A stretch of DNA of 64,000 nucleotides, taken from assembly GCF_900091585.1 (NCBI RefSeq), contig NZ_FMHT01000003.1, forward strand, positions 2,781,501 to 2,845,500, in the 5' to 3' direction. Origin of the DNA: Micromonospora nigra. Lineage in GTDB: Bacteria; Actinomycetota; Actinomycetes; Mycobacteriales; Micromonosporaceae. A program made the position numbers and the translations under genes. How positions within the stretch are numbered: the first letter of the stretch is position 1; each line of letters opens with the position of its first letter. The notes under the pieces are model-generated. The model had not been told where the DNA came from and ran no database searches. It worked only from the letters and a program-made list of their open reading frames with translations. Positions 1 through 64,000 of this stretch are shown here, piece after piece.

Positions 1-645
1 GACCAGGGCGCTGATGAGGTCGTCCTCGGGCTGCCGGCGTCGTCTCTCGATGACCTCGTCGAAGAACGCCCCAGCCTTCTCGTAGGCGGCGGCGGCCTCC
101 GCCGCGTCCGCCTCCGCGTCGTGCAGGAGGGTGATCGCGTTGAGGTAGCGGTCCCGCTCCGCGTACGGCAGGCCGACCAGCTGGGACAGCACCCTCAACA
201 CGAGCGGTTTGGCGAAGGTCTTGACCAGGTCCGCCGGAGCCCCGTGCTCCCGCATGACCTCGATCTGCTCGGCGGCCACCGCCTCGACGTGCGCACTCAG
301 CCGGCTCGTCCGGCGGACGGTGAACTCCCCCGTCAGCAGCCGACGGTAACGGGTGTGCTCCGGTGGGTCCATGTGGATGAACATGCCGGGGATCAGCGGG
401 TGGGTCGGGATCACCTGGCCCTGGTGCGTCACCGGGAAGTGGCCGACCTCGCAGCTGTGGCTGAACCGCGGGTCGCTGAGCACCTCGCGCACCAACTCGT
501 AGCTGGAGACGATCCAGCCGACATGCCCGTCGGGATAGAGCATCTTCGCGAGCGGACGCTGTTCGCGCAGCGCGTCGAACACCGCGGGCGGATCGAACTT
601 GTCGGTTCGCGCCCACGGTTCCTCGAAGGAAATGGCGTCGGTCAT
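1..645 (-). CDS. Cytochrome P450, N-terminal part (runs off the left edge)
   Basis: The visible 215 residues are the N-terminal half of a soluble bacterial P450. They contain the helix-C segment DPPEHTRYRRLL (the HTRxR motif that holds a heme propionate) and end at DLISALV, before the I helix, so the oxygen-activating threonine and heme cysteine lie outside the window. The ATG at 645 follows a GAGAGG ribosome site by six bases. The gene lies 42 bp after the DUF5988 gene and is probably the last visible gene of the unit that begins with the two oxidoreductases at 2987. Role inferred from context: oxidative tailoring of the cluster product. Substrate unknown. Confidence 0.9.
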   Translation of the reverse strand, partial: MTDAISFEEPWARTDKFDPPAVFDALREQRPLAKMLYPDGHVGWIVSSYELVREVLSDPRFSHSCEVGHFPVTHQGQVIPTHPLIPGMFIHMDPPEHTRYRRLLTGEFTVRRTSRLSAHVEAVAAEQIEVMREHGAPADLVKTFAKPLVLRVLSQLVGLPYAERDRYLNAITLLHDAEADAAEAAAAYEKAGAFFDEVIERRRRQPEDDLISALV

Positions 646-687
646 GGAGCACCTCTCACTCAGGAATGGTGTGCGGGTGAGCGGCCT

Positions 688-903
688 CTATTCGGCGATC
701 TTTGTACGGCCGGTCCACCGGAACACCGCCGCCTCGCATCCGTCCACCGTCTGGTATTCACCGTCGTGGACGAAGTGTTCGTAGCCGGCTCCGTGTCGAA
801 CCTTGAGCGTCTGCCCCAATTCCGCTGCCGGGACACTGCGGTGCGGCGTCGACAGATCGATCGGCCCACCGCTGAGAATGACCTTCACCTGCGTGACACT
901 CAT
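688..903 (-). CDS. DUF5988-family small protein
   Basis: A 71-residue protein with the ILSGGP start and the GYEHFVHDGEY...VFRWTGRTKIAE ending that I recognise from DUF5988, a family of about 70 residues found mostly in actinomycete biosynthetic clusters. No catalytic motif is evident and its function is unknown. Two ATGs are adjacent (906 and 903); the second is six bases from the GGGAG ribosome site and is preferred. It sits between the oxidoreductase gene ending at 1039 and the truncated P450, all on the same strand, so it is probably co-transcribed with them. Confidence 0.75.
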   Translation of the reverse strand: MSVTQVKVILSGGPIDLSTPHRSVPAAELGQTLKVRHGAGYEHFVHDGEYQTVDGCEAAVFRWTGRTKIAE

Positions 904-1038
904 CATGATCTCCCACTCTCACGGGGTGAATTCCGCCCGAGATCCGGGCACGCGATGACCGCCGCGACGTCTTTGGCGCTGCTACCGCGAGATCCGACCG
1001 GTCAGGTCGTCAGCTGCTCCCTGCCGTGGCCGGCGTCG

Positions 1039-2001
1039 TCAACCGACATCGACGGGCTGGCCGGTGTGCACCGATTCGTAGGCGGCCTGGATGATCCGCT
1101 GCGTACGCACCGCGGTCTGGCCGTCCGGGCCGACTCCCTCACCGGTCTCGATCGTGCCGAGGAAATCCGCGAGCATCGCCGGGTTCGGGTCCTCCCCACC
1201 TGCTTCCCACCGGGCACCGCCGGTGGCGGCGTCGTACCCGTCGAGCAGCCGAGGGGCGGCGTCGTACTCCACGCTCGCCTTGTCACCGACGAAGGTGACG
1301 GCCGGCCCGCCCGCCGGCGACCGGCTCCAACTGCAGTCGAACGAGGCGACCACGCCGCTGCGGTACGTGACGGTGAGCACTGCCGCGCCCTCCGGACCCG
1401 ACCGGTCGCTGAGCACGTTGTTCACCTGTGCGTACACCTGTGTCGCGGGCTCCCCGTCGAGCACCATGTCCACCAGGTCGAGCAGGTACGGGGCGTTGGC
1501 GCCCAGCGCGCCGCCGTCCACGTCAGCCGCCGGCTGGGTGTTGTACGAGCCGTGGATGGTCGTCAGCGTGCCGATGACACCGTCGGTGATTCCTCGGCGT
1601 ACTGCGGCGAACGCCTCGCTGTAGCAGGCCGGGGACACGAGCGTGAGCCGGACACCCGACATGTCGCAGGTGTCCACCATGGCCTTGACGTCCAGTGCCT
1701 TGACGGCCAGCGGCTGTTCACACAGCACGAACGCCTCCGCCTCGGCCATGCGCTCGACCAGTTCCCGGCGGCGGCCGACCTCGCTGGCGACCACGACGGC
1801 GATGGGGCGCCATTCCAGCAGCTCGTCCCAGTTCGTGGCGAGGGGCACCCCGAGTTCTCCGGCGACGGCTCGATGTCGGGCCTGGTCGTCCGGCGAGCCG
1901 TCGGGATCGGCGATGAGCAGCTCGACGTCGGGCAGGTCACGCAGCAGCCGAGCGTAGGTCTCGGCGTGCCCGGACGCGAGGGACAGGATGGCGACTCTCA
2001 T
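1039..2001 (-). CDS. Gfo/Idh/MocA-family oxidoreductase (RifT/RifS-like position)
   Basis: A 320-residue NAD(P)-dependent dehydrogenase. The N-terminal Rossmann fold begins MRVAILSLASG, followed by the EQPLAVKALD segment where this family usually has EKP, and then the Gfo/Idh C-terminal alpha/beta domain. Its ATG overlaps the stop of the preceding gene (ATGA at 1998-2001), so translation is coupled and the two may form a heteromer or act in sequence. Paired oxidoreductases of this kind (RifS, RifT) occur in the rifamycin cluster. The replacement of EKP by EQP removes the usual catalytic lysine, so one partner may be less active or structural. The substrate is unknown; a keto-sugar or polyketide carbonyl is possible. 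Confidence 0.82.
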   Translation of the reverse strand: MRVAILSLASGHAETYARLLRDLPDVELLIADPDGSPDDQARHRAVAGELGVPLATNWDELLEWRPIAVVVASEVGRRRELVERMAEAEAFVLCEQPLAVKALDVKAMVDTCDMSGVRLTLVSPACYSEAFAAVRRGITDGVIGTLTTIHGSYNTQPAADVDGGALGANAPYLLDLVDMVLDGEPATQVYAQVNNVLSDRSGPEGAAVLTVTYRSGVVASFDCSWSRSPAGGPAVTFVGDKASVEYDAAPRLLDGYDAATGGARWEAGGEDPNPAMLADFLGTIETGEGVGPDGQTAVRTQRIIQAAYESVHTGQPVDVG

Positions 2002-2987
2002 GCGGTTCCCTTCACAGGCAGTTCCACGGCACGGCCCGTCCACGCGGACTCCGCTGCGGCTTGGGTGATGCGGACGGCGGCCAACGCGTCACGGGCCCCC
2101 AGGCGTGGTTCAGGCCCGCCCGCGAAAGCTTGGGCGAACTCGCGCATCTCGGTCGCGAACACCGACTTTCCGGCGTAGCCGAAGCTGCCCGCGTCACCGT
2201 CGGCCACCCGGACGTCCTGCGGCCACTCGGAGTCGTAGCGCACGGTTCCACCGGTGCCCGAAACGTCGAACGTCACCCGGACGGGTGGCTTCGGGGTGGC
2301 CGTCCACCGGCTCACGACCTGACTGATCGCGCCGTTGGCGTGCGTGAGGATCGCGGTACCGGTCGCCACCGCCCCCTCGGGGGCCGGTGTGGCGATGTCG
2401 CCCTGGTAGCAGGCGTACACCCGCTTGACCTCGCCGAAGATCCAGTAGGCCAGGTCGACGCCGTGCAGCATCTGATCAGTCAGGATGCCACCGGACTGCG
2501 CGGACATCTGCCCCGTCCAGGGCCGCGGGTGGTACGCGGAGAAACGGAACCTGGCGACCGCGCCCGCGCCCACCCGACCGGACGCCACCAGTTCGTGGAG
2601 CCTGGCGTACGCCGGGGCGAACCGTACGTCGTGGGCGGGGTAGAGCCGCACACCGGCCCGCTCGGACGCGTCGACGATCTCCTCGGCCTCCGCGGTGGTG
2701 GCCGCCAACGGCTTCTCGCACACCACGCCCACGCCCTTGCCGATGGCTGCGAGCGCGATCTCGCGGTGGGTGCCGGTCGGGGTGCAGATGTCCACGACAT
2801 CCGCACCGTCGAGTGCCTCGGCCAGGGATCCGACAGCCGTCACCCCGAACTCGCGCGCCAGGTCGGCGGAACGGCCGTCGTCAGAATAGATTCGGACAGC
2901 CGCTCCCGCGCCGATCCACGCGTCGAGATGGAATCGGGCTATCAGTCCCGCACCGATCAGAGCCACCTCTAGCTGCCGCATGGGCAT
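1998..2987 (-). CDS. Gfo/Idh/MocA-family oxidoreductase (RifS/RifT-like position)
   Basis: A 329-residue dehydrogenase with the family pattern: ALIGAGLIARFH as the dinucleotide-binding glycine loop, VVCEKPLA with the conserved lysine, and GGILTDQMLHGVDLAYW carrying the usual D-x3-H pair. The ATG at 2987 has an AAGGG ribosome site six bases upstream. It is the first gene of a leftward unit (two oxidoreductases, DUF5988, P450), and an activator-like site lies 90 bp upstream at 3077-3094. It resembles sugar ketoreductases but lies next to a second, coupled copy, as RifS/RifT do in rifamycin clusters. The exact substrate cannot be read from the sequence. Confidence 0.86.
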   Translation of the reverse strand: MPMRQLEVALIGAGLIARFHLDAWIGAGAAVRIYSDDGRSADLAREFGVTAVGSLAEALDGADVVDICTPTGTHREIALAAIGKGVGVVCEKPLAATTAEAEEIVDASERAGVRLYPAHDVRFAPAYARLHELVASGRVGAGAVARFRFSAYHPRPWTGQMSAQSGGILTDQMLHGVDLAYWIFGEVKRVYACYQGDIATPAPEGAVATGTAILTHANGAISQVVSRWTATPKPPVRVTFDVSGTGGTVRYDSEWPQDVRVADGDAGSFGYAGKSVFATEMREFAQAFAGGPEPRLGARDALAAVRITQAAAESAWTGRAVELPVKGTA

Positions 2988-3076
2988 ATCCAGCCCTTCT
3001 TGAAATGCCGGACCAAGGACTCACCGGGGCGGATGTTCATCGCCTGATCAGATTCGCCGACCCGCCCGTCAGGGGC

Positions 3077-3094
3077 CATAACCAACGTGGGTAG
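3077..3094 (-). promoter_or_regulatory. RifZ-type activator site A
   Basis: Read on the minus strand the site is CTACC-CACGTTGG-TTATG, a partial match to CTACC-N8-GGATG with exact spacing. It lies 90 bp upstream of the oxidoreductase start at 2987, with CTACC distal and the second half proximal, as in the other nine sites of this region. Confidence 0.6.
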
Positions 3095-3215
3095 TTCGGC
3101 GGGCCACTACTCACGGGGGCGGACTGCGATTTGAGTGCACGCACCCGGGAGGCCGACAGACGAAGGCATTGGGGAAACGTACGAGAACGCTGAAGTGACA
3201 TCGCCAGAAGAACGG

Positions 3216-3545
3216 TCAGCTTACCATTCTGTCGATGTCGACGAATACGTCGTCACCTTCGATACGCACCGGATAAACGTCCACGGGCTTGACGGCGGGC
3301 GCGGCGGCAGGTGCTCCGGTGCGCAGGTTGAAACATGCCCCGTGTGCCGCACATTCAATTTCGCCGTCGGCGACCTTGCCCTGCGACAGCGCCACCCTCG
3401 CGTGCGTGCACTCGTCTCGCAGAGCGTGCACCTTGTCAGCGTCGCGCACGAGCACGACGGGGACGCCACCAACCTCGACGGCAAGCGGAACCTCATCGTC
3501 GAGTTCGGACAGCGAACCAGCCTTGATCCAGTTCGTCGTGTGCAT
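3216..3545 (-). CDS. Rieske [2Fe-2S] ferredoxin
   Basis: A 109-residue single-domain Rieske protein. The cluster ligands are visible as C-T-H followed by C-A-A-H-G-A-C-F (CxH...CxxH), the pattern of Rieske ferredoxins feeding ring-hydroxylating or other oxygenases, not that of plant-type ferredoxins. No Rieske oxygenase large subunit is present in the window. It is downstream of the P450 at 3779-5047 on the same strand, separated by a perfect palindrome, so it may be made at a lower level from the same promoter. It could donate electrons to an oxygenase or to the iron-sulfur sugar dehydratase at 10780; both are inferences. Confidence 0.88.
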   Translation of the reverse strand: MHTTNWIKAGSLSELDDEVPLAVEVGGVPVVLVRDADKVHALRDECTHARVALSQGKVADGEIECAAHGACFNLRTGAPAAAPAVKPVDVYPVRIEGDDVFVDIDRMVS

Positions 3546-3633
3546 CCGGGTGGACCTCTTTCTCTCGATAACAACGGTGTGCTCCGGATCGTCGGTACGT
3601 CGGCCCTCGCACCGGACGGACGTCGGGTGGCGT

Positions 3634-3671
3634 AGGTCCTGGCGGCTCGGGTACCCGAGCCGCCAGGACCT
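3634..3671 (-). terminator. 38-bp perfect palindrome (terminator or attenuator)
   Basis: A perfect 38-bp inverted repeat, beginning AGGTCCTGGCGG and centred on GTAC, lies between the stop of the P450 (3779) and the Rieske start (3545). In RNA it would form a hairpin of up to 19 bp. There is no clear U-tract, so it may be an intrinsic terminator of the actinobacterial kind, an mRNA-stabilising hairpin that sets the P450:Rieske ratio, or a binding site for a dimeric protein. Confidence 0.65.
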
Positions 3672-3778
3672 GCACCGCGGGTGCTCGTCCCGCCGCGCTC
3701 TCTTCTCGACGTGATCGGCCGGCTGAGGCTCCCTTCAGAGGTTCACCCGTGGAGCGCAGCGTCAGGTGCCGGAGACGT

Positions 3779-5047
3779 TCAGACGAGTTTCAGGGGGAGG
3801 GTCCTGGTCCGGGTGAAGCCGGGGCGCAGGATCCATGGGATCTCCTCGCGTGGCACGGCGAGGGAAAGGTCCGGGAATCGAGTGAACAATCCCTGTAGCG
3901 CGACCTCTGCCTCCTGGTACGCGAGGTGCTGACCGAGGCAGCGGTGGATACCCTTGCCGAAGCCGAGGTGGCTCTCGCTGCCGACGGCGAGCCGGTCGAT
4001 GACCAGCTTGTTGGGGTCGGGGAACTTGCGTGGGTCGGTGTTCGCGGCCAGCAGCAGCGGTGCCACCGGTGCGCCTCTGGGGATCGTCACGCCGCCCAGT
4101 TCGATGTCCTCCGAGGGGAACCTCGGCTGCGCGAACTGGATCGGGCCCAGGCGCTGCAGTTCGCGCACCGCCTGCGGCCACATCGACGGGTTCTCCTTGA
4201 GCCGGGCGAGTTGGTCCGGGTTTTCGAGCAGGATGATGACCGAATTGCCGATCAGGTACGTCGTGGTCTGGTGGCCGGCGGTGACCAGACTGAACAGGAT
4301 GCCGATGATCTCGTCGTCGGAGACCCGGCTCGGATCCTCGGCCTGCGCCTGGACGAGCGCGGTGACGAGGTCGTCCTGGGGCTCGGCGCGCCTCTTCTCG
4401 ATCAGTTCCCGGGCGAGGTCGATGCACTTGAGGAGGGTGGTCGGAATCCGCTCGCCGTCCATCGTGGCCATCGAGTCGCCCCACGCACGCCAGTGCGGCC
4501 GGTCAGGCTCGTCGATGCCGACCAGGTCGCAGATCACGGCGACCGGCAGCGGGTAGCAGTACTCCTCGACGAGGTCGACCGGCGCGCCGTCTTTGCCGTC
4601 CTCGGCCAGCTTGTCGAGCAGATCCGCGGTGATCTTCTCGACCCGGGGGCGCAGCTTGTTGATGCGGTGCGCGGTCAGCGCGTACGAGACCAGCTTGCGC
4701 AGCCGGGTGTGGTCCTCGCCGTCGGAGACGTTGAGGAGGTTGGCCATCCACGGGATCAGGTCCGGCGGGAAGTCCAGTCGCTTGAACACACCGTCGCGGA
4801 TGTCGGCGATGGTCGAGTCGGCCGGCGGGTTGGTCAGGAACCGCGGGTCGGTGAGGACCTGGCGTACGTCCTCGTAACGGGTGACGAGCCACATCTCGGG
4901 CCCGCCCATCATGGTGCCGATGTTCAGGGTCCCGGTGTTCGGCCCAGTTTCCTCGCGCAACCGCGCGTACCAGCCGAACGGGTCGGCGACCACTTCTGGT
5001 GAGAACAGGTCGACCGTTTCGGCCGGTGTCTCGGCAGTGGTGGTCAT
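3779..5047 (-). CDS. Cytochrome P450
   Basis: A complete 422-residue soluble P450. Visible landmarks are DHTRLRKL in helix C, the I-helix motif AGHQTTT (oxygen-activating threonine; the acidic residue usual just before it is Gln here), and the heme loop FGKGIHRCLG with the cysteine ligand. The ATG at 5047 was chosen because GGGAGGGG lies just upstream; the open frame extends a further 99 codons without support. An activator-like site lies 103 bp upstream (5150-5167). The Gln for Asp/Glu change may reflect an atypical reaction. Several P450s (Rif5, Rif13, Rif16 and others) tailor rifamycin; which one this matches cannot be decided here. Confidence 0.95.
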   Translation of the reverse strand: MTTTAETPAETVDLFSPEVVADPFGWYARLREETGPNTGTLNIGTMMGGPEMWLVTRYEDVRQVLTDPRFLTNPPADSTIADIRDGVFKRLDFPPDLIPWMANLLNVSDGEDHTRLRKLVSYALTAHRINKLRPRVEKITADLLDKLAEDGKDGAPVDLVEEYCYPLPVAVICDLVGIDEPDRPHWRAWGDSMATMDGERIPTTLLKCIDLARELIEKRRAEPQDDLVTALVQAQAEDPSRVSDDEIIGILFSLVTAGHQTTTYLIGNSVIILLENPDQLARLKENPSMWPQAVRELQRLGPIQFAQPRFPSEDIELGGVTIPRGAPVAPLLLAANTDPRKFPDPNKLVIDRLAVGSESHLGFGKGIHRCLGQHLAYQEAEVALQGLFTRFPDLSLAVPREEIPWILRPGFTRTRTLPLKLV

Positions 5048-5149
5048 GAACCCCTCCCTTCGTGTCGAAAGAGCCTGTGATCGATTGACTGGGGACGGGC
5101 GCAATTCGGCACCGTTTCGGCAACGATAGGTAGGGGGCCGTGGATTGAG

Positions 5150-5167
5150 CATCCCCCAACCTGATAG
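5150..5167 (-). promoter_or_regulatory. RifZ-type activator site B
   Basis: Minus-strand reading CTATC-AGGTTGGG-GGATG, 103 bp upstream of the P450 start at 5047. A CTATCGT (TAnnnT-type -10) lies 20 bases beyond GGATG. It forms a divergent pair with site C. Confidence 0.7.
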
Positions 5168-5211
5168 GTGTGGGTAGCGCCCAGCGCCTGTCAGCGGCCA
5201 GCCGCATGCCA

Positions 5212-5229
5212 CTATCAGATCGAGGGATG
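5212..5229 (+). promoter_or_regulatory. RifZ-type activator site C
   Basis: Plus-strand CTATC-AGATCGAG-GGATG, followed after 20 bases by CTATTCT (possible -10). It faces the P450/ferredoxin unit beginning at 5524, which leaves a leader of about 270 bases. With site B it lies in a 476-bp gene-free divergent promoter region (5048-5523) in which I see no coding sequence. Confidence 0.7.
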
Positions 5230-5523
5230 CGTGGCCGGCGGTGCTTGTCCTATTCTCCCCGCGTGCAGGTTGCTGTTGATCGGCAAGGTCGTCCTGAACC
5301 GCGCTCGCCGGCACCGTCGCCGGTCGCGCGGTCCAGACCTCCACCAGGCGGCCGATTGATCATCAGAAATCGGCCGATCAGCCGGCCGGCGCGGCTGCGG
5401 CGATATGAGCCGTACCGAAGGCGTGCATGGGAACACGACCGGCGGCTGGCCGCCACAATCGATTCCTGGTGATCGGCGGAAATTGAGTCGTTGATCTGCC
5501 GAACAACAGAAGGAGGCTCTGCG

Positions 5524-6789
5524 GTGACGACTGAGACGACGAAAGTTCCGCCCGCTGACGAGTCGCTGAAGGCGCCAATTCCCCGAGAGCTCATGCAGCG
5601 TGACAACCCGTTCGTGCTGCCGCCCGCACTGGCCGAACTGGCCGAGCGGAGCCCTGTTGGTAGGTCGACACTGCCTGGAGGCGAACCGTTCTGGCTCGTG
5701 TGCGGGTATGACGAGGCCCGGGCGGTGCTCGCGGACCCCCGTTTCTCAGCCGACCGGTTTCGCTACCACCCCCGTTTCAAGAACCTGCCCGAGCAGCTCG
5801 GTGAGCAGCTACGGAACGACAAGGCGCGGGCCGGGTCGTTCATCAACATGGACCCGCCGGAGCACACTCGCTACCGCAAGTTGCTCACCGGTCAGTTCAC
5901 TGTGCGGAGGATGCGTGGTCTCACCACGCGAATCGAACAGATCGTCACCGAGCGGCTGGACGCGATGTTGGCGGCGGGAAACAGCGCCGACCTTGTTCCC
6001 GCATTCACGGTGGCGGTGCCCTCGCTGGTGATCTGCGAGTTGCTCGGGGTGCGCTACGAGGACCGGAAGGAGTTCCAGCAGCGTGCGTCGGACCTGCTGC
6101 GTACGGACCAGCCGGTCAAGCAGGCGGTGGAGAACTCCGAAGCCCAGCGCGAGTTCATGCAGCGGCTGGTGGCGGACAAGCGGAGGAATCCCACGGACGA
6201 CATGATCTCTGGCCTGGTCCACCACGCGGGCGCCGATCCCGCGTTGACCGACGACGAGCTGGTCGGTATCGCCAACCTGCTGCTCCTCGCTGGTCTCGAC
6301 ACCACCGCGAGCATGCTTGGGCTGGGCATGTTCGTGCTGCTACAGCGACCCGAGCAGCTTGCCGTGCTGCGTGACGAACCGGCTCGGACCGGTGCTGCCG
6401 TCGAGGAGTTGCTGCGCTACCTGACCGTGGTCAGCACCGGGCTCTTCCGTTTCGCCACACAGGACCTGGAACTTGGCGGAGAACACATCCCGGCCGGAGC
6501 GACCGTGGTGATCTCCCTGTTGGCCGCGAACCGGGACAGGCGGCACTGGACGGAGCCGGAGTCGCTGGACGTGACCCGCGAACGGAACTCGCACCTGGCG
6601 TTCGGCCACGGTGTGCACCAGTGCCTCGGCCAGCAGTTGGCGCGGATCGAGATGACCGTCGCCTACACCGAGCTGCTGCGCCGCCTTCCCAACGTCCGAC
6701 TCGCCGTACCACCCGACGACGTGCCGCTGCGCAACGACATGATCACCTATGGCGTGCACGCGTTGCCGATCGCCTGGGACGCGTCATGA
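5524..6789 (+). CDS. Cytochrome P450
   Basis: A 421-residue soluble P450. It shows DPPEHTRYRKLL in helix C, AGLDTTAS in the I helix with the normal Asp-Thr pair, and FGHGVHQCLG with the heme cysteine. The GTG at 5524 is chosen because AAGGAGG lies directly upstream at ideal spacing; an in-frame ATG 11 codons earlier has no ribosome site. The gene ends in an ATGA overlap with a [3Fe-4S] ferredoxin gene, its likely electron donor. Activator-like site C lies upstream. Inferred role: hydroxylation or other oxidative tailoring of the polyketide or sugar. Confidence 0.96.
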   Translation: MTTETTKVPPADESLKAPIPRELMQRDNPFVLPPALAELAERSPVGRSTLPGGEPFWLVCGYDEARAVLADPRFSADRFRYHPRFKNLPEQLGEQLRNDKARAGSFINMDPPEHTRYRKLLTGQFTVRRMRGLTTRIEQIVTERLDAMLAAGNSADLVPAFTVAVPSLVICELLGVRYEDRKEFQQRASDLLRTDQPVKQAVENSEAQREFMQRLVADKRRNPTDDMISGLVHHAGADPALTDDELVGIANLLLLAGLDTTASMLGLGMFVLLQRPEQLAVLRDEPARTGAAVEELLRYLTVVSTGLFRFATQDLELGGEHIPAGATVVISLLAANRDRRHWTEPESLDVTRERNSHLAFGHGVHQCLGQQLARIEMTVAYTELLRRLPNVRLAVPPDDVPLRNDMITYGVHALPIAWDAS

Positions 6790-6980
6790 GGGTGCGCGCC
6801 GACCGGAGTGTCTGCATCGGCTCGGGCCTGTGCGTGCTGCGCCTACCCGAGATGTTCGATCAGAGCGACGACGACGGCATCGTGCTGGTTCTGAGGTCAA
6901 ACCCCGACCCTGACCAGGAGGAAGCCGTACTCACGGCGATCGCCGCCTGCCCCTCCGGGGCGCTGCGGGTCGACCGCTGA
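6786..6980 (+). CDS. [3Fe-4S] ferredoxin
   Basis: A 64-residue ferredoxin of the kind paired with actinomycete P450s. It has the single-cluster pattern C-I-G-S-G-L-C near the N terminus and CPSGAL near the C terminus. Its ATG overlaps the P450 stop (ATGA at 6786-6789), which indicates translational coupling and a one-to-one electron-transfer partnership. The next gene to the right is convergent, so this ends the unit. Confidence 0.95.
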   Translation: MRVRADRSVCIGSGLCVLRLPEMFDQSDDDGIVLVLRSNPDPDQEEAVLTAIAACPSGALRVDR

Positions 6981-7058
6981 GGTCCGTGGTCTTCCTCGAC
7001 CGGCATGTCCGGACGTGCGTGGGGCAGGGGGCATCCGGTCCAGCGGGACCCACTCCGA

Positions 7059-7787
7059 CTACGTGTGGGCCGCTGCCCGCGCCCGCATCACTGCTGACCG
7101 GCGGCTCGCGTCCCGAGCGGACGCACCGGAGCCGTCGGTCAGCTCTGTGCGGGTGGCGCGAAGCGCCATGCAGGCTTCGTAGCTCGGCAGCAGGCCCAGC
7201 TCCGCAGCCTCGCGGAGGGTCGGCGCGGCAGCGTCGCGATCGGACATGAGAGGCGCGGTCGGCAACCGGAGCGGCAATCCGATCTCGGGATCGAGCGGAT
7301 GCACGGTGACGACCTCCTGCGGCCGGTAGAGCTCGGACAGTTGGTACTGGACGCAGGTGTCGTCCACCAGCGCGACAAAGGCGTGCCCGAGCCCTTCCTC
7401 CACGTAGACCGAGGAGGCGCCGTGGCCGTTCAGGACGATCATGTCCCATTTTCCGAAGGTCGGTGAGCCCGTCCTGATGTCGATGACGAAGTCGAGCATC
7501 AACCCTCGTACGCAGGTGACAAGTTTGGCCAGGCCAGGCGGGACGCTCGCCCCGTGAATGCCGCGCAGGACGTTGGAGTGCGAGGTCGAGTAGTTGGTCT
7601 GGAGGATCTTCGGCGCGTACCCGAGCACCTCGGTCAACAGGTCTTCGCGGTAGACCTCGAAGAAGGCACCACGTTCATCGGTGAACGACCGTGACGAGAG
7701 GAGAAATGCCCCGCTGATGTCCAGTGGGCGTACGGTCATGCTGCCGATGGTCAGGGCGGCACTACTCGTACCAGGAACGTTGCTCAT
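7059..7787 (-). CDS. NDP-4-keto-hexose 3,5-epimerase-like protein (RmlC family)
   Basis: A 242-residue cupin-type sugar epimerase. It shows the RmlC signatures SFTDERGAFFEVYR, NYSTSHSNVLRGIHG (with the catalytic histidine) and VYVEEGLGHAFVALVDDT. It would epimerise C3 and/or C5 of a dTDP-4-keto-6-deoxyhexose. It is longer than typical RmlC because of a C-terminal tail of about 40 residues after the core. The ATG at 7787 has only a weak ribosome site; an alternative ATG at 7739 is no better. It lies 51 bp downstream of the acyltransferase and probably shares its promoter. No RmlA or RmlB gene is in the window; these may lie elsewhere. Confidence 0.87.
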   Translation of the reverse strand: MSNVPGTSSAALTIGSMTVRPLDISGAFLLSSRSFTDERGAFFEVYREDLLTEVLGYAPKILQTNYSTSHSNVLRGIHGASVPPGLAKLVTCVRGLMLDFVIDIRTGSPTFGKWDMIVLNGHGASSVYVEEGLGHAFVALVDDTCVQYQLSELYRPQEVVTVHPLDPEIGLPLRLPTAPLMSDRDAAAPTLREAAELGLLPSYEACMALRATRTELTDGSGASARDASRRSAVMRARAAAHT

Positions 7788-7838
7788 TCGCAGTCCAATG
7801 GGGCCGCCGCGGCCTGGCCGGCTCGCGGATCGAGTGGT

Positions 7839-9062
7839 CTACTGCAGCGTGAGGCGGCTCAACCTGTCCCGCAGGCTGTCGAGGCGTGCCGGCAGTTCCG
7901 GATCCCCCTCGGGCCACGTCAGGTCTATGCCGATCCGTCCGTCGAAGGTGTTCACCACGTAGCCGCCCATGGCCGTGGTTTCTCTGATGCTGGGCGCGGA
8001 GTGGAAGTTCGTCAGACGCAGATCGTGCGGCGTACGCATCGGCGGCACCGCGCCCCAGTTCATCATGCTCACCACGGCGGGAGCGGTGCTCGGATCCCAC
8101 GGTTTCGCGCCGGGCCGGGCCTGGCTGAGCAGGTCCAGAAGGCTACGCTGGATCGACCCGTCGGCCAGTCCCTCTCGCAGCCGTTCACCGATCGCTCGGC
8201 CGAGTGCGACCGCATCGGGTTTGAGGTCGCCGGCGGCCGTGAACCCGGCACCTCCCAGCACGTTCGTACCCTCGGTCGGACCGACCGGAGGAGTGAGGTG
8301 ACTGCGCAGGTTGACCGTGAATCGGTAGACGAGTTCGGTCAACGGCAGGTCGCGAATCTCGGCCTCGACGAGGAGCAGGACGCCCGCCAGCAGACCGTTG
8401 ATCGTCACGTTCTCGCGGTGACCGAGTTCCACGAGGGCACTCGTCTGTGCTGCCGTCAGGCGATGTTGGATGACGTGCTGGTCGGGGGTGTTCCGAGCGG
8501 TCACCACCGGCTGGTTTGGCTGCGCCAACGGCTGTGGGGCGGGTTCGGCGCCGGGCGCGGCACTGCGGATTCCACGCTCGGCGAGCAGGTCTTCCAGTGA
8601 CCTCGGGTACGGGTGGCGGGGCAGGTCGACGGGCGCGCCCTGGACGGCATCGGTGTAGCAGGACCACAACGCGACGAGCACCTCGATGGAATGGTGAGCG
8701 TCGGCGATGCTGTGATGGGTCAGCAGGCACACGGTGGCGTCGTCGCCATCGCGCACGACGTTGAGCGCGCTCAACGCGCGGTGCTGATCCAGCTCAACGC
8801 CGGTCAACGGACGGGCGAGGTCCCCGTCGCAGGTGTGGATCTTCGCGGGTGCGTCGGCCTCCGCGAAGACGGGCCCATGATCACTTGCGACCAACCGGGC
8901 CGCGAGCTGGGGATAGGCGCGCGACACGGCCGCGTAGGCAGTCGCCAGGGCGGCCAGGTCCAGTCGACCGGTGGTGTGGACCGTATAGCCGATGTAGGCC
9001 TCTTTGGCGGCATGGACCCTCTCGGAGGGTGCGAGCGCACGCCAAATCCCATCTCGTGTCAC
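7839..9062 (-). CDS. PapA5-type acyltransferase (Rif20-like)
   Basis: A 407-residue condensation-domain-like O-acyltransferase. The active-site motif HHSIADA (HHxxxDA) is present, and the N terminus has the APSERVHAAKEAYIGYT segment seen in PapA5 relatives. The GTG at 9062 is chosen because GGAGG precedes it by seven bases; the longer frame from 9146 starts only 20 bp from the activator site and would put 28 extra residues before the conserved start. With this choice the activator site is 104 bp upstream, matching its neighbours. Known relatives acylate polyketide hydroxyls; Rif20 acetylates C25 of rifamycin. It could instead acylate the sugar. Confidence 0.9.
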   Translation of the reverse strand: MTRDGIWRALAPSERVHAAKEAYIGYTVHTTGRLDLAALATAYAAVSRAYPQLAARLVASDHGPVFAEADAPAKIHTCDGDLARPLTGVELDQHRALSALNVVRDGDDATVCLLTHHSIADAHHSIEVLVALWSCYTDAVQGAPVDLPRHPYPRSLEDLLAERGIRSAAPGAEPAPQPLAQPNQPVVTARNTPDQHVIQHRLTAAQTSALVELGHRENVTINGLLAGVLLLVEAEIRDLPLTELVYRFTVNLRSHLTPPVGPTEGTNVLGGAGFTAAGDLKPDAVALGRAIGERLREGLADGSIQRSLLDLLSQARPGAKPWDPSTAPAVVSMMNWGAVPPMRTPHDLRLTNFHSAPSIRETTAMGGYVVNTFDGRIGIDLTWPEGDPELPARLDSLRDRLSRLTLQ

Positions 9063-9165
9063 GAACTGGCCTCCAGTCAGCGCATGGTGCCCGGCGATGC
9101 CGTGAAGCTGCCAGGTGAACTGCGATTCGAGCGTGATCAGGTTCACTCACGCCGCTCGCCGGGGC

Positions 9166-9183
9166 CATCATCAACGTGGGTAG
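9166..9183 (-). promoter_or_regulatory. RifZ-type activator site D
   Basis: Minus-strand CTACC-CACGTTGA-TGATG, 104 bp upstream of the acyltransferase GTG at 9062. Its flank ATGGCCCC is shared with sites A and E. Confidence 0.65.
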
Positions 9184-9303
9184 TCGTTTCCTACTGCTCA
9201 GGACGTTCACTGTCGTACCAGCAGTCCGTCGGCAGCCGCCGCCGGACCCGCGGACGAGCGCAAGGATTGACGGCGGCCAACCGATCACCGACGGACGGAC
9301 AGC

Positions 9304-10464
9304 TCAGTCGTGTCGTCCGGCGTACTCGTGGACGACCCACTCGACGCGGCGGGCCACCTCACTCGGCAGTGGCAGGGTGGCGATCTCCTCCGCGAGAGCA
9401 CCCGCGGCCGCAGCGTACCTGGGATCAGAGATGATCTCCTGGCAGCTCTTCGCGATGGCTTCGCTCGTGGCTTGCTCCGGGGTGAGCGAGATTGCAGCGC
9501 CCGCCTCCACGAGGCGGCGGGCCATCGCGTTCGCGCGGTGCAGGCTGGGGTCGGGAATCAGCACCTGGGGCACCCCGTAACTGAGGGCCGTCATCATGGT
9601 GCTGCCGCCCGTCTGGTGGACGAGGACATCGCAGGTGGGCGCGAGGATGTCCAGGGGGACCCAGGCCGCCCGGACGTCCGTCAACCGATCCTTCAGGACG
9701 ACGAGCGCGTCGTCCGTGACCGGCACCACCACCTCCGCATCCACCGCCTTGACGTTCTCGACGATGGCCTGGAGGAAGTCGTACTGGTTGTAGCTCGCCA
9801 CGCCCGTCCCGATGGTCACGCCGATCCGGGCACCCGCGCCGCGCTTGTACATCCACGATTCCAGCCGGCACTGGGTGTTGCCCGGAATCCACCGCATCAT
9901 CTGCGCGGACGACGCCCCGGACGGACGCAGGCTCGGCGGCGTGATCTCGATCATCATGTCCGGCTCGGGGAGGCTGTCCAGGCCCAGCTCCGCCAGCTCC
10001 GCCTGGAGTTCCTCCGTCGCGCCGAGATCCAGCAGCTTCGGGTCGTGGATGTCCCACGCGTGGCGTACGTAGGGCACACCGAGGCGCTTCGCCAGCAGCG
10101 GGGCGGCGTAGGAGGACATGCCGCCGATGATGACGTCCGGGTGCCAGTCCTGGGTGAACGCCTGCAGAGCGTCGAGGGTCACCGCCTCCAGTCGCGCATA
10201 CCAACGGCCCGACTGCTGCTCGCGCGCGATGGGGTCCTCCGGGATCTGCATCAACCGGCTGTCACGCGCGATGATCTCCCGCGCGGAGACATTGGGGTCG
10301 GTGATCCGCACGACGGGAAGCCCGACCCCCGCGACGACGGGGATCAGCTCATCGAGCGAGACGGTCATCATGACCTGATGTCCCGCGTTGCGCAGAGCCG
10401 TTCCGAGCGGAACGTGACTGAACACCGTCGACGGGGCAATCCCGGCGAGAATAAGAACCCGCAA
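9304..10464 (-). CDS. Family-1 (GT-B) glycosyltransferase
   Basis: A 386-residue NDP-sugar glycosyltransferase of the macrolide/aromatic polyketide type. The N-terminal acceptor domain begins RVLILAGIAPSTVFSHVPLG; the C-terminal donor domain has the HQTGGSTMMTALSYGVPQVLIP segment, in which the His and Gly-rich loop bind the nucleotide-sugar diphosphate. The start is TTG at 10464, set by GGAGGA seven bases upstream and by where homology begins; the open frame runs 51 codons further without support. Activator-like site E is 105 bp upstream. It would attach the deoxysugar made by neighbouring genes. A glycosyltransferase-like gene also occurs in the rifamycin cluster, although rifamycin itself lacks sugar. 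Confidence 0.93.
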   Translation of the reverse strand: MRVLILAGIAPSTVFSHVPLGTALRNAGHQVMMTVSLDELIPVVAGVGLPVVRITDPNVSAREIIARDSRLMQIPEDPIAREQQSGRWYARLEAVTLDALQAFTQDWHPDVIIGGMSSYAAPLLAKRLGVPYVRHAWDIHDPKLLDLGATEELQAELAELGLDSLPEPDMMIEITPPSLRPSGASSAQMMRWIPGNTQCRLESWMYKRGAGARIGVTIGTGVASYNQYDFLQAIVENVKAVDAEVVVPVTDDALVVLKDRLTDVRAAWVPLDILAPTCDVLVHQTGGSTMMTALSYGVPQVLIPDPSLHRANAMARRLVEAGAAISLTPEQATSEAIAKSCQEIISDPRYAAAAGALAEEIATLPLPSEVARRVEWVVHEYAGRHD

Positions 10465-10568
10465 GTCGTCCTCCAGCGGTCGTGAAGTTCTCGGGCGGAG
10501 CCGAGCCCTGGAAAGGGCGCACCTCCAGGCGCGTACCGATTCAGCTTGCCGAAACCACCGGCCGGGGC

Positions 10569-10586
10569 CATCGCTCAGCTGGGTAG
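10569..10586 (-). promoter_or_regulatory. RifZ-type activator site E
   Basis: Minus-strand CTACC-CAGCTGAG-CGATG, 105 bp upstream of the glycosyltransferase TTG at 10464. Divergent partner of site F, 24 bp away. Confidence 0.65.
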
Positions 10587-10610
10587 TTCTGGTGGGCTGC
10601 CCGACGTCGC

Positions 10611-10628
10611 CTACCACGTTGGGGGATG
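10611..10628 (+). promoter_or_regulatory. RifZ-type activator site F (exact match)
   Basis: Plus-strand CTACC-ACGTTGGG-GGATG, an exact match to CTACC-N8-GGATG. CTAGTCT (possible -10) follows 19 bases after GGATG. It faces the sugar dehydratase at 10780. Confidence 0.75.
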
Positions 10629-10779
10629 CCCATTCGCCGTGGCACTTCTAGTCTCCTTTCCAGAGATCAGCCAGGTACGACGGTTATGCCGTGAAACGGG
10701 ATCAGGGCGACGACCGACGCCAATCCGAATCCAGGGCACGACACAGCGACAGCCCGCACTCGACCGTAGGGGATACGCA

Positions 10780-12087
10780 ATGGTCGATTCAGCCCGATCG
10801 CAGCTGCTGGAACTGGTCCGCGGCTACCACGCCGCCCAGGATCCGGAGCCGGCGCCGTTCGTCCCGGGCAAGACGCCGATCCTGTCGTCCGGGGCGGTAC
10901 TGGACGCTGACGACCGGGAGGCCCTGGTGGCCGCCGCGCTTGACCTGCGGATCGCCTCCGGCGGGATCACAGCGAAGTTCGAGTCGTCCCTCGCCAGGAC
11001 GCTCAAGCGGCGTAAGGCGGTGCTGACCAACTCCGGGTCTTCGGCGAACCTGCTGGCGCTCAGCACGCTGACCTCGACCGAACTGGGCGACGACCGGCTC
11101 AGGCCGGGCGACGAGATCATCACCGTCGCCGCCGGATTTCCGACCACGGTGAATCCGATCCTGCAGAACGGCCTCGTTCCCGTGTTCGTCGACATCGAAC
11201 TCGGCACGTACAACACGACGGCGGAGCGTGTCGAGGAGGCAATCTCCCCACGTACCCGCGGGATCATGATCGCCCACACGTTGGGCAACCCGTTCCCGGT
11301 CGCGGAGATCGCCGAGCTGGCCGCGCGGCATGGCTGCCACCTCATCGAGGACAACTGCGACGCCGTGGGCTCGACCTACAACGGCAGGCTCACCGGCACC
11401 TTCGGCCGGTTCTCCACGGTGTCGTTCTACCCGGCGCACCACCTGACCATGGGAGAGGGCGGCATGCTGCTGTCCTCGGACATCAAGCTGGCCAAGCTGG
11501 CCAAGTCGTTCCGTGACTGGGGCCGCGACTGCTGGTGCGAGCCCGGCGAGGACGACCGCTGCCTGAAGCGGTTCGAACTGCAACTCGGCACACTCCCGGA
11601 GACCTACGACCACAAGTACGTCTTCTCCGAGGTCGGGTACAACCTCAAGAGCACCGACATCCAGGCCGCACTCGGGCTCAGCCAGTTGGCCAAGCTGCCC
11701 GACTTCATCGAGGCACGCAAGCGCAACTGGCGTCAGCTGCGGGAGGGCCTGGACGGCCTGCCCGGCCTTCTGCTGCCCGAGCCGACCCCGGGCAGCGACC
11801 CGAGCTGGTTCGGCTTCATCATCACGGTGCTGCCGGACGCGGGCTTCGACGTCCCGGATGTCGTCGGCTATCTGGAGAGCCACAACATCCGCACCCGGCG
11901 GCTGTTCGCGGGCAACCTGACCCGTCACCCGGCCTACATCGGCCGGCCGCAACGCGTCGTCGGCTCGCTGGCCAACAGCGATGTGGTGACCGAGCGGACC
12001 TTCTGGATCGGCGTCTATCCGGGGATCACCCCGGAGATGATCGATTACGTCATCGGCACGCTCAAGGAGTTCGTCGCCTCGCACTGA
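10780..12087 (+). CDS. NDP-4-keto-6-deoxyhexose 3-dehydratase (E1/SpnQ type)
   Basis: A 435-residue member of the DegT/DnrJ/EryC1 fold in which the PLP-binding lysine is replaced. The motif FYPAHHLTMGEGG places His220-His221 where aminotransferases have Lys, the mark of PMP-dependent E1-type C3 deoxygenases (RfbH, SpnQ). Cys251, Cys253 and Cys261 in DCWCEPGEDDRC fit the [2Fe-2S]-binding region of that family. The reaction removes the C3 hydroxyl from a dTDP-4-keto-6-deoxy sugar with electrons from a reductase or ferredoxin. The ATG at 10780 follows AGGGG. Site F lies upstream and a convergent hairpin follows. Together with the 2,3-dehydratase it would give a 2,3,6-trideoxy sugar. Confidence 0.94.
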   Translation: MVDSARSQLLELVRGYHAAQDPEPAPFVPGKTPILSSGAVLDADDREALVAAALDLRIASGGITAKFESSLARTLKRRKAVLTNSGSSANLLALSTLTSTELGDDRLRPGDEIITVAAGFPTTVNPILQNGLVPVFVDIELGTYNTTAERVEEAISPRTRGIMIAHTLGNPFPVAEIAELAARHGCHLIEDNCDAVGSTYNGRLTGTFGRFSTVSFYPAHHLTMGEGGMLLSSDIKLAKLAKSFRDWGRDCWCEPGEDDRCLKRFELQLGTLPETYDHKYVFSEVGYNLKSTDIQAALGLSQLAKLPDFIEARKRNWRQLREGLDGLPGLLLPEPTPGSDPSWFGFIITVLPDAGFDVPDVVGYLESHNIRTRRLFAGNLTRHPAYIGRPQRVVGSLANSDVVTERTFWIGVYPGITPEMIDYVIGTLKEFVASH

Positions 12088-12264
12088 CCGAGCGGTTGCC
12101 CTCGGCGTGCCCGCCGTAAGCTGGCCGTTCCGGCCGGCCGGTCGGTCGCCCGCACAACGGTGCCGACAAGAAGGTGCTCGCCGACCCGGAGCTGCCCGAC
12201 GAACCTCGCGGGCTGCGGAAGCTGCCCGGGTCAGGCTACGACGCCGGGTAGGCGAGACACCGGA

Positions 12265-12294
12265 GGCGCCGGCCCGCCGGAACGGGCCAGCGCC
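12265..12294. terminator. Bidirectional terminator hairpin
   Basis: Two 12-base arms (GGCGCCGGCCCG and CGGGCCAGCGCC, one mismatch) with a six-base loop lie between convergent genes ending at 12087 and 12296. There is no U-run. Nothing else is evident in the 208-bp gap. Confidence 0.6.
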
Positions 12295-12295
12295 G

Positions 12296-13624
12296 TCATC
12301 CGACCGGTGAACTCACGCGCTCGCGGAGCTGAACAAGCGACGTGCTCAGCGCTTGACCGAGAAAGTCGAGGTCGGCATCGGTGGCATTCAGCGGCGGGGC
12401 CACCAGCAGGCCCTCTCCACTGCCGTCTCTGCCGTACCCGACGAACGGGTACAGCAACAGGCCGTTGCTCCTGGTGATCTTCAGAGCGTCGCCGACGGTG
12501 CCCGGGGCCAGTTCGATGCCGTAGAAGTAGCCGAGGCCACGCACATCCGTCACCACCGGAACGTCCCGCGTCGCCTCGGCCAGGATCTGACCCACCACCG
12601 CGCCGCGTACCTGGTCACGGTCAAGAGCACCGATCTCGTCCAGGACCGACAGCACCGCGAGCCCCACCCGTGCCTGCAACGGAGTCGCCGACATCGTGCC
12701 CATCAGCGGCAGCCACCTGCCACTCGACAGGATCGCGTCGGCCAGGTCCGGCGAGATCATCGTCGCAGCCAGGGGAATGAACCCCGCTCCGAGCCCCTTC
12801 GACAGCGTCACGATGTGCGCTTCCGCATCCGGCGTGTGGTGCGACCCCAGCGGAAGGCCGGTGCGGCCCAGACCGGTGAGGACCTCGTCGTGAATGACCA
12901 GGACGCCGTACTCGTCGCAGATCTCGCGGACCGCCCGCAGATATCCGGCCGGCGGAACGTACCCGCCTCCGGTGGTGCCGTTGACCGGTTCCATCAGTAC
13001 CGCCGCGACGCTCTGAGGACCAGCCGCGACGATGGCCTCGCGCACGGCCTGCGCGCATTCGACCCGGCAGGCGGGGAACGGGCATCCGACATGCTGGCCG
13101 GGGTACGGCGGATCGAAGGCGGGACTGATGCCGAAGCTGTCGTCCTCGTGCGGCCGTCGTGAGCGGTGACCGGACAGGGCGAGCACGAACGCGCTGTTGC
13201 CGTGGTAGCCCAGCGACGCCGTCAGCACCTTGTGGCGGCTCGTCTCACCCCGTGAGCGCTGCGCCAGTCGGGCCAGCGCGATGGCGGCCTCGTTGGCGTG
13301 CGTGCCGGTGGGGGTGAACATCACGCGGTCGTGCGGCCTGTGCACGGCCCTCGCCGTAGCGGCGGCCAACTGCTCCATGTGGCTGGCCACCAGCGATCCC
13401 GCACTGGCGTACGTGCAGATGCCCGCCTGGTCCCTCAGTGCCTCGACCACCTGGGGATGGGCGTGGCCGATGTTCACGTTGATGATCCCACTGGACCCGT
13501 CGAGATAGCGCTGCCCGTCCGAGGAGAAGATCCACGATCCGTAGGCGTGGGTGTAGGCGATCGGCGGGATCTGCAGCCGCGCGGCCAGGAGCTGCGACGC
13601 CCCCGCAGCGTTCTTCGTACTCAT
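12296..13624 (-). CDS. Class III PLP-dependent aminotransferase
   Basis: A 442-residue fold-type I aminotransferase of class III. It shows the substrate/PLP segments GIINVNIGHAHP, TPTGTHANEAAI and VLVIHDEVLTGLGRTG, and the PLP lysine in TLSKGLGAGF. Its ATG overlaps the stop of the 3-ketoreductase gene (ATGA at 13621-13624) and has AAGGAG upstream. Nucleotide-sugar aminotransferases are normally of the DegT fold, so a class III enzyme beside deoxysugar genes is unusual. It may aminate the sugar, as class III enzymes do in aminoglycoside pathways, or make an amino acid precursor. The substrate is undetermined. Confidence 0.9.
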   Translation of the reverse strand: MSTKNAAGASQLLAARLQIPPIAYTHAYGSWIFSSDGQRYLDGSSGIINVNIGHAHPQVVEALRDQAGICTYASAGSLVASHMEQLAAATARAVHRPHDRVMFTPTGTHANEAAIALARLAQRSRGETSRHKVLTASLGYHGNSAFVLALSGHRSRRPHEDDSFGISPAFDPPYPGQHVGCPFPACRVECAQAVREAIVAAGPQSVAAVLMEPVNGTTGGGYVPPAGYLRAVREICDEYGVLVIHDEVLTGLGRTGLPLGSHHTPDAEAHIVTLSKGLGAGFIPLAATMISPDLADAILSSGRWLPLMGTMSATPLQARVGLAVLSVLDEIGALDRDQVRGAVVGQILAEATRDVPVVTDVRGLGYFYGIELAPGTVGDALKITRSNGLLLYPFVGYGRDGSGEGLLVAPPLNATDADLDFLGQALSTSLVQLRERVSSPVG

Positions 13625-14637
13625 GACAACTCCTTCGTCTGGATGGTGTCCGCCAGCCCGGGGGTGTGATCGACACAGCGCCTCGCTCTGGCGCCGATGT
13701 CCTCGATGAGGGCCGCCTGCTGCAGCGTCCCGCCACTGTCGGGGAACCGCCCCGAGCGAACCGCCGTCGCGAAGGCGCTGACCGAGTTCGCCACCTGGTC
13801 GTCGGGGGTCAGCCGGATCTCCTGAACGCCCGAGCTCCGCTCCAGCCGTATCACCGGTACGTGGTCGGCGGGTGGGGTGAAAGCATGCTCGACGACGATT
13901 CGTCCCGCGCTGCCCCACAGCTCGTAACTGGACCGGTAGGAATGGTCGAGGCCGAAGGTCAGCTGCGCTCCCACACCACCGGAGCTGTGCAGCAGAGCAT
14001 GCCCGGCGGAGTCGACGTGCTGGCCGTGGCGGTGGGTCAGCACCGCCGAAAGCACCGTCAGGTCGCTGCCCAGGAAGGACATCGCTGCGCGTACCGGATA
14101 GACCCCGGCGTCCATGAGTGCGCCGCCGCCGAGTTCGGCGCTGTAGCGGACATCATCGGCCGGGCGCCTCGGCACGCCGAATGAGGCGTGGAAGGCGCGC
14201 AGGTCACCGATCGCGCCGTCCTCCAGTTGGCCCCTGACCACAGCGTGCTGGCGGTGGTGCGGGAACATGACGTTCTCCATGAGCACCAGACGGCGGGCCC
14301 GTGCCTTGGCGATCAGTCCACCCGTCCGGGACGCGCTGGTCGTCATGGGCTTCTCGGCGAGCACATGCTTGCCGGCGCTCAGGGCGTGGTCGATCCAGGC
14401 GGCGTGCAGTGCGTTCGGTAGCGGAACGTAGACGGCTTCGACCTCGTCAAGATCCAGGAGCGCCTCGTAACCCTTGACCGCGCGACAGCCGTGAGCTCGG
14501 GCAGCCTCCGCGGCCTTGTCGGGATCCCGGCTGGCTATCGCGGCGATCTCGATTCCCGGAAGGGCCGCCATGGCGGGGAGGACCTTCCGCCGGGCGACGC
14601 TCGCGCAGCCCATGATCCCGATGTGCACGGGCGTCAC
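13621..14637 (-). CDS. NDP-hexose 3-ketoreductase (Gfo/Idh/MocA, KijD10-like)
   Basis: A 338-residue dehydrogenase with GIMGCASVARRKVLPAM as the nucleotide loop, VLAEKPMT with the catalytic lysine region, and VLMENVMFPHHRQH, which resembles sugar 3-ketoreductases such as KijD10. These act after the 2,3-dehydratase: the 3,4-diketo-2,6-dideoxy product is reduced at C3. The GTG at 14637 is chosen because GGAAGGAG is five bases upstream; the frame extends 42 codons further without support. Site G lies 164 bp upstream, and the aminotransferase is translationally coupled downstream. If the 3-dehydratase acts next, the C3 hydroxyl is then lost, as in forosamine and rhodinose pathways. Confidence 0.9.
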   Translation of the reverse strand: MTPVHIGIMGCASVARRKVLPAMAALPGIEIAAIASRDPDKAAEAARAHGCRAVKGYEALLDLDEVEAVYVPLPNALHAAWIDHALSAGKHVLAEKPMTTSASRTGGLIAKARARRLVLMENVMFPHHRQHAVVRGQLEDGAIGDLRAFHASFGVPRRPADDVRYSAELGGGALMDAGVYPVRAAMSFLGSDLTVLSAVLTHRHGQHVDSAGHALLHSSGGVGAQLTFGLDHSYRSSYELWGSAGRIVVEHAFTPPADHVPVIRLERSSGVQEIRLTPDDQVANSVSAFATAVRSGRFPDSGGTLQQAALIEDIGARARRCVDHTPGLADTIQTKELS

Positions 14638-14800
14638 CAGGTCTCCTTCCCTGACACAGAGGCAGGCCAGCAGCCGTCCACGCCGGAACGTGAACCTGGC
14701 GACCGGAGCCGGCCGGTAACAGGTCCGCAGCTGGTGAGCTCGTGCCGAGCCCGCCACCGGCACGGCCTCCTGGACAGTAGGACAGGCGTGGAGCGATCGG

Positions 14801-14818
14801 CATCCCCTGGTCTGATAT
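14801..14818 (-). promoter_or_regulatory. RifZ-type activator site G
   Basis: Minus-strand ATATC-AGACCAGG-GGATG, followed after 20 bases by CTACTGT (possible -10). It faces the 3-ketoreductase start at 14637. The divergent partner is site H, 20 bp away. Confidence 0.62.
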
Positions 14819-14838
14819 GGCGCCGGACGTCGGCGATG

Positions 14839-14856
14839 CCATCAACACGAGGGATG
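14839..14856 (+). promoter_or_regulatory. RifZ-type activator site H
   Basis: Plus-strand CCATC-AACACGAG-GGATG with CTAACGT 20 bases downstream as a possible -10. It faces the 2,3-dehydratase start at 15078. The surrounding gene-free 440 bp (14638-15077) shows only this promoter pair. Confidence 0.65.
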
Positions 14857-15077
14857 CCTCGGCGCACTGCCCCGCCCTAACGTACGGACCAGACCATCAG
14901 CCCAACGAGCCAGCCGTGTCCAGTCGGCCGACCAGTCGGGAAGGTTGACTCGCTCGCCTCGTACCTCAGGAGAAGCCGCAGCACCCGGGACCTGACCGGA
15001 CGGGTGACAGCTCACCGTCAGCTACCGGTCGCGGGTCGGCGCACCCCGGCGAGTAGGCACGACATCAGGGGGTTCAC

Positions 15078-16523
15078 GTGATCGAAAGCTCGACCGCCCA
15101 GGCTGCGGCCATCGACACGACGTGGTACGAGCCCCTCACCGCCTCGGCCGAGAACGGTGCGATGTCCATGTCGGACTTCCACTCCTGGTTCAACGCGCGA
15201 ACCCGTGCGAACAGTTTCCAGGTCGAACAGATTCCGTTCGCGGAACTGCGCGGGTGGGACTTCGACCCGGAGACGGGCAACCTCGTCCACGAGACCGGGC
15301 GATTCTTCTCCATCGAGGGCCTGCGGGTCCGGACCAACCGGCCATGGATGAGCGAGTGGGGCCAGCCGATCATCGTGCAGCCGGAGATCGGGGTGCTCGG
15401 AATCCTCGTCAAGCGGTTCGACGGCGTGCCCCACTGCCTGATGCAGGCCAAGATGGAGCCGGGCAACATCAACGGTCTCCAGATCTCTCCAACCGTGCAG
15501 GCCACCCGCAGCAACTACATGAGGGTGCACGGTGGCGCGGACACCAAGTACCTGGACTACTTCCGGCCGGGCTCCCGCGGCCGGGTGCTGTTCGACGGTC
15601 TGCAGTCCGAGCAGGGGTCGTGGTTCCTGCACAAACGCAACCGCAACCTCGTCGTCGAGACCGACGACGACGTACCACTCGACGAGGACTTCTGCTGGCT
15701 CACGCTCGACCAGATCCGCCGCCTGCTGTTGCTGGACCACATGATGAACATGGATTCGAGGACGGTGCTGTCCTGCATCCCGCCGTCGCTGTCAGAGCCG
15801 AGCAAGCAGGACGCCGGCGACGATTCGTTCACCCACGCGGTCCTGCGTTCGTCGGCCGGTCGAAGCAGGGCCGTGCACGACACCGGGGAGATCCTCAGCT
15901 GGCTCACCGAGGTGCGCGCCCAGCAGGAACTGGTGCAGCGCCGGGTGTCGCTCAAGCACCTCACCGAGGACGGCTGGCGGGTCGGCCCCGACTCCATCAA
16001 CCACCGGGACGGAAAGTACTTCGACATCATCGCGGTGGCCGTACAGGCGAGCAACCGTGAGGTCACCGCGTGGACGCAGCCACTGTTGGCCCCCAGGCAA
16101 CCCGGTCTGCTCGCCCTGCTGGTCAAGCGGATCGGCGGCACGTTGCACGCCCTTGTCCAGGCTCGTAGCGACGCGGGCATGCTCAACATCGCCGAGTTGA
16201 CCGCCACCGTGCACTGCCAGCCGGGCAACTACGCCGACGTGCCGATGGAGCACCGCCCCACCTACCTCGACCATGCGTTGGCTGCACCCGCGCACCGCGT
16301 ACGCCTGGACGTCCTGCACTCCGAGGAGGGCGGCCGGTTCCACCACGCGCAGAACCGATACCTGGTGATCGAGGTCGAGGACGACTTCACCGAGTCCGAC
16401 GACGACCGGTACCGGTGGGCCACACTGCACCAACTCACGTCGCTGCTGCCACACAGCAACTACCTGACGGTGGAGCTGCGCAGTCTCATGGCCAGCATGC
16501 GAAGCCTGACCCAACGTCTGTGA
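15078..16523 (+). CDS. NDP-4-keto-6-deoxyglucose 2,3-dehydratase
   Basis: A 481-residue protein of the EvaA/SpnO/TylX3 family, which removes the C2 hydroxyl of dTDP-4-keto-6-deoxyglucose to start 2-deoxysugar synthesis. The family's two homologous halves are visible: GILVKRFDGVPHCLMQAK in the first aligns with ALLVKRIGGTLHALVQAR in the second, and LQSEQGSWFLHKRNR with LHSEEGGRFHHAQNR. The GTG at 15078 follows AGGGGG. Site H lies upstream. It works with the 3-ketoreductase at 13621 and the 3-dehydratase at 10780. Length and architecture are normal for the family. Confidence 0.95.
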   Translation: MIESSTAQAAAIDTTWYEPLTASAENGAMSMSDFHSWFNARTRANSFQVEQIPFAELRGWDFDPETGNLVHETGRFFSIEGLRVRTNRPWMSEWGQPIIVQPEIGVLGILVKRFDGVPHCLMQAKMEPGNINGLQISPTVQATRSNYMRVHGGADTKYLDYFRPGSRGRVLFDGLQSEQGSWFLHKRNRNLVVETDDDVPLDEDFCWLTLDQIRRLLLLDHMMNMDSRTVLSCIPPSLSEPSKQDAGDDSFTHAVLRSSAGRSRAVHDTGEILSWLTEVRAQQELVQRRVSLKHLTEDGWRVGPDSINHRDGKYFDIIAVAVQASNREVTAWTQPLLAPRQPGLLALLVKRIGGTLHALVQARSDAGMLNIAELTATVHCQPGNYADVPMEHRPTYLDHALAAPAHRVRLDVLHSEEGGRFHHAQNRYLVIEVEDDFTESDDDRYRWATLHQLTSLLPHSNYLTVELRSLMASMRSLTQRL

Positions 16524-16530
16524 CGGAGAA

Positions 16531-16564
16531 GCGGGAGGCCGGGCCGCGCGGCTCCACCTCCCGC
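16531..16564. terminator. Terminator-like hairpin between convergent genes
   Basis: GCGGGAGG at 16531-16538 pairs with CCTCCCGC at 16557-16564 around a GC-rich 18-base middle that can fold further. It lies between the stops at 16523 and 16604. Confidence 0.55.
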
Positions 16565-16603
16565 ATCCACCAGGCGAGTAGCGGCCCCGATCCCTGTTCC
16601 GGG

Positions 16604-18196
16604 TCAGCGGCCGCGCGGCAGCGCGCCGGCTGACGCGGGCGCGCCCAGCTGGCACCGCAGGTCGTCGACCAGGTCCCTGGCCTCGTCCGGGCTGCTCGCC
16701 GCGCCGAAGACATGGTAGTCGGGACGGATGAGCAGGCAGGTCACCCCGAACTGCGCCAGGTATGGACGGTAGACGTCATCCACGTCGACCACACCGTGCT
16801 TCGACGCGTCTCCGGGCGGCAGCAGCCGCACGACGTGCGCGTCGATCTCGGCGAGGATGGACAACCGGTCCTCGTCGAGGATGCGGTGCGGATCCTCGGT
16901 GGTCAGCAGGACGAAGCCCCGGCCGACGACGTCGTCGAACAGCCCGGTGTCGGAACCCCGCATCACGCGTCCCTGCGGTACGACCGCACCCGCCGGTGGC
17001 CTGGCCGGGTCCGTCGCGGTCCGCCGGTGCAGCAGCCCACCCGAGAGCGGCTTCGCCGGATCCGGCTGAGCCGGTGGCCTTCCGCGGCGGTTGGCCAGCA
17101 CGGTCACGTCCCGTTCGGCGGCCGCCGCTGGGTCCGTCACACAGATCACCCGACCCAACTGGACCGACGCCAGGATCGCCTCCTTGGCCTGCGCGCGGCG
17201 TTCCTCGACGTAGGAGTCAAGGAGGGAGTCCGTCGCCAGTCCGCGCAGGGTGAGGTCGAGCTTCCACGCCAGGTTGACGACGTCCCGAATGCCGGAGCAC
17301 ATGCCCTGACCGGCGAAGGGCGGCATGAGATGGGCGGCGTCACCGGCCAGCAGCACGTGACCGATCCGCCACTGGTCGGCCCACCTGGCCTGAAAGATGT
17401 ACGTGGTGCTGCGCAGCAGGGTGGCGTCGTCCGGGGTGACGCCGAAGGGCGCCAGCAGACGCCACGCCGTCTCGTCCCTGTTCAGTGCGGCAGTGCTCTC
17501 GCCGGGCAGTCGCATGAACTCCCAGCGTCGCCGCCCGGGCCCGCTGCCCACCTGGGTGGTGGGCCTCGCCGGGTCGCAGATCTGCACGTTGGTGGGAACG
17601 AACTCACGCGGCTCGTGAAGCTCGACGTCGCAGAGCAGCCACTCGTAGGAGAATCCGAGATCGGTGACGGGGACTTCGAGGTGGTTCCGGACGAAGCTGT
17701 TGGCGCCGTCGCATCCCACGACCCACCGGGCAGAGAGGGTCCGCGTCGCGCCGTCCTCGTCGGTGGCGAGCACGTCCACCAGCTCATCGCTGTCGTTGAT
17801 GCCCGTCACCTCGTGTCCCCGTAGCACCCGCAGACTGGGAAGCGTGGCCGCCCGGGCCGCGAGGAGTTCCTCAAGGGCCGGCTGGTGCATGGTGTTCGCG
17901 TCCGGCCAGCCGTACGGGCCGGTGGTTCTGAACTCGATGTCAAGCAGCGTCTCGCCGGCTGCGGTGCGCCACTGGTAGCCGCTGGCCGGATCCGTGATCC
18001 GGCCGAGTTCCGGGCCTATCCCGGTGGTGGCCAGCAGGCGCGCGGTTTCGCCGTCGAAACTGGTGGCCCGGGGGAGCCGATACGGCCGGGGACGGCGTTC
18101 GAGCACGGTGACCCGCCAGCCCTGTTGGGCGAGCAGCACCGACAGGGTGGCACCGATCGGCCCGTTACCCACGATGACGATGTCCGCGTCCGTCAA
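16604..18196 (-). CDS. Class A FAD-dependent aromatic-type monooxygenase (Rif19-like)
   Basis: A 530-residue flavoprotein hydroxylase. The FAD motifs are in order: VIVGNGPIGATLS (GxGxxG), VVGCDGANSFVR (DG motif) and HVLLAGDAAHLMPPFAGQG (GD motif), followed by the thioredoxin-like C-terminal domain of the phenol hydroxylase/MhpA group. The start is TTG at 18196, with GAGG just upstream, seven bases after the thioesterase stop. A 3-(3-hydroxyphenyl)propionate hydroxylase-like protein (Rif-Orf19) is part of the rifamycin cluster, and ring hydroxylation is the expected type of chemistry. The substrate is not shown by the sequence. Confidence 0.92.
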   Translation of the reverse strand: MTDADIVIVGNGPIGATLSVLLAQQGWRVTVLERRPRPYRLPRATSFDGETARLLATTGIGPELGRITDPASGYQWRTAAGETLLDIEFRTTGPYGWPDANTMHQPALEELLAARAATLPSLRVLRGHEVTGINDSDELVDVLATDEDGATRTLSARWVVGCDGANSFVRNHLEVPVTDLGFSYEWLLCDVELHEPREFVPTNVQICDPARPTTQVGSGPGRRRWEFMRLPGESTAALNRDETAWRLLAPFGVTPDDATLLRSTTYIFQARWADQWRIGHVLLAGDAAHLMPPFAGQGMCSGIRDVVNLAWKLDLTLRGLATDSLLDSYVEERRAQAKEAILASVQLGRVICVTDPAAAAERDVTVLANRRGRPPAQPDPAKPLSGGLLHRRTATDPARPPAGAVVPQGRVMRGSDTGLFDDVVGRGFVLLTTEDPHRILDEDRLSILAEIDAHVVRLLPPGDASKHGVVDVDDVYRPYLAQFGVTCLLIRPDYHVFGAASSPDEARDLVDDLRCQLGAPASAGALPRGR

Positions 18197-18203
18197 GGAA
18201 ACC

Positions 18204-18992
18204 TCACAGGTTCGCGCTGCTTGGAGGACTGGGATAGGGACTGTCCAGCAGTTCGCGTGCCACGATCGCGATCACGGCCTCGCTCTGGTCGACGAGGAAG
18301 AAGTGCCCCCCTGGGAGCACCTTGAGCGTCATCGGCCCGGTGGTGTGCTCGGCCCACGCGCGGGCTTCGTCCAGGGACACGCGGGGGTCGCTGTCGCCGG
18401 TGAGGACCGTGACCGGGCAGTCCAGTGCGCGGTCGGGGTCGTGGCGGTACGTCTCGATGGCGTGGTAGTCGCTGCGGACGGCCGGCAGGATCATCTGCAG
18501 CAGCTCCGGGTCGGCCAGCATGGCCGGTTGGGTGCCGTTCAGGGTGCGGAGTTCGGCCACGATCCGCGCATCCGTGAGGTCGCGCACCCGTTCGTCGCGG
18601 TAACGGCAGGGGGCCCGTCGACCGGAGGCGAAGAGGTGCGCCGGCGCGGGCATGCCGGCGTCCCGCATCCGCAACGCCACCTCGTAGGCGAGGACCGCGC
18701 CCATGCTGTGTCCGAACAGTGCCAGGGGACGATCGTGCAGGTGACGCAGCGCGTCGAAGATCTGGTCCGCCAGGTCGGGGATGTTGTCGACGGGCGGCTC
18801 CTGACGCCGCTCCTGACGGCCCGGGTACTGGGTGGACAGGACCTCCACCGTGGGAGCGAGGGCCTTGGACACCGGGTGGAAGAAGCTCGCCGAGCCACCG
18901 GCATGGGGCAGGCACACCAGCCGGGCCACACAGTCTGGCGCCGGGTGGAACCGACGCAGCCACTTCTCGACGTGCTCCGCAGATTGCGGCAC
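18204..18992 (-). CDS. Type II thioesterase (RifR-like)
   Basis: A 262-residue alpha/beta hydrolase of the editing thioesterase family that frees stalled or mis-primed carrier proteins of PKS or NRPS lines. It shows LPHAGGSASFF near the N terminus, the nucleophile elbow GHSMGA (Ser96), a downstream Asp in GDSDPRVS and the catalytic His in PGGHFFL. The GTG at 18992 has AAAGGAA upstream. Its presence implies a modular synthase in the same cluster outside the window. It is followed seven bases later by the flavin monooxygenase. Activator-like site I is 322 bp upstream. Confidence 0.94.
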   Translation of the reverse strand: MPQSAEHVEKWLRRFHPAPDCVARLVCLPHAGGSASFFHPVSKALAPTVEVLSTQYPGRQERRQEPPVDNIPDLADQIFDALRHLHDRPLALFGHSMGAVLAYEVALRMRDAGMPAPAHLFASGRRAPCRYRDERVRDLTDARIVAELRTLNGTQPAMLADPELLQMILPAVRSDYHAIETYRHDPDRALDCPVTVLTGDSDPRVSLDEARAWAEHTTGPMTLKVLPGGHFFLVDQSEAVIAIVARELLDSPYPSPPSSANL

Positions 18993-19313
18993 AACCAGAT
19001 TCCTTTCACGGAACTGTCCGTGGCGGTGTGATTCTCACGACACGACGACGATGGTCCTCGATGAGCGGAAGTTTCTTCAGCCACCCGCTGGCCCGGCTTC
19101 CCGTCGAGGACCAGTGCGATTCCGCTCACTTGTCCTCGCGCAGCCCCGGACGGCAGGGGTCGGCCGAAGTCCCGGGCATCGGGTCCGTCGACCTGTTACC
19201 GAGGGTCACGGCATGTGCTTCTTTCCTCCATGTCAAGCAGCCGGCGAACTGCTGGCCAAGGCGGGCGTGCGGCGGCCCTCTTCGCCCACGATAGAGACGC
19301 AGTGACCTGCCAG

Positions 19314-19331
19314 CACCCCTCAACCTGGTAG
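19314..19331 (-). promoter_or_regulatory. RifZ-type activator site I
   Basis: Minus-strand CTACC-AGGTTGAG-GGGTG; CTATCGT follows 19 bases later as a possible -10. It is oriented toward the thioesterase/monooxygenase unit. Confidence 0.62.
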
Positions 19332-19398
19332 GGCCGTGACCCGCACGCCCCGGTCCGGGCTTTGGGGCCGGCAGCGGCGGTTGGCGACGCGGTCGGAA

Positions 19399-19416
19399 CA
19401 GTCAGAACGAGGGATA
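19399..19416 (+). promoter_or_regulatory. RifZ-type activator site J (weak)
   Basis: Plus-strand CAGTC-AGAACGAG-GGATA. It diverges at both ends but shares the CGAGGGAT core of sites C and H, and it is oriented toward the LuxR gene, suggesting autoregulation. Confidence 0.4.
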
Positions 19417-19759
19417 CGCTGCCGGTGCATGCGTCCTCGCGCCGCGGTGCGTCAGCCCCCGAGGGTTCGACCTGCCTGAAGATCCTCGGGCCGGGGCCCT
19501 GCGCCTACACGAACGCAGCGGAAACGCCAACACCCGCCGTTTGCCATAGATCGAGTCCTATATCACATCAGGTTCCTCCGCTGTCCATCTGCATGATTTC
19601 AGCAACGCGCGGAGCCGTGACCAGCGGAGATGCCCACAAGGAAGGTTCTTGCAATCTGCACTGGACGGGAGGCCGCGCCGGTAGTAGTGTCAGTGACGAG
19701 ATGACTACTCAGAGCAATGGTCGAGAAGGCATCTATCCGGGGACACAATAGGGGGACTC

Positions 19760-21106
19760 TTGTCGACCTCATTAACGCCGACACTTGCCGTCATGAAGAT
19801 TCCCTGGGACCGAAAACGCAACACATTGCAGAGGTCTTTTCCGCAGCAACCTTTTGTCGGGAACACGGACGATCGACTGTCGAGTTCCTGTAAGACCGCC
19901 AGCCTTTTTCGCCGCTCCGCACTGGCGTGGTACAGCGGACGACTCGACGCGGGACTGCGATATGCCGCGGCGGCAGCCGCACGTGGATGCGAGGAGGGTC
20001 ACGAGTTCTGTGAGCTGACTCCTTTCTGGCACATAGCGCTACTGACCAAGGCCAGAGACTTCGGGACCGCCCTGCAAGCGATCGACCTCCTCGGAAATCG
20101 CAGGGACAGGTCGGAGTCACAACTGATGACTGCCACATCGTTGATCATCCGAGGCGAGTTGCTGTTCGTCATGGGCTGCGTCGACGAGGGCCTGGCAGAG
20201 GTGGACGCCGGTTTGCGGCTTGCGGAGGGCCACGACGCCCGGTCACTGCTACCCACCGGTTACGTGGTGATGGCAACGGCCGCACTCCGCCGAGCGGACA
20301 TGAGAACCTGCCTGCACTATGTGGACAAGCTGACTGGTGAGGCGCTGCTGGGCTACTTCGGTCAGGCTGCGGGGGCCTGGGTGACCGCTCAGGCCGCCGA
20401 GGCTCGGGGTGGGGTGGACCGCGCAGCGGATCTCGTCGCTGGCATCGTCGCCAACGACGTCGTCCTGCACCAGCTTCTCGTGTCCGAGCCGGCGGCAGCC
20501 TCGTGGCTGGTTCGCGCAGCTCGGGCGTTGGGCGCCGATGACGTGGCGGAAACGGCGGTGAGGGCCGCCTGTGCCACGTCGGAGGAACAGCCGGAGTTCA
20601 GCGTCCTTCGGGGGGCGGCGTTGCATGCCGCCGGGCTGCTGGAGGAGGACGCCGGCAAATTGCACGAGGCGGCGAACACCTATCTCGACCGGTGGTGCGG
20701 GGCGTCCGTACGGGAGGACCTGGCCGGGTTGTTGTCCAAGCGACGGTCTGAACGTAACAACGTGATCAGTACCCTCGAATCGGCTCTTTCGACCTACACC
20801 GCGGTCGGTGCCGCGCGTGATGCCTCTCGGGTAGCGAACAAGCTGCGCAACTACGGCGTGCGCCGGGGCGTGAGCCGGACCGTGGAACGTGAGGGCCACC
20901 TGCCGCACGGCCTCACCAACACAGAGTTCGCGGTCGCGGAACTGGTGAGTCAGGGATACACCAACAACGAGGTCGGCCGGCAGTTGTTCATCTCTCGGCA
21001 CACGGTCGCGTTCCACCTCAAGAAGGTTTATCAGAAGATGAACCTCACGTCGCGTGTCGAATTGGCGGCCAAATGGAAAGCGATGCAGTGGCGGCACGAG
21101 CCCTAG
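19760..21106 (+). CDS. LuxR-family cluster activator (RifZ-like)
   Basis: A 448-residue regulator with a C-terminal LuxR helix-turn-helix (LTNTEFAVAELVSQGYTNNE, then FISRHTVAFHLKKVYQKM). The N-terminal 370 residues look like helical repeats (TPR-like) and lack a Walker A motif, unlike LAL regulators. The start is TTG at 19760, with AGGGGG about five bases upstream. Codon 5 is TTA (19772-19774), rare in such genomes and a hallmark of bldA-dependent control. It probably activates the ten CTAYC-N8-GGATG sites. The methyltransferase follows after 29 bp, so the activator heads an operon with MT and transketolase. Confidence 0.9.
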   Translation: MSTSLTPTLAVMKIPWDRKRNTLQRSFPQQPFVGNTDDRLSSSCKTASLFRRSALAWYSGRLDAGLRYAAAAAARGCEEGHEFCELTPFWHIALLTKARDFGTALQAIDLLGNRRDRSESQLMTATSLIIRGELLFVMGCVDEGLAEVDAGLRLAEGHDARSLLPTGYVVMATAALRRADMRTCLHYVDKLTGEALLGYFGQAAGAWVTAQAAEARGGVDRAADLVAGIVANDVVLHQLLVSEPAAASWLVRAARALGADDVAETAVRAACATSEEQPEFSVLRGAALHAAGLLEEDAGKLHEAANTYLDRWCGASVREDLAGLLSKRRSERNNVISTLESALSTYTAVGAARDASRVANKLRNYGVRRGVSRTVEREGHLPHGLTNTEFAVAELVSQGYTNNEVGRQLFISRHTVAFHLKKVYQKMNLTSRVELAAKWKAMQWRHEP

Positions 21107-21135
21107 GATTGAGGAACGATCGTGGAGGGACATTG

Positions 21136-21960
21136 ATGAAGAAGCCGACGCCTGATGAAATTGGCCGCGGCTATGACACACTCGCGGATCTGCTCGACCA
21201 GCTCTGGGGTGAAAATCTGCACCACGGCTACTGGGATGACGCGTCCGACGACGTGTCGGTGGAGGACGCCGCCAACCGGCTGACCGACAAACTTGCCGAA
21301 CTGCTGACCATCGAACCGGGCGATCGTCTGCTCGATCTCGGTTGCGGCATCGGTGAGCCGGCAATCAGGCTGGCCAAAACGCACAGGATCGTAGTCGTCG
21401 GAGTCTCGATCAGTAAACGACAGGTGGAGCGGGCAAATGGCCGCGCCGTATCCGCCGGGTTGGCCGACCGACTTTCCTTCCAGTACGGCGACGCGATGGA
21501 CCTGCCATTCCCGGATGAGTCGTTCGACATCGTCTGGGCGCTGGAGTCCCTACACCACATGCCGGATCGGGCCCACGTTATCCGGCAGGCCGCCCGGGTG
21601 CTGCGGCCCGGCGGACGGTTGGCCATCGGTGATTTCATGCTCCTGCCGAGTGCCGACGGTTACGCAGCCGGTGCCGCCCGGGTCAACGAGGCCAGCAAGG
21701 GTGTCCTGTCGGTCGTTGGAATTGACGACTACGTGGCGATGATCCACGAGGCCGGACTCGTGACCGATGCCACAGAGGACGTCAGCAAACACACCCGGCT
21801 GTCCTGGATCAAGGCGGCAGAGCGGTTCGCCGCCCTGCGGGAACAGGCCGTGCCACACATCGGGGCGGAGCAGTTCGACCTCACGCTCGCCAGGTTCCGT
21901 GCATTCAGCGAGGAGCCAGCGTTGGGGTACCTGCTCCTGACTGCCCGCAAGCCCGCCTGA
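21136..21960 (+). CDS. SAM-dependent O-methyltransferase (RebM/Rif14-like)
   Basis: A 274-residue class I methyltransferase. SAM motif I is LLDLGCGIGEPAIRLA; later motifs include GDAMDLPFPDESFD and WALESLHHMPD. The N-terminal segment LWGENLHHGYWDD and overall pattern closely resemble RebM, which methylates a sugar hydroxyl in rebeccamycin. In rifamycin synthesis Rif14 is the C27 O-methyltransferase and lies next to the transketolase genes, as here. The target could be the ansa chain or the deoxysugar. The ATG at 21136 is preceded by GGAGGG. Confidence 0.92.
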   Translation: MKKPTPDEIGRGYDTLADLLDQLWGENLHHGYWDDASDDVSVEDAANRLTDKLAELLTIEPGDRLLDLGCGIGEPAIRLAKTHRIVVVGVSISKRQVERANGRAVSAGLADRLSFQYGDAMDLPFPDESFDIVWALESLHHMPDRAHVIRQAARVLRPGGRLAIGDFMLLPSADGYAAGAARVNEASKGVLSVVGIDDYVAMIHEAGLVTDATEDVSKHTRLSWIKAAERFAALREQAVPHIGAEQFDLTLARFRAFSEEPALGYLLLTARKPA

Positions 21961-22104
21961 TCATCGCCGATCCGCTGGCGGTGGCCCGAAAAAGATCACG
22001 GCCAGTCGATGGCCGAACTGGAACCACACCAGGTAAGCCAGCACCATCCGGTGCAGCGGGAAGCACAGCACTTTCTCCAGTATCGATAACTCCCAGGTGG
22101 GACC

Positions 22105-22797
22105 ATGCAGACGACAGAAGAGACGTTACGAGGCCTTTTCGCCAGGATGGTCGGAGACGAGAAGCACATGTGGGCGGCAGCGTCGACGCTGAACGCCATC
22201 TGGGTGCTCTACGACCGCGTGCTCAACATCTCGCCGGACAACATCGACGACCCGGACCGGGATCGGTTCTTCCTCTCCAAGGGCCACGGGCCGATGGCCT
22301 ACTACGCCATGCTCGCCGCGAAGGGCTTCATCGCCCCGGAAACGCTGGACACCTGGACGCAACTGGGCTCACCGCTCGGTCTGCATCCCGACCGGGTGCT
22401 GGTGCCCGGCGTGGAGATCAGCAGCGGCTCGCTCGGACACGGGATCCCACTCGGTGTGGGGACCGCACTCGCGCTACGTGCCGAGCGGCGGCGCGCCCGC
22501 GTGGTGGTGCTGATCGGGGACGGCGAGCTCGACGAGGGCAGCAACAACGAGGCCATCGCGATCGCCGGTCGTCTCGGGCTCGATCGCCTAACCACGATCG
22601 TGATCGACAACCGCTCGGCGAGCCTTGGTTGGCCCGACGGCATCGCCAAGCGCTTCGAGGTGGAAGGATGGCGCGCCGACACGGTGGACGGGCGCGACCA
22701 CGACGAGCTTTACCGAGCACTCACCCAGGCACCCGACGGACGGCCACAGGCCGTGGTCGCGGAGATTCGCAAGATCGGGGAAGGGAGCGCAGCATGA
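22105..22797 (+). CDS. Transketolase N-terminal (TPP-binding) subunit, Rif15A-like
   Basis: A 230-residue protein equal to the N-terminal third of transketolase. The TPP pyrophosphate/Mg motif is VVLIGDGELDEGSNNEA (GDG...N), and SKGHG and SLGHGI mark the cofactor loops. It pairs with the gene that overlaps its stop. In rifamycin B synthesis the two-subunit transketolase Rif15 transfers a two-carbon ketol unit from a ketose onto rifamycin; the same fold also serves two-carbon branching of octoses. Codon 8 is TTA (22126-22128), a possible bldA checkpoint. The ATG follows AGGTGG. Confidence 0.92.
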   Translation: MQTTEETLRGLFARMVGDEKHMWAAASTLNAIWVLYDRVLNISPDNIDDPDRDRFFLSKGHGPMAYYAMLAAKGFIAPETLDTWTQLGSPLGLHPDRVLVPGVEISSGSLGHGIPLGVGTALALRAERRRARVVVLIGDGELDEGSNNEAIAIAGRLGLDRLTTIVIDNRSASLGWPDGIAKRFEVEGWRADTVDGRDHDELYRALTQAPDGRPQAVVAEIRKIGEGSAA

Positions 22798-23705
22798 GCA
22801 CCCAGGTGGACAGGAAGCTGATGCGCTCCGTCTTCGTCGACACCGTGATCGAGTCGCTGGCCACCGACGAGAAGCTGGTCCTGTTGACCGCGGACATCTC
22901 GTCATGGTCGTTCGACGAGGCGCGAGCCACGTACCCGGATCGAGTGATCAACGTCGGGATCCGCGAGCAGGCGATGATCGGCATGGCCGGCGGCTTCGCG
23001 TTGAACGGTTTCCGACCGGTGGTACACACCTACACCCCGTTCCTGGTCGAGCGTCCGTTCGAGCAGATCAAGCTCGACCTCGGCCACCAGGACGTCGGTG
23101 CCGTGCTGGTCAGCATCGGCGGCTCCTACGACGACCTGGCACGGGGCCGGACACATCAGGCGCCCGGTGACGTCGCCCTGTTCGACACGCTGCCCGGCTG
23201 GACCGTACATGTCCCGGGGCACGAGGACGAGGCCGAGAAGCTGATGCGAGACGCCCTGTCCGGTGACGGGCGGATCTATCTGCGGCTGTCCGACAAGGCC
23301 AACCGCGAGGCGGCGCCCGTCCTGAACGGTTTCACCGTGCTACGCCGGGGCACCGCCGGCGTGGTGGTGGCGGTGGGACCGGTTCTGGACGACGTTCTCG
23401 CCGCGACGTCCACGGCGGATGTGACGGTGCTCTACGCCGCCACGATCCGGCCGTTCGACCACGCCGGCCTACGGGCGGCGGTGGCCGACGCGCGGGCGAA
23501 CGTGGTGGTGGTCGAGCCGTACCTGCGGGGCACCTCGGCACACGAGGTGGCCGAGGCGCTTGCTGACGTACCGCACCGGCTCCGGTCGCACGGGGTACGG
23601 CGCGACGAGGAGGTACGTGCCTACGGCAAGGCCGCGGACCATGACCGGCTGCACGGCCTGGACGCCGAAGGTCTGGCGAGGTCGATCAGCCAGTTCATCC
23701 GCTAG
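22794..23705 (+). CDS. Transketolase C-terminal (pyrimidine-binding) subunit, Rif15B-like
   Basis: A 303-residue protein carrying the pyrimidine-binding and C-terminal domains of transketolase. [18 protein letters not shown] contains the catalytic glutamate that activates TPP, and [13 protein letters not shown] the substrate-loop histidine. The ATG overlaps the stop of the N-terminal subunit gene (ATGA at 22794-22797), as expected for equimolar subunits. It is the last gene of the cluster before a decayed insertion element. The likely role is transfer of a ketol group to the aglycone or a sugar precursor. Confidence 0.92.
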
Positions 23706-23727
23706 CCGGAGCGTGTGTCGAAGTCGG

Positions 23728-24170
23728 TCATAGCCATTCGTTGGTGGCGGCGAGGGGATGGTGGCTTCGTAGCGGACGGCCAGCCTGTCGGATCGGGTGG
23801 CCACGGCGCGGTGGCGTCTGAGCCGGTTGACGCCGCACTCCACGGCGTGTCGCTGCTGGTGGAGGTGCGGGTCGAAGGTCGGAGGCCGGCCGCCCTCGGA
23901 CCCCTTGGCCCGTCGGTGGGCGTCCTGGTCGAGCTTGCGCGGGATCGTCGCGGCGATCCCGCGCCGGCACAGGTCAACCCACCGCGGGGACCGGCCGAGC
24001 GCGTGATCAGCAGGCTCGACGCTGACGCCACCAGGTGCCTCGGCCTGCGGATCCCCTCTCCCCGCCCCGGCCGCGTGTCGGTGGGCGCGGGCGCTGGTCG
24101 AGTCCACCGACACGTCCCCGGTGATCCGCCCGGCGCGTCGGCCAAGGTCTGCACCGCGGTGAGTACCCAC
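23728..24170 (-). pseudogene. Decayed IS5-type transposase
   Basis: Pieces of an IS5-family (ISL2-like) transposase can be read across three frames: [10 protein letters not shown] near 24166, then [18 protein letters not shown] from 24116, GIAATIPRK and [31 protein letters not shown], and a C-terminal LAATNEWL ending at 23728. The stretch between the DSTSARAH block and GIAATIP is too short, so an internal deletion has occurred along with at least two frameshifts. It lies just after the transketolase genes and may mark an old insertion at the cluster border. No intact terminal inverted repeats were identified. Confidence 0.7.
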
Positions 24171-24283
24171 CCGCCGGCCGTGAACGAGGCCATCGAGTCG
24201 GCCCGACCTCTCCGTACGCCCGAGAGAGGCAGTGATCCCAGTAGCGGGATCACCGCAGCGGTTCGACCGACGCGGCGGGGTGA

Positions 24284-24759
24284 TCAGCGCGTGAAGACCG
24301 TGTACGACACCGTGCCGTCCGAGTCCTGGCGATTGATGAAGATCTCGTACTTGTCGTTGCGGTAGCCGCGGTTGTCGGGCTTCGAGCGGGCCTGCGTGTG
24401 CTGCGTGAACCCCGTGGCCTTCACCAACGCGCCGGCCTCGTCGGCTACCTTGTCGAGCGACGTCTCCGGGGTCAGGACCACGTTCCAGCCCTTGCCCGGG
24501 ATCACGTCGGCCGAGACGATGGTGCCCGCCACGAGGGGACCTCGTCGGTGGGGTAGCTCGCCGGGAGTTCGACACCGGAGCCGTCGGCCCCGGCGGTGTC
24601 GCCGCCGCTCGCGGAAGCGGTGTCCCCGCTGCTCGCGGAGGTAGCCGGTGCTTTCCCGGCACCGTCACCAGCGCCAGCGGAGCCACACCCGGTCAGGAGG
24701 AGGACCAGCGCGATGCTCCCCGCACAAGCCATCCGCCGCCGCGCTCCACGCTCAGACAT
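24284..24759 (-). pseudogene. Lipoprotein gene with a one-base frameshift
   Basis: The start at 24759 encodes a lipoprotein signal peptide ([12 protein letters not shown]) and a Ser/Ala/Gly linker, reaching YPTDEVP near 24540. The frame then turns to nonsense, while the next frame continues as [20 protein letters not shown] to a stop at 24284. Adding one C to the four-base C run at 24535-24538 (minus strand) would restore a product of about 158 residues. This is either a real mutation or a homopolymer sequencing error. It overlaps the preceding lipoprotein gene by eight bases. Function unknown; extracytoplasmic location inferred. Confidence 0.7.
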
Positions 24760-25156
24760 CGCAGACCTCCACGTGGCCGTCGGCATACTCGATCTCGACC
24801 ACGGAACCGGGCGGCAACGTCACCGAGCTTGCCGCCAGTTCCACCGACGTGCACTCGGTGGACAGGTACTGGGTGAACTTGTCGTTGATCTTCACTCGGA
24901 GCTTCGAGCCGTCCACGCCGTAGGTCGTGCCCTCGCCGAGTGCGGTCTGGATCGCGAAGCCGAGTTTGTCGAGGTCGGATTTGATCTCCGAGTTCGCGTC
25001 CGATCCCGGTGAACCGGACGTCGCCGCCTCCGTAGGTGAGGAGACGCTTCCGGAGCGGGTGTCAGCGGGCGGTGAGTCGTCACCGCAGGCTGTCAGGAGC
25101 AGCGTGGCGACGGCTGCCAGGCCGCATCCGGCCAGCCGTCGAGGCGAGGTTGTCAT
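24752..25156 (-). CDS. Putative lipoprotein
   Basis: A 134-residue protein with an N-terminal signal ending in the lipobox LTAC (LLLTACGDDS), a disordered Ser/Thr/Pro linker, then a small folded region with LRVKINDKFTQYL and a C-terminal pair of cysteines. I do not recognise the family. It overlaps the next, frameshifted, lipoprotein gene by eight bases and follows another lipoprotein gene, so the three look like one membrane-associated set. Start ATG at 25156. Confidence 0.75.
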   Translation of the reverse strand: MTTSPRRLAGCGLAAVATLLLTACGDDSPPADTRSGSVSSPTEAATSGSPGSDANSEIKSDLDKLGFAIQTALGEGTTYGVDGSKLRVKINDKFTQYLSTECTSVELAASSVTLPPGSVVEIEYADGHVEVCDV

Positions 25157-25243
25157 GTTTTGTGCCTTCCGGTTCGGGCGAGGTCGAGCTCAGGGACGAA
25201 CGGGGATCGGGGTGGCGAACGCGGTGAGGACTGGCTGACGGTT

Positions 25244-25948
25244 TCAGCCGAGTCGAGTGAGGACGATCTTCACGGCGTCCGGTTCGCCCGCCGGGGTCGC
25301 GACGAAGCCGTCGGAATCGCACTTCGTGGTCAGCTTCTGCGACCACGGGGTCCCGCTGACCGGGAGGGCGTTGGTCGGGAGCTGCTGGCCGTCGATGGAC
25401 ATCTCGTTGTCGGCCGCGAGTCGTCCCCCGGAGCCGGTCTTCAGGGCCAGTTGGCCCGCACGCGCCGTCCAGGTGCCGGACTCGGTGCCGTCGAAGCCCA
25501 GGACCCAACGAATGTCGCCACCGGGGCTGCTGCCAAACGAGACGGTGCGGCTGTCGTCCGCGGTCAGCGTGTAGGTCCGGTCAGCCTTCAACTCGAAGGT
25601 CACCTTCCCGGAGTCCTCGACTCTGACCGACGAGAGATCCCGCTCCAGGAGCGCGGTGATGCCGGCAGACCACGCGTCCCGGTCCAGGACGAACGTCCCG
25701 ACGAGGCACCCCTGGAGCCGCCGTTCCGGATCGGTCTCGTCCTCCCAGCTCGGCTGCTGGGCGTCGGAGGAGGAGGAGGCGGCGGCGGAGGAGGCGGAGG
25801 CGGCGGAGGCGGAGGCGTCGGCGGGCGCCCGGGTGGCGGGGGAGCCGTCCGCCGTCGTCCCTGCTGAATTCCCGTCGCAGGCGGCCAGTGCCACGAGGAG
25901 CCCGAAGGCCACGGAGGTACGGAGTATGCGAGCGGCGGTGAGGCGCAT
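25244..25948 (-). CDS. Putative lipoprotein
   Basis: A 234-residue protein with a signal peptide ending LVALAACDGN (lipobox AAC), a low-complexity Ala/Ser linker encoded by a run of GGA/GGC-like triplets near 25760-25820, and a beta-rich C-terminal domain (VTFELKADRTYTLT, TESGTWTARAGQLAL). The mature part suggests a small beta-barrel or lipocalin-like fold, but no family is assigned. It is first of three lipoprotein genes in a row and lies left of a large LuxR regulator gene on the same strand. Confidence 0.78.
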   Translation of the reverse strand: MRLTAARILRTSVAFGLLVALAACDGNSAGTTADGSPATRAPADASASAASASSAAASSSSDAQQPSWEDETDPERRLQGCLVGTFVLDRDAWSAGITALLERDLSSVRVEDSGKVTFELKADRTYTLTADDSRTVSFGSSPGGDIRWVLGFDGTESGTWTARAGQLALKTGSGGRLAADNEMSIDGQQLPTNALPVSGTPWSQKLTTKCDSDGFVATPAGEPDAVKIVLTRLG

Positions 25949-26117
25949 GATGTGTCACTTCCCTGTCTGCCACGGATCGAGGCGCGAGAACCGGGTAGGC
26001 GACCGGGAGGACGGTGCGCGAGCCTGCGGCTGTCGGCCGTGGTCATGAAAGCGCAGAACGGTCCGCCGTGCGCTGAGTAGGTTCTACCTAGAGACGCGGA
26101 AGCAGGGTCCGGTCACC

Positions 26118-28634
26118 CTACGCGAAGTTCTCGCCGAGCATCTCGTCGGCGAGGCCGTCCCGTCCCGCGATGCCGAGCTTGCGGTAGATGCGGGCCAGAT
26201 GGTTCTCGACGGTACGCGCCGAAAGACCCAGCTCTGCCCCGATCTCACGGCTGCGTTCCCGCCGGGCGGCCCGGCGGGCGATGTCGAGCTCGCGGGGTGA
26301 CAGTGCGCCTCCGTCGCGGGCGGGCGGCCAGGCCGTGCCGCAGCGGGTGGTGAGCAGGATCGCTCGCGATCGCCACTTCTGCGCTGTGGCCAGGCCGCCG
26401 GCTCGGCTGTGTGTCCGGGCTACCAGGTGCGCCGCGTGAGCGGCCCGCCCGACGAGGCCCATCTCGTCCAACTCGTCGACGCTGAGAGCGAGTTCGGTCG
26501 CGGTACCCCCGAGAACCGCTTCGACCCGGCGTGCAAGCACCGCCGCGAGCGGCGACAGCCCCCTCTGGTCGATCACGGCACGAGCGCGGTCGTCGGCTGG
26601 ATCGAGCATGAACGCCTCGTCCAGAGCCATCAACGCGAGGTGCAGGTGGGCATGCGCGAGCGCGGTACGACCGGCGTCCGACAGCAGGTCGGCGGCCTCG
26701 GTGCGGCGACGGGACCGAAGCGCCCGCTCGGCCCGGGTGCGTGCCACGTGCAGTGCGACCTTGACGTCAGCCGTGTGCGCGTCGGTGATGTCCCCGATCA
26801 GGTCCTCGGCCGCGCCGAGGCGGCCCCGACGGGCGTTGACGGCTGCCATCAGCGCGACAGCGGCTGACTGCAGGCCGGTGAAGTCCCGCCAGGCGAGGTG
26901 CCGGGTCGCGCGTCTGGCCAACGCCTCCGCCTGGGTCAGGTCCCCGCGGTGCAGGGCGAGTTCTGCCGCCGCGAACTCCCACATGCCCAACGACGGGTCG
27001 GCTTCCCGTGCCGCACGGTCACGATGACGCGACGCAAGGCGCTCCGCCTCCGCGACCCGACCGTCGAACGCGACACCCAGGTACTCCGACAACGTCAGGA
27101 GATCAGGGATGGAACCGGGCACCTCGTCGATCTCGGACAGCAGGGCTCGACCGGCGTCCACGTACGCGAGCACCTCCGGCGCCGTCCTGCCGAGACTCGC
27201 CAGCATGGCACCGATCACGGCCTCGTTGAGTCGGACCCGAGGATCGTCCGACGTCGGGGAGACCTCGACATCGGCGGCCCGCTCACCCGCCATGAGGCGC
27301 CACTTGACGAGATCAGTCTCGAGAACCCGTCCCACGACGGAGTTGCTGATCGTGGAGAGCACCGCCGTGACCTGACGAACAGCGCGCTGCGGGTCGCCAC
27401 CGCGCACGGCCAGGGCGAGCCCCCACTCCTGCCCGATGCGTACCCGCAGGGAGTCGCTCACCGCGGCGAGATCGATCTCACGCAGGAACTGCTCTGCCGT
27501 GGCTGTCTCACCCTCCGCTGCGGCGACCGCGCCCCGCAACAGGCGCTCGCGCGGAGACGACGTGCGCAGGGCGTCCAGGAACTCCTGGACCTCCTGGTTC
27601 CTGGCGGCAGCCAACGCGACATCGGCTGCGTCCAGAAGGAGATCATCACTGATCCGACGGCCCGCCCGCACCGCCATCAGCAGCGACGTACCGCTCCAGG
27701 CCGGCCATCCACCGAGAGCGTCGGCCAACTGGCCCTGCCGCTCGGCACGCTCCGACGTCGACCACCGCGACCGCAGCGCCAAGCCCACCAGCGGTCTGGT
27801 CTGGCGGATCGACGTGCCCTCCACCGCGACCAGACCCACCGCCACCAGGTCGGCGACCACCGGACCGGGGAACAGACCGACAGGGAGCGCGGGTGCCAGG
27901 GCGAGACGCTCCAACGCGGCGTACGCCTCCGGACCCACGCCGCGGGTCGCCTCCTCGGCACGTCGACGCAGCGCCGGTGTCGCCACGGGGTCGCCCAGCT
28001 CGATGCCGGCGGGACCGTGGCCCAGGACACCCGCGGCAGCCACCTGCTCGACGACCGTCGACAGATGCCCCTCGGCGAGGGACACCAACATCGCCGCCGA
28101 CCGTGCGGCGAGCTCGTCGCCGACCAGTTCCGCTGCCACTCGCAGAACATCGTCGGAGCCCAGCGGAGCAAGATCGACGCGTCCCCATCGGCCGTGGGTC
28201 ACCTCGTCGAGCACCGACTTCGGCAGATCGTCGGGGGAGGTCACCGCGACCGCCACCAGCGTTCCTGCCCTCGCCAGTTGGCCGAGCAGCACCGCCGACG
28301 CACGATCCAGAGCGTCGGCGTCGTCGACCAACACGATCGTCCCCCGCGACCGAACCCGAACAGGAAGGTTGGTGTAGATCGTCAAGGGCGCGGCACCGAC
28401 GATCCCATGGTCGGCGATGACCTCGGCAAAGGCGACCAGGGGCAGCTCGGCGACCGCGTCGGCCCCACGCACCAGCACCACCGACCGCCCGCTGTCGGTC
28501 ATCTCGCCGCGGAGCTGCTCCAGCACAGCGGTGCGGCCGGACCCCGCTTCGCCCGTCAGGAGCACCGAACGACCCGACGACAACTCCGAACGCATCACCG
28601 CGACGGCGTCGATCTGCGCTTGGAGGTCCACCAC
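26118..28634 (-). CDS. Large ATPase-LuxR (LAL-type) transcriptional regulator
   Basis: An 838-residue regulator. The N terminus carries an AAA/STAND-type ATPase: Walker A GEAGSGRT (about residues 28-35) and a Walker-B-like stretch IVLVDDADAL. A long helical middle region follows, and the C terminus has a LuxR helix-turn-helix (LSPRELDIARRAARRERSRE, then LSARTVENHLARIYRKLGI). The start is GTG at 28634; a second GTG follows directly, and neither has a strong ribosome site. It could control the lipoprotein genes downstream or the inositol-linked operon to its right. It is separate in type from the RifZ-like activator. Confidence 0.88.
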   Translation of the reverse strand: MVDLQAQIDAVAVMRSELSSGRSVLLTGEAGSGRTAVLEQLRGEMTDSGRSVVLVRGADAVAELPLVAFAEVIADHGIVGAAPLTIYTNLPVRVRSRGTIVLVDDADALDRASAVLLGQLARAGTLVAVAVTSPDDLPKSVLDEVTHGRWGRVDLAPLGSDDVLRVAAELVGDELAARSAAMLVSLAEGHLSTVVEQVAAAGVLGHGPAGIELGDPVATPALRRRAEEATRGVGPEAYAALERLALAPALPVGLFPGPVVADLVAVGLVAVEGTSIRQTRPLVGLALRSRWSTSERAERQGQLADALGGWPAWSGTSLLMAVRAGRRISDDLLLDAADVALAAARNQEVQEFLDALRTSSPRERLLRGAVAAAEGETATAEQFLREIDLAAVSDSLRVRIGQEWGLALAVRGGDPQRAVRQVTAVLSTISNSVVGRVLETDLVKWRLMAGERAADVEVSPTSDDPRVRLNEAVIGAMLASLGRTAPEVLAYVDAGRALLSEIDEVPGSIPDLLTLSEYLGVAFDGRVAEAERLASRHRDRAAREADPSLGMWEFAAAELALHRGDLTQAEALARRATRHLAWRDFTGLQSAAVALMAAVNARRGRLGAAEDLIGDITDAHTADVKVALHVARTRAERALRSRRRTEAADLLSDAGRTALAHAHLHLALMALDEAFMLDPADDRARAVIDQRGLSPLAAVLARRVEAVLGGTATELALSVDELDEMGLVGRAAHAAHLVARTHSRAGGLATAQKWRSRAILLTTRCGTAWPPARDGGALSPRELDIARRAARRERSREIGAELGLSARTVENHLARIYRKLGIAGRDGLADEMLGENFA

Positions 28635-28899
28635 GTGGAGCCTAGTGCTTTCACGTCACGTCGCCTGTCTACGCAGTCCCCGCAGGTCAGCGGTCGGTGG
28701 TACCCCGGGGTAGCCGAGCGCCAGCGTCTCCCGGTCTACCCGGACGGGGCCGGTCCTGCAGCGGGCGGACCAGGTCGTCGGCAGCACTCATCAACGCGTG
28801 CTCCTGCGGCCCCTCACGGACGTGGCTACACGCGGCACCGCCGACCCCGACCCCTGATCCCGTCGCCGACCTCCGGCGCCTGTCGCCTGTCGCCCGGCG

Positions 28900-29688
28900 T
28901 CAGACCACGCCGGTGCTCGCGAGGCGTCCGGCCGGCCCCCACAGCACCTCGACCGCGCCGCGACCCGCCAGCCGCCCGGCCTCGGCGGCGGCCAGCGCGT
29001 GCAACGCCGGCCCGACCCGCGTGGGACCGCCGAACTGGAAGTCGAGCTGGGTGCGATAGCGACCGGCGGCGTCGACCTTGACATCGAGGTACGGACGGAT
29101 GTCGACGGCCTGTTCCACGCCCGGCGGCACGGCCCGCCACGGGCGTTCGTCCGGGGCCCGGCTGACATACGGCACGTCACGCCACCACAGAGCATCCGGA
29201 ACGCACGCGACGACCGCCTCGGCGACGACGCGATGGTCGACGTGCCCGCCGAGCGCCTGCGGGGCGAGCACCAGGTCGGCGGCGAGCAGGCGCGGGCGCA
29301 GCGCGACGACCAGCGCCTCGCCGACCGGATCGTCGGGGCGGACCCCGGCAAACAGCTCCGGCGCACTGTCGTAGCCACGGTGCGGCGCCTCCGGCAGCGG
29401 CAGGTGCACCGGTCGGACGCCCAGCCTGCGGCACGCCGCCGCGTCCTCGGCGCGGCGCAGCGCCAGGTAGTCGACGTGCGCCGGCAGGCCCTTGTCGAGC
29501 TGGGTGGAAAGGGCGAACGGTGCCGGGTCCGGCACGGAGGCGGTGAAGCAGGTGAGCACCTCGACGAACCAGCCGGCGGCCACGAGAGCGGCGAGTGTGC
29601 CGCCGACGGAGAAGACGGCGTCGTCGAGGTGCGGACTGACCGCGACGGCCCGGCGGGGTCGGTGTCGCCGCCCGGTACGGCCGGTCAC
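28900..29688 (-). CDS. LmbE/PIG-L-family deacetylase
   Basis: A 262-residue zinc-dependent N-deacetylase-like protein. The metal-binding motif SPHLDDAVFSVGG matches the family's PHPDD, and GGHVDHRVVAE supplies the second His-Asp-His set. Family members deacetylate GlcNAc-inositol (MshB of mycothiol synthesis), bacillithiol precursors, or antibiotics such as teicoplanin. The GTG at 29688 overlaps the stop of the GT4 gene (GTGA), which fixes the start. It is the last gene of a nine-gene operon. With a GT4 enzyme and an inositol phosphate synthase in the same operon, a GlcNAc-inositol-like substrate is a reasonable inference. Confidence 0.92.
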   Translation of the reverse strand: MTGRTGRRHRPRRAVAVSPHLDDAVFSVGGTLAALVAAGWFVEVLTCFTASVPDPAPFALSTQLDKGLPAHVDYLALRRAEDAAACRRLGVRPVHLPLPEAPHRGYDSAPELFAGVRPDDPVGEALVVALRPRLLAADLVLAPQALGGHVDHRVVAEAVVACVPDALWWRDVPYVSRAPDERPWRAVPPGVEQAVDIRPYLDVKVDAAGRYRTQLDFQFGGPTRVGPALHALAAAEAGRLAGRGAVEVLWGPAGRLASTGVV

Positions 29689-30926
29689 AGCAGGTGCGGC
29701 GCGGCCCGGAAGCGGCACTCCGGATCCACCGGCGGATCGACGATCTCCGGTGCGCCGACGCCCAGGCCGTCGTAGACGGCGGTGATCCGGCCGGCGATCA
29801 CCGGCCAGCTCCACTCCCGCTCGACGTCGCGGCGGGCGCGGACGGCGAGCCGACGGCGCAGGGCGGCGTCGTCGAGCAGTCGACGTACCGCCGCGGCGAG
29901 GGCCGCCGGGTCACCGGCCGGTACGAGCAGACCGTTGTCGTCGGGGCGTACGCAGTCGCGTACGCCCACCACGTCGGTGGAGACCACGGGCAGTCCGCTC
30001 GCCATCGCCTCCAGGATGGTGTTGGAGAACCCCTCGGCGTAGGTGGGGCTGACGAAGATGTCGCCGCGGGCGTACACCTGGTGGGCCCGTTCGTAGCCGA
30101 CGGCGCCGAGCAGTTCGACGTCGCCGGTCAGGCCCAGGTCGGCGATCCGCGCCCCGGTGGCGTCGACGTCGGGGCCGATGCCGGAGATGAGCAGCCGCAC
30201 GGGTGTGGCGTCGGCGCGCAGCTTCGCCACCGCGTCGACCAGGTCCAGCACGCCCTTACGGGCATCGATGCGGCCGTGGTAGAGCACCACCGGCGGCACG
30301 GAGACCTCGCCGGGCGGTCGGGTGGGCGCGAACCGCTCGGTGTCGGTGGCCCCCGGCACGACGGTGAACCGGGCCGGGTCGAGATCGTGCCGGGCACAGA
30401 CGTCGGCGGCGAACGACTCCGAGCCGATCAGCAGCGCCGGGGCGTGCGCGAAGACCGCCCGCACCAGGTGCCGGTGGGTGTCGCAGCAGGTGCCGACCCA
30501 GTGCCCGTCGCCGCCCTGCACCGAGACCACGGCGGGCAGGCCGGCGGCGCGGGCGGCCCGCAGCACCGCCAGGCCGTTCGGGTAGGCGTACTGGGCGTGC
30601 AGGACGTCGAACGGGCGTTGCGCGTGCAGTCGCAGCACCGTGTCGGTCATGGCGGCCACGTCCGCCTCGAAGTCGGCGGGGCCGCCCCGGCCGACCGCCT
30701 GCTCACCGTGCGCCTCGAGCGCGTGCACCGCGACGCCGGTCGGAACCCGGTCGGCCGGCGGAGGGCCGCCGCCGTAGACGGCGCGGCCGGCCGCGTCGCC
30801 GCGGTACTGCGAGACGAGCGTGACGTCGTGGCCGGCCCGCACCAGATGCCGCAACAGGTTCTCCGCGTACGCGCTCATGCCGGACACCGCCGGCCAGTAG
30901 CGGCGCGAGACGAAGCAGACCCTCAT
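29685..30926 (-). CDS. GT4-family glycosyltransferase (MshA-like organisation)
   Basis: A 413-residue retaining GT-B glycosyltransferase. The N-terminal domain begins RVCFVSRRYWPAVSGMSAY; the C-terminal domain has VVLYHGRIDARKGVLDLVDA and the E-x7-E motif in EGFSNTILEAMASGLPV. It is coupled on both sides: its ATG at 30926 overlaps the TIM-barrel gene stop (ATGA), and its stop overlaps the deacetylase GTG. MshA, the GT4 enzyme that joins GlcNAc to inositol phosphate, is the closest functional analogy given the operon partners, but donor and acceptor are not proven. Confidence 0.92.
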   Translation of the reverse strand: MRVCFVSRRYWPAVSGMSAYAENLLRHLVRAGHDVTLVSQYRGDAAGRAVYGGGPPPADRVPTGVAVHALEAHGEQAVGRGGPADFEADVAAMTDTVLRLHAQRPFDVLHAQYAYPNGLAVLRAARAAGLPAVVSVQGGDGHWVGTCCDTHRHLVRAVFAHAPALLIGSESFAADVCARHDLDPARFTVVPGATDTERFAPTRPPGEVSVPPVVLYHGRIDARKGVLDLVDAVAKLRADATPVRLLISGIGPDVDATGARIADLGLTGDVELLGAVGYERAHQVYARGDIFVSPTYAEGFSNTILEAMASGLPVVSTDVVGVRDCVRPDDNGLLVPAGDPAALAAAVRRLLDDAALRRRLAVRARRDVEREWSWPVIAGRITAVYDGLGVGAPEIVDPPVDPECRFRAAPHLL

Positions 30927-31804
30927 CGCACGGTCACCTCCAGGTCCCCGGCGGGACCGGCCGCGTCGGCGTACCGGCGCTCCGCCGCCCGCAACGCCGC
31001 CAGCGCGGCGGGCACCAGCGTGTCCGCCCGGTGCGCGTCGCGGGACAACTCCAGGCTGACCAGCCCGGTGTAACCGATCCCGGTCAGCGCGCCGAGCACC
31101 GCCGGGAAGTCCATGTCGCCCTCGCCCGGGGCCCGGTGTTCGTGCCGCCCCCGGGGCATGTCCTCCACCGCGCACGCGCCGAGCGCCGGGCCGAAGGCCC
31201 GCACCGCCTCCGCCGGCGAGTACCGGCCGGAGACCAGGCAGTGCCCGGTGTCCAGGGCCAGGGTCAGGCCCGGCACCTCGGCGGCGAGCCGGGCCCAGTC
31301 GTCGCAGTCGTCGACGAGCATGCCCGGTTCGGGCTCGAACGCGCAGCGCACGCCCCGCCCGGCCGCGTGGCCCACCACGTCGCGCACCCCGTCGACGAGC
31401 CAGCCCCAGCAGCGGTCCCGGTCCGTGCCTGGCTCGGGAACGCCGGCCCAGAACGAGACCGCCTCGCTGCCCAGCCCGGCGGCGACGTCGACGCAGGTGC
31501 GCAGGAAGGCCCGCCGCCGGGCGCGGTCCGCCTCGTCCGCGCTGACCAGCGTCGGGTGGTGCTTGCGGCGGGCGTCGAGCAGGAAGCGGGCACCGGTCTC
31601 CACGACGCTGGCCAGGCCCAGCCGGTCGAGGCGGCGGGCGAGCCGCGCCGTGCGGCCGGCAAGGTCGGGGGCGTACGGGTCGTGGTGCGCCACGTCGAGG
31701 GTGAGGGCGACCCCGTCGTAGCCGGCGTCGGCGAGCAACGCGAGGGCGTCGTCGAGGCGGTGTGAGGTCAGGCCGTTGGTGTTGTAGGCGTACCGCAGCC
31801 TCAT
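30923..31804 (-). CDS. Sugar phosphate isomerase/epimerase-like TIM barrel
   Basis: A 293-residue xylose-isomerase-like TIM-barrel protein (AP endonuclease 2 superfamily). Metal-site residues are visible in CAFEPEPGMLVDD, LALDTGHCLVSG and VSLELSRDAHR. Relatives isomerise or epimerise sugars and inosose-type cyclitols (for example IolE and IolI). In an operon with an inositol phosphate synthase and two Gfo/Idh-type or Rossmann enzymes, action on a keto-inositol or other cyclitol is plausible. Start and stop both overlap the neighbours by four bases (ATGA). Confidence 0.86.
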   Translation of the reverse strand: MRLRYAYNTNGLTSHRLDDALALLADAGYDGVALTLDVAHHDPYAPDLAGRTARLARRLDRLGLASVVETGARFLLDARRKHHPTLVSADEADRARRRAFLRTCVDVAAGLGSEAVSFWAGVPEPGTDRDRCWGWLVDGVRDVVGHAAGRGVRCAFEPEPGMLVDDCDDWARLAAEVPGLTLALDTGHCLVSGRYSPAEAVRAFGPALGACAVEDMPRGRHEHRAPGEGDMDFPAVLGALTGIGYTGLVSLELSRDAHRADTLVPAALAALRAAERRYADAAGPAGDLEVTVR

Positions 31805-33285
31805 GCGGCGCTCCGGACGACGGCGTGCCGGGTCGGTTCCCGGTACAGCGGGTAGAGCGGTCCGACGGTACGGGCCACCCCGGCGAGGTCCAGCCACGCG
31901 GCACCGCCGAGCCGGTCCCGGCCAGCCGCGTCGAGGACGACCGCCGCGGTGCCCTCGCGCGGCGGTGGCCCCGACCCGACCAGCGGCGAGTCCCGCTCGA
32001 CCAGGCGCGCCACCCCACGCGCGCCGATCCGACCGTACGACATGGTCTCCGCCTCCAGGCCCGGCACGATCACCTTGACCGCGACCGCCCCCTCCCCCGG
32101 TGCCACGACGACGAGCACGTCGAACCCGGCGAGCCGGTGCAGCAACTCCGCCAGCAGCGCGGACGGTTCGTCCAGCGTGCCCGGCGCGACGGTGGGCAGT
32201 GCGGAGAACGGCACCCGGGTCCGCTCGGCCAGCACCACCGGCGCCAACAGGTCACGCAGTTCGGTGCCGCTGAGCCGGGTCCAGGCGCGCATCGCCCGCA
32301 GCGCCTGCGGCTCCTGCCGCACGGGCGGTCGGGCGAGTTCCCGCCGCCAGTACGCCTCCGGCACGACCGGCCGCAACACGTCGAGCTGACTGTGGGAGAA
32401 GACCTTGCGGGCGCGGGAGGAGACGTACTCCAGCACCGCCTTGCGTAGCGCGGTCTCCCGGTCCGGGTGGGCCGCCTCGCCGCACGCGGTCACCGCCAGC
32501 GGCGGCGTGCCCGGCTCCCGGTCGACGCCCACGACGTGCACGTCGACCATCCCGAAGTCGGTGGCGGCGAGCTTCGGGAGCACGTCGATCCCGGCGGCCC
32601 GGAGCCGGGCCAGCGTGGCCAGGGTCACCGGATCGCGTACGTCGTCGAGGTCGATGACCACCCCGGGGTCCATAGCCCGGAAGGCGGTGGTGTTCCCGTC
32701 GCGTTGCAGCAGTTCCAGCAGACCGTGCGCGACCGCCCGTTCGACGGTGTCCCCCGCGCCGGAACCGTTGGTGATGGTGGTGATCAGCCGCTCCGCCGGG
32801 TCCTGCCACGGCAGGTCGCCGTCCGACGAGGCGCAGAACTCGGCGGGTACGAGGACGGTCTCGCCGGTGCGCCAGCGCAGCGTGGGAAGCCAGGACCGCG
32901 GCTGGTCGTCGTCCACGACGGTGCCGGCGGTCAGCACGAGGGACCGGGGATCCACCACACCGTCCGGGCCGACCGCCCGAAGCAGCTCACGGTAGGAGGC
33001 CCGCCGCGGGGCCAGCGTCCGCAGGTGGCGGTGCAGCAGCAGGTCCTCCACCAGTTCCCCGTACGCGCCGGTCCGGGCCTGCTCGGCCGTCGGCCCGTAG
33101 CCGATGGCCGCGGCGCGCGGCCAACCGTCGCCGAGGTGGTCCGCGGCGACCACGGGCATTCCGAGCCGGTCGACGGCGCTGATGTCGAAGTCGCCGACCT
33201 CGCCGGGCGGCAGGGCACCGGCGAGCTGGTCGGCCACCGACGCGGCGGTGCCGGTGTCGGTGCGGGGCCGCAGGGCTCGGGTCAT
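31801..33285 (-). CDS. YcaO-domain protein
   Basis: A 494-residue YcaO-family protein. The ATP-binding core is recognisable in GAGDTVERAVAHGLLELLQRDG, shown here as separate elements: VERAV, GLLELLQRD and, later, ETALRKAVLEYVSSRAR, where conserved acidic and arginine residues hold ATP and Mg. YcaO enzymes activate amide carbonyls to make azolines, thioamides or amidines. No precursor peptide, docking-domain protein or TfuA partner is nearby, and the neighbours are sugar and inositol enzymes, so the substrate may be a small molecule. The ATG at 33285 overlaps the previous stop (ATGA). Confidence 0.88.
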   Translation of the reverse strand: MTRALRPRTDTGTAASVADQLAGALPPGEVGDFDISAVDRLGMPVVAADHLGDGWPRAAAIGYGPTAEQARTGAYGELVEDLLLHRHLRTLAPRRASYRELLRAVGPDGVVDPRSLVLTAGTVVDDDQPRSWLPTLRWRTGETVLVPAEFCASSDGDLPWQDPAERLITTITNGSGAGDTVERAVAHGLLELLQRDGNTTAFRAMDPGVVIDLDDVRDPVTLATLARLRAAGIDVLPKLAATDFGMVDVHVVGVDREPGTPPLAVTACGEAAHPDRETALRKAVLEYVSSRARKVFSHSQLDVLRPVVPEAYWRRELARPPVRQEPQALRAMRAWTRLSGTELRDLLAPVVLAERTRVPFSALPTVAPGTLDEPSALLAELLHRLAGFDVLVVVAPGEGAVAVKVIVPGLEAETMSYGRIGARGVARLVERDSPLVGSGPPPREGTAAVVLDAAGRDRLGGAAWLDLAGVARTVGPLYPLYREPTRHAVVRSAA

Positions 33286-34109
33286 GTCAGCTCCTCGATG
33301 GGGATCGGGCCGGCGAGCGGCTGCCCGCGCAGCTGCCGGTCGAACAGCGCGAGCACCTGCTCGCGGCCGACGGGGGCCGCGTACTCGAACGGGGTGGCGA
33401 CGGCGTCGAAGTCGAGCGTCGCCACCAGCGCACGGGCCTGGCGGATCTCGTCGTGCGACAGGGGGATCTGGGCGTGGTACGCCTTGTGGCAGGACAGGCC
33501 CACCGGAGTCGTACCGGCCAGCTCCACCTTGATCAGGTCACCGACGAAGAGGATGCGCCGGCGGGTGTCGTGCAACACGCTGTGGCCGGGGAAGTGACCG
33601 CCGCTGCGGTACATCACCAGCCCCGGCGCCAGGTCGAGCCGGTCGTCGGCGGGCCACGTCACCCGGAACGCCTTGGTCCAGACCAGGTCGTCGACGCCGA
33701 CGGCGAGTACCGGCGGGGCCAGCTCGTCCTGCAACTGCCACAGCGCGCCGTAGCCGTGCACGTGACTGGCGCCGAGCGCGACCAGGCCGCCCCGGCGGCG
33801 CAGGTCGGCCAGGGCGGCGGGGGGATACCAGCCGGCGGCCTCCCAACCGACCAGTCCGACGTCGGTCTCGACCACCCAGCCGGTGCTGCCCAGCCCGAGC
33901 TGCGGCTCGCACCAGTAGCCGGTCACCCCCGGGGCGACCTCCGCCCACCGGGCCTGCCGGCCGGCCGCCACCTCGTCGGCCGGATGGAACAGCCACCCGT
34001 CCTCCGGCAGGGCGTTGCGTACGTCCGTGCAGACCGGGCAGCCCGGTGGCGGGGCGAACCAGCGTTGCCAGTGCCCGCAGTTGTCGCACGCGTACGGCCG
34101 CAGCGGCAT
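33282..34109 (-). CDS. Metallo-beta-lactamase-fold protein with zinc ribbon
   Basis: A 275-residue protein. The first 30 residues hold two cysteine pairs (CDNC and CPVC), a rubredoxin-like zinc ribbon, followed by an MBL-type domain with VGLVGWEAAGWYPP, SHVHGYG, GGHFPGHSVLHD and ILFVGDLIKVE. The canonical HxHxDH reads HVHGYG, so the Asp-His of the second metal site is missing; the HSVLHD and GD elements remain. It may bind a single metal or act as a non-hydrolytic partner. The ATG at 34109 has GGAGGGAG seven bases upstream. It overlaps YcaO by four bases and probably works with it. Confidence 0.84.
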   Translation of the reverse strand: MPLRPYACDNCGHWQRWFAPPPGCPVCTDVRNALPEDGWLFHPADEVAAGRQARWAEVAPGVTGYWCEPQLGLGSTGWVVETDVGLVGWEAAGWYPPAALADLRRRGGLVALGASHVHGYGALWQLQDELAPPVLAVGVDDLVWTKAFRVTWPADDRLDLAPGLVMYRSGGHFPGHSVLHDTRRRILFVGDLIKVELAGTTPVGLSCHKAYHAQIPLSHDEIRQARALVATLDFDAVATPFEYAAPVGREQVLALFDRQLRGQPLAGPIPIEELT

Positions 34110-34112
34110 GTG

Positions 34113-35081
34113 TCAGCTCCCTCCGGCGGTGTGCAGCAGCTCGTGCAGGCGCAGGTCCCGGGCCAGCGGCCAGCGCCACCGCGCGCCCCGCACGGCCGCG
34201 CCGAAGGCACCGACCTGGGCGGTGAACGGGCTGGTGTGGGTGTCGAACGGCAGCTCGGCGGTGCCACCGGTGGCCGCGTCGAGGCGTCGGAGACGGCCGC
34301 CCGCGGTCTGGCCCATGGTGTCGACGGCGACGAGCTGGGCGCGGGTACCGACGATCTCCAGGCGACGGCGGGGCAGCCGGTCTGCGGTGTTGAAGCTGAC
34401 GTGCATCGAGACGAGGACCCCGCCCGCCGTGGTGCCGCTCAGCATCGCCCCGTCCTCGACCGGATAGGGGTGCACCCGTCGCTGGGTGAGCACGGTGAGC
34501 GTGGTCAGGTCGTCGCCGAGCAGCACGCCGACCAGGTCCACCCCGTGCGGCGCGAGGTCGGCCAGCGCGCCTCCGCCGGAGCGGGCCGGGTCGATCCGCC
34601 AGTTGTCGTGGGCGCGGCCGTCCGGGGTCCAGTCCGGGGGCAGCCAGCAGCCGTAGACGATGCGCACCGCCGTCACCGTGCCGAGATCCCCGCTGGCCAC
34701 GAGGTCGGCGACGACCCGGTGCGCCGGGTGGAACCGCTGGTCGAAGGCGGCACCGGCGAGCGTGCCACCGGCGGCGGCGACCAGTCGGCGGGCGTCGGTC
34801 ACGGTCGCCGCGAGGGGCTTCTCGCAGAGCACGGGCAGGCCGGCCTTGGCGATCACCGCGACCAGGTCGGCGTGCGTGTCGGTCGGGGTGGCGACGTAGA
34901 CCGCCTCGACGTCGCGGCAGTCGAGGAGAGCGTCGAGGTCGGCGGTGGCCAGCACGTCCGGCCGAAGGGCGTCCGCCGCCGCCGGCTCGCGGTCGCAGGC
35001 CGCCACGAGGCGGGCACCGGCGGCCCGGATCGCCGGGGCGACGTGGTCGCGGGCCACCCACCCGCACCCCACCACCCCCAC
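34113..35081 (-). CDS. Gfo/Idh/MocA-family oxidoreductase
   Basis: A 322-residue NAD(P)-dependent dehydrogenase with the loop VVGCGWVARDHVAPAIR, VLCEKPLAATV with the catalytic lysine and GGGALADLAPHGVDLVGVLL with the Asp-His pair. The GTG at 35081 is the only start in the right place; the frame has no earlier start after the methyltransferase stop, 22 bases upstream. Inositol 2-dehydrogenase (IolG) belongs to this family, and the operon's Ino1 homologue suggests a cyclitol or sugar substrate. Only three bases separate it from the MBL gene. Confidence 0.9.
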   Translation of the reverse strand: MGVVGCGWVARDHVAPAIRAAGARLVAACDREPAAADALRPDVLATADLDALLDCRDVEAVYVATPTDTHADLVAVIAKAGLPVLCEKPLAATVTDARRLVAAAGGTLAGAAFDQRFHPAHRVVADLVASGDLGTVTAVRIVYGCWLPPDWTPDGRAHDNWRIDPARSGGGALADLAPHGVDLVGVLLGDDLTTLTVLTQRRVHPYPVEDGAMLSGTTAGGVLVSMHVSFNTADRLPRRRLEIVGTRAQLVAVDTMGQTAGGRLRRLDAATGGTAELPFDTHTSPFTAQVGAFGAAVRGARWRWPLARDLRLHELLHTAGGS

Positions 35082-35103
35082 CGCACCGGGTCGGCCATGG
35101 CGG

Positions 35104-36246
35104 TCACCACCGCTCGGGCAGGTCGAGCAGGAGCCGGCGGTGCACCGCGTCCGGCCCGGGTGTGTCGGGCCAGTGCGGCGGCAGGTACGTCGCCGCCCGT
35201 CGGCCGTACTCGGCCGCCCACCGGTCGTCCGGCCAGACTCGGTCGCCGTCGGCGTAGAGCGGGTTGCGACGCAGCGACGTGCCCGCGGCGGGCAGCAGCA
35301 GTGCCGGGTCGGGGGGCGCTTCGGCCCCGTCGCGGGCGAGCCCGAGGGCCTCGGTGGCCGCCAGCGCCGCGTCGGTGGCCGGCATCGGGGGCCGCCCGCC
35401 GGCCGTCGCGGCGGTCAGCTCCTCCTCGGCGTACGCGGTGGCGCCGGGCAGCAGCGCCGTCCACTCCTGGGCCAGCAGCGGCAGTCCGGCCCGGCCGGCC
35501 GGATGCCGGGCGTTGTGCAGGTGCCCCAGCAGCACCGCTCCACGCGGGCCGGCGGCGGCTGCCGCGGCGGCCACGAAGGCGGCCTTGTCGGGGAGGAAGT
35601 ACAGCGCGTCGTGGCAGGCGACGTGACGCGGGCCGGCGGCGGGGGGCAGCGGCCAGCCGGCGGTCAGGTCGGCGCAGACCAGCGCGACCGGCGCGGCGGG
35701 CGGCAGCACGAAGCGGCGGGCCAGCCACAGCTTGGCGAAGACGACGTCCACGCCGGTGAGGTCGGGGTGCCCGTGGAGGGCGAGGTGTCGCAGCAGGTGC
35801 CCGGCGCCGCAGGCCAGGTCCACCACCGGACGACCGGCCGGCGGATGGGCCGCGGTGAGCGCCAGCACGGCCAGCCAGCTGGGGTCGGACCAGCGGTGCC
35901 GGAAGTAGGTGCCGACCCGGCCGAGGCCGAGCAGGTCCACCGCCTCGGTCAGGGTCCGGGCCTGCAGCGCCGCCCGGAGCCGGTGCGGCGGCGGAGCCGG
36001 ACCGTCCCACCAGTCGTCGGCGTCGGCGAGCAGCGACACCGTCGCACCGCCCGGGTCACCGGCGTCCAGCGCCGCCACCGCGACCTCGCGCAGCTCGTCA
36101 CGTCCGGGTCGCAGCCACGGTATGCCGTCGACGACCGGCCAGCGGCGCACACCGTCGGTGAGGGTGTGCGGGGTGTCGGCCCGCAGTCCGCTGCCGTCCG
36201 GGCCGCGCCATCCGGCGTCGGTGACAGGCGTTTCGACGGTGGTCAC
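35104..36246 (-). CDS. Class I methyltransferase with Trm112-like N terminus
   Basis: A 380-residue protein. The N-terminal part contains RWPVVDGIPWLRPG, similar to the short Trm112-type domain fused to some SAM enzymes; SAM motif I is VVDLACGAGHLLRHLA, with GVDVVFAKLWLARRF as the next strand. The C-terminal extension may bind substrate. The GTG at 36246 overlaps the preceding stop (GTGA), which sets the start against a much longer open frame. It would methylate an intermediate of the inositol-linked pathway; the target is unknown. Confidence 0.84.
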   Translation of the reverse strand: MTTVETPVTDAGWRGPDGSGLRADTPHTLTDGVRRWPVVDGIPWLRPGRDELREVAVAALDAGDPGGATVSLLADADDWWDGPAPPPHRLRAALQARTLTEAVDLLGLGRVGTYFRHRWSDPSWLAVLALTAAHPPAGRPVVDLACGAGHLLRHLALHGHPDLTGVDVVFAKLWLARRFVLPPAAPVALVCADLTAGWPLPPAAGPRHVACHDALYFLPDKAAFVAAAAAAAGPRGAVLLGHLHNARHPAGRAGLPLLAQEWTALLPGATAYAEEELTAATAGGRPPMPATDAALAATEALGLARDGAEAPPDPALLLPAAGTSLRRNPLYADGDRVWPDDRWAAEYGRRAATYLPPHWPDTPGPDAVHRRLLLDLPERW

Positions 36247-37169
36247 AGCCCTGCCGCCCGCAGCACGGCGTGGTGGTATCCGGCGACTGGCCCGTCGTGC
36301 ACCAGTTCCAGGTCGACCAGGGCCTGTTCGGCGGTGAAGGCCGCCGCCCGGGCATGGTGGTGTGCCTGGAGGACCCGGTCCAGCACGTCGGCGGCGTGGA
36401 ACGCCGCCCCGAGCGGGCTGTGCGCGTCCGCCCGGCCCGTCAACGTGGCGCGTACCCGCGCCGCGAGCGGAGCGGGCAGGGTGGCGAGTTCGATCTCGGT
36501 GAGTCGGTCGGTGACCGTCCCGAGGTGCTCGCCGAGCAGCAGTTCCCCGGCGAAGCCGGCGTCGGGGAGCCGGGCGTTGTGCAGGTGGTGCGCCAACCCG
36601 AGCAGGAACGCCGATCCGGGGTCGGCACCGACGTCCTCGGCGAGCAGCGCGCCGTAGACGGCAACCGCCCAGCAGTGCTCCGCGTGGTTCTCGGCCGGCT
36701 CGACGACCAGGCGCGCCCGGCCCGGGGCGGTGGCCCCGGCCCGGGGCTGGCGGCGCAGCGCGGACACGAACGGCGGTCCGCCGTCCTCGGCGGCGTGGTC
36801 GGCCGCCAGTTCGGGCAGCGCGGCGTGCAGCCGGCCGACGGTGCCCGGGTGCAGCGCGTCGGCCAACTCGGCGACGGCCCCGGCGAGGACGTTCTCCACG
36901 TCCGGTGCCGACAGGCCGCAGGCGGTGAGGGTGGGGGCGTCCAGGCCGCCGAGGCGCGCCCCGGCCACCGCGGCGGCGCACTCCCGCGCCGCCACCGCCC
37001 CGGGGTCGGCACCGGCGACCAGTGCCGTCCAGGCCCGGACGAAGGCCCGTTCGGCGGCGGACCCGTCGGCGTGCGCCACCCGGACCCGCTTCAGGTCGCC
37101 GATCTGCCGGAACACCGGCGCCACCGCGGCCAGTCGCTGCGCCGGCGGCCCGGCCAGCACGACGGTCAC
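36243..37169 (-). CDS. HD-like phosphohydrolase
   Basis: A 308-residue protein, rich in Ala and Leu and mostly helical. Histidines typical of HD-superfamily metal sites occur as ENHAEHCW, LAHHLHNARLP and FHAADVLDRVLQAHHH, which is why I call it HD-like; the exact HD doublet is not clear (HH-LHN instead). Such enzymes remove phosphates from nucleotides or small molecules, which would suit removing the phosphate left by the Ino1 homologue upstream. GTG at 37169 overlaps the Ino1 stop (GTGA). The first 150 residues are not recognised. Confidence 0.65.
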   Translation of the reverse strand: MTVVLAGPPAQRLAAVAPVFRQIGDLKRVRVAHADGSAAERAFVRAWTALVAGADPGAVAARECAAAVAGARLGGLDAPTLTACGLSAPDVENVLAGAVAELADALHPGTVGRLHAALPELAADHAAEDGGPPFVSALRRQPRAGATAPGRARLVVEPAENHAEHCWAVAVYGALLAEDVGADPGSAFLLGLAHHLHNARLPDAGFAGELLLGEHLGTVTDRLTEIELATLPAPLAARVRATLTGRADAHSPLGAAFHAADVLDRVLQAHHHARAAAFTAEQALVDLELVHDGPVAGYHHAVLRAAGL

Positions 37170-38341
37170 GCCGCGTCCAACCACCGCAGCAGGGCCTGCT
37201 CCTGCGCGTGCAGGGCGTGTTGCGCAGGACCGCCGTCGCGGGTCATCGGGGCCTTGAAGAAGTAGCCGAGCTGCTCCTGCGGGCCGCCTTCGCCGCGGCG
37301 TGCCGCCTCGGCGACCAACCGCACCAGCTCCAGCACCAGCGGCGCGGCGAGGATCGAGTCCCGGCACAGGAAGTCGACCTTCATCTGCATCCGCTGGCCG
37401 AGGAAGCCGATCAGGTCGATGTTGTCCCAGGCCTCCTTGGCGTCGCCGCGGGGACGGTAGTAGTCGATGCGGACCACGTGGTCGTCGACCGGGTAGCCGA
37501 GGATCTCGTCGAGCACCGAGCCCTTGGTGTCGAGCTTGCTGGCCAGCGACGACGGGTCGTCGAGGATCTGCCCGTCGCGGTTGCCGAGGATGTTGGTCGA
37601 GTACCAGCCCTCGACGGCGAGCGCCCGGGACCGGAACGCCGGCGCCAGCACCGTCTTGACCAGCGTCTGGCCGGTCTTGCCGTCCTTGCCGGCGACCGGC
37701 ACCCGGTCCCGCTCGGCCAGTTCGCGCAGCGCCGGCACGTCGGCCCCGAGGCTCGGGGTGAAGTTGACGTACGGGCAGCCCTCCCGCAGCGCCGCGTACG
37801 CGTAGAGCAGGCCCGGCGTGATCGCCGGGTCGTCGCGGTCCAGGCCCGTTTCGAACGCGGCCAGCCCCGCCAGTACGGGCGTGGCGGGGTCGGGCCGCGC
37901 CTCGGTGGAGGCGAGGTTGACCACCACCACCCGCTCCAGCTGCTGTCCGGTCCGGAACCGGCGCAGGTCCTCCCGGAGGTGCGCGACGCGGTCCCGCAGC
38001 GGGCCGACCGGCACCACGTTGGCGCCGGCCGCGTTGCGACACCACGCCGGGTCGGCCACCGCCGGCCAGGGCTTGATCGCCTGTAGCGGGCCCGCGACGG
38101 TGTCCAGCTGCGCCGGCTCCACCACCCGGTGCAGGTGGGCGGCCTTGGCGAGGTCGTCGGGGGCCAGGTCCCAACCCCCGAAGACGAGCGCCTCGTACGG
38201 CACCAGATCCCTGCGGTCGGCGAGCGGGAGCCCCGACAGGTCCCGCATACCGAGGCGCAGCAGTTCCACCCCGGCGACCGCGGTCGTGGCCACCGCGCCG
38301 CCCAGCCCGACCACCGCGACCCCGATGCGTTGCTCCGTCAT
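37166..38341 (-). CDS. myo-Inositol-3-phosphate synthase family protein
   Basis: A 391-residue member of the Ino1 family, which converts glucose 6-phosphate to inositol 3-phosphate using NAD internally. Visible are the NAD loop VGLGGAVATTAVAG, VNFTPSLGADVP, PVAGKDGKTGQTLVKTV (active-site lysines) and STNILGNRDGQ. ATG at 38341 with GGGAGGA directly upstream. It is the first gene of the nine-gene operon and divergent from the epimerase. A second, housekeeping Ino1 would be expected elsewhere in an actinobacterium; this copy seems dedicated to the operon. Confidence 0.93.
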   Translation of the reverse strand: MTEQRIGVAVVGLGGAVATTAVAGVELLRLGMRDLSGLPLADRRDLVPYEALVFGGWDLAPDDLAKAAHLHRVVEPAQLDTVAGPLQAIKPWPAVADPAWCRNAAGANVVPVGPLRDRVAHLREDLRRFRTGQQLERVVVVNLASTEARPDPATPVLAGLAAFETGLDRDDPAITPGLLYAYAALREGCPYVNFTPSLGADVPALRELAERDRVPVAGKDGKTGQTLVKTVLAPAFRSRALAVEGWYSTNILGNRDGQILDDPSSLASKLDTKGSVLDEILGYPVDDHVVRIDYYRPRGDAKEAWDNIDLIGFLGQRMQMKVDFLCRDSILAAPLVLELVRLVAEAARRGEGGPQEQLGYFFKAPMTRDGGPAQHALHAQEQALLRWLDAA

Positions 38342-38540
38342 GGTTCCTCCCGTGTCGACCCGGCCGGTCGGACTCGGGCGGCCGGATACCCAAGAAGGGC
38401 CGGCACATTCCCCCTGATTCCGGGCGGACCGCCACAGCGGGCGCGCTGTGGCAATCACCGGCGCCGGACCGTCGACCGAGGTCAGGATGCAGGTGGGGGC
38501 GGGTGCTCACCCACGGTTCGCCTCGGGGGGAGGGCTGGTC

Positions 38541-39593
38541 GTGAAGGTGCTCATCGCGGGCGGCGCGGGATTCATCGGCAGTACGGTCGCGTCCCGGCTG
38601 CTCGACGCCGGCCACACACCGGTCGTGATCGACAACCTGGTGACCGGCCGGCGCGAGTTCTGCTACGGGCGGATCTTCCACGAGGGCGACGTGGCCGACG
38701 CCGCGACGGTGGACCACGTCCTGCGCCACCACCCGGACATCGAGGCGGTGGTGCACTGCGCGGCGCTGATCGTCGTGCCGGACTCGGTGTCCCGCCCGGT
38801 CGACTACTACCGCGCCAACGTGGCCGCGACGTTGGAGTTCGTCGACCGACTGCTCGCCCACGGCGTACGGCGGCTGATCTTCAGCTCGTCGGCGTCGATC
38901 TACGAACCCGGCCCGGACCTCGCCGTGGACGAGGCGTCGCCGTTGCGGGCCGGCAACCCGTACGCGCACACCAAGCTCGTCGTGGAGCGGATGCTGGCCG
39001 ACATCGCCGCCAGCAGCCCGCTCCGGGTGCTCTCGCTGCGCTACTTCAACCCGATCGGCGCCGACCCGGCGCTGCGCACCGGCCCGCAGCTCCCCACACC
39101 CTCACACGCCCTCGGCCGACTCGTGCACGCCCACCGCACAGGTGTGCCGTTCCCCCTGACCGGCCTCGACTGGCCCACCCGCGACGGCACCGGACTGCGC
39201 GACTACGTGCACGTCTGGGACCTCGCCACGGCCCATCTGCGGGCCCTGGAACGCTTCGACCGCCTCTTCACCGCCGACGGTCCCCGGCACACCGCGGTCA
39301 ACCTCGGCACCGGCACAGGGACGACCGTGCTCGAACTCGTGTCGGCGTTCAACGCGCTGGTCGACGACCCGGTCGCCGTCGTCGAGGCACCACGCCGCCC
39401 GGGCGACAGCGCCGGCGCGTACACCCGGAGCCGCCTGGCGTGGGACCTGCTCGGCTGGCGCGCGGAGCGGGACCTGGCCGCGGGCATCGCCGACTCGCTG
39501 GCCTGGTCCCGTCGGCGGGAACTGCTGCTGCCCGACCACCCGGCCGACGACCTCCGGCAGGCCGAGCGGGCTCAGCGTGCGTCGGCGCGGTAG
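38541..39593 (+). CDS. NAD-dependent sugar epimerase (GalE-like SDR)
   Basis: A 350-residue extended short-chain dehydrogenase. The N-terminal GGAGFIGS loop binds NAD, FSSSASIYEPG supplies the catalytic Ser, and NPYAHTKLVVE the Tyr-x3-Lys pair; LRYFNPIGADP and RDYVHVWDLA are typical of UDP-glucose 4-epimerases. The GTG at 38541 is six bases after GGGGGAGGG and is preferred to the earlier in-frame ATG. It faces away from the inositol operon, with 199 bp between the two starts for both promoters. It may supply the sugar donor for the GT4 enzyme. Confidence 0.93.
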   Translation: MKVLIAGGAGFIGSTVASRLLDAGHTPVVIDNLVTGRREFCYGRIFHEGDVADAATVDHVLRHHPDIEAVVHCAALIVVPDSVSRPVDYYRANVAATLEFVDRLLAHGVRRLIFSSSASIYEPGPDLAVDEASPLRAGNPYAHTKLVVERMLADIAASSPLRVLSLRYFNPIGADPALRTGPQLPTPSHALGRLVHAHRTGVPFPLTGLDWPTRDGTGLRDYVHVWDLATAHLRALERFDRLFTADGPRHTAVNLGTGTGTTVLELVSAFNALVDDPVAVVEAPRRPGDSAGAYTRSRLAWDLLGWRAERDLAAGIADSLAWSRRRELLLPDHPADDLRQAERAQRASAR

Positions 39594-39678
39594 AAGACGA
39601 ACCGGCAACGGTCCTGATGCTGTTCCCGCTGTTGTTGACGCCTGCGTTCCGGGTACGCCCGCCCACCGGGTGACGCCG

Positions 39679-41232
39679 TCAGCGGGGAGCGCTGCCGAAG
39701 GCGCTGGACAGGTACGCCCGGGAGTCGGCGATGGCGCCCTCGATGATCCGGGCCGCCTCGCGGGCCTCCTCGGGTCGGTGCCCGGCCTGCACCTGGAGCC
39801 GGAACCGCGACGAGCCGGTCGGGGTCACCGGGAACTCGACCATGAACGCCAGCACCCCCCGGTCGAACAGCAGGCGGTTCGCCGTCCGCGCCAGCTTCTC
39901 GTTGCCGATCAGTAGCGGCACGATCGGTGACGGCTCACCCATGCAGGTCAGCCCCCGGTCGGTCAGCTCGTCACGCAGAGCGTGGATCGCGGTGAAGAGC
40001 CGGGCCCGCAGCGCGTCCCCCTCGGCCGACCGGATGATCCTGGTGGCCTCCCGCACCACCGCGGTCTGCACCGGTGACAGGGCGTTGGAGAAGAAGTGTG
40101 AGCCGCCGAACATCTTGATGTACTGCTTCAGGGCCGGCGAGTTCGACGCCACGAAGCCACCGTTGGAGCAGAACGTCTTGGAGAACGCGCCCATCACGAC
40201 GTCGACGCTGCCGAGCAGGTCCTGCATCCCCAGCACGCCCGTGCCACCCGGCCCCATCGAGCCCAGGTCGTGTGCCACGTCCACCAGCAGGGTGGCGTCG
40301 TGTTCCCGGCAGACGCGTTGCAGGGTGACGAGGTCCGGCCAGTCCGCGTCCACCGAGAAGAGCCCGTCGGTGACCACCAGGATGCCGTTGCGGGTGTCGG
40401 TGGCCCGGATCTCGGTCAGGTGCCGGCGCACCGCCTCGACGTTGAGGTGTTCGTAGCGGACCACGTTGCGGGTGGCCGCCCGTGCCCCCTGCTGGAGGCA
40501 GGAGTGGGCCAGCCGGTCGATCAGGATGTGGTCGGACTGCCGGACCAGACCGACGACCGCGCCGAAGCCCGCCGCCCAGCCGGTCGGGAAGAGTGTCACG
40601 TGGTCGAGCCCGACCAGGTCGCCGAGGGCCGCCTCCAGCTCGTCGGAGATGCGGGTGTTGCCCAGCACCATCGGCGAGCCGGCGCTGTGCGGCCCGTAGT
40701 CGTGCATCGCCCTGGTCGCCGCCTCCCGGATCGCCGGGTGGGTGTTGAACGACAGGTAGTCCTGCGAGTTGAAGTTGATGCCCCGCGCCCGCCGGCCCAG
40801 GTCGTTGGTGATCTGGGCGATGCTGTCCGGCGCCGCCTCCAGCACCCGGGAGTACTGCCAGGTCTCCGTACGGCGGCGGGCCTGCACCCAGCCGTAGAAG
40901 TCCTCGGTACGGGTCAGCAGGTTGCGGCCGGCGGGTCGGTAGAAGTCGTACGCGTTCTTGTCCAGCGCGTACTCCTCGTCGGGGTCGACGGGATTGCGCA
41001 GGTGGGCCGGCTCCCACATCTCGGTGAGGTCGGCGACCACCCGGGCCAGCTCGTCGTCGGCTCCCTCGAGCGCCGCGAGGTCGTCCCACGGGATGTGGGT
41101 GGCCCAGTTGCGGGTCATCTCGGAGACCTCGGGCGCGGTACGCGCCATGGTCTCGAAGTCCCCGCGCTGCGCCGCCTGGAGGATGATCCCGATGAGTTCG
41201 CCGTCTTCACGCTGGTCCAGCTCGATGGTCAC
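39679..41232 (-). CDS. Alpha-oxoamine synthase (PLP)
   Basis: A 517-residue enzyme of the family that condenses an amino acid with an acyl thioester and loses CO2 (KBL, BioF, ALAS, SPT). It shows INFNSQDYLSFNTHP, LVDVAHDLGSMGPGG (Asp and His that contact PLP) and the PLP lysine in MGAFSKTFCSNGGF. An N-terminal extension of about 100 residues, longer than usual, has no obvious carrier domain. The GTG at 41232 with AGGGAG eight bases upstream is preferred; an ATG at 41256 overlapping the preceding stop by one base is the alternative. It likely makes an amino ketone used with the coupled flavoprotein. Confidence 0.9.
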   Translation of the reverse strand: MTIELDQREDGELIGIILQAAQRGDFETMARTAPEVSEMTRNWATHIPWDDLAALEGADDELARVVADLTEMWEPAHLRNPVDPDEEYALDKNAYDFYRPAGRNLLTRTEDFYGWVQARRRTETWQYSRVLEAAPDSIAQITNDLGRRARGINFNSQDYLSFNTHPAIREAATRAMHDYGPHSAGSPMVLGNTRISDELEAALGDLVGLDHVTLFPTGWAAGFGAVVGLVRQSDHILIDRLAHSCLQQGARAATRNVVRYEHLNVEAVRRHLTEIRATDTRNGILVVTDGLFSVDADWPDLVTLQRVCREHDATLLVDVAHDLGSMGPGGTGVLGMQDLLGSVDVVMGAFSKTFCSNGGFVASNSPALKQYIKMFGGSHFFSNALSPVQTAVVREATRIIRSAEGDALRARLFTAIHALRDELTDRGLTCMGEPSPIVPLLIGNEKLARTANRLLFDRGVLAFMVEFPVTPTGSSRFRLQVQAGHRPEEAREAARIIEGAIADSRAYLSSAFGSAPR

Positions 41233-41255
41233 GGTGTCGTCTCCCTGGGGGATCA

Positions 41256-42578
41256 TCAGGCGAAGATGTTCTGCTGGTAGCTGCGGGAGGTCTCCGCGAA
41301 GTTCTCGAAGACCGCGTGGTCGGCGGAGGACTCCTTCGCGGCGTCGTTGAGCAGGAACAGGTTGGACGCCTGGAAGAACTCCGACACCGGCGCGACGTCG
41401 GCATGCGTGGCGATGAACCGGTCGGTCTCCTGCTGGTTGCCGCGCAACGCGACGAACAGTTGCAACTCGTCGTGCCGGTACGGGCGCATCTCGGCGAGCG
41501 TGCAGACGTAGTCGTGGTAGGCGGCGGCGTTCTGGCTCCGGCGGCGGTCCCCGTAGGCGGTCATCGCCGCGTCGATCGACGCGTCACCGCGCAGCCACCG
41601 GTCGAGTGCGGCGCTGACCAGCTCGGCGTCCCGGAAGGCGTGGGTCATGCCGATCGCGGTGCACTGGTCCTTGGCAGACTCGGCGTCACCGACGAGCACC
41701 CACCCGGGCCCGTGCAGTGGCCGGAGGAAGGCCGACTGGTCCAGGGTGCCGTAGAAGCGCTCCTCCCTGGTCCCCTCGGTGCGTACCACCTCGCCCAGCT
41801 CCGGACTGACGAAGTCCAACGCCTTCTGGTAGTTGCCCGGCACGTCACCGCGGAACTCCCGCGACCACTCACTCGGCCCCCAGACCAGGACCATGTTCTG
41901 CGCGAAGTTCGTCGGCACCACCGCGCAGGCCAGCCGGCCACGCCGGTGCAGCTGTGCCGGGCCGAGGTCGAAGCCGGACCAGTAGCTCCAGTAGGCGAAC
42001 GTGCAGCGGGGGCGCTCGTCGTACTTCGGCAGCGCCAGGGTACGGGCGACGAACGAGTTCCGACCGTCGGCGCCGACCACGATCCGGGCCCGCTCCTCGA
42101 CCAGTTCCCCGTCGGGCGCGCGCCCCCGGATGCCGACGACCTGCCCGTCCTCGACGATCAACTCCCGGACGGTGAAGCTGGTGCGTACCTCGGCACCGGC
42201 CTTGGCCGCCGCGTCGACCAGGATCTCGTCGAGCACCCGACGCCGCACGGAGGCGTAGCTCTGCACCACGTCCGAGTCGTCGCCGTGCAGGTCCCGGAAG
42301 TACTCGCGCAGCAGTTCGATCGGCACCGAGCCGGTCAGCGAGATGCCGTCGTTGACCACCTCGACCGTGGTGTGCGCCGGGGTGACCGCCAGGACCTGGT
42401 CCAGCAGTCCCCACCGGTTGAGGTAGGACATCCCGTGCGGCCAGAGGAAGTGCGTCGAGATGACGTCGCTGGGGAACGAGGAACGGTCCACCACCAGCAC
42501 GCGGTGGCCACGTCGGGCGAGCAACAGGGCGGTGGACGCACCCGAACAGCGGGCGCCGACGACGATCACGTCGTACAT
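41256..42578 (-). CDS. FAD-dependent oxidoreductase (geranylgeranyl reductase/monooxygenase-like)
   Basis: A 440-residue flavoprotein with VIVVGARCSGASTALLLARR at the N terminus (FAD loop), IVVGADGRNSFVAR (DG motif) and WVLVGDAESAKDQC (GD motif). It resembles halogenase/GGR-type flavoenzymes, but the WxWxIP halogenase motif is absent. The ATG at 42578 is nine bases from GAAGGA; an ATG two codons earlier is only three bases away. It is upstream of and possibly coupled to the alpha-oxoamine synthase, which suggests the two act in turn on one compound. The substrate is unknown. Confidence 0.88.
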   Translation of the reverse strand: MYDVIVVGARCSGASTALLLARRGHRVLVVDRSSFPSDVISTHFLWPHGMSYLNRWGLLDQVLAVTPAHTTVEVVNDGISLTGSVPIELLREYFRDLHGDDSDVVQSYASVRRRVLDEILVDAAAKAGAEVRTSFTVRELIVEDGQVVGIRGRAPDGELVEERARIVVGADGRNSFVARTLALPKYDERPRCTFAYWSYWSGFDLGPAQLHRRGRLACAVVPTNFAQNMVLVWGPSEWSREFRGDVPGNYQKALDFVSPELGEVVRTEGTREERFYGTLDQSAFLRPLHGPGWVLVGDAESAKDQCTAIGMTHAFRDAELVSAALDRWLRGDASIDAAMTAYGDRRRSQNAAAYHDYVCTLAEMRPYRHDELQLFVALRGNQQETDRFIATHADVAPVSEFFQASNLFLLNDAAKESSADHAVFENFAETSRSYQQNIFA

Positions 42579-42820
42579 CTGCATCGGTCCTTCGTCGTTG
42601 TGGCGGTGGCGGTGCAGGCGCAGGTAGGGGCTGCGACGGCGGGAAACCCACCCCAGGAGCAGCCCGGGTACGCGCATCGACGCCGGCCGCCACGGCCGGA
42701 GCAGGTCACCGGGTCGGTTAGGCGTCTGGCCCCGCTGCCTCCGCCGCACGGCCCGGTCTCACGCCGGCAGGCCCGACGGAGAGCATAGCCCACGTCCACA
42801 GTGGACGAAGGTGCCGAGAC

Positions 42821-43123
42821 CTACGAGGCCAACCGTTCAGCGGGGCCACGATCCGATCCCGCGAGTCCGGCCCCGCCGTCCGACTGGCTGATCTCGGCCC
42901 ACACCGCGTCGAGGGAAAGGCCGAGCACACCAGCGATCGCGGCGATGGTCGGGAAGGCCGGGGTGGCTACGCGCCCGGACTCGATCTTCCGAAGGGTCTC
43001 CGGCGAGACGCCCGCGTTCAGCGCGGTGCCGAGCATCGAACGGTTCCCCCGGGCGCGACGCAGAAGGGCTCCGAGGCGCTGTCCGCGCTCGACCTCTGCG
43101 GGAGTGAGCGGCAACCTGACCAT
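42821..43123 (-). CDS. XRE-family helix-turn-helix regulator
   Basis: A 100-residue protein with a Cro/CI-type HTH. RLGALLRRARGNRSMLGTAL leads into AGVSPETLRKIESGRVATPAF, in which the recognition helix is around SPETLRKIESG. It is divergent from the methionine aminopeptidase gene, with 63 bp between starts and a repeated CGGGATA element in the gap. This HTH/MetAP pairing is common in actinomycetes. It most likely regulates itself and the peptidase. Confidence 0.88.
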   Translation of the reverse strand: MVRLPLTPAEVERGQRLGALLRRARGNRSMLGTALNAGVSPETLRKIESGRVATPAFPTIAAIAGVLGLSLDAVWAEISQSDGGAGLAGSDRGPAERLAS

Positions 43124-43138
43124 GGGCCGATTCTAGTA

Positions 43139-43160
43139 CCGGGATAACATGGACGGGATA
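43139..43160. promoter_or_regulatory. Direct repeat, probable HTH operator
   Basis: CCGGGATA (43139-43146) and ACGGGATA (43153-43160) repeat with a 14-bp period inside the 63-bp divergent gap between the XRE regulator and the aminopeptidase. The position and spacing suit a repressor binding both promoters. Confidence 0.4.
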
Positions 43161-43186
43161 CTTATTGGGTGCGAGGAAGGCGCCGC

Positions 43187-43969
43187 ATGATCGAGATCCT
43201 GAACCCCTCGGACCTGCTGCGAGCGAAGGACACCGGCGCCCTGGTCGCCGACATCCTGCAGACACTGAAGAACCGCAGCACGGTCGGCACGAACCTCCTG
43301 GAGATCGACCGGTGGGCCCAGAGCATGATCATCGAGGCCGGGGCGCAGTCCTGCTACGTCGACTACGAGCCGTCGTTCGGACGCGGGCCGTTCGGCCACC
43401 ACATCTGCACCTCGGTCAACGACGCGGTGCTGCACGGACTGCCGTACGACTACCAGCTTGCCGACGGTGACCTGCTGTCGCTCGACCTCGCGGTCTGCCT
43501 TGGCGGAGTTGTCGCCGACTCCGCCATCAGCTTCGTCGTGGGCGACACGCAGCCCCCGGAGAGCGTCGAGCTGATCAACGCGACCGAGCGCGCACTGAGC
43601 GCCGGGATAGCCGCCGCCGGCCCCGGAGCTCGCATCGGTGACATCTCCCACGCGATCGGCTCGGTCCTCAGCGGGGCGGGATATCCGATCAACACCGAGT
43701 TCGGCGGTCACGGCGTCGGATCGACCATGCACCAGGAACCGCACGTCCCGAACACGGGGCGACCCGGTCGCGGTTACCGGCTGCGCCCCGGGCTGCTGCT
43801 GGCACTGGAACCATGGGTCATGGCGGACACCGCCAGGCTCGTCACCGACGCCGATGGCTGGACGCTGCGCAGCGCGACAGGCTGCCGCACCGCACACAGC
43901 GAGCACACGATCGCCATCACCGACGACGGAGCCGAGATCCTCACCCTGCCCAGGCACGCCCGACCGTAA
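43187..43969 (+). CDS. map: Type I methionine aminopeptidase
   Basis: A 260-residue enzyme that removes the initiator methionine. The metal ligands are visible: the Asp pair in LLSLDLAVCLGGVVADSA, the His in GGHGVGSTMHQEP, a Glu in ALEPW and another in SEHT. GTSVNDAVLHGLP-like family residues appear as CTSVNDAVLHGLP. The ATG at 43187 has GAGGAAGG six bases upstream. It sits apart from the ribosomal operon, so it is probably a secondary copy under the control of the XRE protein divergent to it. Confidence 0.93.
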   Translation: MIEILNPSDLLRAKDTGALVADILQTLKNRSTVGTNLLEIDRWAQSMIIEAGAQSCYVDYEPSFGRGPFGHHICTSVNDAVLHGLPYDYQLADGDLLSLDLAVCLGGVVADSAISFVVGDTQPPESVELINATERALSAGIAAAGPGARIGDISHAIGSVLSGAGYPINTEFGGHGVGSTMHQEPHVPNTGRPGRGYRLRPGLLLALEPWVMADTARLVTDADGWTLRSATGCRTAHSEHTIAITDDGAEILTLPRHARP

Positions 43970-43982
43970 GCGTCCGCCTACC

Positions 43983-44156
43983 CTACGTCTGCTCGTCGTC
44001 GACGGGCTCCGTGTGCCCGTCGACCGTCACGGTCGGCTTCAGGTGCTCGTCGGGCTGGGGCGCCTGCGCCACGGTGTGGTGCGGGTCCCCGTCCGGCGAG
44101 AACAGCACCCGGTCGGTCTTCGGGCTCTTCTCCTGGTTCTCCTCCGGCTCGGTCAC
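43983..44156 (-). CDS. Small acidic hypothetical protein
   Basis: A 57-residue, very hydrophilic protein (start MTEPEENQEKSPK, end HTEPVDDEQT) with no recognised domain. The GTG at 44156 is supported by AGAGGGGG six bases upstream. It converges with the methionine aminopeptidase (13 bp between stops) and diverges from the DUF1622 gene. Function unknown. Confidence 0.6.
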   Translation of the reverse strand: MTEPEENQEKSPKTDRVLFSPDGDPHHTVAQAPQPDEHLKPTVTVDGHTEPVDDEQT

Positions 44157-44255
44157 CGCACGCCCCCTCTGCTCTGTCGGCGTCCTCCACGCTATGCCCC
44201 GAACTGTCGGGCCGAATCCCGTTCGGCGTACCCGGCCCCCGTACGGGGGGTGTGG

Positions 44256-44711
44256 ATGGCCACGCATGCCGAGGCGGACATGGGGGCAGGACACGTCGGC
44301 ATGGGTGACGTGCTCAGCGAGAAGTGGCTGTCGGAGCTGGTGGATCTCCTGGTGCGGGTGATCGAGGCCGCCGGAGCTCTGATCATCTTCGTCGGCGCGG
44401 TGGTGGCGCTGGTGCGCTTCGTCGTCGTCGCGCTCCGGGATCGCAGGACCGGGGCGTTCGTCCCGGTGCGTCTGGCGCTCGGCCGGTTCCTGGCCCTCGG
44501 CCTGGAGTTCCAGCTCGCCAGCGACATCCTCCGCACCGCGATCGCGCCCACGCTGCGGGAGATCGCCGAGTTGGCCGCGGTCGCCGCGATCCGTACCGCG
44601 CTGAACTTCTTCCTCGCCCGGGAGATCAGGCAGGAACGCCGCGAACTCGTCGAGGCCGGGCACCATCCGCACACCGACCCGGCCCACACCCGGGCCGGGC
44701 GTCTGGCGTGA
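44256..44711 (+). CDS. DUF1622 membrane protein
   Basis: A 151-residue integral membrane protein of the DUF1622 family. A hydrophobic helix (AAGALIIFVGAVVALVRFVV) is followed by a second membrane region (LALGRFLALGLEFQLASDIL) and the conserved AIRTALNFFLAREI segment, with a soluble His-rich tail. ATG at 44256, with a run of six G five bases upstream. Its stop overlaps the next small gene (GTGA). Role unknown; the family is sometimes near ion-transport genes. Confidence 0.85.
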   Translation: MATHAEADMGAGHVGMGDVLSEKWLSELVDLLVRVIEAAGALIIFVGAVVALVRFVVVALRDRRTGAFVPVRLALGRFLALGLEFQLASDILRTAIAPTLREIAELAAVAAIRTALNFFLAREIRQERRELVEAGHHPHTDPAHTRAGRLA

Positions 44712-44866
44712 GCACCCTGCTCGGGTACGCCGCCCTCGCCTGCGTCGGCGCGGCGGCGATCATCACCACAGGTTTCCACCGGGGTACGGCGGGCATGCAG
44801 ATCCGAGTCGGGATGATCCGGGTCGTCGTCCCGAGCCGTCGGCCGCCGTACGGGCGGCCACCGTGA
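44708..44866 (+). CDS. Small membrane protein
   Basis: A 52-residue protein whose GTG overlaps the DUF1622 stop (GTGA at 44708-44711). One N-terminal membrane helix (LLGYAALACVGAAAIIT) precedes a basic tail. Coupling to the DUF1622 gene supports it being real despite its size. No family recognised. Confidence 0.55.
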   Translation: MSTLLGYAALACVGAAAIITTGFHRGTAGMQIRVGMIRVVVPSRRPPYGRPP

Positions 44867-44881
44867 TCGGAGGAGGCGAGC

Positions 44882-45316
44882 ATGCCGGACAAGCACGAAC
44901 AGGCCGAGCAGATGCGCGACGACGTACCGTCGACCATCGCGCGCTCCGACGACAAGGCGGTACGAACGTACAAGAAGACCCTCGAGTCGGCGGAGGAGAC
45001 GTACGACGACGGTGGCCGCGCCCACCGGGCCGCGTACGCGTCCCTCAAGCACACCCACGAGAAGGTCGGCGACCACTGGGAACCCAAGGAGCACAGCGGC
45101 CCCTCCGACCCGCAGGCCGCCCAGGGAACACCGGCCTCGCTGCGACAGCGCCGCGACACGGCCCAGGGAGTCGACGCCAACGCCAGCAAGGGGCACCTCG
45201 ACGACGTGGCCCGCCGAGTGGGGATCGAGGACCCGGAGAACATCAACAAGGGCGACCTGGTCGACGAGATCGAGAAGGCCAACGCCCGCGCCACCGCGAA
45301 GGCGCGCCGCAAGTAG
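44882..45316 (+). CDS. ChaB-like protein with C-terminal Rho_N-type segment
   Basis: A 144-residue cytoplasmic protein. The N-terminal half (DDVPSTIARSDDKAVRTYKK, HRAAYASLKHTHEKV) fits the ChaB family, once linked to cation transport. The C-terminal half (GHLDDVARRVGIEDPENINK, DLVDEIEKAN) resembles the short Rho N-terminal/SAP-like helix pair. ATG at 44882 follows GGAGGAGG. It is 15 bp after the small membrane protein, so likely in the same unit. Common as a stress-related small protein in actinomycetes; precise role unknown. Confidence 0.8.
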   Translation: MPDKHEQAEQMRDDVPSTIARSDDKAVRTYKKTLESAEETYDDGGRAHRAAYASLKHTHEKVGDHWEPKEHSGPSDPQAAQGTPASLRQRRDTAQGVDANASKGHLDDVARRVGIEDPENINKGDLVDEIEKANARATAKARRK

Positions 45317-45404
45317 CCTCTCCCGACGTCCCGGCGGGCGGTCAGAAGCGCCACGCCCCGCCCGCTGCGGTTCGCTCCCGAGCAGTTGCCGACACCAGCG
45401 CCCC

Positions 45405-45899
45405 TCAGCGAACCGCCTCGAACGTGGTCGTCCACGTGGTGTGGTAGGTCATGCCCTGGCAACGGATGTCGGTGTCGGGCTTGAGCGTCACGGCGTCGGT
45501 CAGTTTGAACGGGAAGTTCGCCTCACTCACGGCGAGCGTCGGGAAGATGGGGTCGGCGCCGAGGGTGGACAACTCGATCTGGCCCTGACAGTAGACGGCG
45601 TCGGCGCTGTCGACGACGGTGTCGACAACCACCTCGCCGGGGGTGACGGACACCAGTTTGGCTTTCACGTTCGCATTCGGGTTCGTGAGCGTGAGGGTGA
45701 CGTACGCGCTTTCGCCGGGCAGCAGGGTGCCGGTCTGCGCGCCGGTGACAGTGACGGCCGAGAAGGACTCGGCAGAGCCCACGACCGGATCCGTGGTGCT
45801 CTCCTGGACGAACGCGGCGATCGCGAACCCGCCGACGCCCAGCACCGCGCCGACCGCGAAGGTGGCCAGTGCCGCTTTGATGGCTGTGTTGGTACGCAT
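45405..45899 (-). CDS. Secreted or membrane-anchored hypothetical protein
   Basis: A 164-residue protein with an N-terminal hydrophobic signal (KAALATFAVGAVLGVGGFAIA) and a beta-rich remainder with two cysteines (VYCQGQI and IRCQGMT) that could form a disulfide. The SAYVTLTLTNPNANVKAKLV segment resembles an immunoglobulin-like or TasA/camelysin-like strand pattern, but I do not assign a family. ATG at 45899 with AGGAGA upstream. It converges with the ChaB-like gene. Confidence 0.72.
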   Translation of the reverse strand: MRTNTAIKAALATFAVGAVLGVGGFAIAAFVQESTTDPVVGSAESFSAVTVTGAQTGTLLPGESAYVTLTLTNPNANVKAKLVSVTPGEVVVDTVVDSADAVYCQGQIELSTLGADPIFPTLAVSEANFPFKLTDAVTLKPDTDIRCQGMTYHTTWTTTFEAVR

Positions 45900-46392
45900 G
45901 ACATTCTCCTGACTCGAGGCACGGCCGGCTCGGTGGTGACCGACGCGGTGACGACCGGGTGCGGCAGACGTAGGGCCCGACGATCGATGCGTCCGCCGTC
46001 GGAACAGGGTGGCCTCCCGCGCCGGGGCGGGGGCGAGTTCGTGGCTCGCCGGCCGGGGTTCCGGCCGGTCCTGGGCTCGCGGCTCCCGGGCGGGTCCGGT
46101 GGCCGCTGCCGGGGCGATGTGTCCCGTCACCGGATGTATCCGAACGCGGTCCGTTCCGGAGACGTCACGATCGCGAACTTCACAGATGCTGCACATCCGA
46201 GGCCCGGCCATTGCTTCGGCCACAGCACAACCACGGTCACCACGACCGGTTGGACACGTCCGTCGGCTGATCGAAGCACCACGGTGAGGGGTTGTGGTTC
46301 ACCCGGATCGCGGGGGAACACGACACCGGTGTGGCGGCCGCCGATACGGTGGCGCTCCGGAGAGCCCGGTCGAGGGAGGCGTCGAACAAGCC

Positions 46393-47709
46393 GTGGGTGG
46401 CTATGGCGTGCAGGTCACGCTCGTGTTCGTGTTGGTGTTGGTGAACGCGGTGTTCGCGGGTAGCGAGATGGCGTTGGTGTCGCTGCGGGAGAGCCAGCTC
46501 CAGCGCCTGGAACGGACTTCCCGGGGCGGCCGGGTGCTGGCGCGGCTGGCGCGGGACCCGAACCGGTTTCTGGCGACCATCCAGATCGGTATCACCCTGG
46601 CGGGGTTCCTCGCCTCCGCGGCGGCGGCGGTGTCGCTGTCGGCGCCGCTGGTGGAGCCGCTGGGTTTCCTGGGATCGGCGGCGGAGCCGGTGTCGATCGT
46701 GCTGGTCACCATCGTCCTGACCTTCGTCACCCTGGTGTTGGGTGAGCTGGCGCCGAAGCGGATCGCGATGCAGCGCGCGGAGGGCTGGGCACTGCTGGTC
46801 GCCCGTCCACTGGACGCGTTGTCGACGTTCTCCCGGCCGGCGGTGTGGTTGCTGAGCGCCGCCAGCGACGCGGTCGTACGGCTGACGGGTGGCGATCCCC
46901 GGGCCCGGCGGGAGGAGGTCACGACCGAGGAACTGCGGGACATGGTCGCCGCGCAGCGCAACCTCACCCCCGAACACCGGATGATCATTTCGGGGGCGTT
47001 CGAGGTGGCCGAGCGGGTGCTGCGCGAGATTCTGGTGCCCCGCCGGGACGTGGTCACCCTCAGCGAGTCGCTGTCCGCGCCGCAGGCGCTGCGGGAGCTG
47101 GGCAGGTCGGGGCAGACCCGCGCCCCGGTGGTCGGACGCGGCGGGTTGGACGACACGGTCGGCGTGGTGCACATGCGGGACCTGCTCGACCAGGACGGTC
47201 CGGTAGCCGAGCACGCCAGCCCGCCGTTTCTCCTGCCGGAGACGTTGAAGGTGACCGAGGCGATCCGGGAGATGCGCGCACAGCGGCAGCAGTTCGCCCT
47301 CGTGGTGGACGAGCGGGGCTCCATCGACGGCATCGTGACGATGGAGGACCTGGTCGAGGAGATCGTCGGGGAGATCTACGACGAGACCGACCGGGACGTG
47401 CAGGCCGTCGTACGGGAGGCGGACGGGGCGCTGCTGATGGCGGGCGGCTTCCCGCTGCACGATCTGCCGGACGTGGGCATCGACCTCGACGCGAACACCC
47501 TGGAGGCTGGCGACTACACGACGGTGGCGGGCCTGGTCCTGGCGCATCTCGGCCACATCCCGAAGACGTCCGGCGAGGTCGTCGAGCTGTCGGGCCTGAC
47601 CGCCGAGGTGGCGGAGGTGACGGGGCGGGCGATCACCCGGGTACGCCTGCGCACCGCCCCGGTACGCGGCGACGCGCACGGGGTCGACGAGGACGAGCCA
47701 CGCCACTGA
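46393..47709 (+). CDS. Hemolysin-type CNNM/CBS-domain membrane protein
   Basis: A 438-residue protein of the HlyC/CorC (UPF0053) family. The CNNM/DUF21 membrane domain occupies about the first 190 residues (VLVLVNAVFAGSEMALVSLR, GITLAGFLASAAAAVSLSAP, VLGELAPKRIAMQRA), then two CBS domains (ILVPRRDVVTL and FALVVDERGSIDGIVTMEDL) and the C-terminal CorC/HlyC domain (GGFPLHDLPDV, TVAGLVLAHLGHIP). Such proteins are linked to Mg or Co transport. The start is uncertain: GTG at 46393 is 13 bases from GGGAGG; GTG at 46408 is the alternative. Confidence 0.9.
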   Translation: MGGYGVQVTLVFVLVLVNAVFAGSEMALVSLRESQLQRLERTSRGGRVLARLARDPNRFLATIQIGITLAGFLASAAAAVSLSAPLVEPLGFLGSAAEPVSIVLVTIVLTFVTLVLGELAPKRIAMQRAEGWALLVARPLDALSTFSRPAVWLLSAASDAVVRLTGGDPRARREEVTTEELRDMVAAQRNLTPEHRMIISGAFEVAERVLREILVPRRDVVTLSESLSAPQALRELGRSGQTRAPVVGRGGLDDTVGVVHMRDLLDQDGPVAEHASPPFLLPETLKVTEAIREMRAQRQQFALVVDERGSIDGIVTMEDLVEEIVGEIYDETDRDVQAVVREADGALLMAGGFPLHDLPDVGIDLDANTLEAGDYTTVAGLVLAHLGHIPKTSGEVVELSGLTAEVAEVTGRAITRVRLRTAPVRGDAHGVDEDEPRH

Positions 47710-48026
47710 CCCCACCCGACAGTGATCGCGCGAGTGCGTTCAGCTACTTCTCAGGTGGCGTTGGTAGTTTCTCGGCGCGACGGCATCCATCATGGACGCC
47801 GTTGACCCCGTTGCCGCACAAGGGTTCCGGGTGGAGGTTTCACCGGAGCCTGTGTGTCGCGCGTTCCGCCGTCGTCGAGGGAGCGTTCGTAACGGTCAAG
47901 AAGATGCTGGGCGCGTGAACCGCCCAGGCGGTCCACAGTGGAGACGAACACCCGCCCCATGATCTAATTCGGCTAGTTTGTCCGTAGCCGGTCGGATTGC
48001 CCGATCGGGACTTCGAAGGAGTGTGC
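47710..48026. other. Intergenic region without a recognised gene
   Basis: In this 317-bp stretch after the CNNM gene I see no supported coding sequence. The AT-richer part near 47955-47985 (CTAATTCGGCTAGTTTGTC) probably holds the promoter of the small gene at 48027. Confidence 0.4.
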
Positions 48027-48248
48027 ATGCCCGTCACCGCCGACCTCACCAAGCTGGTCGACAAGGCCTACCAGGACAAGACCCTCACCGAGATCGTCGA
48101 CGCCCCGGTGTCCGCCCTCGCTGGGGTCAGCGACGGCGACGCCAAGCTGCTCAAGGACGCCTTCAACATCACCACCGTCGGCGACCTCGGCCGCAACCCG
48201 TACTTCCGCACCGCCAACGCCCTGGTCGCCCTCACCGGCGCGAAGTAG
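48027..48248 (+). CDS. Small helical hypothetical protein
   Basis: A 73-residue protein with a helix-hairpin-helix-like run (DAPVSALAGVSDGDAKLL, then FNITTVGDLGRNPYF). ATG at 48027 with GAAGGAG eight bases upstream. It is monocistronic and converges with the DUF305 gene. Similar short proteins are widespread in actinomycetes, but I know no function. A DNA- or protein-binding role is only a guess from the hairpin pattern. Confidence 0.72.
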   Translation: MPVTADLTKLVDKAYQDKTLTEIVDAPVSALAGVSDGDAKLLKDAFNITTVGDLGRNPYFRTANALVALTGAK

Positions 48249-48356
48249 CACCACCGCGGATGCCCGGTGGCCCAGGAGATCCCCCGAGCCACCGGGCATC
48301 GGCTCTCGTGGAAGTTACCGGCATCACCGCGGTCGTCATCGGTCTGATCGACGTGC

Positions 48357-48947
48357 TCAACCGCCGGGGCACTGGCGGCTGGCGGACGCGTCGAACTCGG
48401 GGACGGGTCGGGCCTGCGCCTCCTCGGGGGTCTCGGCCACGCCGTTGCGCCGGATGTCCTCGATGAGCCACTTCATCTCGGATATCTCCCGCCGCTGCGC
48501 CTCGCTGATCTCCACGGCAAGCCGGCAGACCCGCACGTCTTCGATGTCGGCCCGCTCCGACCTGGTGATGGCCATCGAGTGGTGCGGGATCATCGAGTTC
48601 ATCCAGCCGATGCCGTCCACGGTGGCCTGACTGCGGTCGAGGACCACCCCCGTACCGAAGAGCAGGATGCTCGCCGCGACGATGCCCAGGTTCGCCTTGG
48701 TGTTGCTGTACATGTTCCGCATCCAGCCGAGCATCACCAGGCCCATCGTGCCGCCCATGGCGAACGCCATGAACATGCGGCTCTCGCTGAAGCGGATGTC
48801 GCTCCACCGCCACGTACTCAGATACATCACGCCGTACATGACGACCATGGCGGTCAGGATCATCGCCCCGAAACGCAGGTACATCTTCGTCTCGTGCGAC
48901 ATTCCCTTGCCGCGACCGGACCCGTCCGAGTTCCGCTCGTCCATCAC
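48357..48947 (-). CDS. DUF305-family membrane protein
   Basis: A 196-residue protein. Three membrane helices (LRFGAMILTAMVVMYGVMYL, FMAFAMGGTMGLVMLGWM, LGIVAASILLFGTGVVL) precede a soluble DUF305-like part with MIPHHSMAITRSERA, the conserved Met-x-x-His-His-x-x-Met pattern, and EISEMKWLIEDI. The His/Met cluster suggests metal (copper) handling, as proposed for this family, on the outer face of the membrane. Start ATG at 48947, with a second ATG directly after. Confidence 0.87.
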   Translation of the reverse strand: MMDERNSDGSGRGKGMSHETKMYLRFGAMILTAMVVMYGVMYLSTWRWSDIRFSESRMFMAFAMGGTMGLVMLGWMRNMYSNTKANLGIVAASILLFGTGVVLDRSQATVDGIGWMNSMIPHHSMAITRSERADIEDVRVCRLAVEISEAQRREISEMKWLIEDIRRNGVAETPEEAQARPVPEFDASASRQCPGG

Positions 48948-49324
48948 CCGTGAGCCTCCATTCCTTCGTCGTGACCTCTCGTCAGCTCCGACCGAGGGTG
49001 CGGCCGGCGAGCCGCCGTGGTTCCGCCCCTACCCGGTCGCCCGTACCCACGGCTTGACCGGGCGAACCGATCATCCCGGCTCAGCGGCGCACGATTCAGG
49101 AAATACTCATTACTCGTGGGCTGGGTTGTTGATCTCGAATTCCTGCGAAACCCGCCGGCGACGATGGGAAAGCCAGGCGGGCCGTCACGTTCGTTCGGCT
49201 CTCGGTTCGATCCCTGCCACGCTCCGAGCAGGGCGCAACGTGACCGGTGCGGGACGGGTGTGCCTGGCTGCGGCGTGTCGGAGTCGGGCGTCCTCCGACA
49301 GGGTGAACGTTGCCTGATGCGGCA
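48948..49324. other. Intergenic region without a recognised gene
   Basis: This 377-bp gap contains an AT-richer segment (about 49090-49150) that may hold promoters. A tRNA-like GGTTCGATCC at 49203 was examined and rejected because no cloverleaf can be built around it. Confidence 0.35.
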
Positions 49325-49606
49325 CTAGAGGCGCGCGACGGCCGGCCAGCTGATCGCGACGAGCAGCGCGGCGGCGAGCGGCCAGAGCCACCACCGCGCC
49401 GAGCGGTGCCGCCGGAACCAGCCGCTCGCCAGGCACACCAGCGACGCCGCGGTCAAAGCGAAGATCACGATCCACAACCACGGACGACGGCCGTCGCTCA
49501 GCTCAGGCAGGAACCAGGCGAGCAGATAAGCGTTCAACAACAGCAGCGGCACGAGCACGACCGACGCGGCGCTGACCCTCGCTGTGCGCACCCCGGCCCG
49601 GCTCAT
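49325..49606 (-). CDS. Small membrane protein
   Basis: A 93-residue protein predicted to span the membrane three times: ASVVLVPLLLLNAYLLAWFL, LWIVIFALTAASLVCLA and WWLWPLAAALLVAISW. There is no known domain. ATG at 49606. It is probably a real gene because the hydrophobic pattern is regular and well spaced by charged loops. Function unknown. Confidence 0.6.
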   Translation of the reverse strand: MSRAGVRTARVSAASVVLVPLLLLNAYLLAWFLPELSDGRRPWLWIVIFALTAASLVCLASGWFRRHRSARWWLWPLAAALLVAISWPAVARL

Positions 49607-49653
49607 GTACGGCTTCCTATCCCACCGGCGCGGCCACCGTCAAGGTCCACTGC

Positions 49654-49754
49654 ACTTCGGCTGGTGGAGCGCCTTCGGCAGGCGCTGGAAGCGCGGCAAG
49701 GCGATGCTGTCGGTCTTCGGCGATCCGGCGCGGATCCGGCAGGCCCAGCGCTGA
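49654..49754 (+). pseudogene. Possible 3' fragment of a small gene
   Basis: One frame reads FGWWSAFGRRWKRGKAM, then LSVFGDPARIRQAQR and a stop at 49754. No start codon can be found upstream in frame, and a strong terminator hairpin begins 12 bases after the stop. It looks like the end of a lost gene, or a gene whose start is broken by a frameshift. Low confidence. Confidence 0.3.
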
Positions 49755-49765
49755 CCGGGAGTGGA

Positions 49766-49802
49766 GCCGCCCCCGCTGCGCGGTTCGCGCAGCGGGGGCG
49801 GC
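49766..49802. terminator. Strong terminator hairpin
   Basis: A perfect 16-bp stem (GCCGCCCCCGCTGCGC and its complement) with a five-base loop GGTTC. It lies between the gene remnant ending at 49754 (+) and the secreted protein ending at 49858 (-) and can serve both strands. Confidence 0.7.
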
Positions 49803-49857
49803 CCCGGTTGTGGGACGACCGGAGAAGCGGTCATGGTTCAGCGGCACACGAGGCTCA

Positions 49858-50796
49858 TCACCGCGTGTATTCGGCCGACCCCTGCGCCCTGCACGGGGCG
49901 GAAGCGGTGGCGGCGCAGGAGACGTCGCCGAAACCGGTGAGCACGGTGTCCATCACCATGGTGTAGATGGGCCGCCGGGCGCCGGCGGGAAGGGTGAAGC
50001 CGACACCTTCGATGGTGAGATTGACGGCGACCGGGACTTCGAGGTAGACGACAGCCTTGGTCTGGGAGATCCGGTAGCGGGTGGCCCCGTTGTAGCTCTC
50101 CACTTCGACGGTGCCCGTGGCCGTGCTCTGCACGGAGAGCACGAGGCCGGTGAGCCCGTCACCGGTGAGCTGCGATTGGACGGGACGGATGTTCCTCCAG
50201 GTGACCTGGTTGTTCTGGTAGCACCAGCTGCCCTTGAGCTGCATGTAGGCCAGCGGTCGACTGATCAGGGACCGGTCGGCGAACTGGCGGATGTGGGACG
50301 GCATCTGGACCCCGCGGAAGAGATCGCCGATCGACAACTTGAGGTACTCGCTCGTGGTGGTGAAGTTCTGGCACCGCTCACCCGAGAGGACAGTCACCGT
50401 CACGGTGTAACCGTTGCCCGAGTTGTCCTGGTACTGGCTGTCCCCGAAGTAGAAGAACAGCGCGCCGTCCATGGGCGCCGTGGCGGTGACCGGGGCCCCG
50501 TGGGTGAACTCACTCGCGCCGATTCGGGAGTTCAGTCCCTCACCGGGCATGCGGTTGGACGGCCGACCCGGGTAGAAGTAGCAGAGGCCGGTGGCGCTGG
50601 TCACCTGCACGCGGTCTCCGGCCTTGAGGTTGATGCCGGTGTTGGTGAGGTTGCCGTAGCAGTCGACATGCCCGGTCCACGTCCGGGTTGCGGCGGCGGC
50701 AGGGCGGCTCGCCGCCGGCGTCACCACCACCACCAACGCGGACAACAGCGTCAGTATCGCCAGCACGGCGAAACTCTTGCCCCTTTTCATTGACAT
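49858..50796 (-). CDS. Secreted hypothetical protein
   Basis: A 312-residue protein with a clear signal peptide (KRGKSFAVLAILTLLSALVV, cleavage near AAAA-TRTW). The mature part is beta-rich with about six cysteines (DCYGNL, LCYFYPG, ERCQNF, WCYQNN, VSCAAT, PCRAQG) that probably form disulfides. I do not recognise the family; the N-terminal half (VQVTSATGLCYFYPGR... ) resembles small secreted beta-sandwich modules. ATG at 50796 or the second ATG at 50790. No neighbours suggest a role. Confidence 0.72.
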   Translation of the reverse strand: MSMKRGKSFAVLAILTLLSALVVVVTPAASRPAAAATRTWTGHVDCYGNLTNTGINLKAGDRVQVTSATGLCYFYPGRPSNRMPGEGLNSRIGASEFTHGAPVTATAPMDGALFFYFGDSQYQDNSGNGYTVTVTVLSGERCQNFTTTSEYLKLSIGDLFRGVQMPSHIRQFADRSLISRPLAYMQLKGSWCYQNNQVTWRNIRPVQSQLTGDGLTGLVLSVQSTATGTVEVESYNGATRYRISQTKAVVYLEVPVAVNLTIEGVGFTLPAGARRPIYTMVMDTVLTGFGDVSCAATASAPCRAQGSAEYTR

Positions 50797-51125
50797 CTAC
50801 GCTTCCCTTTCAGTGTCGGTAAATGCGAAGGAATGCTCGAAGATCATGTCCGGTCCCGACCATGGTTGGGTAACGCAAGGAGGTATTGCGCCTGCCCACC
50901 GGCGTGAGTGGCTGCAAGAACATTCCATCAGATCGATCTCTTGACGGGGAATACCAAACTGGTCCGGTACCCATATCAACTGGGTCGGCACCCGATACCA
51001 GGGGCGTTTGGCGAGAGCCATCGCGGATGGTCGACCCCTCGCGTGGCAGCAGTGGCCCGTCGAGGGCGTGCCCGCCGGATCGAGACCGCCGGCATGCCTA
51101 CCGGATACCCGCCGGCTCCGCGCCG
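50797..51125. other. Intergenic region, promoter of the secreted protein
   Basis: This 329-bp gap has no supported coding sequence. On the minus strand TTGATA followed after 18 bases by GGTATT (near 50960) is a weak -35/-10 candidate for the gene at 50796. Confidence 0.3.
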
Positions 51126-51839
51126 TCAGCTACGCAGGGCGTCTTCGATGCCGGTCTCGCGTCGGCCCAGGTGGGCGGGGTCCCGACCCCATAGCACATC
51201 CCACGCGGCCTTGACGCTCGCCCCGTGCTCCCGGCTGGAGCTGATCCGCCAGATCCGCTCGTACCGCCGGGCTGTCTCGTCGCCCACCCCGGTGGCGTCG
51301 ATGCCGATCTGACGGCAGACGGTGACAGCGCGGGGCAGGTGGAAGGTCTGGGTCACCACTGTCGCCCGGTCGACGCCGAAGATGCGCTTGGCACGGGCAC
51401 ACGAGTCGTACGTGTCGAAGCCGGCGTGGTCGCGCACCACCTTGTCGGCGGGTACGCCCTGGTCGACCAGCCAGCGCCGCATCGCGCTCGGCTCGTCGTA
51501 CTCCGCCGTCATGTTGTCGCCGGACACCAGGATGGCGCGGACCTTGCCGGCGGTGAACAGCCGGTGCGCGACCTCCAGCCGACCGAGGAGAAACGGCGAC
51601 GGCGTTCCGTCGGGCAGGACGCGGGTGCCCAGCACCAGCGCGACCGGCGCCTCCGGCACATCGTCCTCGGTGAAGATGTGCCCCTCGGAGCCGTCGCGGG
51701 CCCACGCCACGGCCGCCGTGGTGCCGGCGACGAGCAGCACCGCGCCGATCACGGCCGCGATCACCGCACGCCACCACCACCGCACCTTCGACCCCGATGG
51801 CGTACGCCGAACGCCCGGCCGCAAGACGTGTCCCCGCAT
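51126..51839 (-). CDS. SanA/YdcF-like (DUF218) membrane protein
   Basis: A 237-residue protein. One N-terminal membrane helix (WWWRAVIAAVIGAVLLVAG) is followed by a DUF218 domain with VALVLGTRVLPDGTPS, ILVSGDNMTAEYDEPSAM, VVRDHAGFDTYDSCARA and VTQTFHLPRAV. E. coli SanA and ElyC, with the same domain, affect the envelope barrier and vancomycin exclusion. It is anchored in the membrane with the domain outside. ATG at 51839. It is probably separate from the kdp genes, which end upstream on the same strand. Confidence 0.9.
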   Translation of the reverse strand: MRGHVLRPGVRRTPSGSKVRWWWRAVIAAVIGAVLLVAGTTAAVAWARDGSEGHIFTEDDVPEAPVALVLGTRVLPDGTPSPFLLGRLEVAHRLFTAGKVRAILVSGDNMTAEYDEPSAMRRWLVDQGVPADKVVRDHAGFDTYDSCARAKRIFGVDRATVVTQTFHLPRAVTVCRQIGIDATGVGDETARRYERIWRISSSREHGASVKAAWDVLWGRDPAHLGRRETGIEDALRS

Positions 51840-51861
51840 GTCCGCAAGTATGCCCGCGTGT

Positions 51862-52020
51862 CTATCGGCCTCGCGGATGGTCGTCGTCGTTCTGTTGCGG
51901 CGGGGTGTGTGGTGGACGGCGAAGGGGTGTCCGGTTCAGCAGGCCCGCCCCGGCGGCGACGGCGAGGAAGATCGCGGCGACGGCGATCACGGCCAGGGCT
52001 GCGTACTTGAGGATGTCCAT
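51862..52020 (-). CDS. Small single-span membrane protein beside kdpE
   Basis: A 52-residue protein: one membrane helix (YAALAVIAVAAIFLAVAAGA) and a short basic, proline- and aspartate-rich tail (RRPPHTPPQQNDDDHPRGR). The ATG at 52020 is 16 bp after the kdpE stop, so it is the last gene of the kdp unit. Family not recognised; its place suggests it may modulate the Kdp pump or sensor. Confidence 0.5.
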   Translation of the reverse strand: MDILKYAALAVIAVAAIFLAVAAGAGLLNRTPLRRPPHTPPQQNDDDHPRGR

Positions 52021-52036
52021 GCTGGGTCCTGCCATT

Positions 52037-52720
52037 TCATGGCTGGTAGCGGTAGCCCATGCCGGGTTCGGTCATGAGGTGGCGGGGCCGGGTGGGGTCG
52101 GGTTCGAGTTTGCGGCGTAGCTGGGCCATGTACTGGCGCAGGTAGCCGGTCTCCGTCTCGTAGCCCGGTCCCCAGACGTCGCGGAGAAGTTGGCGCTGGC
52201 TGATCAGCTTGCCGGGGTTGCGCAGCAGTGTTTCGAGAACGCTCCACTGAGTGGGGGTCAGTTTGATCGCGGTGCCGTCATCGTGGGTGACGGTGTGGGC
52301 GGCGAGGTCGACGGTGTGCCGGCCGAGCCTCGCGGTCGGGCTGGTCGGGTCGGTGCCGGTCGTGTGGCGGCGGGTGACGGCGCGGACGCGGGCGAGGAGT
52401 TCGTCGACGCCGAAGGGTTTGGTGACGTAGTCGTCGGCGCCGGCGTCGAGGGCGGTGACCTTGTCGTCGCTGCCGGCGCGGCCGGAGAGCACGATGATCG
52501 GCACGGTGGTCCAGCCGCGGAGGCCGCGGATGACGTCGACGCCGTCGAGGTCGGGCAGTCCGAGGTCGAGTACGACGAGGTCGGGTGGGTGGCTGGCGGC
52601 GGCCTTGAGCGCGGTGGTGCCGGTGGCGGCGACGTCGATGTCGTAGCCGCGGGCGCGTAGGTTGATGCGCAGGGCGCGCAGGATCTGGGGTTCGTCGTCG
52701 ACGACGAGTATCCGGGTCAT
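52037..52720 (-). CDS. kdpE: KdpE response regulator
   Basis: A 227-residue OmpR/PhoB-type regulator of the potassium-stress response. The receiver domain has ILVVDDEP, the phospho-acceptor in VVLDLGLPDLDG and the lysine in VTKPFG; the winged-helix domain ends RQLLRDVWGPGYETETGYLR...EPGMGYRYQP. The ATG at 52720 overlaps the kdpD stop (ATGA). Phosphorylated by KdpD, it would switch on the kdp promoter upstream of 60297. Confidence 0.96.
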   Translation of the reverse strand: MTRILVVDDEPQILRALRINLRARGYDIDVAATGTTALKAAASHPPDLVVLDLGLPDLDGVDVIRGLRGWTTVPIIVLSGRAGSDDKVTALDAGADDYVTKPFGVDELLARVRAVTRRHTTGTDPTSPTARLGRHTVDLAAHTVTHDDGTAIKLTPTQWSVLETLLRNPGKLISQRQLLRDVWGPGYETETGYLRQYMAQLRRKLEPDPTRPRHLMTEPGMGYRYQP

Positions 52721-55272
52721 TCCTGTGGGCCCTCCGCTGGTTCGGTCGGTGTGCCGGCGGGCAGTCGCAGGACCATGGTGAGTCCTCCACCGGGGGTGGT
52801 CTCCGGGGTGATGCTGCCACCCATGGCCTCGGCGAGTCCGCGGGACAGGGCGAGGCCGAGGCCGACGCCGGTGCTGTTGTCGCGGTCGCCGAGGCGCTGG
52901 AACGGCAGGAAGACGTGGTCCCACTGGTCCTGCGGGATGCCGGGGCCGGTGTCGATGACGCGGAGTTCGACCTGGCCGGAGTGGGCGCTGGCGGTGATGG
53001 TGGGTGGTTGTCCGGGTGGGCTGTGGCGCAGGGCGTTGGCGACGAGGTTGACCAGGACCCGTTCCAGCAGGCCCGGGTCGGCGGTGGCGGCGGGCAGGTC
53101 GGCGGGGATGTCGGTGGTGACGTTGGCGGCATCGGGGCCGAGTTCGTCCAGGGCTCGGGGTACGGCGTCCTCCAGGCCGATCGCGGTGGCGTTGATGCCG
53201 AGTGCGCCGGCTTGCAGGCGGCTCATGTCGAGCAGGTTGGCCACGAGGCGGCCGAGCCGGTCGAGGGACTCGTCGGCGGTCGCCAGCAACTCGGCCTGAT
53301 CGTCCGGGTCGAAGTCGACGTCGTGGCTGCGCAGGCTGGACACCGCGGCTTTCGCCGACGCGAGGGGAGTGCGCAGGTCGTGGCTGACGGCGGCGAGCAG
53401 CGCGGTACGCATCCGGTCGGCCTCGGCCAGCGGCCGGGCGGCGGCGGCCTCTTCGGCCAGGCGTTCCTGCCGGAGCGCAACGGCGGCCTGCGCGGCGAAC
53501 GCCTCGACGATCCGCCGGTCGGCGGCCTCCAGCCGGCGACCGCAGAGCACGATGGTGAGCCGGTCGTCGACGGGCACCGAGGTTTCGCCCGCGCTCGGGC
53601 TGCCCGCTGGCGCGTCGCCGACGCTGGCGACAACCCGCCAGGCGGTGTCGTCACCGGCACGACCCGGACGCTTTTCCGCATCGGCGGCCAGTTCCAGGAC
53701 GCTGACCGCGCGCAGGGCAAAGGTCTCCCGCAGCCGGTCGAGCAGCGCCGGCAGGGGGCGCTGCCCGCGTAGCACGCTGCCGGCGACGGTGGCCAGGGTC
53801 TGCGCGTCGGCGGACGCCCGGGCCGCTTCCCGGGTACGCCGCGCGGCGACGTCGACCACCCCGCTGACCGCGACGGCGATACCCACGAACACGCCGAGGG
53901 CGAGCAGGTTGTCCTTCTCGGCGATGGTGAGCGTGTAGTAGGGCGGGGTGAAGAACCAGTTGAGCAGCAGGAAGCCACCGAGCGCGGCGACCAGCGCCGG
54001 CCAGAGGCCCCCTACCAGGGCGACACCGACGACGGCGGCGAGGAAGATCAGGATGTCGTTGGTGAGAGTGAGATCGGGTAGGGCCTTGAGGATTGCGGTA
54101 AGGGCGGGCAGCCCCAGCCCGGCGAGGGCAAACCCGAGCTGCCTGCGGCGCCGGGACAGCGCAGCCGGCACCGCGGCGGCCTGCCGGCCGCGACCGGCCT
54201 CGGGATGGGTGACCAGGTGTACGTCGATGGGGCCGGACAGTGCGGTGGTGGTGACCCCGACGCCCGGGGAGAACAGTTGCGCGAAGCGGCCGCGGCGGCT
54301 GGCACCGAGGACGAGCTGGGTGGCGTTGACGCCGCGGGCGAAGTCGAGCAGCGCGGCCGGCACGTCGGTACCGAGAACGTGGTGGTAGGTGCCGCCGAGG
54401 CTCTCCACGAGACTCCGTTGCCGGGCGAGCTGGGCGGGGTCCGCGCCGGCGAGGCCGTCGCTGCGGGCCACGTGCACGGCGAGCAGGTCGGCACCCTTGC
54501 TGCGGGCGGCGATCCGGGCGGCCCGCCGGATCAGTGTCTCGCCCTCCGGCCCGCCGGTCAGGGCGACGACCACCCGTTCGCGGGCCTCCCAGGTGGCGGA
54601 GATGCCCTGCTGGGTACGGTAGGCGTCGAGTTGCGCGTCGACCTTGTCGGCGAGCCAGAGCAGGGCGAGTTCGCGCAGGGCGGTGAGGTTGCCGATACGG
54701 AAGTAGTTGCCGAGCGCGGCGTCGATCTTGTCGGGGCGGTAGATGTTGCCGTGGGCCATCCGACGGCGCAGCGCCTCCGGTGTCATGTCGACGAGTTCGA
54801 CCTGTTCGGCGGCGCGGACAACGGCGTCGGGGACCGTTTCCCGTTGGGTGGCGCCGGTGATCTGGGCGACGACGTCGTTGAGCGATTCCAGGTGCTGGAT
54901 GTTCATCGTGGTGAGCACGGTGATCCCGGCATCGAGGAGTTCCTGGATGTCCTGCCAGCGTTTGCCGTTTCGGGAGCCGGGCACGTTGGTGTGTGCGAGT
55001 TCGTCGACGACGGCGACCTCGGGCCGGCGGGCCAGCACCGCGTCGAGGTCCATCTCGGTGAACTCGGCACCCCGGTAGTGGAGCATCCGGCGGGGCACGA
55101 TCTCCAGGTCGCCGATCATGGCGGCGGTGTGTGGGCGACCGTGGGTCTCGACCAGGCCGACGGCGACGTCGGTGCCGCGTTCGGCGCGACGCTGCGCCTC
55201 TTCGAGCATGGCGTAGGTCTTGCCGACGCCGGGTGCGGCACCGAGATAGATGCGCAGTTCCCCTCGTGTCAC
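52717..55272 (-). CDS. kdpD: KdpD sensor histidine kinase
   Basis: An 851-residue sensor. In order: KdpD domain with Walker A LGAAPGVGKTYAML and DELAHTN; a universal-stress-like domain (ERVVVALTGGPEGETLIRRA); four membrane helices around residues 385-480 (LGFALAGLGLPALTAIL, FLAAVVGVALVGGLWPALVA, ALGVFVGIAVAVSGVVD); a GAF-like region; then HisKA with SHDLRTPLASAKAAV and ATPase motifs DTGPGIP and GVGLGLALSRGL. The GTG at 55272 follows GGGAGAGGA and is where homology begins. It is the potassium/turgor sensor of the operon. Confidence 0.96.
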   Translation of the reverse strand: MTRGELRIYLGAAPGVGKTYAMLEEAQRRAERGTDVAVGLVETHGRPHTAAMIGDLEIVPRRMLHYRGAEFTEMDLDAVLARRPEVAVVDELAHTNVPGSRNGKRWQDIQELLDAGITVLTTMNIQHLESLNDVVAQITGATQRETVPDAVVRAAEQVELVDMTPEALRRRMAHGNIYRPDKIDAALGNYFRIGNLTALRELALLWLADKVDAQLDAYRTQQGISATWEARERVVVALTGGPEGETLIRRAARIAARSKGADLLAVHVARSDGLAGADPAQLARQRSLVESLGGTYHHVLGTDVPAALLDFARGVNATQLVLGASRRGRFAQLFSPGVGVTTTALSGPIDVHLVTHPEAGRGRQAAAVPAALSRRRRQLGFALAGLGLPALTAILKALPDLTLTNDILIFLAAVVGVALVGGLWPALVAALGGFLLLNWFFTPPYYTLTIAEKDNLLALGVFVGIAVAVSGVVDVAARRTREAARASADAQTLATVAGSVLRGQRPLPALLDRLRETFALRAVSVLELAADAEKRPGRAGDDTAWRVVASVGDAPAGSPSAGETSVPVDDRLTIVLCGRRLEAADRRIVEAFAAQAAVALRQERLAEEAAAARPLAEADRMRTALLAAVSHDLRTPLASAKAAVSSLRSHDVDFDPDDQAELLATADESLDRLGRLVANLLDMSRLQAGALGINATAIGLEDAVPRALDELGPDAANVTTDIPADLPAATADPGLLERVLVNLVANALRHSPPGQPPTITASAHSGQVELRVIDTGPGIPQDQWDHVFLPFQRLGDRDNSTGVGLGLALSRGLAEAMGGSITPETTPGGGLTMVLRLPAGTPTEPAEGPQE

Positions 55273-55364
55273 AGCAGGAGTCCTCTCCCCCAGCGGATTG
55301 ATTCGGTGGGCTGGCCGGCGCCGGGCCGGGGCCATGTCGACAGTCCCGGACCGGCGCCGTGGTG

Positions 55365-56246
55365 TCAGCGTGCCGGGAACTTCTCGTCGAGGGCGAGGTT
55401 GAGCTCCAGCACGTTGACGCCGGGCGAGCCCATGAAGCCGAACGCCCGGTCGGTCGTGTGCTCCTCGACCAGACGCCGGACCGCCGCCGGGTCCATGCCG
55501 CGCTCCCGTGCCACCCGATCCACCTGGATCCGCGCGTACGCCGGGGAAATGTGCGGGTCGAGGCCGCTGCCGCTGGCGGTGACCGCGTCGGCGGGCACCG
55601 CGGGTTCCGGGGGTGCGTCGCCCCGGATCGGGACGATGGTCGCTCCGGCGGCCCGGTAGTCCTCGCCCGGTGTGGCGAGTTCGACCGGGACGCCCTCGTA
55701 CTTGGTGAGGAAGGGGGTGGCGGGTGGGGTCTGGTTGACGCTGACGACGCGGGTGACCGGGCCGGTGAGCCCGTCGCGCCGGAACACGGCCAACACCGCG
55801 CCGACCCCGTCGGCGGTGCAGTAGGGACGGCTCCCGTCGACGTCGTCGAGTTCGCCGACGGCCTTGCTGCGGGCGCAGACCTGGGTGAGCAGGCTCTGCG
55901 TCGAGTCGTCGGGGTCGGTGGCGAGGGTGTCGACGATGTCCTCCGGGCCGAGGTTGCTGGCCGAGGTGGAGGTGGGGTCGTAGCCGTCGCCGGCCACCGA
56001 GGGACGGGACTGGAAGTAACGCGGCACGGGGTTGCCGTCGGCGTCGGTGAACGACTGGCCGATGAGCGAGCTGCCGACGGTCCTGCCGCCGGCCTCGACC
56101 AGCGAGCCGTTCGCCCGGCTGTCGAGGCCGGGTAGCCGGCCGACGGCGACCAGGGCGAGCGGGTACACCAGCCCGAGCAGACCGGTGAAGACGAGCACTG
56201 CGCGCAGCGCGGCGAGGTGCTGGGCGAGCCAGGTGGGTAGGCGCAT
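55365..56246 (-). CDS. kdpC: KdpC subunit
   Basis: A 293-residue subunit of the Kdp ATPase with one N-terminal membrane helix (LRAVLVFTGLLGLVYPLALV) and a periplasmic domain showing IGQSFTDADGNPVPRYFQSRPS, and DAVTASGSGLDPHISPAYA and RVARERGM near the end. It is about 90 residues longer than E. coli KdpC because of an insertion in the middle (about residues 100-190), common in actinobacteria. The ATG at 56246 overlaps the kdpB stop by one base (TGATG). It stabilises the KdpA-KdpB complex. Confidence 0.95.
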   Translation of the reverse strand: MRLPTWLAQHLAALRAVLVFTGLLGLVYPLALVAVGRLPGLDSRANGSLVEAGGRTVGSSLIGQSFTDADGNPVPRYFQSRPSVAGDGYDPTSTSASNLGPEDIVDTLATDPDDSTQSLLTQVCARSKAVGELDDVDGSRPYCTADGVGAVLAVFRRDGLTGPVTRVVSVNQTPPATPFLTKYEGVPVELATPGEDYRAAGATIVPIRGDAPPEPAVPADAVTASGSGLDPHISPAYARIQVDRVARERGMDPAAVRRLVEEHTTDRAFGFMGSPGVNVLELNLALDEKFPAR

Positions 56247-58453
56247 CACGAGATCCCTGGGATGAACTGGATGAGAAGGTCGATGGCTTTGATGCCGACG
56301 AACGGCACGATGATGCCGCCGAGGCCGTAGACCAGCAGGTTGCGGCCGAGCAGCTGGGACGCGGCAGCCGGCCGGTAGCGCACCCCGCGCAGCGCGAGGG
56401 GGATCAGCGCGATGATGACGATCGCGTTGAAGATGACCGCGGACAGGATCGCCGACTCGGGGCTGGCCAGCCGCATGATGTTGAGTGCGTCCAGGCCGGG
56501 GTAGATGCCGGCGAACATGGCCGGGATGATCGCGAAGTACTTCGCGATGTCGTTGGAGATGCTGAACGTCGTCAGCGCACCCCGGGTGATCAGCAACTGC
56601 TTGCCGATCTCCACGATCTCGATCAGCTTGGTCGGGTCGGAGTCGAGGTCGACCATGTTGCCGGCCTCCTTCGCGGCCGACGTGCCGGTGTTCATGGCCA
56701 CGCCGACGTCCGCCTGGGCCAGCGCGGGCGCGTCGTTGGTGCCGTCGCCGGTCATCGCGACCAGCCGGCCGCCCTCCTGCTCCTTACGGATCAGGGCGAG
56801 CTTGTCCTCCGGGGTGGCCTCGGCGAGGAAGTCGTCCACACCCGCCTCGTCGGCGATGGCCTGCGCGGTACGCGGGTTGTCACCGGTGATCATCACGGTC
56901 CGGATGCCCATCGCGCGCATCTCGTCGAACCGCTCCCGCATCCCGGCCTTGACCACGTCCTTGAGGTGGATGACGCCGAGCGCCCGGGCCGGTTCGCCGG
57001 TCATGTGCTCGGCCACCACCAGCGGGGTGCCGCCGATGCCGCTGATCTCGTCGACAAGCTGGCCGACCTGCTCGGTGGGGTGGCCGCCGTTGTCGCGTAC
57101 CCACTTCATGACCGCTGCGGCGGCGCCCTTGCGGATGCGGCGCGCCGGCCCGGTCGCGCCGCCGTCGACGGTGGCGTCCGGGGTCAGGTCGACGCCGCTC
57201 ATCCGGGTCTGTGCGGTGAACGGCACGAAGGTGGCGTGCGGGATCAGACCCGGCTCCCGCTCGCGCAGGCCGAACTCGTTCTTGGCCAGCACCACGATCG
57301 AGCGCCCTTCGGGAGTCTCGTCGGCGAGGCTCGACAGTTGCGCGGCATCCGCGACCGTTGCCCCGTCGAGGCCGTCGACGGGCAGGAACTCGGCGGCCTG
57401 CCGGTTGCCCAGCGTGATCGTGCCGGTCTTGTCCAGCAGCAGGGTGTTGACGTCACCGGCGGCCTCGACCGCCCGCCCGCTCATGGCGAGCACGTTGCGC
57501 TGGACGAGGCGGTCCATGCCGGCGATGCCGATGGCGGACAGCAGCGCGCCGATGGTGGTCGGGATGAGGCAGACCAGCAGCGAGACCAGCACAATTCCGC
57601 TGACCCCTGAGTCGGTGATCGCCTGCGTGTCCGGGGCCGCGCCCTGGTGGTTCTTGGAGAAGATCGCGAGGGGTTGGAGGGTGACCACCGCGAGCAGGAA
57701 GATGATCGTCAGCGCGGCGAGCAGGATGTTGAGCGCGATCTCGTTCGGGGTCTTCTGCCGGTTGGCGCCCTCGACCAGGTTGATCATCCGGTCGATGAAG
57801 CTCTCGCCCGGCTTCTGCGTGATCAGCACGACGATCCGGTCGGAGAGGACCTTCGTGCCGCCGGTGACCGCGCTGCGGTCGCCGCCGGACTCCCGGATCA
57901 CCGGAGCGGACTCGCCGGTGATCGCCGACTCGTCGACGCTGGCGATGCCCTCGACCACGTCGCCGTCGCCCGGGATGATCTCCCCGGCCTCGACCACGAC
58001 GATGTCGCCCTGGCGCAGTTGCGGCGCGGGGACGCTCTCGGTGCGGTAGATGCCGGGGGCGACGCCCGGGGTCCAGCCCAGGGCGCGGGTGGCGACGGTG
58101 TCCGTCTTCGCCTTCCGCAGGGCAGCGGCCTGGGCCTTGCCGCGCCCCTCGGCGACGGCCTCGGCCAGGTTGGCGAAGACCACGGTCAGCCACAGCCAGA
58201 TCGTGATCGCCCAGGCGAAGACGGACGGGTCGGTGACGGCGAGAACGGTGGTGAAGAGGGCGCCGATCTCGACGATCAACATCACCGGATTGCGCCACAG
58301 GCTGCGTGGGTCGAGCTTGCGCAGCGCGTCCGGCAGCGACCGGATGAGTTGCTTCGGGTCGAGCAGCCCGCCGCCACGGTTGCCGTGGGTGGCCGGTGTG
58401 CCGGCGGTCGCCGCGTCGGCGGTGTCGTGCGGCGCCGGCCTGGAGGTGGTCAT
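56246..58453 (-). CDS. kdpB: KdpB ATPase subunit
   Basis: A 735-residue P-type ATPase that powers potassium uptake. Motifs: TGES in the actuator domain ([11 protein letters not shown]), the phosphorylated Asp in [13 protein letters not shown], and [16 protein letters not shown] in the hinge; TMs flank these. The start is uncertain: ATG at 58453 has GAGGA at eight bases; GTG at 58477 overlaps the kdpA stop (GTGA). It lies between frameshifted kdpA and kdpC in an otherwise normal operon. Confidence 0.96.
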
Positions 58454-58473
58454 GTCCTTCTTCCTCATGGATG

Positions 58474-60128
58474 TCACAGCCCCTCAGCCAGGGGGCCGAG
58501 CGCGAGCGCGGGCAGGAAGGTCAGCGCGACCAGGATCACCGTGACGCCGACGACCATCCCGACGAACAGCGGCCGGTGGGTGGGCAGGGTGCCCTCGGAG
58601 GCGGGGTGGGTTGCTGGCGGGCCAGCGAGCCGGCCAGGGCCAGCACCAGGATGATCGGCAGGAACCGGCCGAGCAGCATGCACAGCCCGAGCGCCGTGTT
58701 CCACCACGGCGTGCTGACTGTGATGCCGGCGAACGCGGAGCCGTTGTTGTTGCTGGCCGAGGTGAACGCGTAGAGCACCTCGGACAGGCCGTGCGGGCCG
58801 ATGTTCAACGCGGTCGAGTTGTTGCCCGTGGCGAACGCCGCCGCCGTGCCGATCAGCACCAGCGCCGGGGTGACCAGGAAGTACAGGGACGCGAACTTCA
58901 TCTCCCGTGAGCTGATCTTCTTCCCGACGTACTCCGGGGTCCGGCCGACCATGAGACCGGCGACGAACACGGTGATCACCGCGAGGACCAGCAGGCCGTA
59001 CAGGCCGGCGCCGACCCCACCGGGGACCACCTCGCCGAGCATCATGTTGACCAGAAGTGTCCCGCCACCCAGCGCCGTGTAGGAGTCGTGGAAGGAGTTG
59101 ACCGCCCCGGTGGAGGTGAGCGTGGTGGCGGCGGCGAACGTGGCTGAGTTCGACACGTCGAAGCGCACCTCCTTGCCCTCCAGCGCGGCACCCACGGCCT
59201 GCGGCACGGTGCCGTTGCCGGTCAGCTCGAACACGTTGGTGAGGGTGATGCTGGCGATCGCCAGGATGGCCATCACGGCGGCGATCGCGTAGCCCTGCCG
59301 GTTCTGGCCGACCATCCGGCCGAAGACCCGGGGCAGGCTGAACGGGATCAGCAGGATCAGGAAGATCTCCAGCCAGTTCGTCCACGCGGTCGGGTTCTCG
59401 AACGGGTGGGCGCTGTTGACGTTGTAGAAGCCGCCACCGTTGGTGCCCAGCTCCTTGATCACCTCCTGGCTGGCCACCGGCCCGCCGGTCACGGTCTGGG
59501 TGCCGCCGGTCAGCGTGGTCACCTCGGTGCCGCCGGAGAGGTTCTGCACCACCCCGCCGATCATCAGCGCGAGCGCGCCGAGCACCGCGATCGGCAGCAG
59601 GATCCGCAGCGTGATCCGGGTCAGGTCGACCCAGAAGTTGCCCAGGTCACCGGTGCGGGCGCGGGCGAAGCCCCGGACCAGCGCCACCGCGACGGCGATG
59701 CCGACCGCGGCGGAGACGAAGTTCTGCACCGCCAGGCCGGCCATCTGCACCAGGTGACCCATGGTCGACTCACCCGAGTACCACTGCCAGTTCGTGTTGG
59801 TCACGAACGACACCGCCGTGTTCCACGCCCCGTGAGTGATCACCGGGTCGAAGCCCAGCGACAGCCACAGGTGGTTCTGCAGGCGCTGGAACGTGTACAG
59901 GAACAGGATCGACACGGCCGAGAAGGCCAGCACGCTGCGGGCGTACACGCCCCAGCTCTGCCCGGCGGCCGGGTTGACCCCGACCAGACGGTAGATCCCC
60001 CGCTCGACTCGGGACTGCTTCGACCCGGTGACCACCCGGTACAGGTAGTCGCCGAACGGCCTGTGCACGGCGACGAGGGCCGCGACGAGCGACAGGATGA
60101 ACAGCACACCGGCTGTCGTCACGGTCAT
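58474..60128 (-). pseudogene. kdpA: KdpA potassium channel subunit, frameshifted near the C terminus
   Basis: The frame from ATG 60128 encodes KdpA, the pore subunit ([20 protein letters not shown] and other filter loops; about ten membrane helices), down to RQQPTP near 58607. It then loses frame and would end at 58536, dropping the last helix. The true C-terminal sequence ([15 protein letters not shown], then [13 protein letters not shown]) continues in another frame to a stop at 58474. Adding one C to the run at 58603-58606 (minus strand) restores a 551-residue KdpA of normal length. Neighbouring genes are intact, so this may be a sequencing error. Confidence 0.9.
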
Positions 60129-60217
60129 CAGAAGCGCTCCGGGAACAGCAGGGCGACCACCAGGAACACGGCCAGGCCGATCGCCAGCACCAGACCGATC
60201 GCGTTGACGGCACTCAC
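60128..60217 (-). CDS. kdpF: KdpF small subunit
   Basis: A 29-residue single-helix peptide (start [17 protein letters not shown], end LLFPERF), matching the size and pattern of KdpF, which stabilises the Kdp complex. The GTG at 60217 has GGAGAAG just upstream, and the stop overlaps the kdpA ATG by one base (TGATG at 60126-60130). Confidence 0.85.
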
Positions 60218-60297
60218 AGCTTCTCCACACCCCTCACCACGAGGGCGAGCACTGCGAACAGCACCACCGTCAACACCACGAACACCACGTCAGACAC
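60214..60297 (-). CDS. Small membrane peptide at the head of the kdp operon
   Basis: A 27-residue peptide ([20 protein letters not shown], then VRGVEKL) with one membrane helix. The GTG at 60297 follows GAGGAG, and the stop overlaps the kdpF GTG (GTGA). I recall a similar peptide before kdpF in other actinomycetes. It may be a second KdpF-like subunit. Confidence 0.6.
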
Positions 60298-60920
60298 GCT
60301 GACTCCTCATGTACCGGACTTGTTCGTCACGGCCGCCGATCGGCCGCGCCGGGCAATCACAACGCGAGCCGTCCCTCAACGACAGGGGCTATAACGCGAC
60401 CATCACGGCGATCCGGCGCTTTTTAACGCTCTCTTCACGCCGTCCCACGACCAGGTGACCCCGGCCACCTCGGGGGGCAGGGGCAGTCGGGCCGCCCCAC
60501 GACGGCAGCAGTGGAGGCAGGTCCTCCAGCAGGGCCGTCGAGCCGCGGCCCGCGCACGCCTCAGGAGACTCTCCGGGCACCGCCCTGCCGTACTGGTCGG
60601 GTAGGTTTCGCCAGCCGCCGACGGGGCGCGGACCACGCGACCACGCGACCCGGTTCCGAATCCTCGTCCGCCGGGCCGGGCTGCCCCCGGTGCGCCTGCA
60701 CGCCAAAGCCAGCGCCCGCAAAACCGACCCGACCCCCGCGGCCCAGAAGCCGGCACCCCGGCGCCGACGAACCGAAAACGAGTGCTCCGGCCCCCACGAA
60801 GCGCAAGCAGGCCGCGAAGTCGCAGGTCACGTCCCGAGAAACCCGCGAGAAGGCCGCTTCCGGGGCTGCACCCACATCGCACCCACGTGACACCCACCGT
60901 CCACGCAGGCCAGACAGCAA
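60298..60920. other. Kdp promoter region and gene-free stretch
   Basis: The first about 130 bp (to 60430) must hold the kdp promoter; on the minus strand GTTAAAAAG and, further on, GTTATAG are AT-rich elements, but no KdpE operator was fixed. The rest (60430-60920) has open frames rich in Pro, Lys and Arg without convincing start, domain or ribosome site. I see no supported gene there. Confidence 0.4.
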
Positions 60921-60958
60921 GAAGGGCCTGACCCGCGTTTCCGCGGGTCAGGCCCTTC
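60921..60958 (-). terminator. Terminator of the tRNA unit
   Basis: A perfect 17-bp stem (GAAGGGCCTGACCCGCG and its complement) with loop TTTC, lying ten bases beyond the 3' end of tRNA-Arg on the minus strand, followed by a short T-rich stretch. Confidence 0.75.
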
Positions 60959-60967
60959 ACAATCTTG

Positions 60968-61040
60968 TGCGCCCGAAGGGACTCGAACCCCTAACCTTCT
61001 GATCCGTAGTCAGATGCTCTATCCGTTGAGCTACGGGCGC
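60968..61040 (-). tRNA. tRNA-Arg (anticodon ACG)
   Basis: A 73-nt cloverleaf on the minus strand: acceptor GCGCCCG pairing with CGGGCGC, D-arm AGCTCAACGGATAGAGC, anticodon loop CTACGGA (anticodon ACG, the A normally edited to inosine) and T-arm with GGTTCGAGTCC. CCA is not encoded. Confidence 0.97.
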
Positions 61041-61075
61041 TCGGTGCTCGGCCAGTCTACACACCGGCTTTCGCG

Positions 61076-61166
61076 CGGAGACTCCGGGATTCGAACCCGG
61101 GAGGGGCTTTAAGACCCCAACCGCATTAGCAGTGCGGCGCCATAGACCAGACTAGGCGAAGTCTCC
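61076..61166 (-). tRNA. tRNA-Ser (anticodon GCT)
   Basis: A 91-nt class II tRNA on the minus strand: acceptor GGAGACT pairing with AGTCTCC, anticodon loop CTGCTAA (anticodon GCT, reading AGC/AGU), a long variable arm as in serine tRNAs and T-arm GGTTCGAATCC. Located 35 bp upstream of tRNA-Arg and probably co-transcribed. Confidence 0.97.
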
Positions 61167-61287
61167 CTGGTGGCCCGCAGACCACCGCGCCCGAGGATAC
61201 AGGCAGCGACCCACTCGGGGCAAAGCGACTACCTGCCCGGCCCTCGCCGGCTGTGCAAAGGCGTGATCAGGACTACGCTCCAGTGGC

Positions 61288-62904
61288 ATGCAGGAGCAGC
61301 CGCCCAGCGAGCCGAACCGCCGAGAGCCTGCTGAGAGTGCGCGCCGCCGCTCTCCCCGGGCGACCTTCACCCCGCCGCCGGCCCCAGCCGCGCCCGAACC
61401 GCCCCCGCCGTCTGACGAGGACCCCGGTCCGACGCGCCCACGCCGGGCGAAGAAGGCTCCCACGGTGCTCTTCCAGCCACCGGATCCCGACCGGCCGGCT
61501 CCCCGCCAGGTTCCCCGGGGCGCGTCCTCGCGGCCTGCTGTTCCGACCACGACCGGTCCGACCACGACCGGCGACGGAGGGTCACCCGGCACGGACACCG
61601 AGCCGCAGACCGATGGCCCGTCCCGTCAGCGCGAGCCCCGGCCCCCCGAGCCCGGCGGGGACGAGCAGCACTCGGCTGCCCACATCGACCCGCCGGAACC
61701 TGACCCGGACGGTGAACCTGCGACGCCCACCACGGCCACCGAATCGCCGACCGGCGAGGCGACCCCCCGGAAGGCCACGACACGCAGGGGGACCGCCCAG
61801 AAGAGCACCACCCCGAAGAGCACCGCGCGGAAGGCACCTGCCGAGCGGGCGGCGGCACCGAAGTCGGCGCGGAAGAAGACGGGTGCCGCCGCGACGCCCT
61901 CTGCCACCCCGGTTCCGGACGAGCCTTCCACGTCGACCGCCGGGTCAGCGGCCTACGGATCTGAGACCACGGGGAGGGTGAAGCCACGCAAGTCCGCTCC
62001 CGCCGCGAAGCAGACGAGGAGCAAGCGGGCGGCAGCCGGTTCGAACGCGACGCCCTCCGACGAGAGGGTCACCCGGGCGGCCACGCCGGCAGCCGCCGCC
62101 GACCCGGCCCTGGCAGCACCAGCACCAGCACCAGCACCAGCACCAGCACCAGCACCAGCACCAGCACCAGCAGCGTCCATCAGCGCCGAGGGTGACAGCG
62201 ACCTCGACCTGCGGCAGGTGTCGGCGCGTACCCGGGGCGGGGAGTTGCGGGCGCTCACCGTGCGGCTGCTCGACCACCCCGGATTCGCTCCGGAGCTGCT
62301 GGCGATGGCGGCGGTCGACCGGCTCGGCCCACGCGCGGCGGACTGGGCGGGACGGCTGCGGGAGACGTACCCGGACGCGGGCGGTGACGGCCTGGCCCGG
62401 CTGGCGACCCGGCGGTTCGTCCGGCAGGCCGCCACGGGTGGGGCGGCCGCCGCGCTGGCCGGGGTGTTCGCCCCGGTGGCCGAGTTGACGGCGGTGCTCT
62501 GGTCCCAGGCGAACCTGGTGCTGCACCTGGCCGCCGCCTACGGCACGGATCCGACCCACCCGGACCGCGCCGAGGAACTCCTGGTGCTGACCCAGGTGCA
62601 TCCTGACCCGGTCGTTGCGGGGGCGGCGCTGGAGGCGGCCCGGTCAGCGGACGGGCCGGGCGAGGAGCCGTGGGCGCGGGCGGCGGAGGCGGCCTGGCGG
62701 CTGGCCACGCCACTGGCCGCGCAGGCGGGCGGGTGGCTGGCGCTGCGGCTGGCGTCCCGGTTGCTGCCCGGCGCGGCGCTGCTCGCCGCGGCGGCCGGCG
62801 ACTCCCTGGCGGCGCAGCGTCTCGCCGCGCGGGCGATCGCCGCCTATCGGGAAGGGCCGGCGGGTCAGAGCCAGTCGAACCACTCTCTCGGCAGGAGCGC
62901 GTAG
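61288..62904 (+). CDS. Large Pro/Ala-rich protein with C-terminal EcsC-like domain
   Basis: A 538-residue protein. The first 290 residues are disordered and rich in Pro, Ala, Lys, Thr and Arg, with an Ala-Pro repeat at 277-295 encoded by a hexanucleotide repeat. The C-terminal 240 residues are folded and helical (FAPELLAMAAVDRLGPRAAD, VRQAATGGAAAALAGVFAPV, LAAQRLAARAIAAYREG), similar to EcsC-type proteins. ATG at 61288 without a clear ribosome site, so the start is uncertain. The 3' end overlaps the convergent CPBP gene by 40 bp. Function unknown; the tail could bind nucleic acid or the cell wall. Confidence 0.75.
   Translation: MQEQPPSEPNRREPAESARRRSPRATFTPPPAPAAPEPPPPSDEDPGPTRPRRAKKAPTVLFQPPDPDRPAPRQVPRGASSRPAVPTTTGPTTTGDGGSPGTDTEPQTDGPSRQREPRPPEPGGDEQHSAAHIDPPEPDPDGEPATPTTATESPTGEATPRKATTRRGTAQKSTTPKSTARKAPAERAAAPKSARKKTGAAATPSATPVPDEPSTSTAGSAAYGSETTGRVKPRKSAPAAKQTRSKRAAAGSNATPSDERVTRAATPAAAADPALAAPAPAPAPAPAPAPAPAPAASISAEGDSDLDLRQVSARTRGGELRALTVRLLDHPGFAPELLAMAAVDRLGPRAADWAGRLRETYPDAGGDGLARLATRRFVRQAATGGAAAALAGVFAPVAELTAVLWSQANLVLHLAAAYGTDPTHPDRAEELLVLTQVHPDPVVAGAALEAARSADGPGEEPWARAAEAAWRLATPLAAQAGGWLALRLASRLLPGAALLAAAAGDSLAAQRLAARAIAAYREGPAGQSQSNHSLGRSA
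62115..62168 (+). repeat. Hexanucleotide tandem repeat (AGCACC)9
   Basis: Nine exact copies of AGCACC inside the gene at 61288, coding for Ala-Pro dipeptides. Slippage would change length by two residues per unit without shifting frame. Confidence 0.95.
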
Positions 62905-63635
62905 CCGACGAACGCGAAGATGTCGAGCACGGCGTGCGCCACGACCAGCGGCATCACCCGACGGGTCCGCAGGTAGAACAGACTGAACACCACGCCCATG
63001 ACCGCGTTGCCGACGAAGGCGCCGAAGCCCTGGTACAGGTGGTAGGAGGCGCGAAGCAACGCGCTGGTCGCGACGATCGCGCCGACCCGCCACTGGAGCT
63101 GGCGCAGCCGGGTGGTCAGGTAGCCGACGACGATCACCTCTTCCAGCAGGGAGTTCTGCACGGCGGCGAGGATCAGCACCGGCACCGTCCACCACAGGGC
63201 GGGCAGGGCGGCGGGCACGAGGCTGGCGTTGACGCCGAGCTGCGCGGCGGCCCAGAACAGCGCGAGGCCGGGCAGGCCGATCAGCGCCGCGAGTCCGACG
63301 CCCCGGACCAGGTCGGAGCCGGGTCGCCGGGCGTCCATGCCGAGGGTCCGCGCCGGGTCACCGGGGTCCCGCGCCAGCAGGTGTACGGCGAGCAGCACGG
63401 GCAGTAGCGCGAACGCGATGCCGAGCAGCTGATAGGTGAGGTCGAGGTAGGGCCGGGCCGACCGGGAGGTGTTCAACGCGGCGGTCTGCGCCGACAGCGG
63501 CCCTTCGGCGGTCAGTTTGGCGATGATCGACACGGCCGCGTACACGGCGGACTGGCCGAGCGACAGGCCGAGCACGAGCAGCGTCTCGGTGCCGAGGGTC
63601 CGGCGGGACACCGGGCGGGTGAGCTCAACGGTCAC
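62865..63635 (-). CDS. CPBP-family intramembrane metalloprotease
   Basis: A 256-residue membrane protein of the CPBP (CAAX protease and bacteriocin-processing) family. It has about eight helices, with the active-site motifs SLLEEVIVVGYL (EE), ASYHLYQGFGAF (His) and VVAHAVLDIFAF (HxxxD/N). Members cleave prenylated or bacteriocin-type proteins or act in self-immunity. The GTG at 63635 was taken as start. The 3' end overlaps the EcsC-like gene by 40 bp on the opposite strand, which could cause antisense effects. Confidence 0.9.
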   Translation of the reverse strand: MTVELTRPVSRRTLGTETLLVLGLSLGQSAVYAAVSIIAKLTAEGPLSAQTAALNTSRSARPYLDLTYQLLGIAFALLPVLLAVHLLARDPGDPARTLGMDARRPGSDLVRGVGLAALIGLPGLALFWAAAQLGVNASLVPAALPALWWTVPVLILAAVQNSLLEEVIVVGYLTTRLRQLQWRVGAIVATSALLRASYHLYQGFGAFVGNAVMGVVFSLFYLRTRRVMPLVVAHAVLDIFAFVGYALLPREWFDWL

Positions 63636-63686
63636 CGCACCACTGTGCCCGACGCCGCTGGCTCATCGGCCGCGCAGGGTCGACCT

Positions 63687-63765
63687 CGTCGCGGGCGCAG
63701 TGGTGACGCGGGCCCACCACACATCGCAGGCCCACCACGTCGCGGGCGCAGTGGTGACGCGGGCC
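63687..63765. repeat. 28-bp direct repeat pair
   Basis: CGTCGCGGGCGCAGTGGTGA (plus eight more bases, CGCGGGCC) occurs at 63687-63714 and again at 63738-63765 with a 51-bp period. The segments between also share CCCACCAC. It lies in the gene-free promoter region (63636-63916) before the globin gene, where I see no coding sequence. Confidence 0.85.
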
Positions 63766-63916
63766 ATCACGCCGCCGGCGGACGAGCATCCCGGGGCCGA
63801 CGACGCGGCAGCGACGAGCACCCCTCACGTGCGATCGCACAGTCTGTGCGACCGGCCTGCACGCTGCGTGGACATTCTATGGGAGCCCGATCCGCCGTGA
63901 GGAGAAGGAGCACCCC

Positions 63917-64000
63917 GTGGGCGACGTCGCACGGCTCTTGAAGGAGAGCTGGACCCTGGTCGAGGAGGACCGGGACCGGCTGAGCGGCCACTTCTACGCC
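63917..64000 (+). CDS. Globin-domain protein, N-terminal 28 residues (cut by the window)
   Basis: GTG at 63917 with AAGGAG seven bases upstream. The visible residues (GDVARLLKESWTLVEEDR, then LSGHFYA) match the A-helix of bacterial single-domain globins and flavohaemoproteins. The rest is outside the window, so the presence of a reductase domain cannot be judged. Confidence 0.7.
   Translation, partial: MGDVARLLKESWTLVEEDRDRLSGHFYA

Follow-up and report, generated by a model that had tools for sequence, protein, structure and literature searches.

Promoter boxes of a rifamycin-type gene cluster in Micromonospora as candidate operators of a RifZ-type activator, with two site classes and a satellite P450 operon

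The window, the whole stretch of 64,000 nucleotides analysed here, holds part of a rifamycin-type cluster, with AHBA-type genes and five large modular PKS genes (one PKS was checked by its domains). In a preliminary description, ten 18-bp sites of the form CTAYC-N8-GGATG were assigned to ten inferred transcription units, and attention was drawn to a LuxR gene at 19760. This raises the question of whether the sites are the operators of the protein encoded there. Judged from the sequence, with a probability of about 0.88, they are operators of a RifZ-type activator encoded at 19760, which would join the precursor, PKS, tailoring and sugar units, rifK and a P450-multicopper-oxidase operon in one regulon. 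The motif is presumably the RifZ box, CTACC-N8-GGATG. RifZ would bind this quasi-palindromic 18-bp box, probably as a dimer, with the centre of the box lying about 40 bases upstream of each predicted start. At each unit's box it would recruit RNA polymerase, so that the precursor, PKS, tailoring and sugar genes would be switched on together.

For Amycolatopsis mediterranei, excerpts of PMC7062684 describe ten rif operons with six promoter regions and four divergent pairs, and protection of the rifK promoter by RifZ; in passages of PMC8788734, RifZ reportedly switches on the rif cluster in its entirety. The regulon of A. mediterranei RifZ (AMED_0655), compared by way of the PMC7062684 excerpts, shares with the Micromonospora cluster the LuxR-type activator encoded in it and a box at the rifK promoter. 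The layout inferred for the window agrees, at the level of gene layout only, with ten operons, six promoter regions and four divergent pairs, and rifK adds a further box. Activation of each unit by RifZ is already known from Amycolatopsis; new are the predicted regulon in the genus of the window, its division into two classes of site and its candidate satellite operon. A known antibiotic switch of Amycolatopsis is thereby extended to a genome of the Micromonospora group, where its sites receive a sharper definition that can be put to the test.

The LuxR-type regulator (19760..21106, plus strand) contains a GerE domain and was identified as a RifZ/Rif-Orf36 ortholog. Its identity is 70-77% to four relatives and 62-66% to seven aligned Amycolatopsis proteins, each of which carries the stretch ISRHTVAFHLKKV unchanged, and the M. 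okii ortholog bears the database name Rif-Orf36. A search for Amycolatopsis clusters by scanning genome contigs returned three loci, none from Amycolatopsis, and a class-wide search of 394 genomes for them gave three matches, namely two already known and one 41% relative. CxmY of the chaxamycin cluster of Streptomyces leeuwenhoekii is likewise a Rif-Orf36-type ansamycin regulator; at 43% to Rif-Orf36 it is much less similar than the 19760 protein, and its binding sites are not described in the excerpts of PMC4551226. Behind rifZ, a methyltransferase and the transketolase halves follow (21073..23705, plus strand).

All ten 18-mers were located where they had been placed, and each is turned so that GATG lies nearer than CTA to the gene it faces. 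The exact formula CTAYC-N8-GGATG applies to three of them (5150 on the minus strand, 5212 and 10611 on the plus strand), but the remaining sites carry one to three mismatches: one at 9166, 10569, 14801, 14839 and 19314, two at 3077 and three at 19399. Within the 64-kb window, 12 matches with at most one mismatch were found, against a mean of 4.6 and a maximum of 11 in shuffled sequences (0 of 100 reached 12). Eight of the 12 are sites of the preliminary description; 16564 faces into the end of a gene, and the remaining three (48652, 48781, 51862) are located beyond the cluster.

Weight matrices were built from sites of related genomes only and scanned over 204 kb. With the first, matrix A, the top eight matches were seven of the ten sites and the rifK site; 3077, 9166 and 10569 topped the second, matrix B. 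For eight of the ten, the score is higher than in any of 30 simulations (maximum 17.9 for matrix B), and by matrix alone 10569, 19399 and the remote site C3:672552 fall within the chance range. In all six promoter regions of the window, one or more boxes outscore the simulations, and the rifK box does so too.

Read from the letters, six sites have CTAnnnT 19-20 bases past GGATG, in agreement with the earlier reading. In these class A units, the box would take the place of the -35 element, 18-20 bases before the -10-like CTANNNT. Site 5150..5167 (minus strand, matrix A 29.5, found in 7/7 genomes), with CTATCGT 20 bases on, faces a cytochrome P450 gene (3779..5344, minus; identity 85-95% to five relatives and 73% to G318) and the Rieske protein gene of the same unit (3225..3545, minus). 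Site 5212..5229 (plus, 32.4, six of seven genomes, not G318) faces the cytochrome P450 at 5491..6789 (plus), and 10611..10628 (plus, 24.4, 7/7) faces a DegT-type aminotransferase (10546..12087, plus). At 14801..14818 (minus, 20.6), the site faces a unit at 12296..14763 (minus) made up of a Gfo/Idh oxidoreductase (13621-14763) and a class III aminotransferase (12296-13918), and at 14839..14856 (plus, 19.5) an NDP-hexose 2,3-dehydratase (15078..16523, plus); both have counterparts in 6/6 genomes whose fetched DNA holds the gene. Site 19314..19331 (minus, 24.3, six of seven genomes, not G318) faces a unit at 16604..18992 (minus) with a type II thioesterase (18204-18992) and an FAD monooxygenase (16604-18196), RifR- and Orf19-like by analogy with excerpts of PMC4551226.

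The ten sites do not form one motif, as had been supposed, since 3077, 9166 and 10569 make up a second class without CTAnnnT at 19-20 bases. The consensus of class B is about CTACCCACGTTGGTRATGGCCCC, with an own conserved extension GATGGCCCC and a CTGATC-like element 24-25 bases on, about 5 further than CTAnnnT; these units may use the box in this arrangement. The spacing seen in class A is absent from class B, which might be recognised by a different factor. The site at 3077..3094 (minus strand), CTACCCACGTTGGTTATG(GCCCC), faces the Gfo/Idh oxidoreductases heading the PKS operon (matrix B 37.9). The first gene of this unit (1998..2987, minus) is of the rifS/rifT type by position, and the large PKS genes lie downstream on the minus strand. 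Where the fetched DNA covers the orthologous gene, a counterpart of 3077 precedes it in 6/6 genomes, counting that of the window. Site 9166..9183 (minus, matrix B 33.9) faces a PapA-type acyltransferase (7839..9146, minus) and has a counterpart with at most two mismatches in five of seven genomes (not G003 and G347). At 10569..10586 (minus), facing an EryCIII-like glycosyltransferase (9304..10617, minus), matrix B gives 14.1, within the chance range; a class B site with at most two mismatches was found at this place in 7/7 genomes.

By the extension, the missing CTAnnnT and the shifted CTGATC-like element, class B might be the site of some other factor or represent promoters of a different kind, with class A alone as the RifZ operator. 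This is rather unlikely, because CTAYC...ATG is common to both classes at equal spacing and both head rif units. Without reading of class B by RifZ, the PKS unit would moreover be left without a RifZ box, yet in A. mediterranei activation by RifZ reportedly extends to all of the rif cluster (passages of PMC8788734).

One site per unit had been claimed, and this holds well for nine of the ten; the tenth, 19399..19416 (plus strand), facing rifZ, is a degenerate class A site, and the relatives inspected have no equivalent of it in front of rifZ. As half of the last divergent pair, it scores 14.5 with matrix A, not above the simulations. Intact sites at its place precede rifJ in G286 and G003, and rifJ is missing at that place in the window. 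Site 19399 is thus probably a relic of a rifJ promoter, which would leave rifZ itself without a good box. It retains CAGTC-N8-GGATA at the right place facing rifZ, as would be expected of a weaker but working operator for autoregulation. Such a role is doubtful given the chance-range score, the damaged -10 box and the service of the intact copies in G286 and G003 to rifJ. Before rifZ, no site with fewer than three mismatches was found in G144 and G296, and in G347 only a 2-mismatch candidate without the inner bases of the motif. Unlike A. mediterranei, the window has a rifZ unit with neither rifJ nor a good box, and a likely pathway operon lies 2 Mb off. The window further differs in that many of its boxes read CTATCA-N7-GGATG, against CTACC-N8-GGATG in A. 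mediterranei, and in its second site class.

Orthologous promoters were compared in 11 groups, and identity amounts to 87-100% at the 10 core bases and to 34-51% over the 30 bases upstream of them. Since the matrices were trained on orthologous promoters and the aligned sites were picked for resembling the core, the matrix and conservation tests are not free of descent or selection. The likeness of the sites could reflect only common descent of the promoters, with no shared regulator, and the training sites are indeed largely orthologous to those of the window. This explanation is highly improbable: the same motif precedes non-orthologous genes, the flanks have diverged to the extent given, and the box tracks the head of the unit, standing before NmrA where NmrA heads the operon (G286, G003) and before the P450 where that gene is the head (G000, G144, G296, G318, G347). 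Cluster blocks are inverted between genomes, and the units retain their box.

A genome-wide count of the core gave 11 exact matches, six of them elsewhere, a number at background without enrichment; scatter of this kind in unrelated regions had been named in the preliminary description as speaking against the motif. The six (C2:65532, C3:1405330, 2636137, 3738993, 4271605 and window 51862) were rejected as regulon members and taken as chance matches because CTANNNT does not follow at 18-20 bases; genes were viewed for the first three. When CTANNNT 18-20 bases on was added to the core, 160 genomes yielded 33 matches, of which 30 fell in the seven genomes with a RifZ ortholog of at least 70%, and a reversed control of the pattern gave two matches (G294, G348). 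Specificity comes from the -10-like box at a fixed distance and not from the core alone. The combined pattern is insensitive, catching just 3/10 window sites and missing rifK, whose box has CATANNATG 18 bases on.

The regulon predicted from these patterns is larger than the ten sites, as rifK (site C3:2724878) and a satellite operon join it, both outside the window. The box plus -10 match at C3:672552 marks a P450-multicopper-oxidase operon 2 Mb from the cluster, and the satellite P450 is present in exactly the seven of 160 genomes with a RifZ ortholog. In G286, G003 and G144 its gene is part of the rif cluster or adjoins it, and it lies 1.8-2.3 Mb away, with its own box and -10, in at least three genomes: G000 (with the multicopper oxidase), G296 and G347. 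The G144 site was discarded as a remote one, because its contig also carries rif oxidoreductases and the PKS start, so that the site adjoins the cluster; in G318 it sits on a separate contig. We somewhat favour the view that the rifamycin pathway is physically split yet one regulon, that a box-plus-minus-10 scan finds pathway genes which cluster mining misses, and that the activator may use promoters of two geometries, which differ by roughly half a turn of the helix. Such a sequence rule picks rif genes genome-wide, including the conserved satellite P450, a clear knock-out target.

The satellite P450 is 55% identical to an S. leeuwenhoekii P450 of 393 aa, which is the length stated for Cxm22, the Orf4 homologue, in excerpts of PMC4551226. 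The FAD gene next to it belongs to the same flavin monooxygenase family as Rox. It was rejected as Rox itself, reaching 477.7 bits against the NCBIfam rifampin monooxygenase cut-off of 800; by its structure matches it is nearer to polyketide oxygenases, with rifampin monooxygenase 7th and 9th of 100.

The window covers G000:C3:2781501-2845500, and its cluster is of the rifamycin type. At 1-24 kb it contains Gfo/Idh oxidoreductases, two P450s, a sugar epimerase, a PapA-type acyltransferase, a glycosyltransferase and aminotransferases, as well as an NDP-hexose 2,3-dehydratase, an FAD monooxygenase, a type II thioesterase, a LuxR regulator, a methyltransferase and transketolase halves. To the left of the window in the 6.36-Mb source genome, the minus strand carries five very large ORFs, one of which was checked and has the domains KS-AT-DH-KR-ACP, and genes of the dehydroquinate-synthase, class II DAHP-synthase, DegT (rifK by position), Gfo/Idh and HAD-phosphatase families. 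Relatives within the genus have clusters with orthologs of these left-flank genes and of most tailoring genes (about 62-95% identity for the latter). M. okii TP-A0468 has been reported as a producer of 16-demethylrifamycin (PMC7283461; PMC8698034). Within one rif cluster of M. okii (G318), two RifZ paralogs were identified (74% and 69%, at C21:181032 and C21:192095). The PKS block and the DegT-GT-PapA-epimerase block (window -53249 to 12087) run in the opposite orientation to those of genomes G286 and G003, and the boxes stay with their units.

For RifZ of Amycolatopsis mediterranei, the LuxR-type regulator whose ortholog is encoded at 19760..21106 (plus strand), the box formula CTACC-N8-GGATG was reportedly given by Li et al. 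2017. The preliminary description had proposed ten sites sharing CTAYC-N8-GGATG, at 3077, 5150, 5212, 9166, 10569, 10611, 14801, 14839, 19314 and 19399. All ten were found in the orientation described; the core is exact in three and has one mismatch in five, and the common formula fits less well at 3077 (two mismatches) and 19399 (three). In the window, 12 core matches with at most one mismatch were observed versus 4.6 expected, and 0 of 100 shuffles reached 12. An exact match at 51862, outside the cluster and lacking CTANNNT at 18-20 bases, was taken as chance.

Two weight matrices were built from other genomes only, A from 42 and B from 15 sites, some of which have the same sequence as a window site. 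Both matrices were scanned over 204 kb around the window, with the largest score of 30 Markov simulations as the chance level. The best eight sites of matrix A were 5212, 5150, the box upstream of rifK (C3:2724878), 10611, 19314, 14801, 14839 and 19399; the first seven score 19.5-32.4, above the simulated maximum of 18.1, whereas 19399 (14.5) lies below it. The best three of matrix B were 3077 (37.9), 9166 (33.9) and 10569 (14.1), the last scoring less than the largest simulated value of 17.9. In a separate 40-kb stretch, the remote site C3:672552 was the best of matrix A (14.1; next 9.5), by score alone not above chance. As most of the training sites are orthologs of tested sites, conservation was compared as well. 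In eleven promoter groups of 5-7 genomes each, the ten core bases show 87-100% identity, a figure flattered by the choice of aligned sites by core likeness, compared to 34-51% in the 30 upstream and 41-75% in the 18 downstream bases.

Across the genome, the enrichment expected for the core did not hold. Because six of the 11 exact matches lie outside the cluster, rifK and the satellite operon at C3:672552, with five inside, the bare core is not diagnostic by number of matches; its density is raised in the 83-kb cluster, with four exact matches where the rest of the genome would predict 0.09. Adding CTANNNT at 18-20 bases makes the core far more specific: among 160 same-genus genomes, including that of the window, the two together gave 33 matches in 10 genomes, and the reversed control gave two. 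Thirty of the 33 belong to the seven genomes with a RifZ ortholog of at least 70% identity and lie, by coordinates, in rif clusters or upstream of the satellite P450; G276, G316 and G334 account for the remaining three. This combined pattern is insensitive, finding three of the ten window sites and missing rifK. In G276 (C17) and G334 (C20), the one box with CTANNNT lies in a stretch that also encodes a RifZ-like regulator (about 41% and 34% identity, respectively); the site may be common to a wider regulator family. PKS genes also occur in G276. A 69% RifZ ortholog and an exact core match also lie on a 4.5-kb contig that carries the label Candidatus Melainabacteria and may be a mis-binned actinobacterial one.

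Most class A sites follow the scheme CTAYCA-N7-GGATG, 18-20 bases, CTANNNT. In class B (3077, 9166 and 10569), the box is about CTACCCACGTTGGTRATGGCCCC, with CTGATC or CTGAAT 24-25 bases on in the three window sites, and GATGGCCCC is common to these promoters (3072-3094, 9161-9183 and 10564-10586); (C/T)CTGATCAGG was counted by eye in six of 18 aligned class B sequences. The spacings of the two classes differ by five bases, roughly half a turn of the helix. The box before the rifK-type gene lies at window coordinate -56622 and is exact in all seven genomes, in each of which CATANNATG or a close variant replaces CTANNNT 18 bases past it. A. mediterranei is described as having ten rif operons with six promoter regions, including four divergent pairs, and a RifZ-protected region upstream of rifK that does not overlap the GlnR-protected one (PMC7062684); RifZ is reported there to activate the whole cluster's genes (PMC8788734). 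Literature searches for CTACC and GGATG together with LuxR (full text) and for rifamycin combined with Orf36 and LuxR gave no match, and the portions of the literature searched, with the TP-A0468 cluster paper (Zhou et al. 2019) outside their scope, contained no description of a RifZ-type regulon in Micromonospora.

At the place equivalent to 19399, G286 and G003 have an intact site serving a class II dehydroquinase gene (rifJ), located between the site and rifZ. This gene is absent from that place in the window's genome, where the site is degenerate, and in G144 and G296, where no site with fewer than three mismatches was found there. RifJ relatives were identified at C3:385684 of the window's genome (73%) and, within a few kb from the rif cluster end, at G296:C1:5588650 and G347:C1:5768608 (both 79%); they may be paralogs or moved genes, since G286 carries its own rifJ and a 77% relative. 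Directly upstream of rifZ, 19640-19760 may be its own promoter, as visual comparison of five genomes showed this stretch to be similar and to lack a good box.

Outside the window, the box at C3:672552 faces a P450 gene followed by a multicopper oxidase gene. These two proteins and that of a nearby NmrA-type gene are 76-84% identical to rif-cluster gene products of G286 and G003. Among the 160 genomes, uncorrected for kinship, the seven with a RifZ ortholog are exactly those that carry the P450 (E up to 1e-140). A box with CTANNNT lies directly upstream of it in five (the window's genome G000, G296, G347, G318 and G144), at 2.05, 1.8 and 2.3 Mb from the cluster on one contig in the first three, on a contig other than the cluster's in G318, and adjoining rif oxidoreductase and PKS genes in G144. 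In G286 and G003, no box was found directly upstream of the P450; NmrA heads the operon there, with a box (one mismatch) upstream of it. The multicopper oxidase adjoins the P450 in G000, G144, G286 and G003. In G296 and G318 it is part of the main cluster, and a search of 80 kb from G347 did not detect it. An FAD monooxygenase gene adjoins the P450 in G000, G144 and G318; its assignment as rifampin monooxygenase was rejected, the protein being similar but below the family cut-off. In the window's genome, a different PKS-type gene is close by. Among solved structures, the satellite P450 is closest to pentalenic acid synthase and further hydroxylases. The P450 is 55% identical to a 393-aa P450 of S. 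leeuwenhoekii, and Cxm22, of 393 aa, is listed as an Orf4 homologue (PMC4551226); the satellite P450 may be the counterpart of Rif-Orf4.
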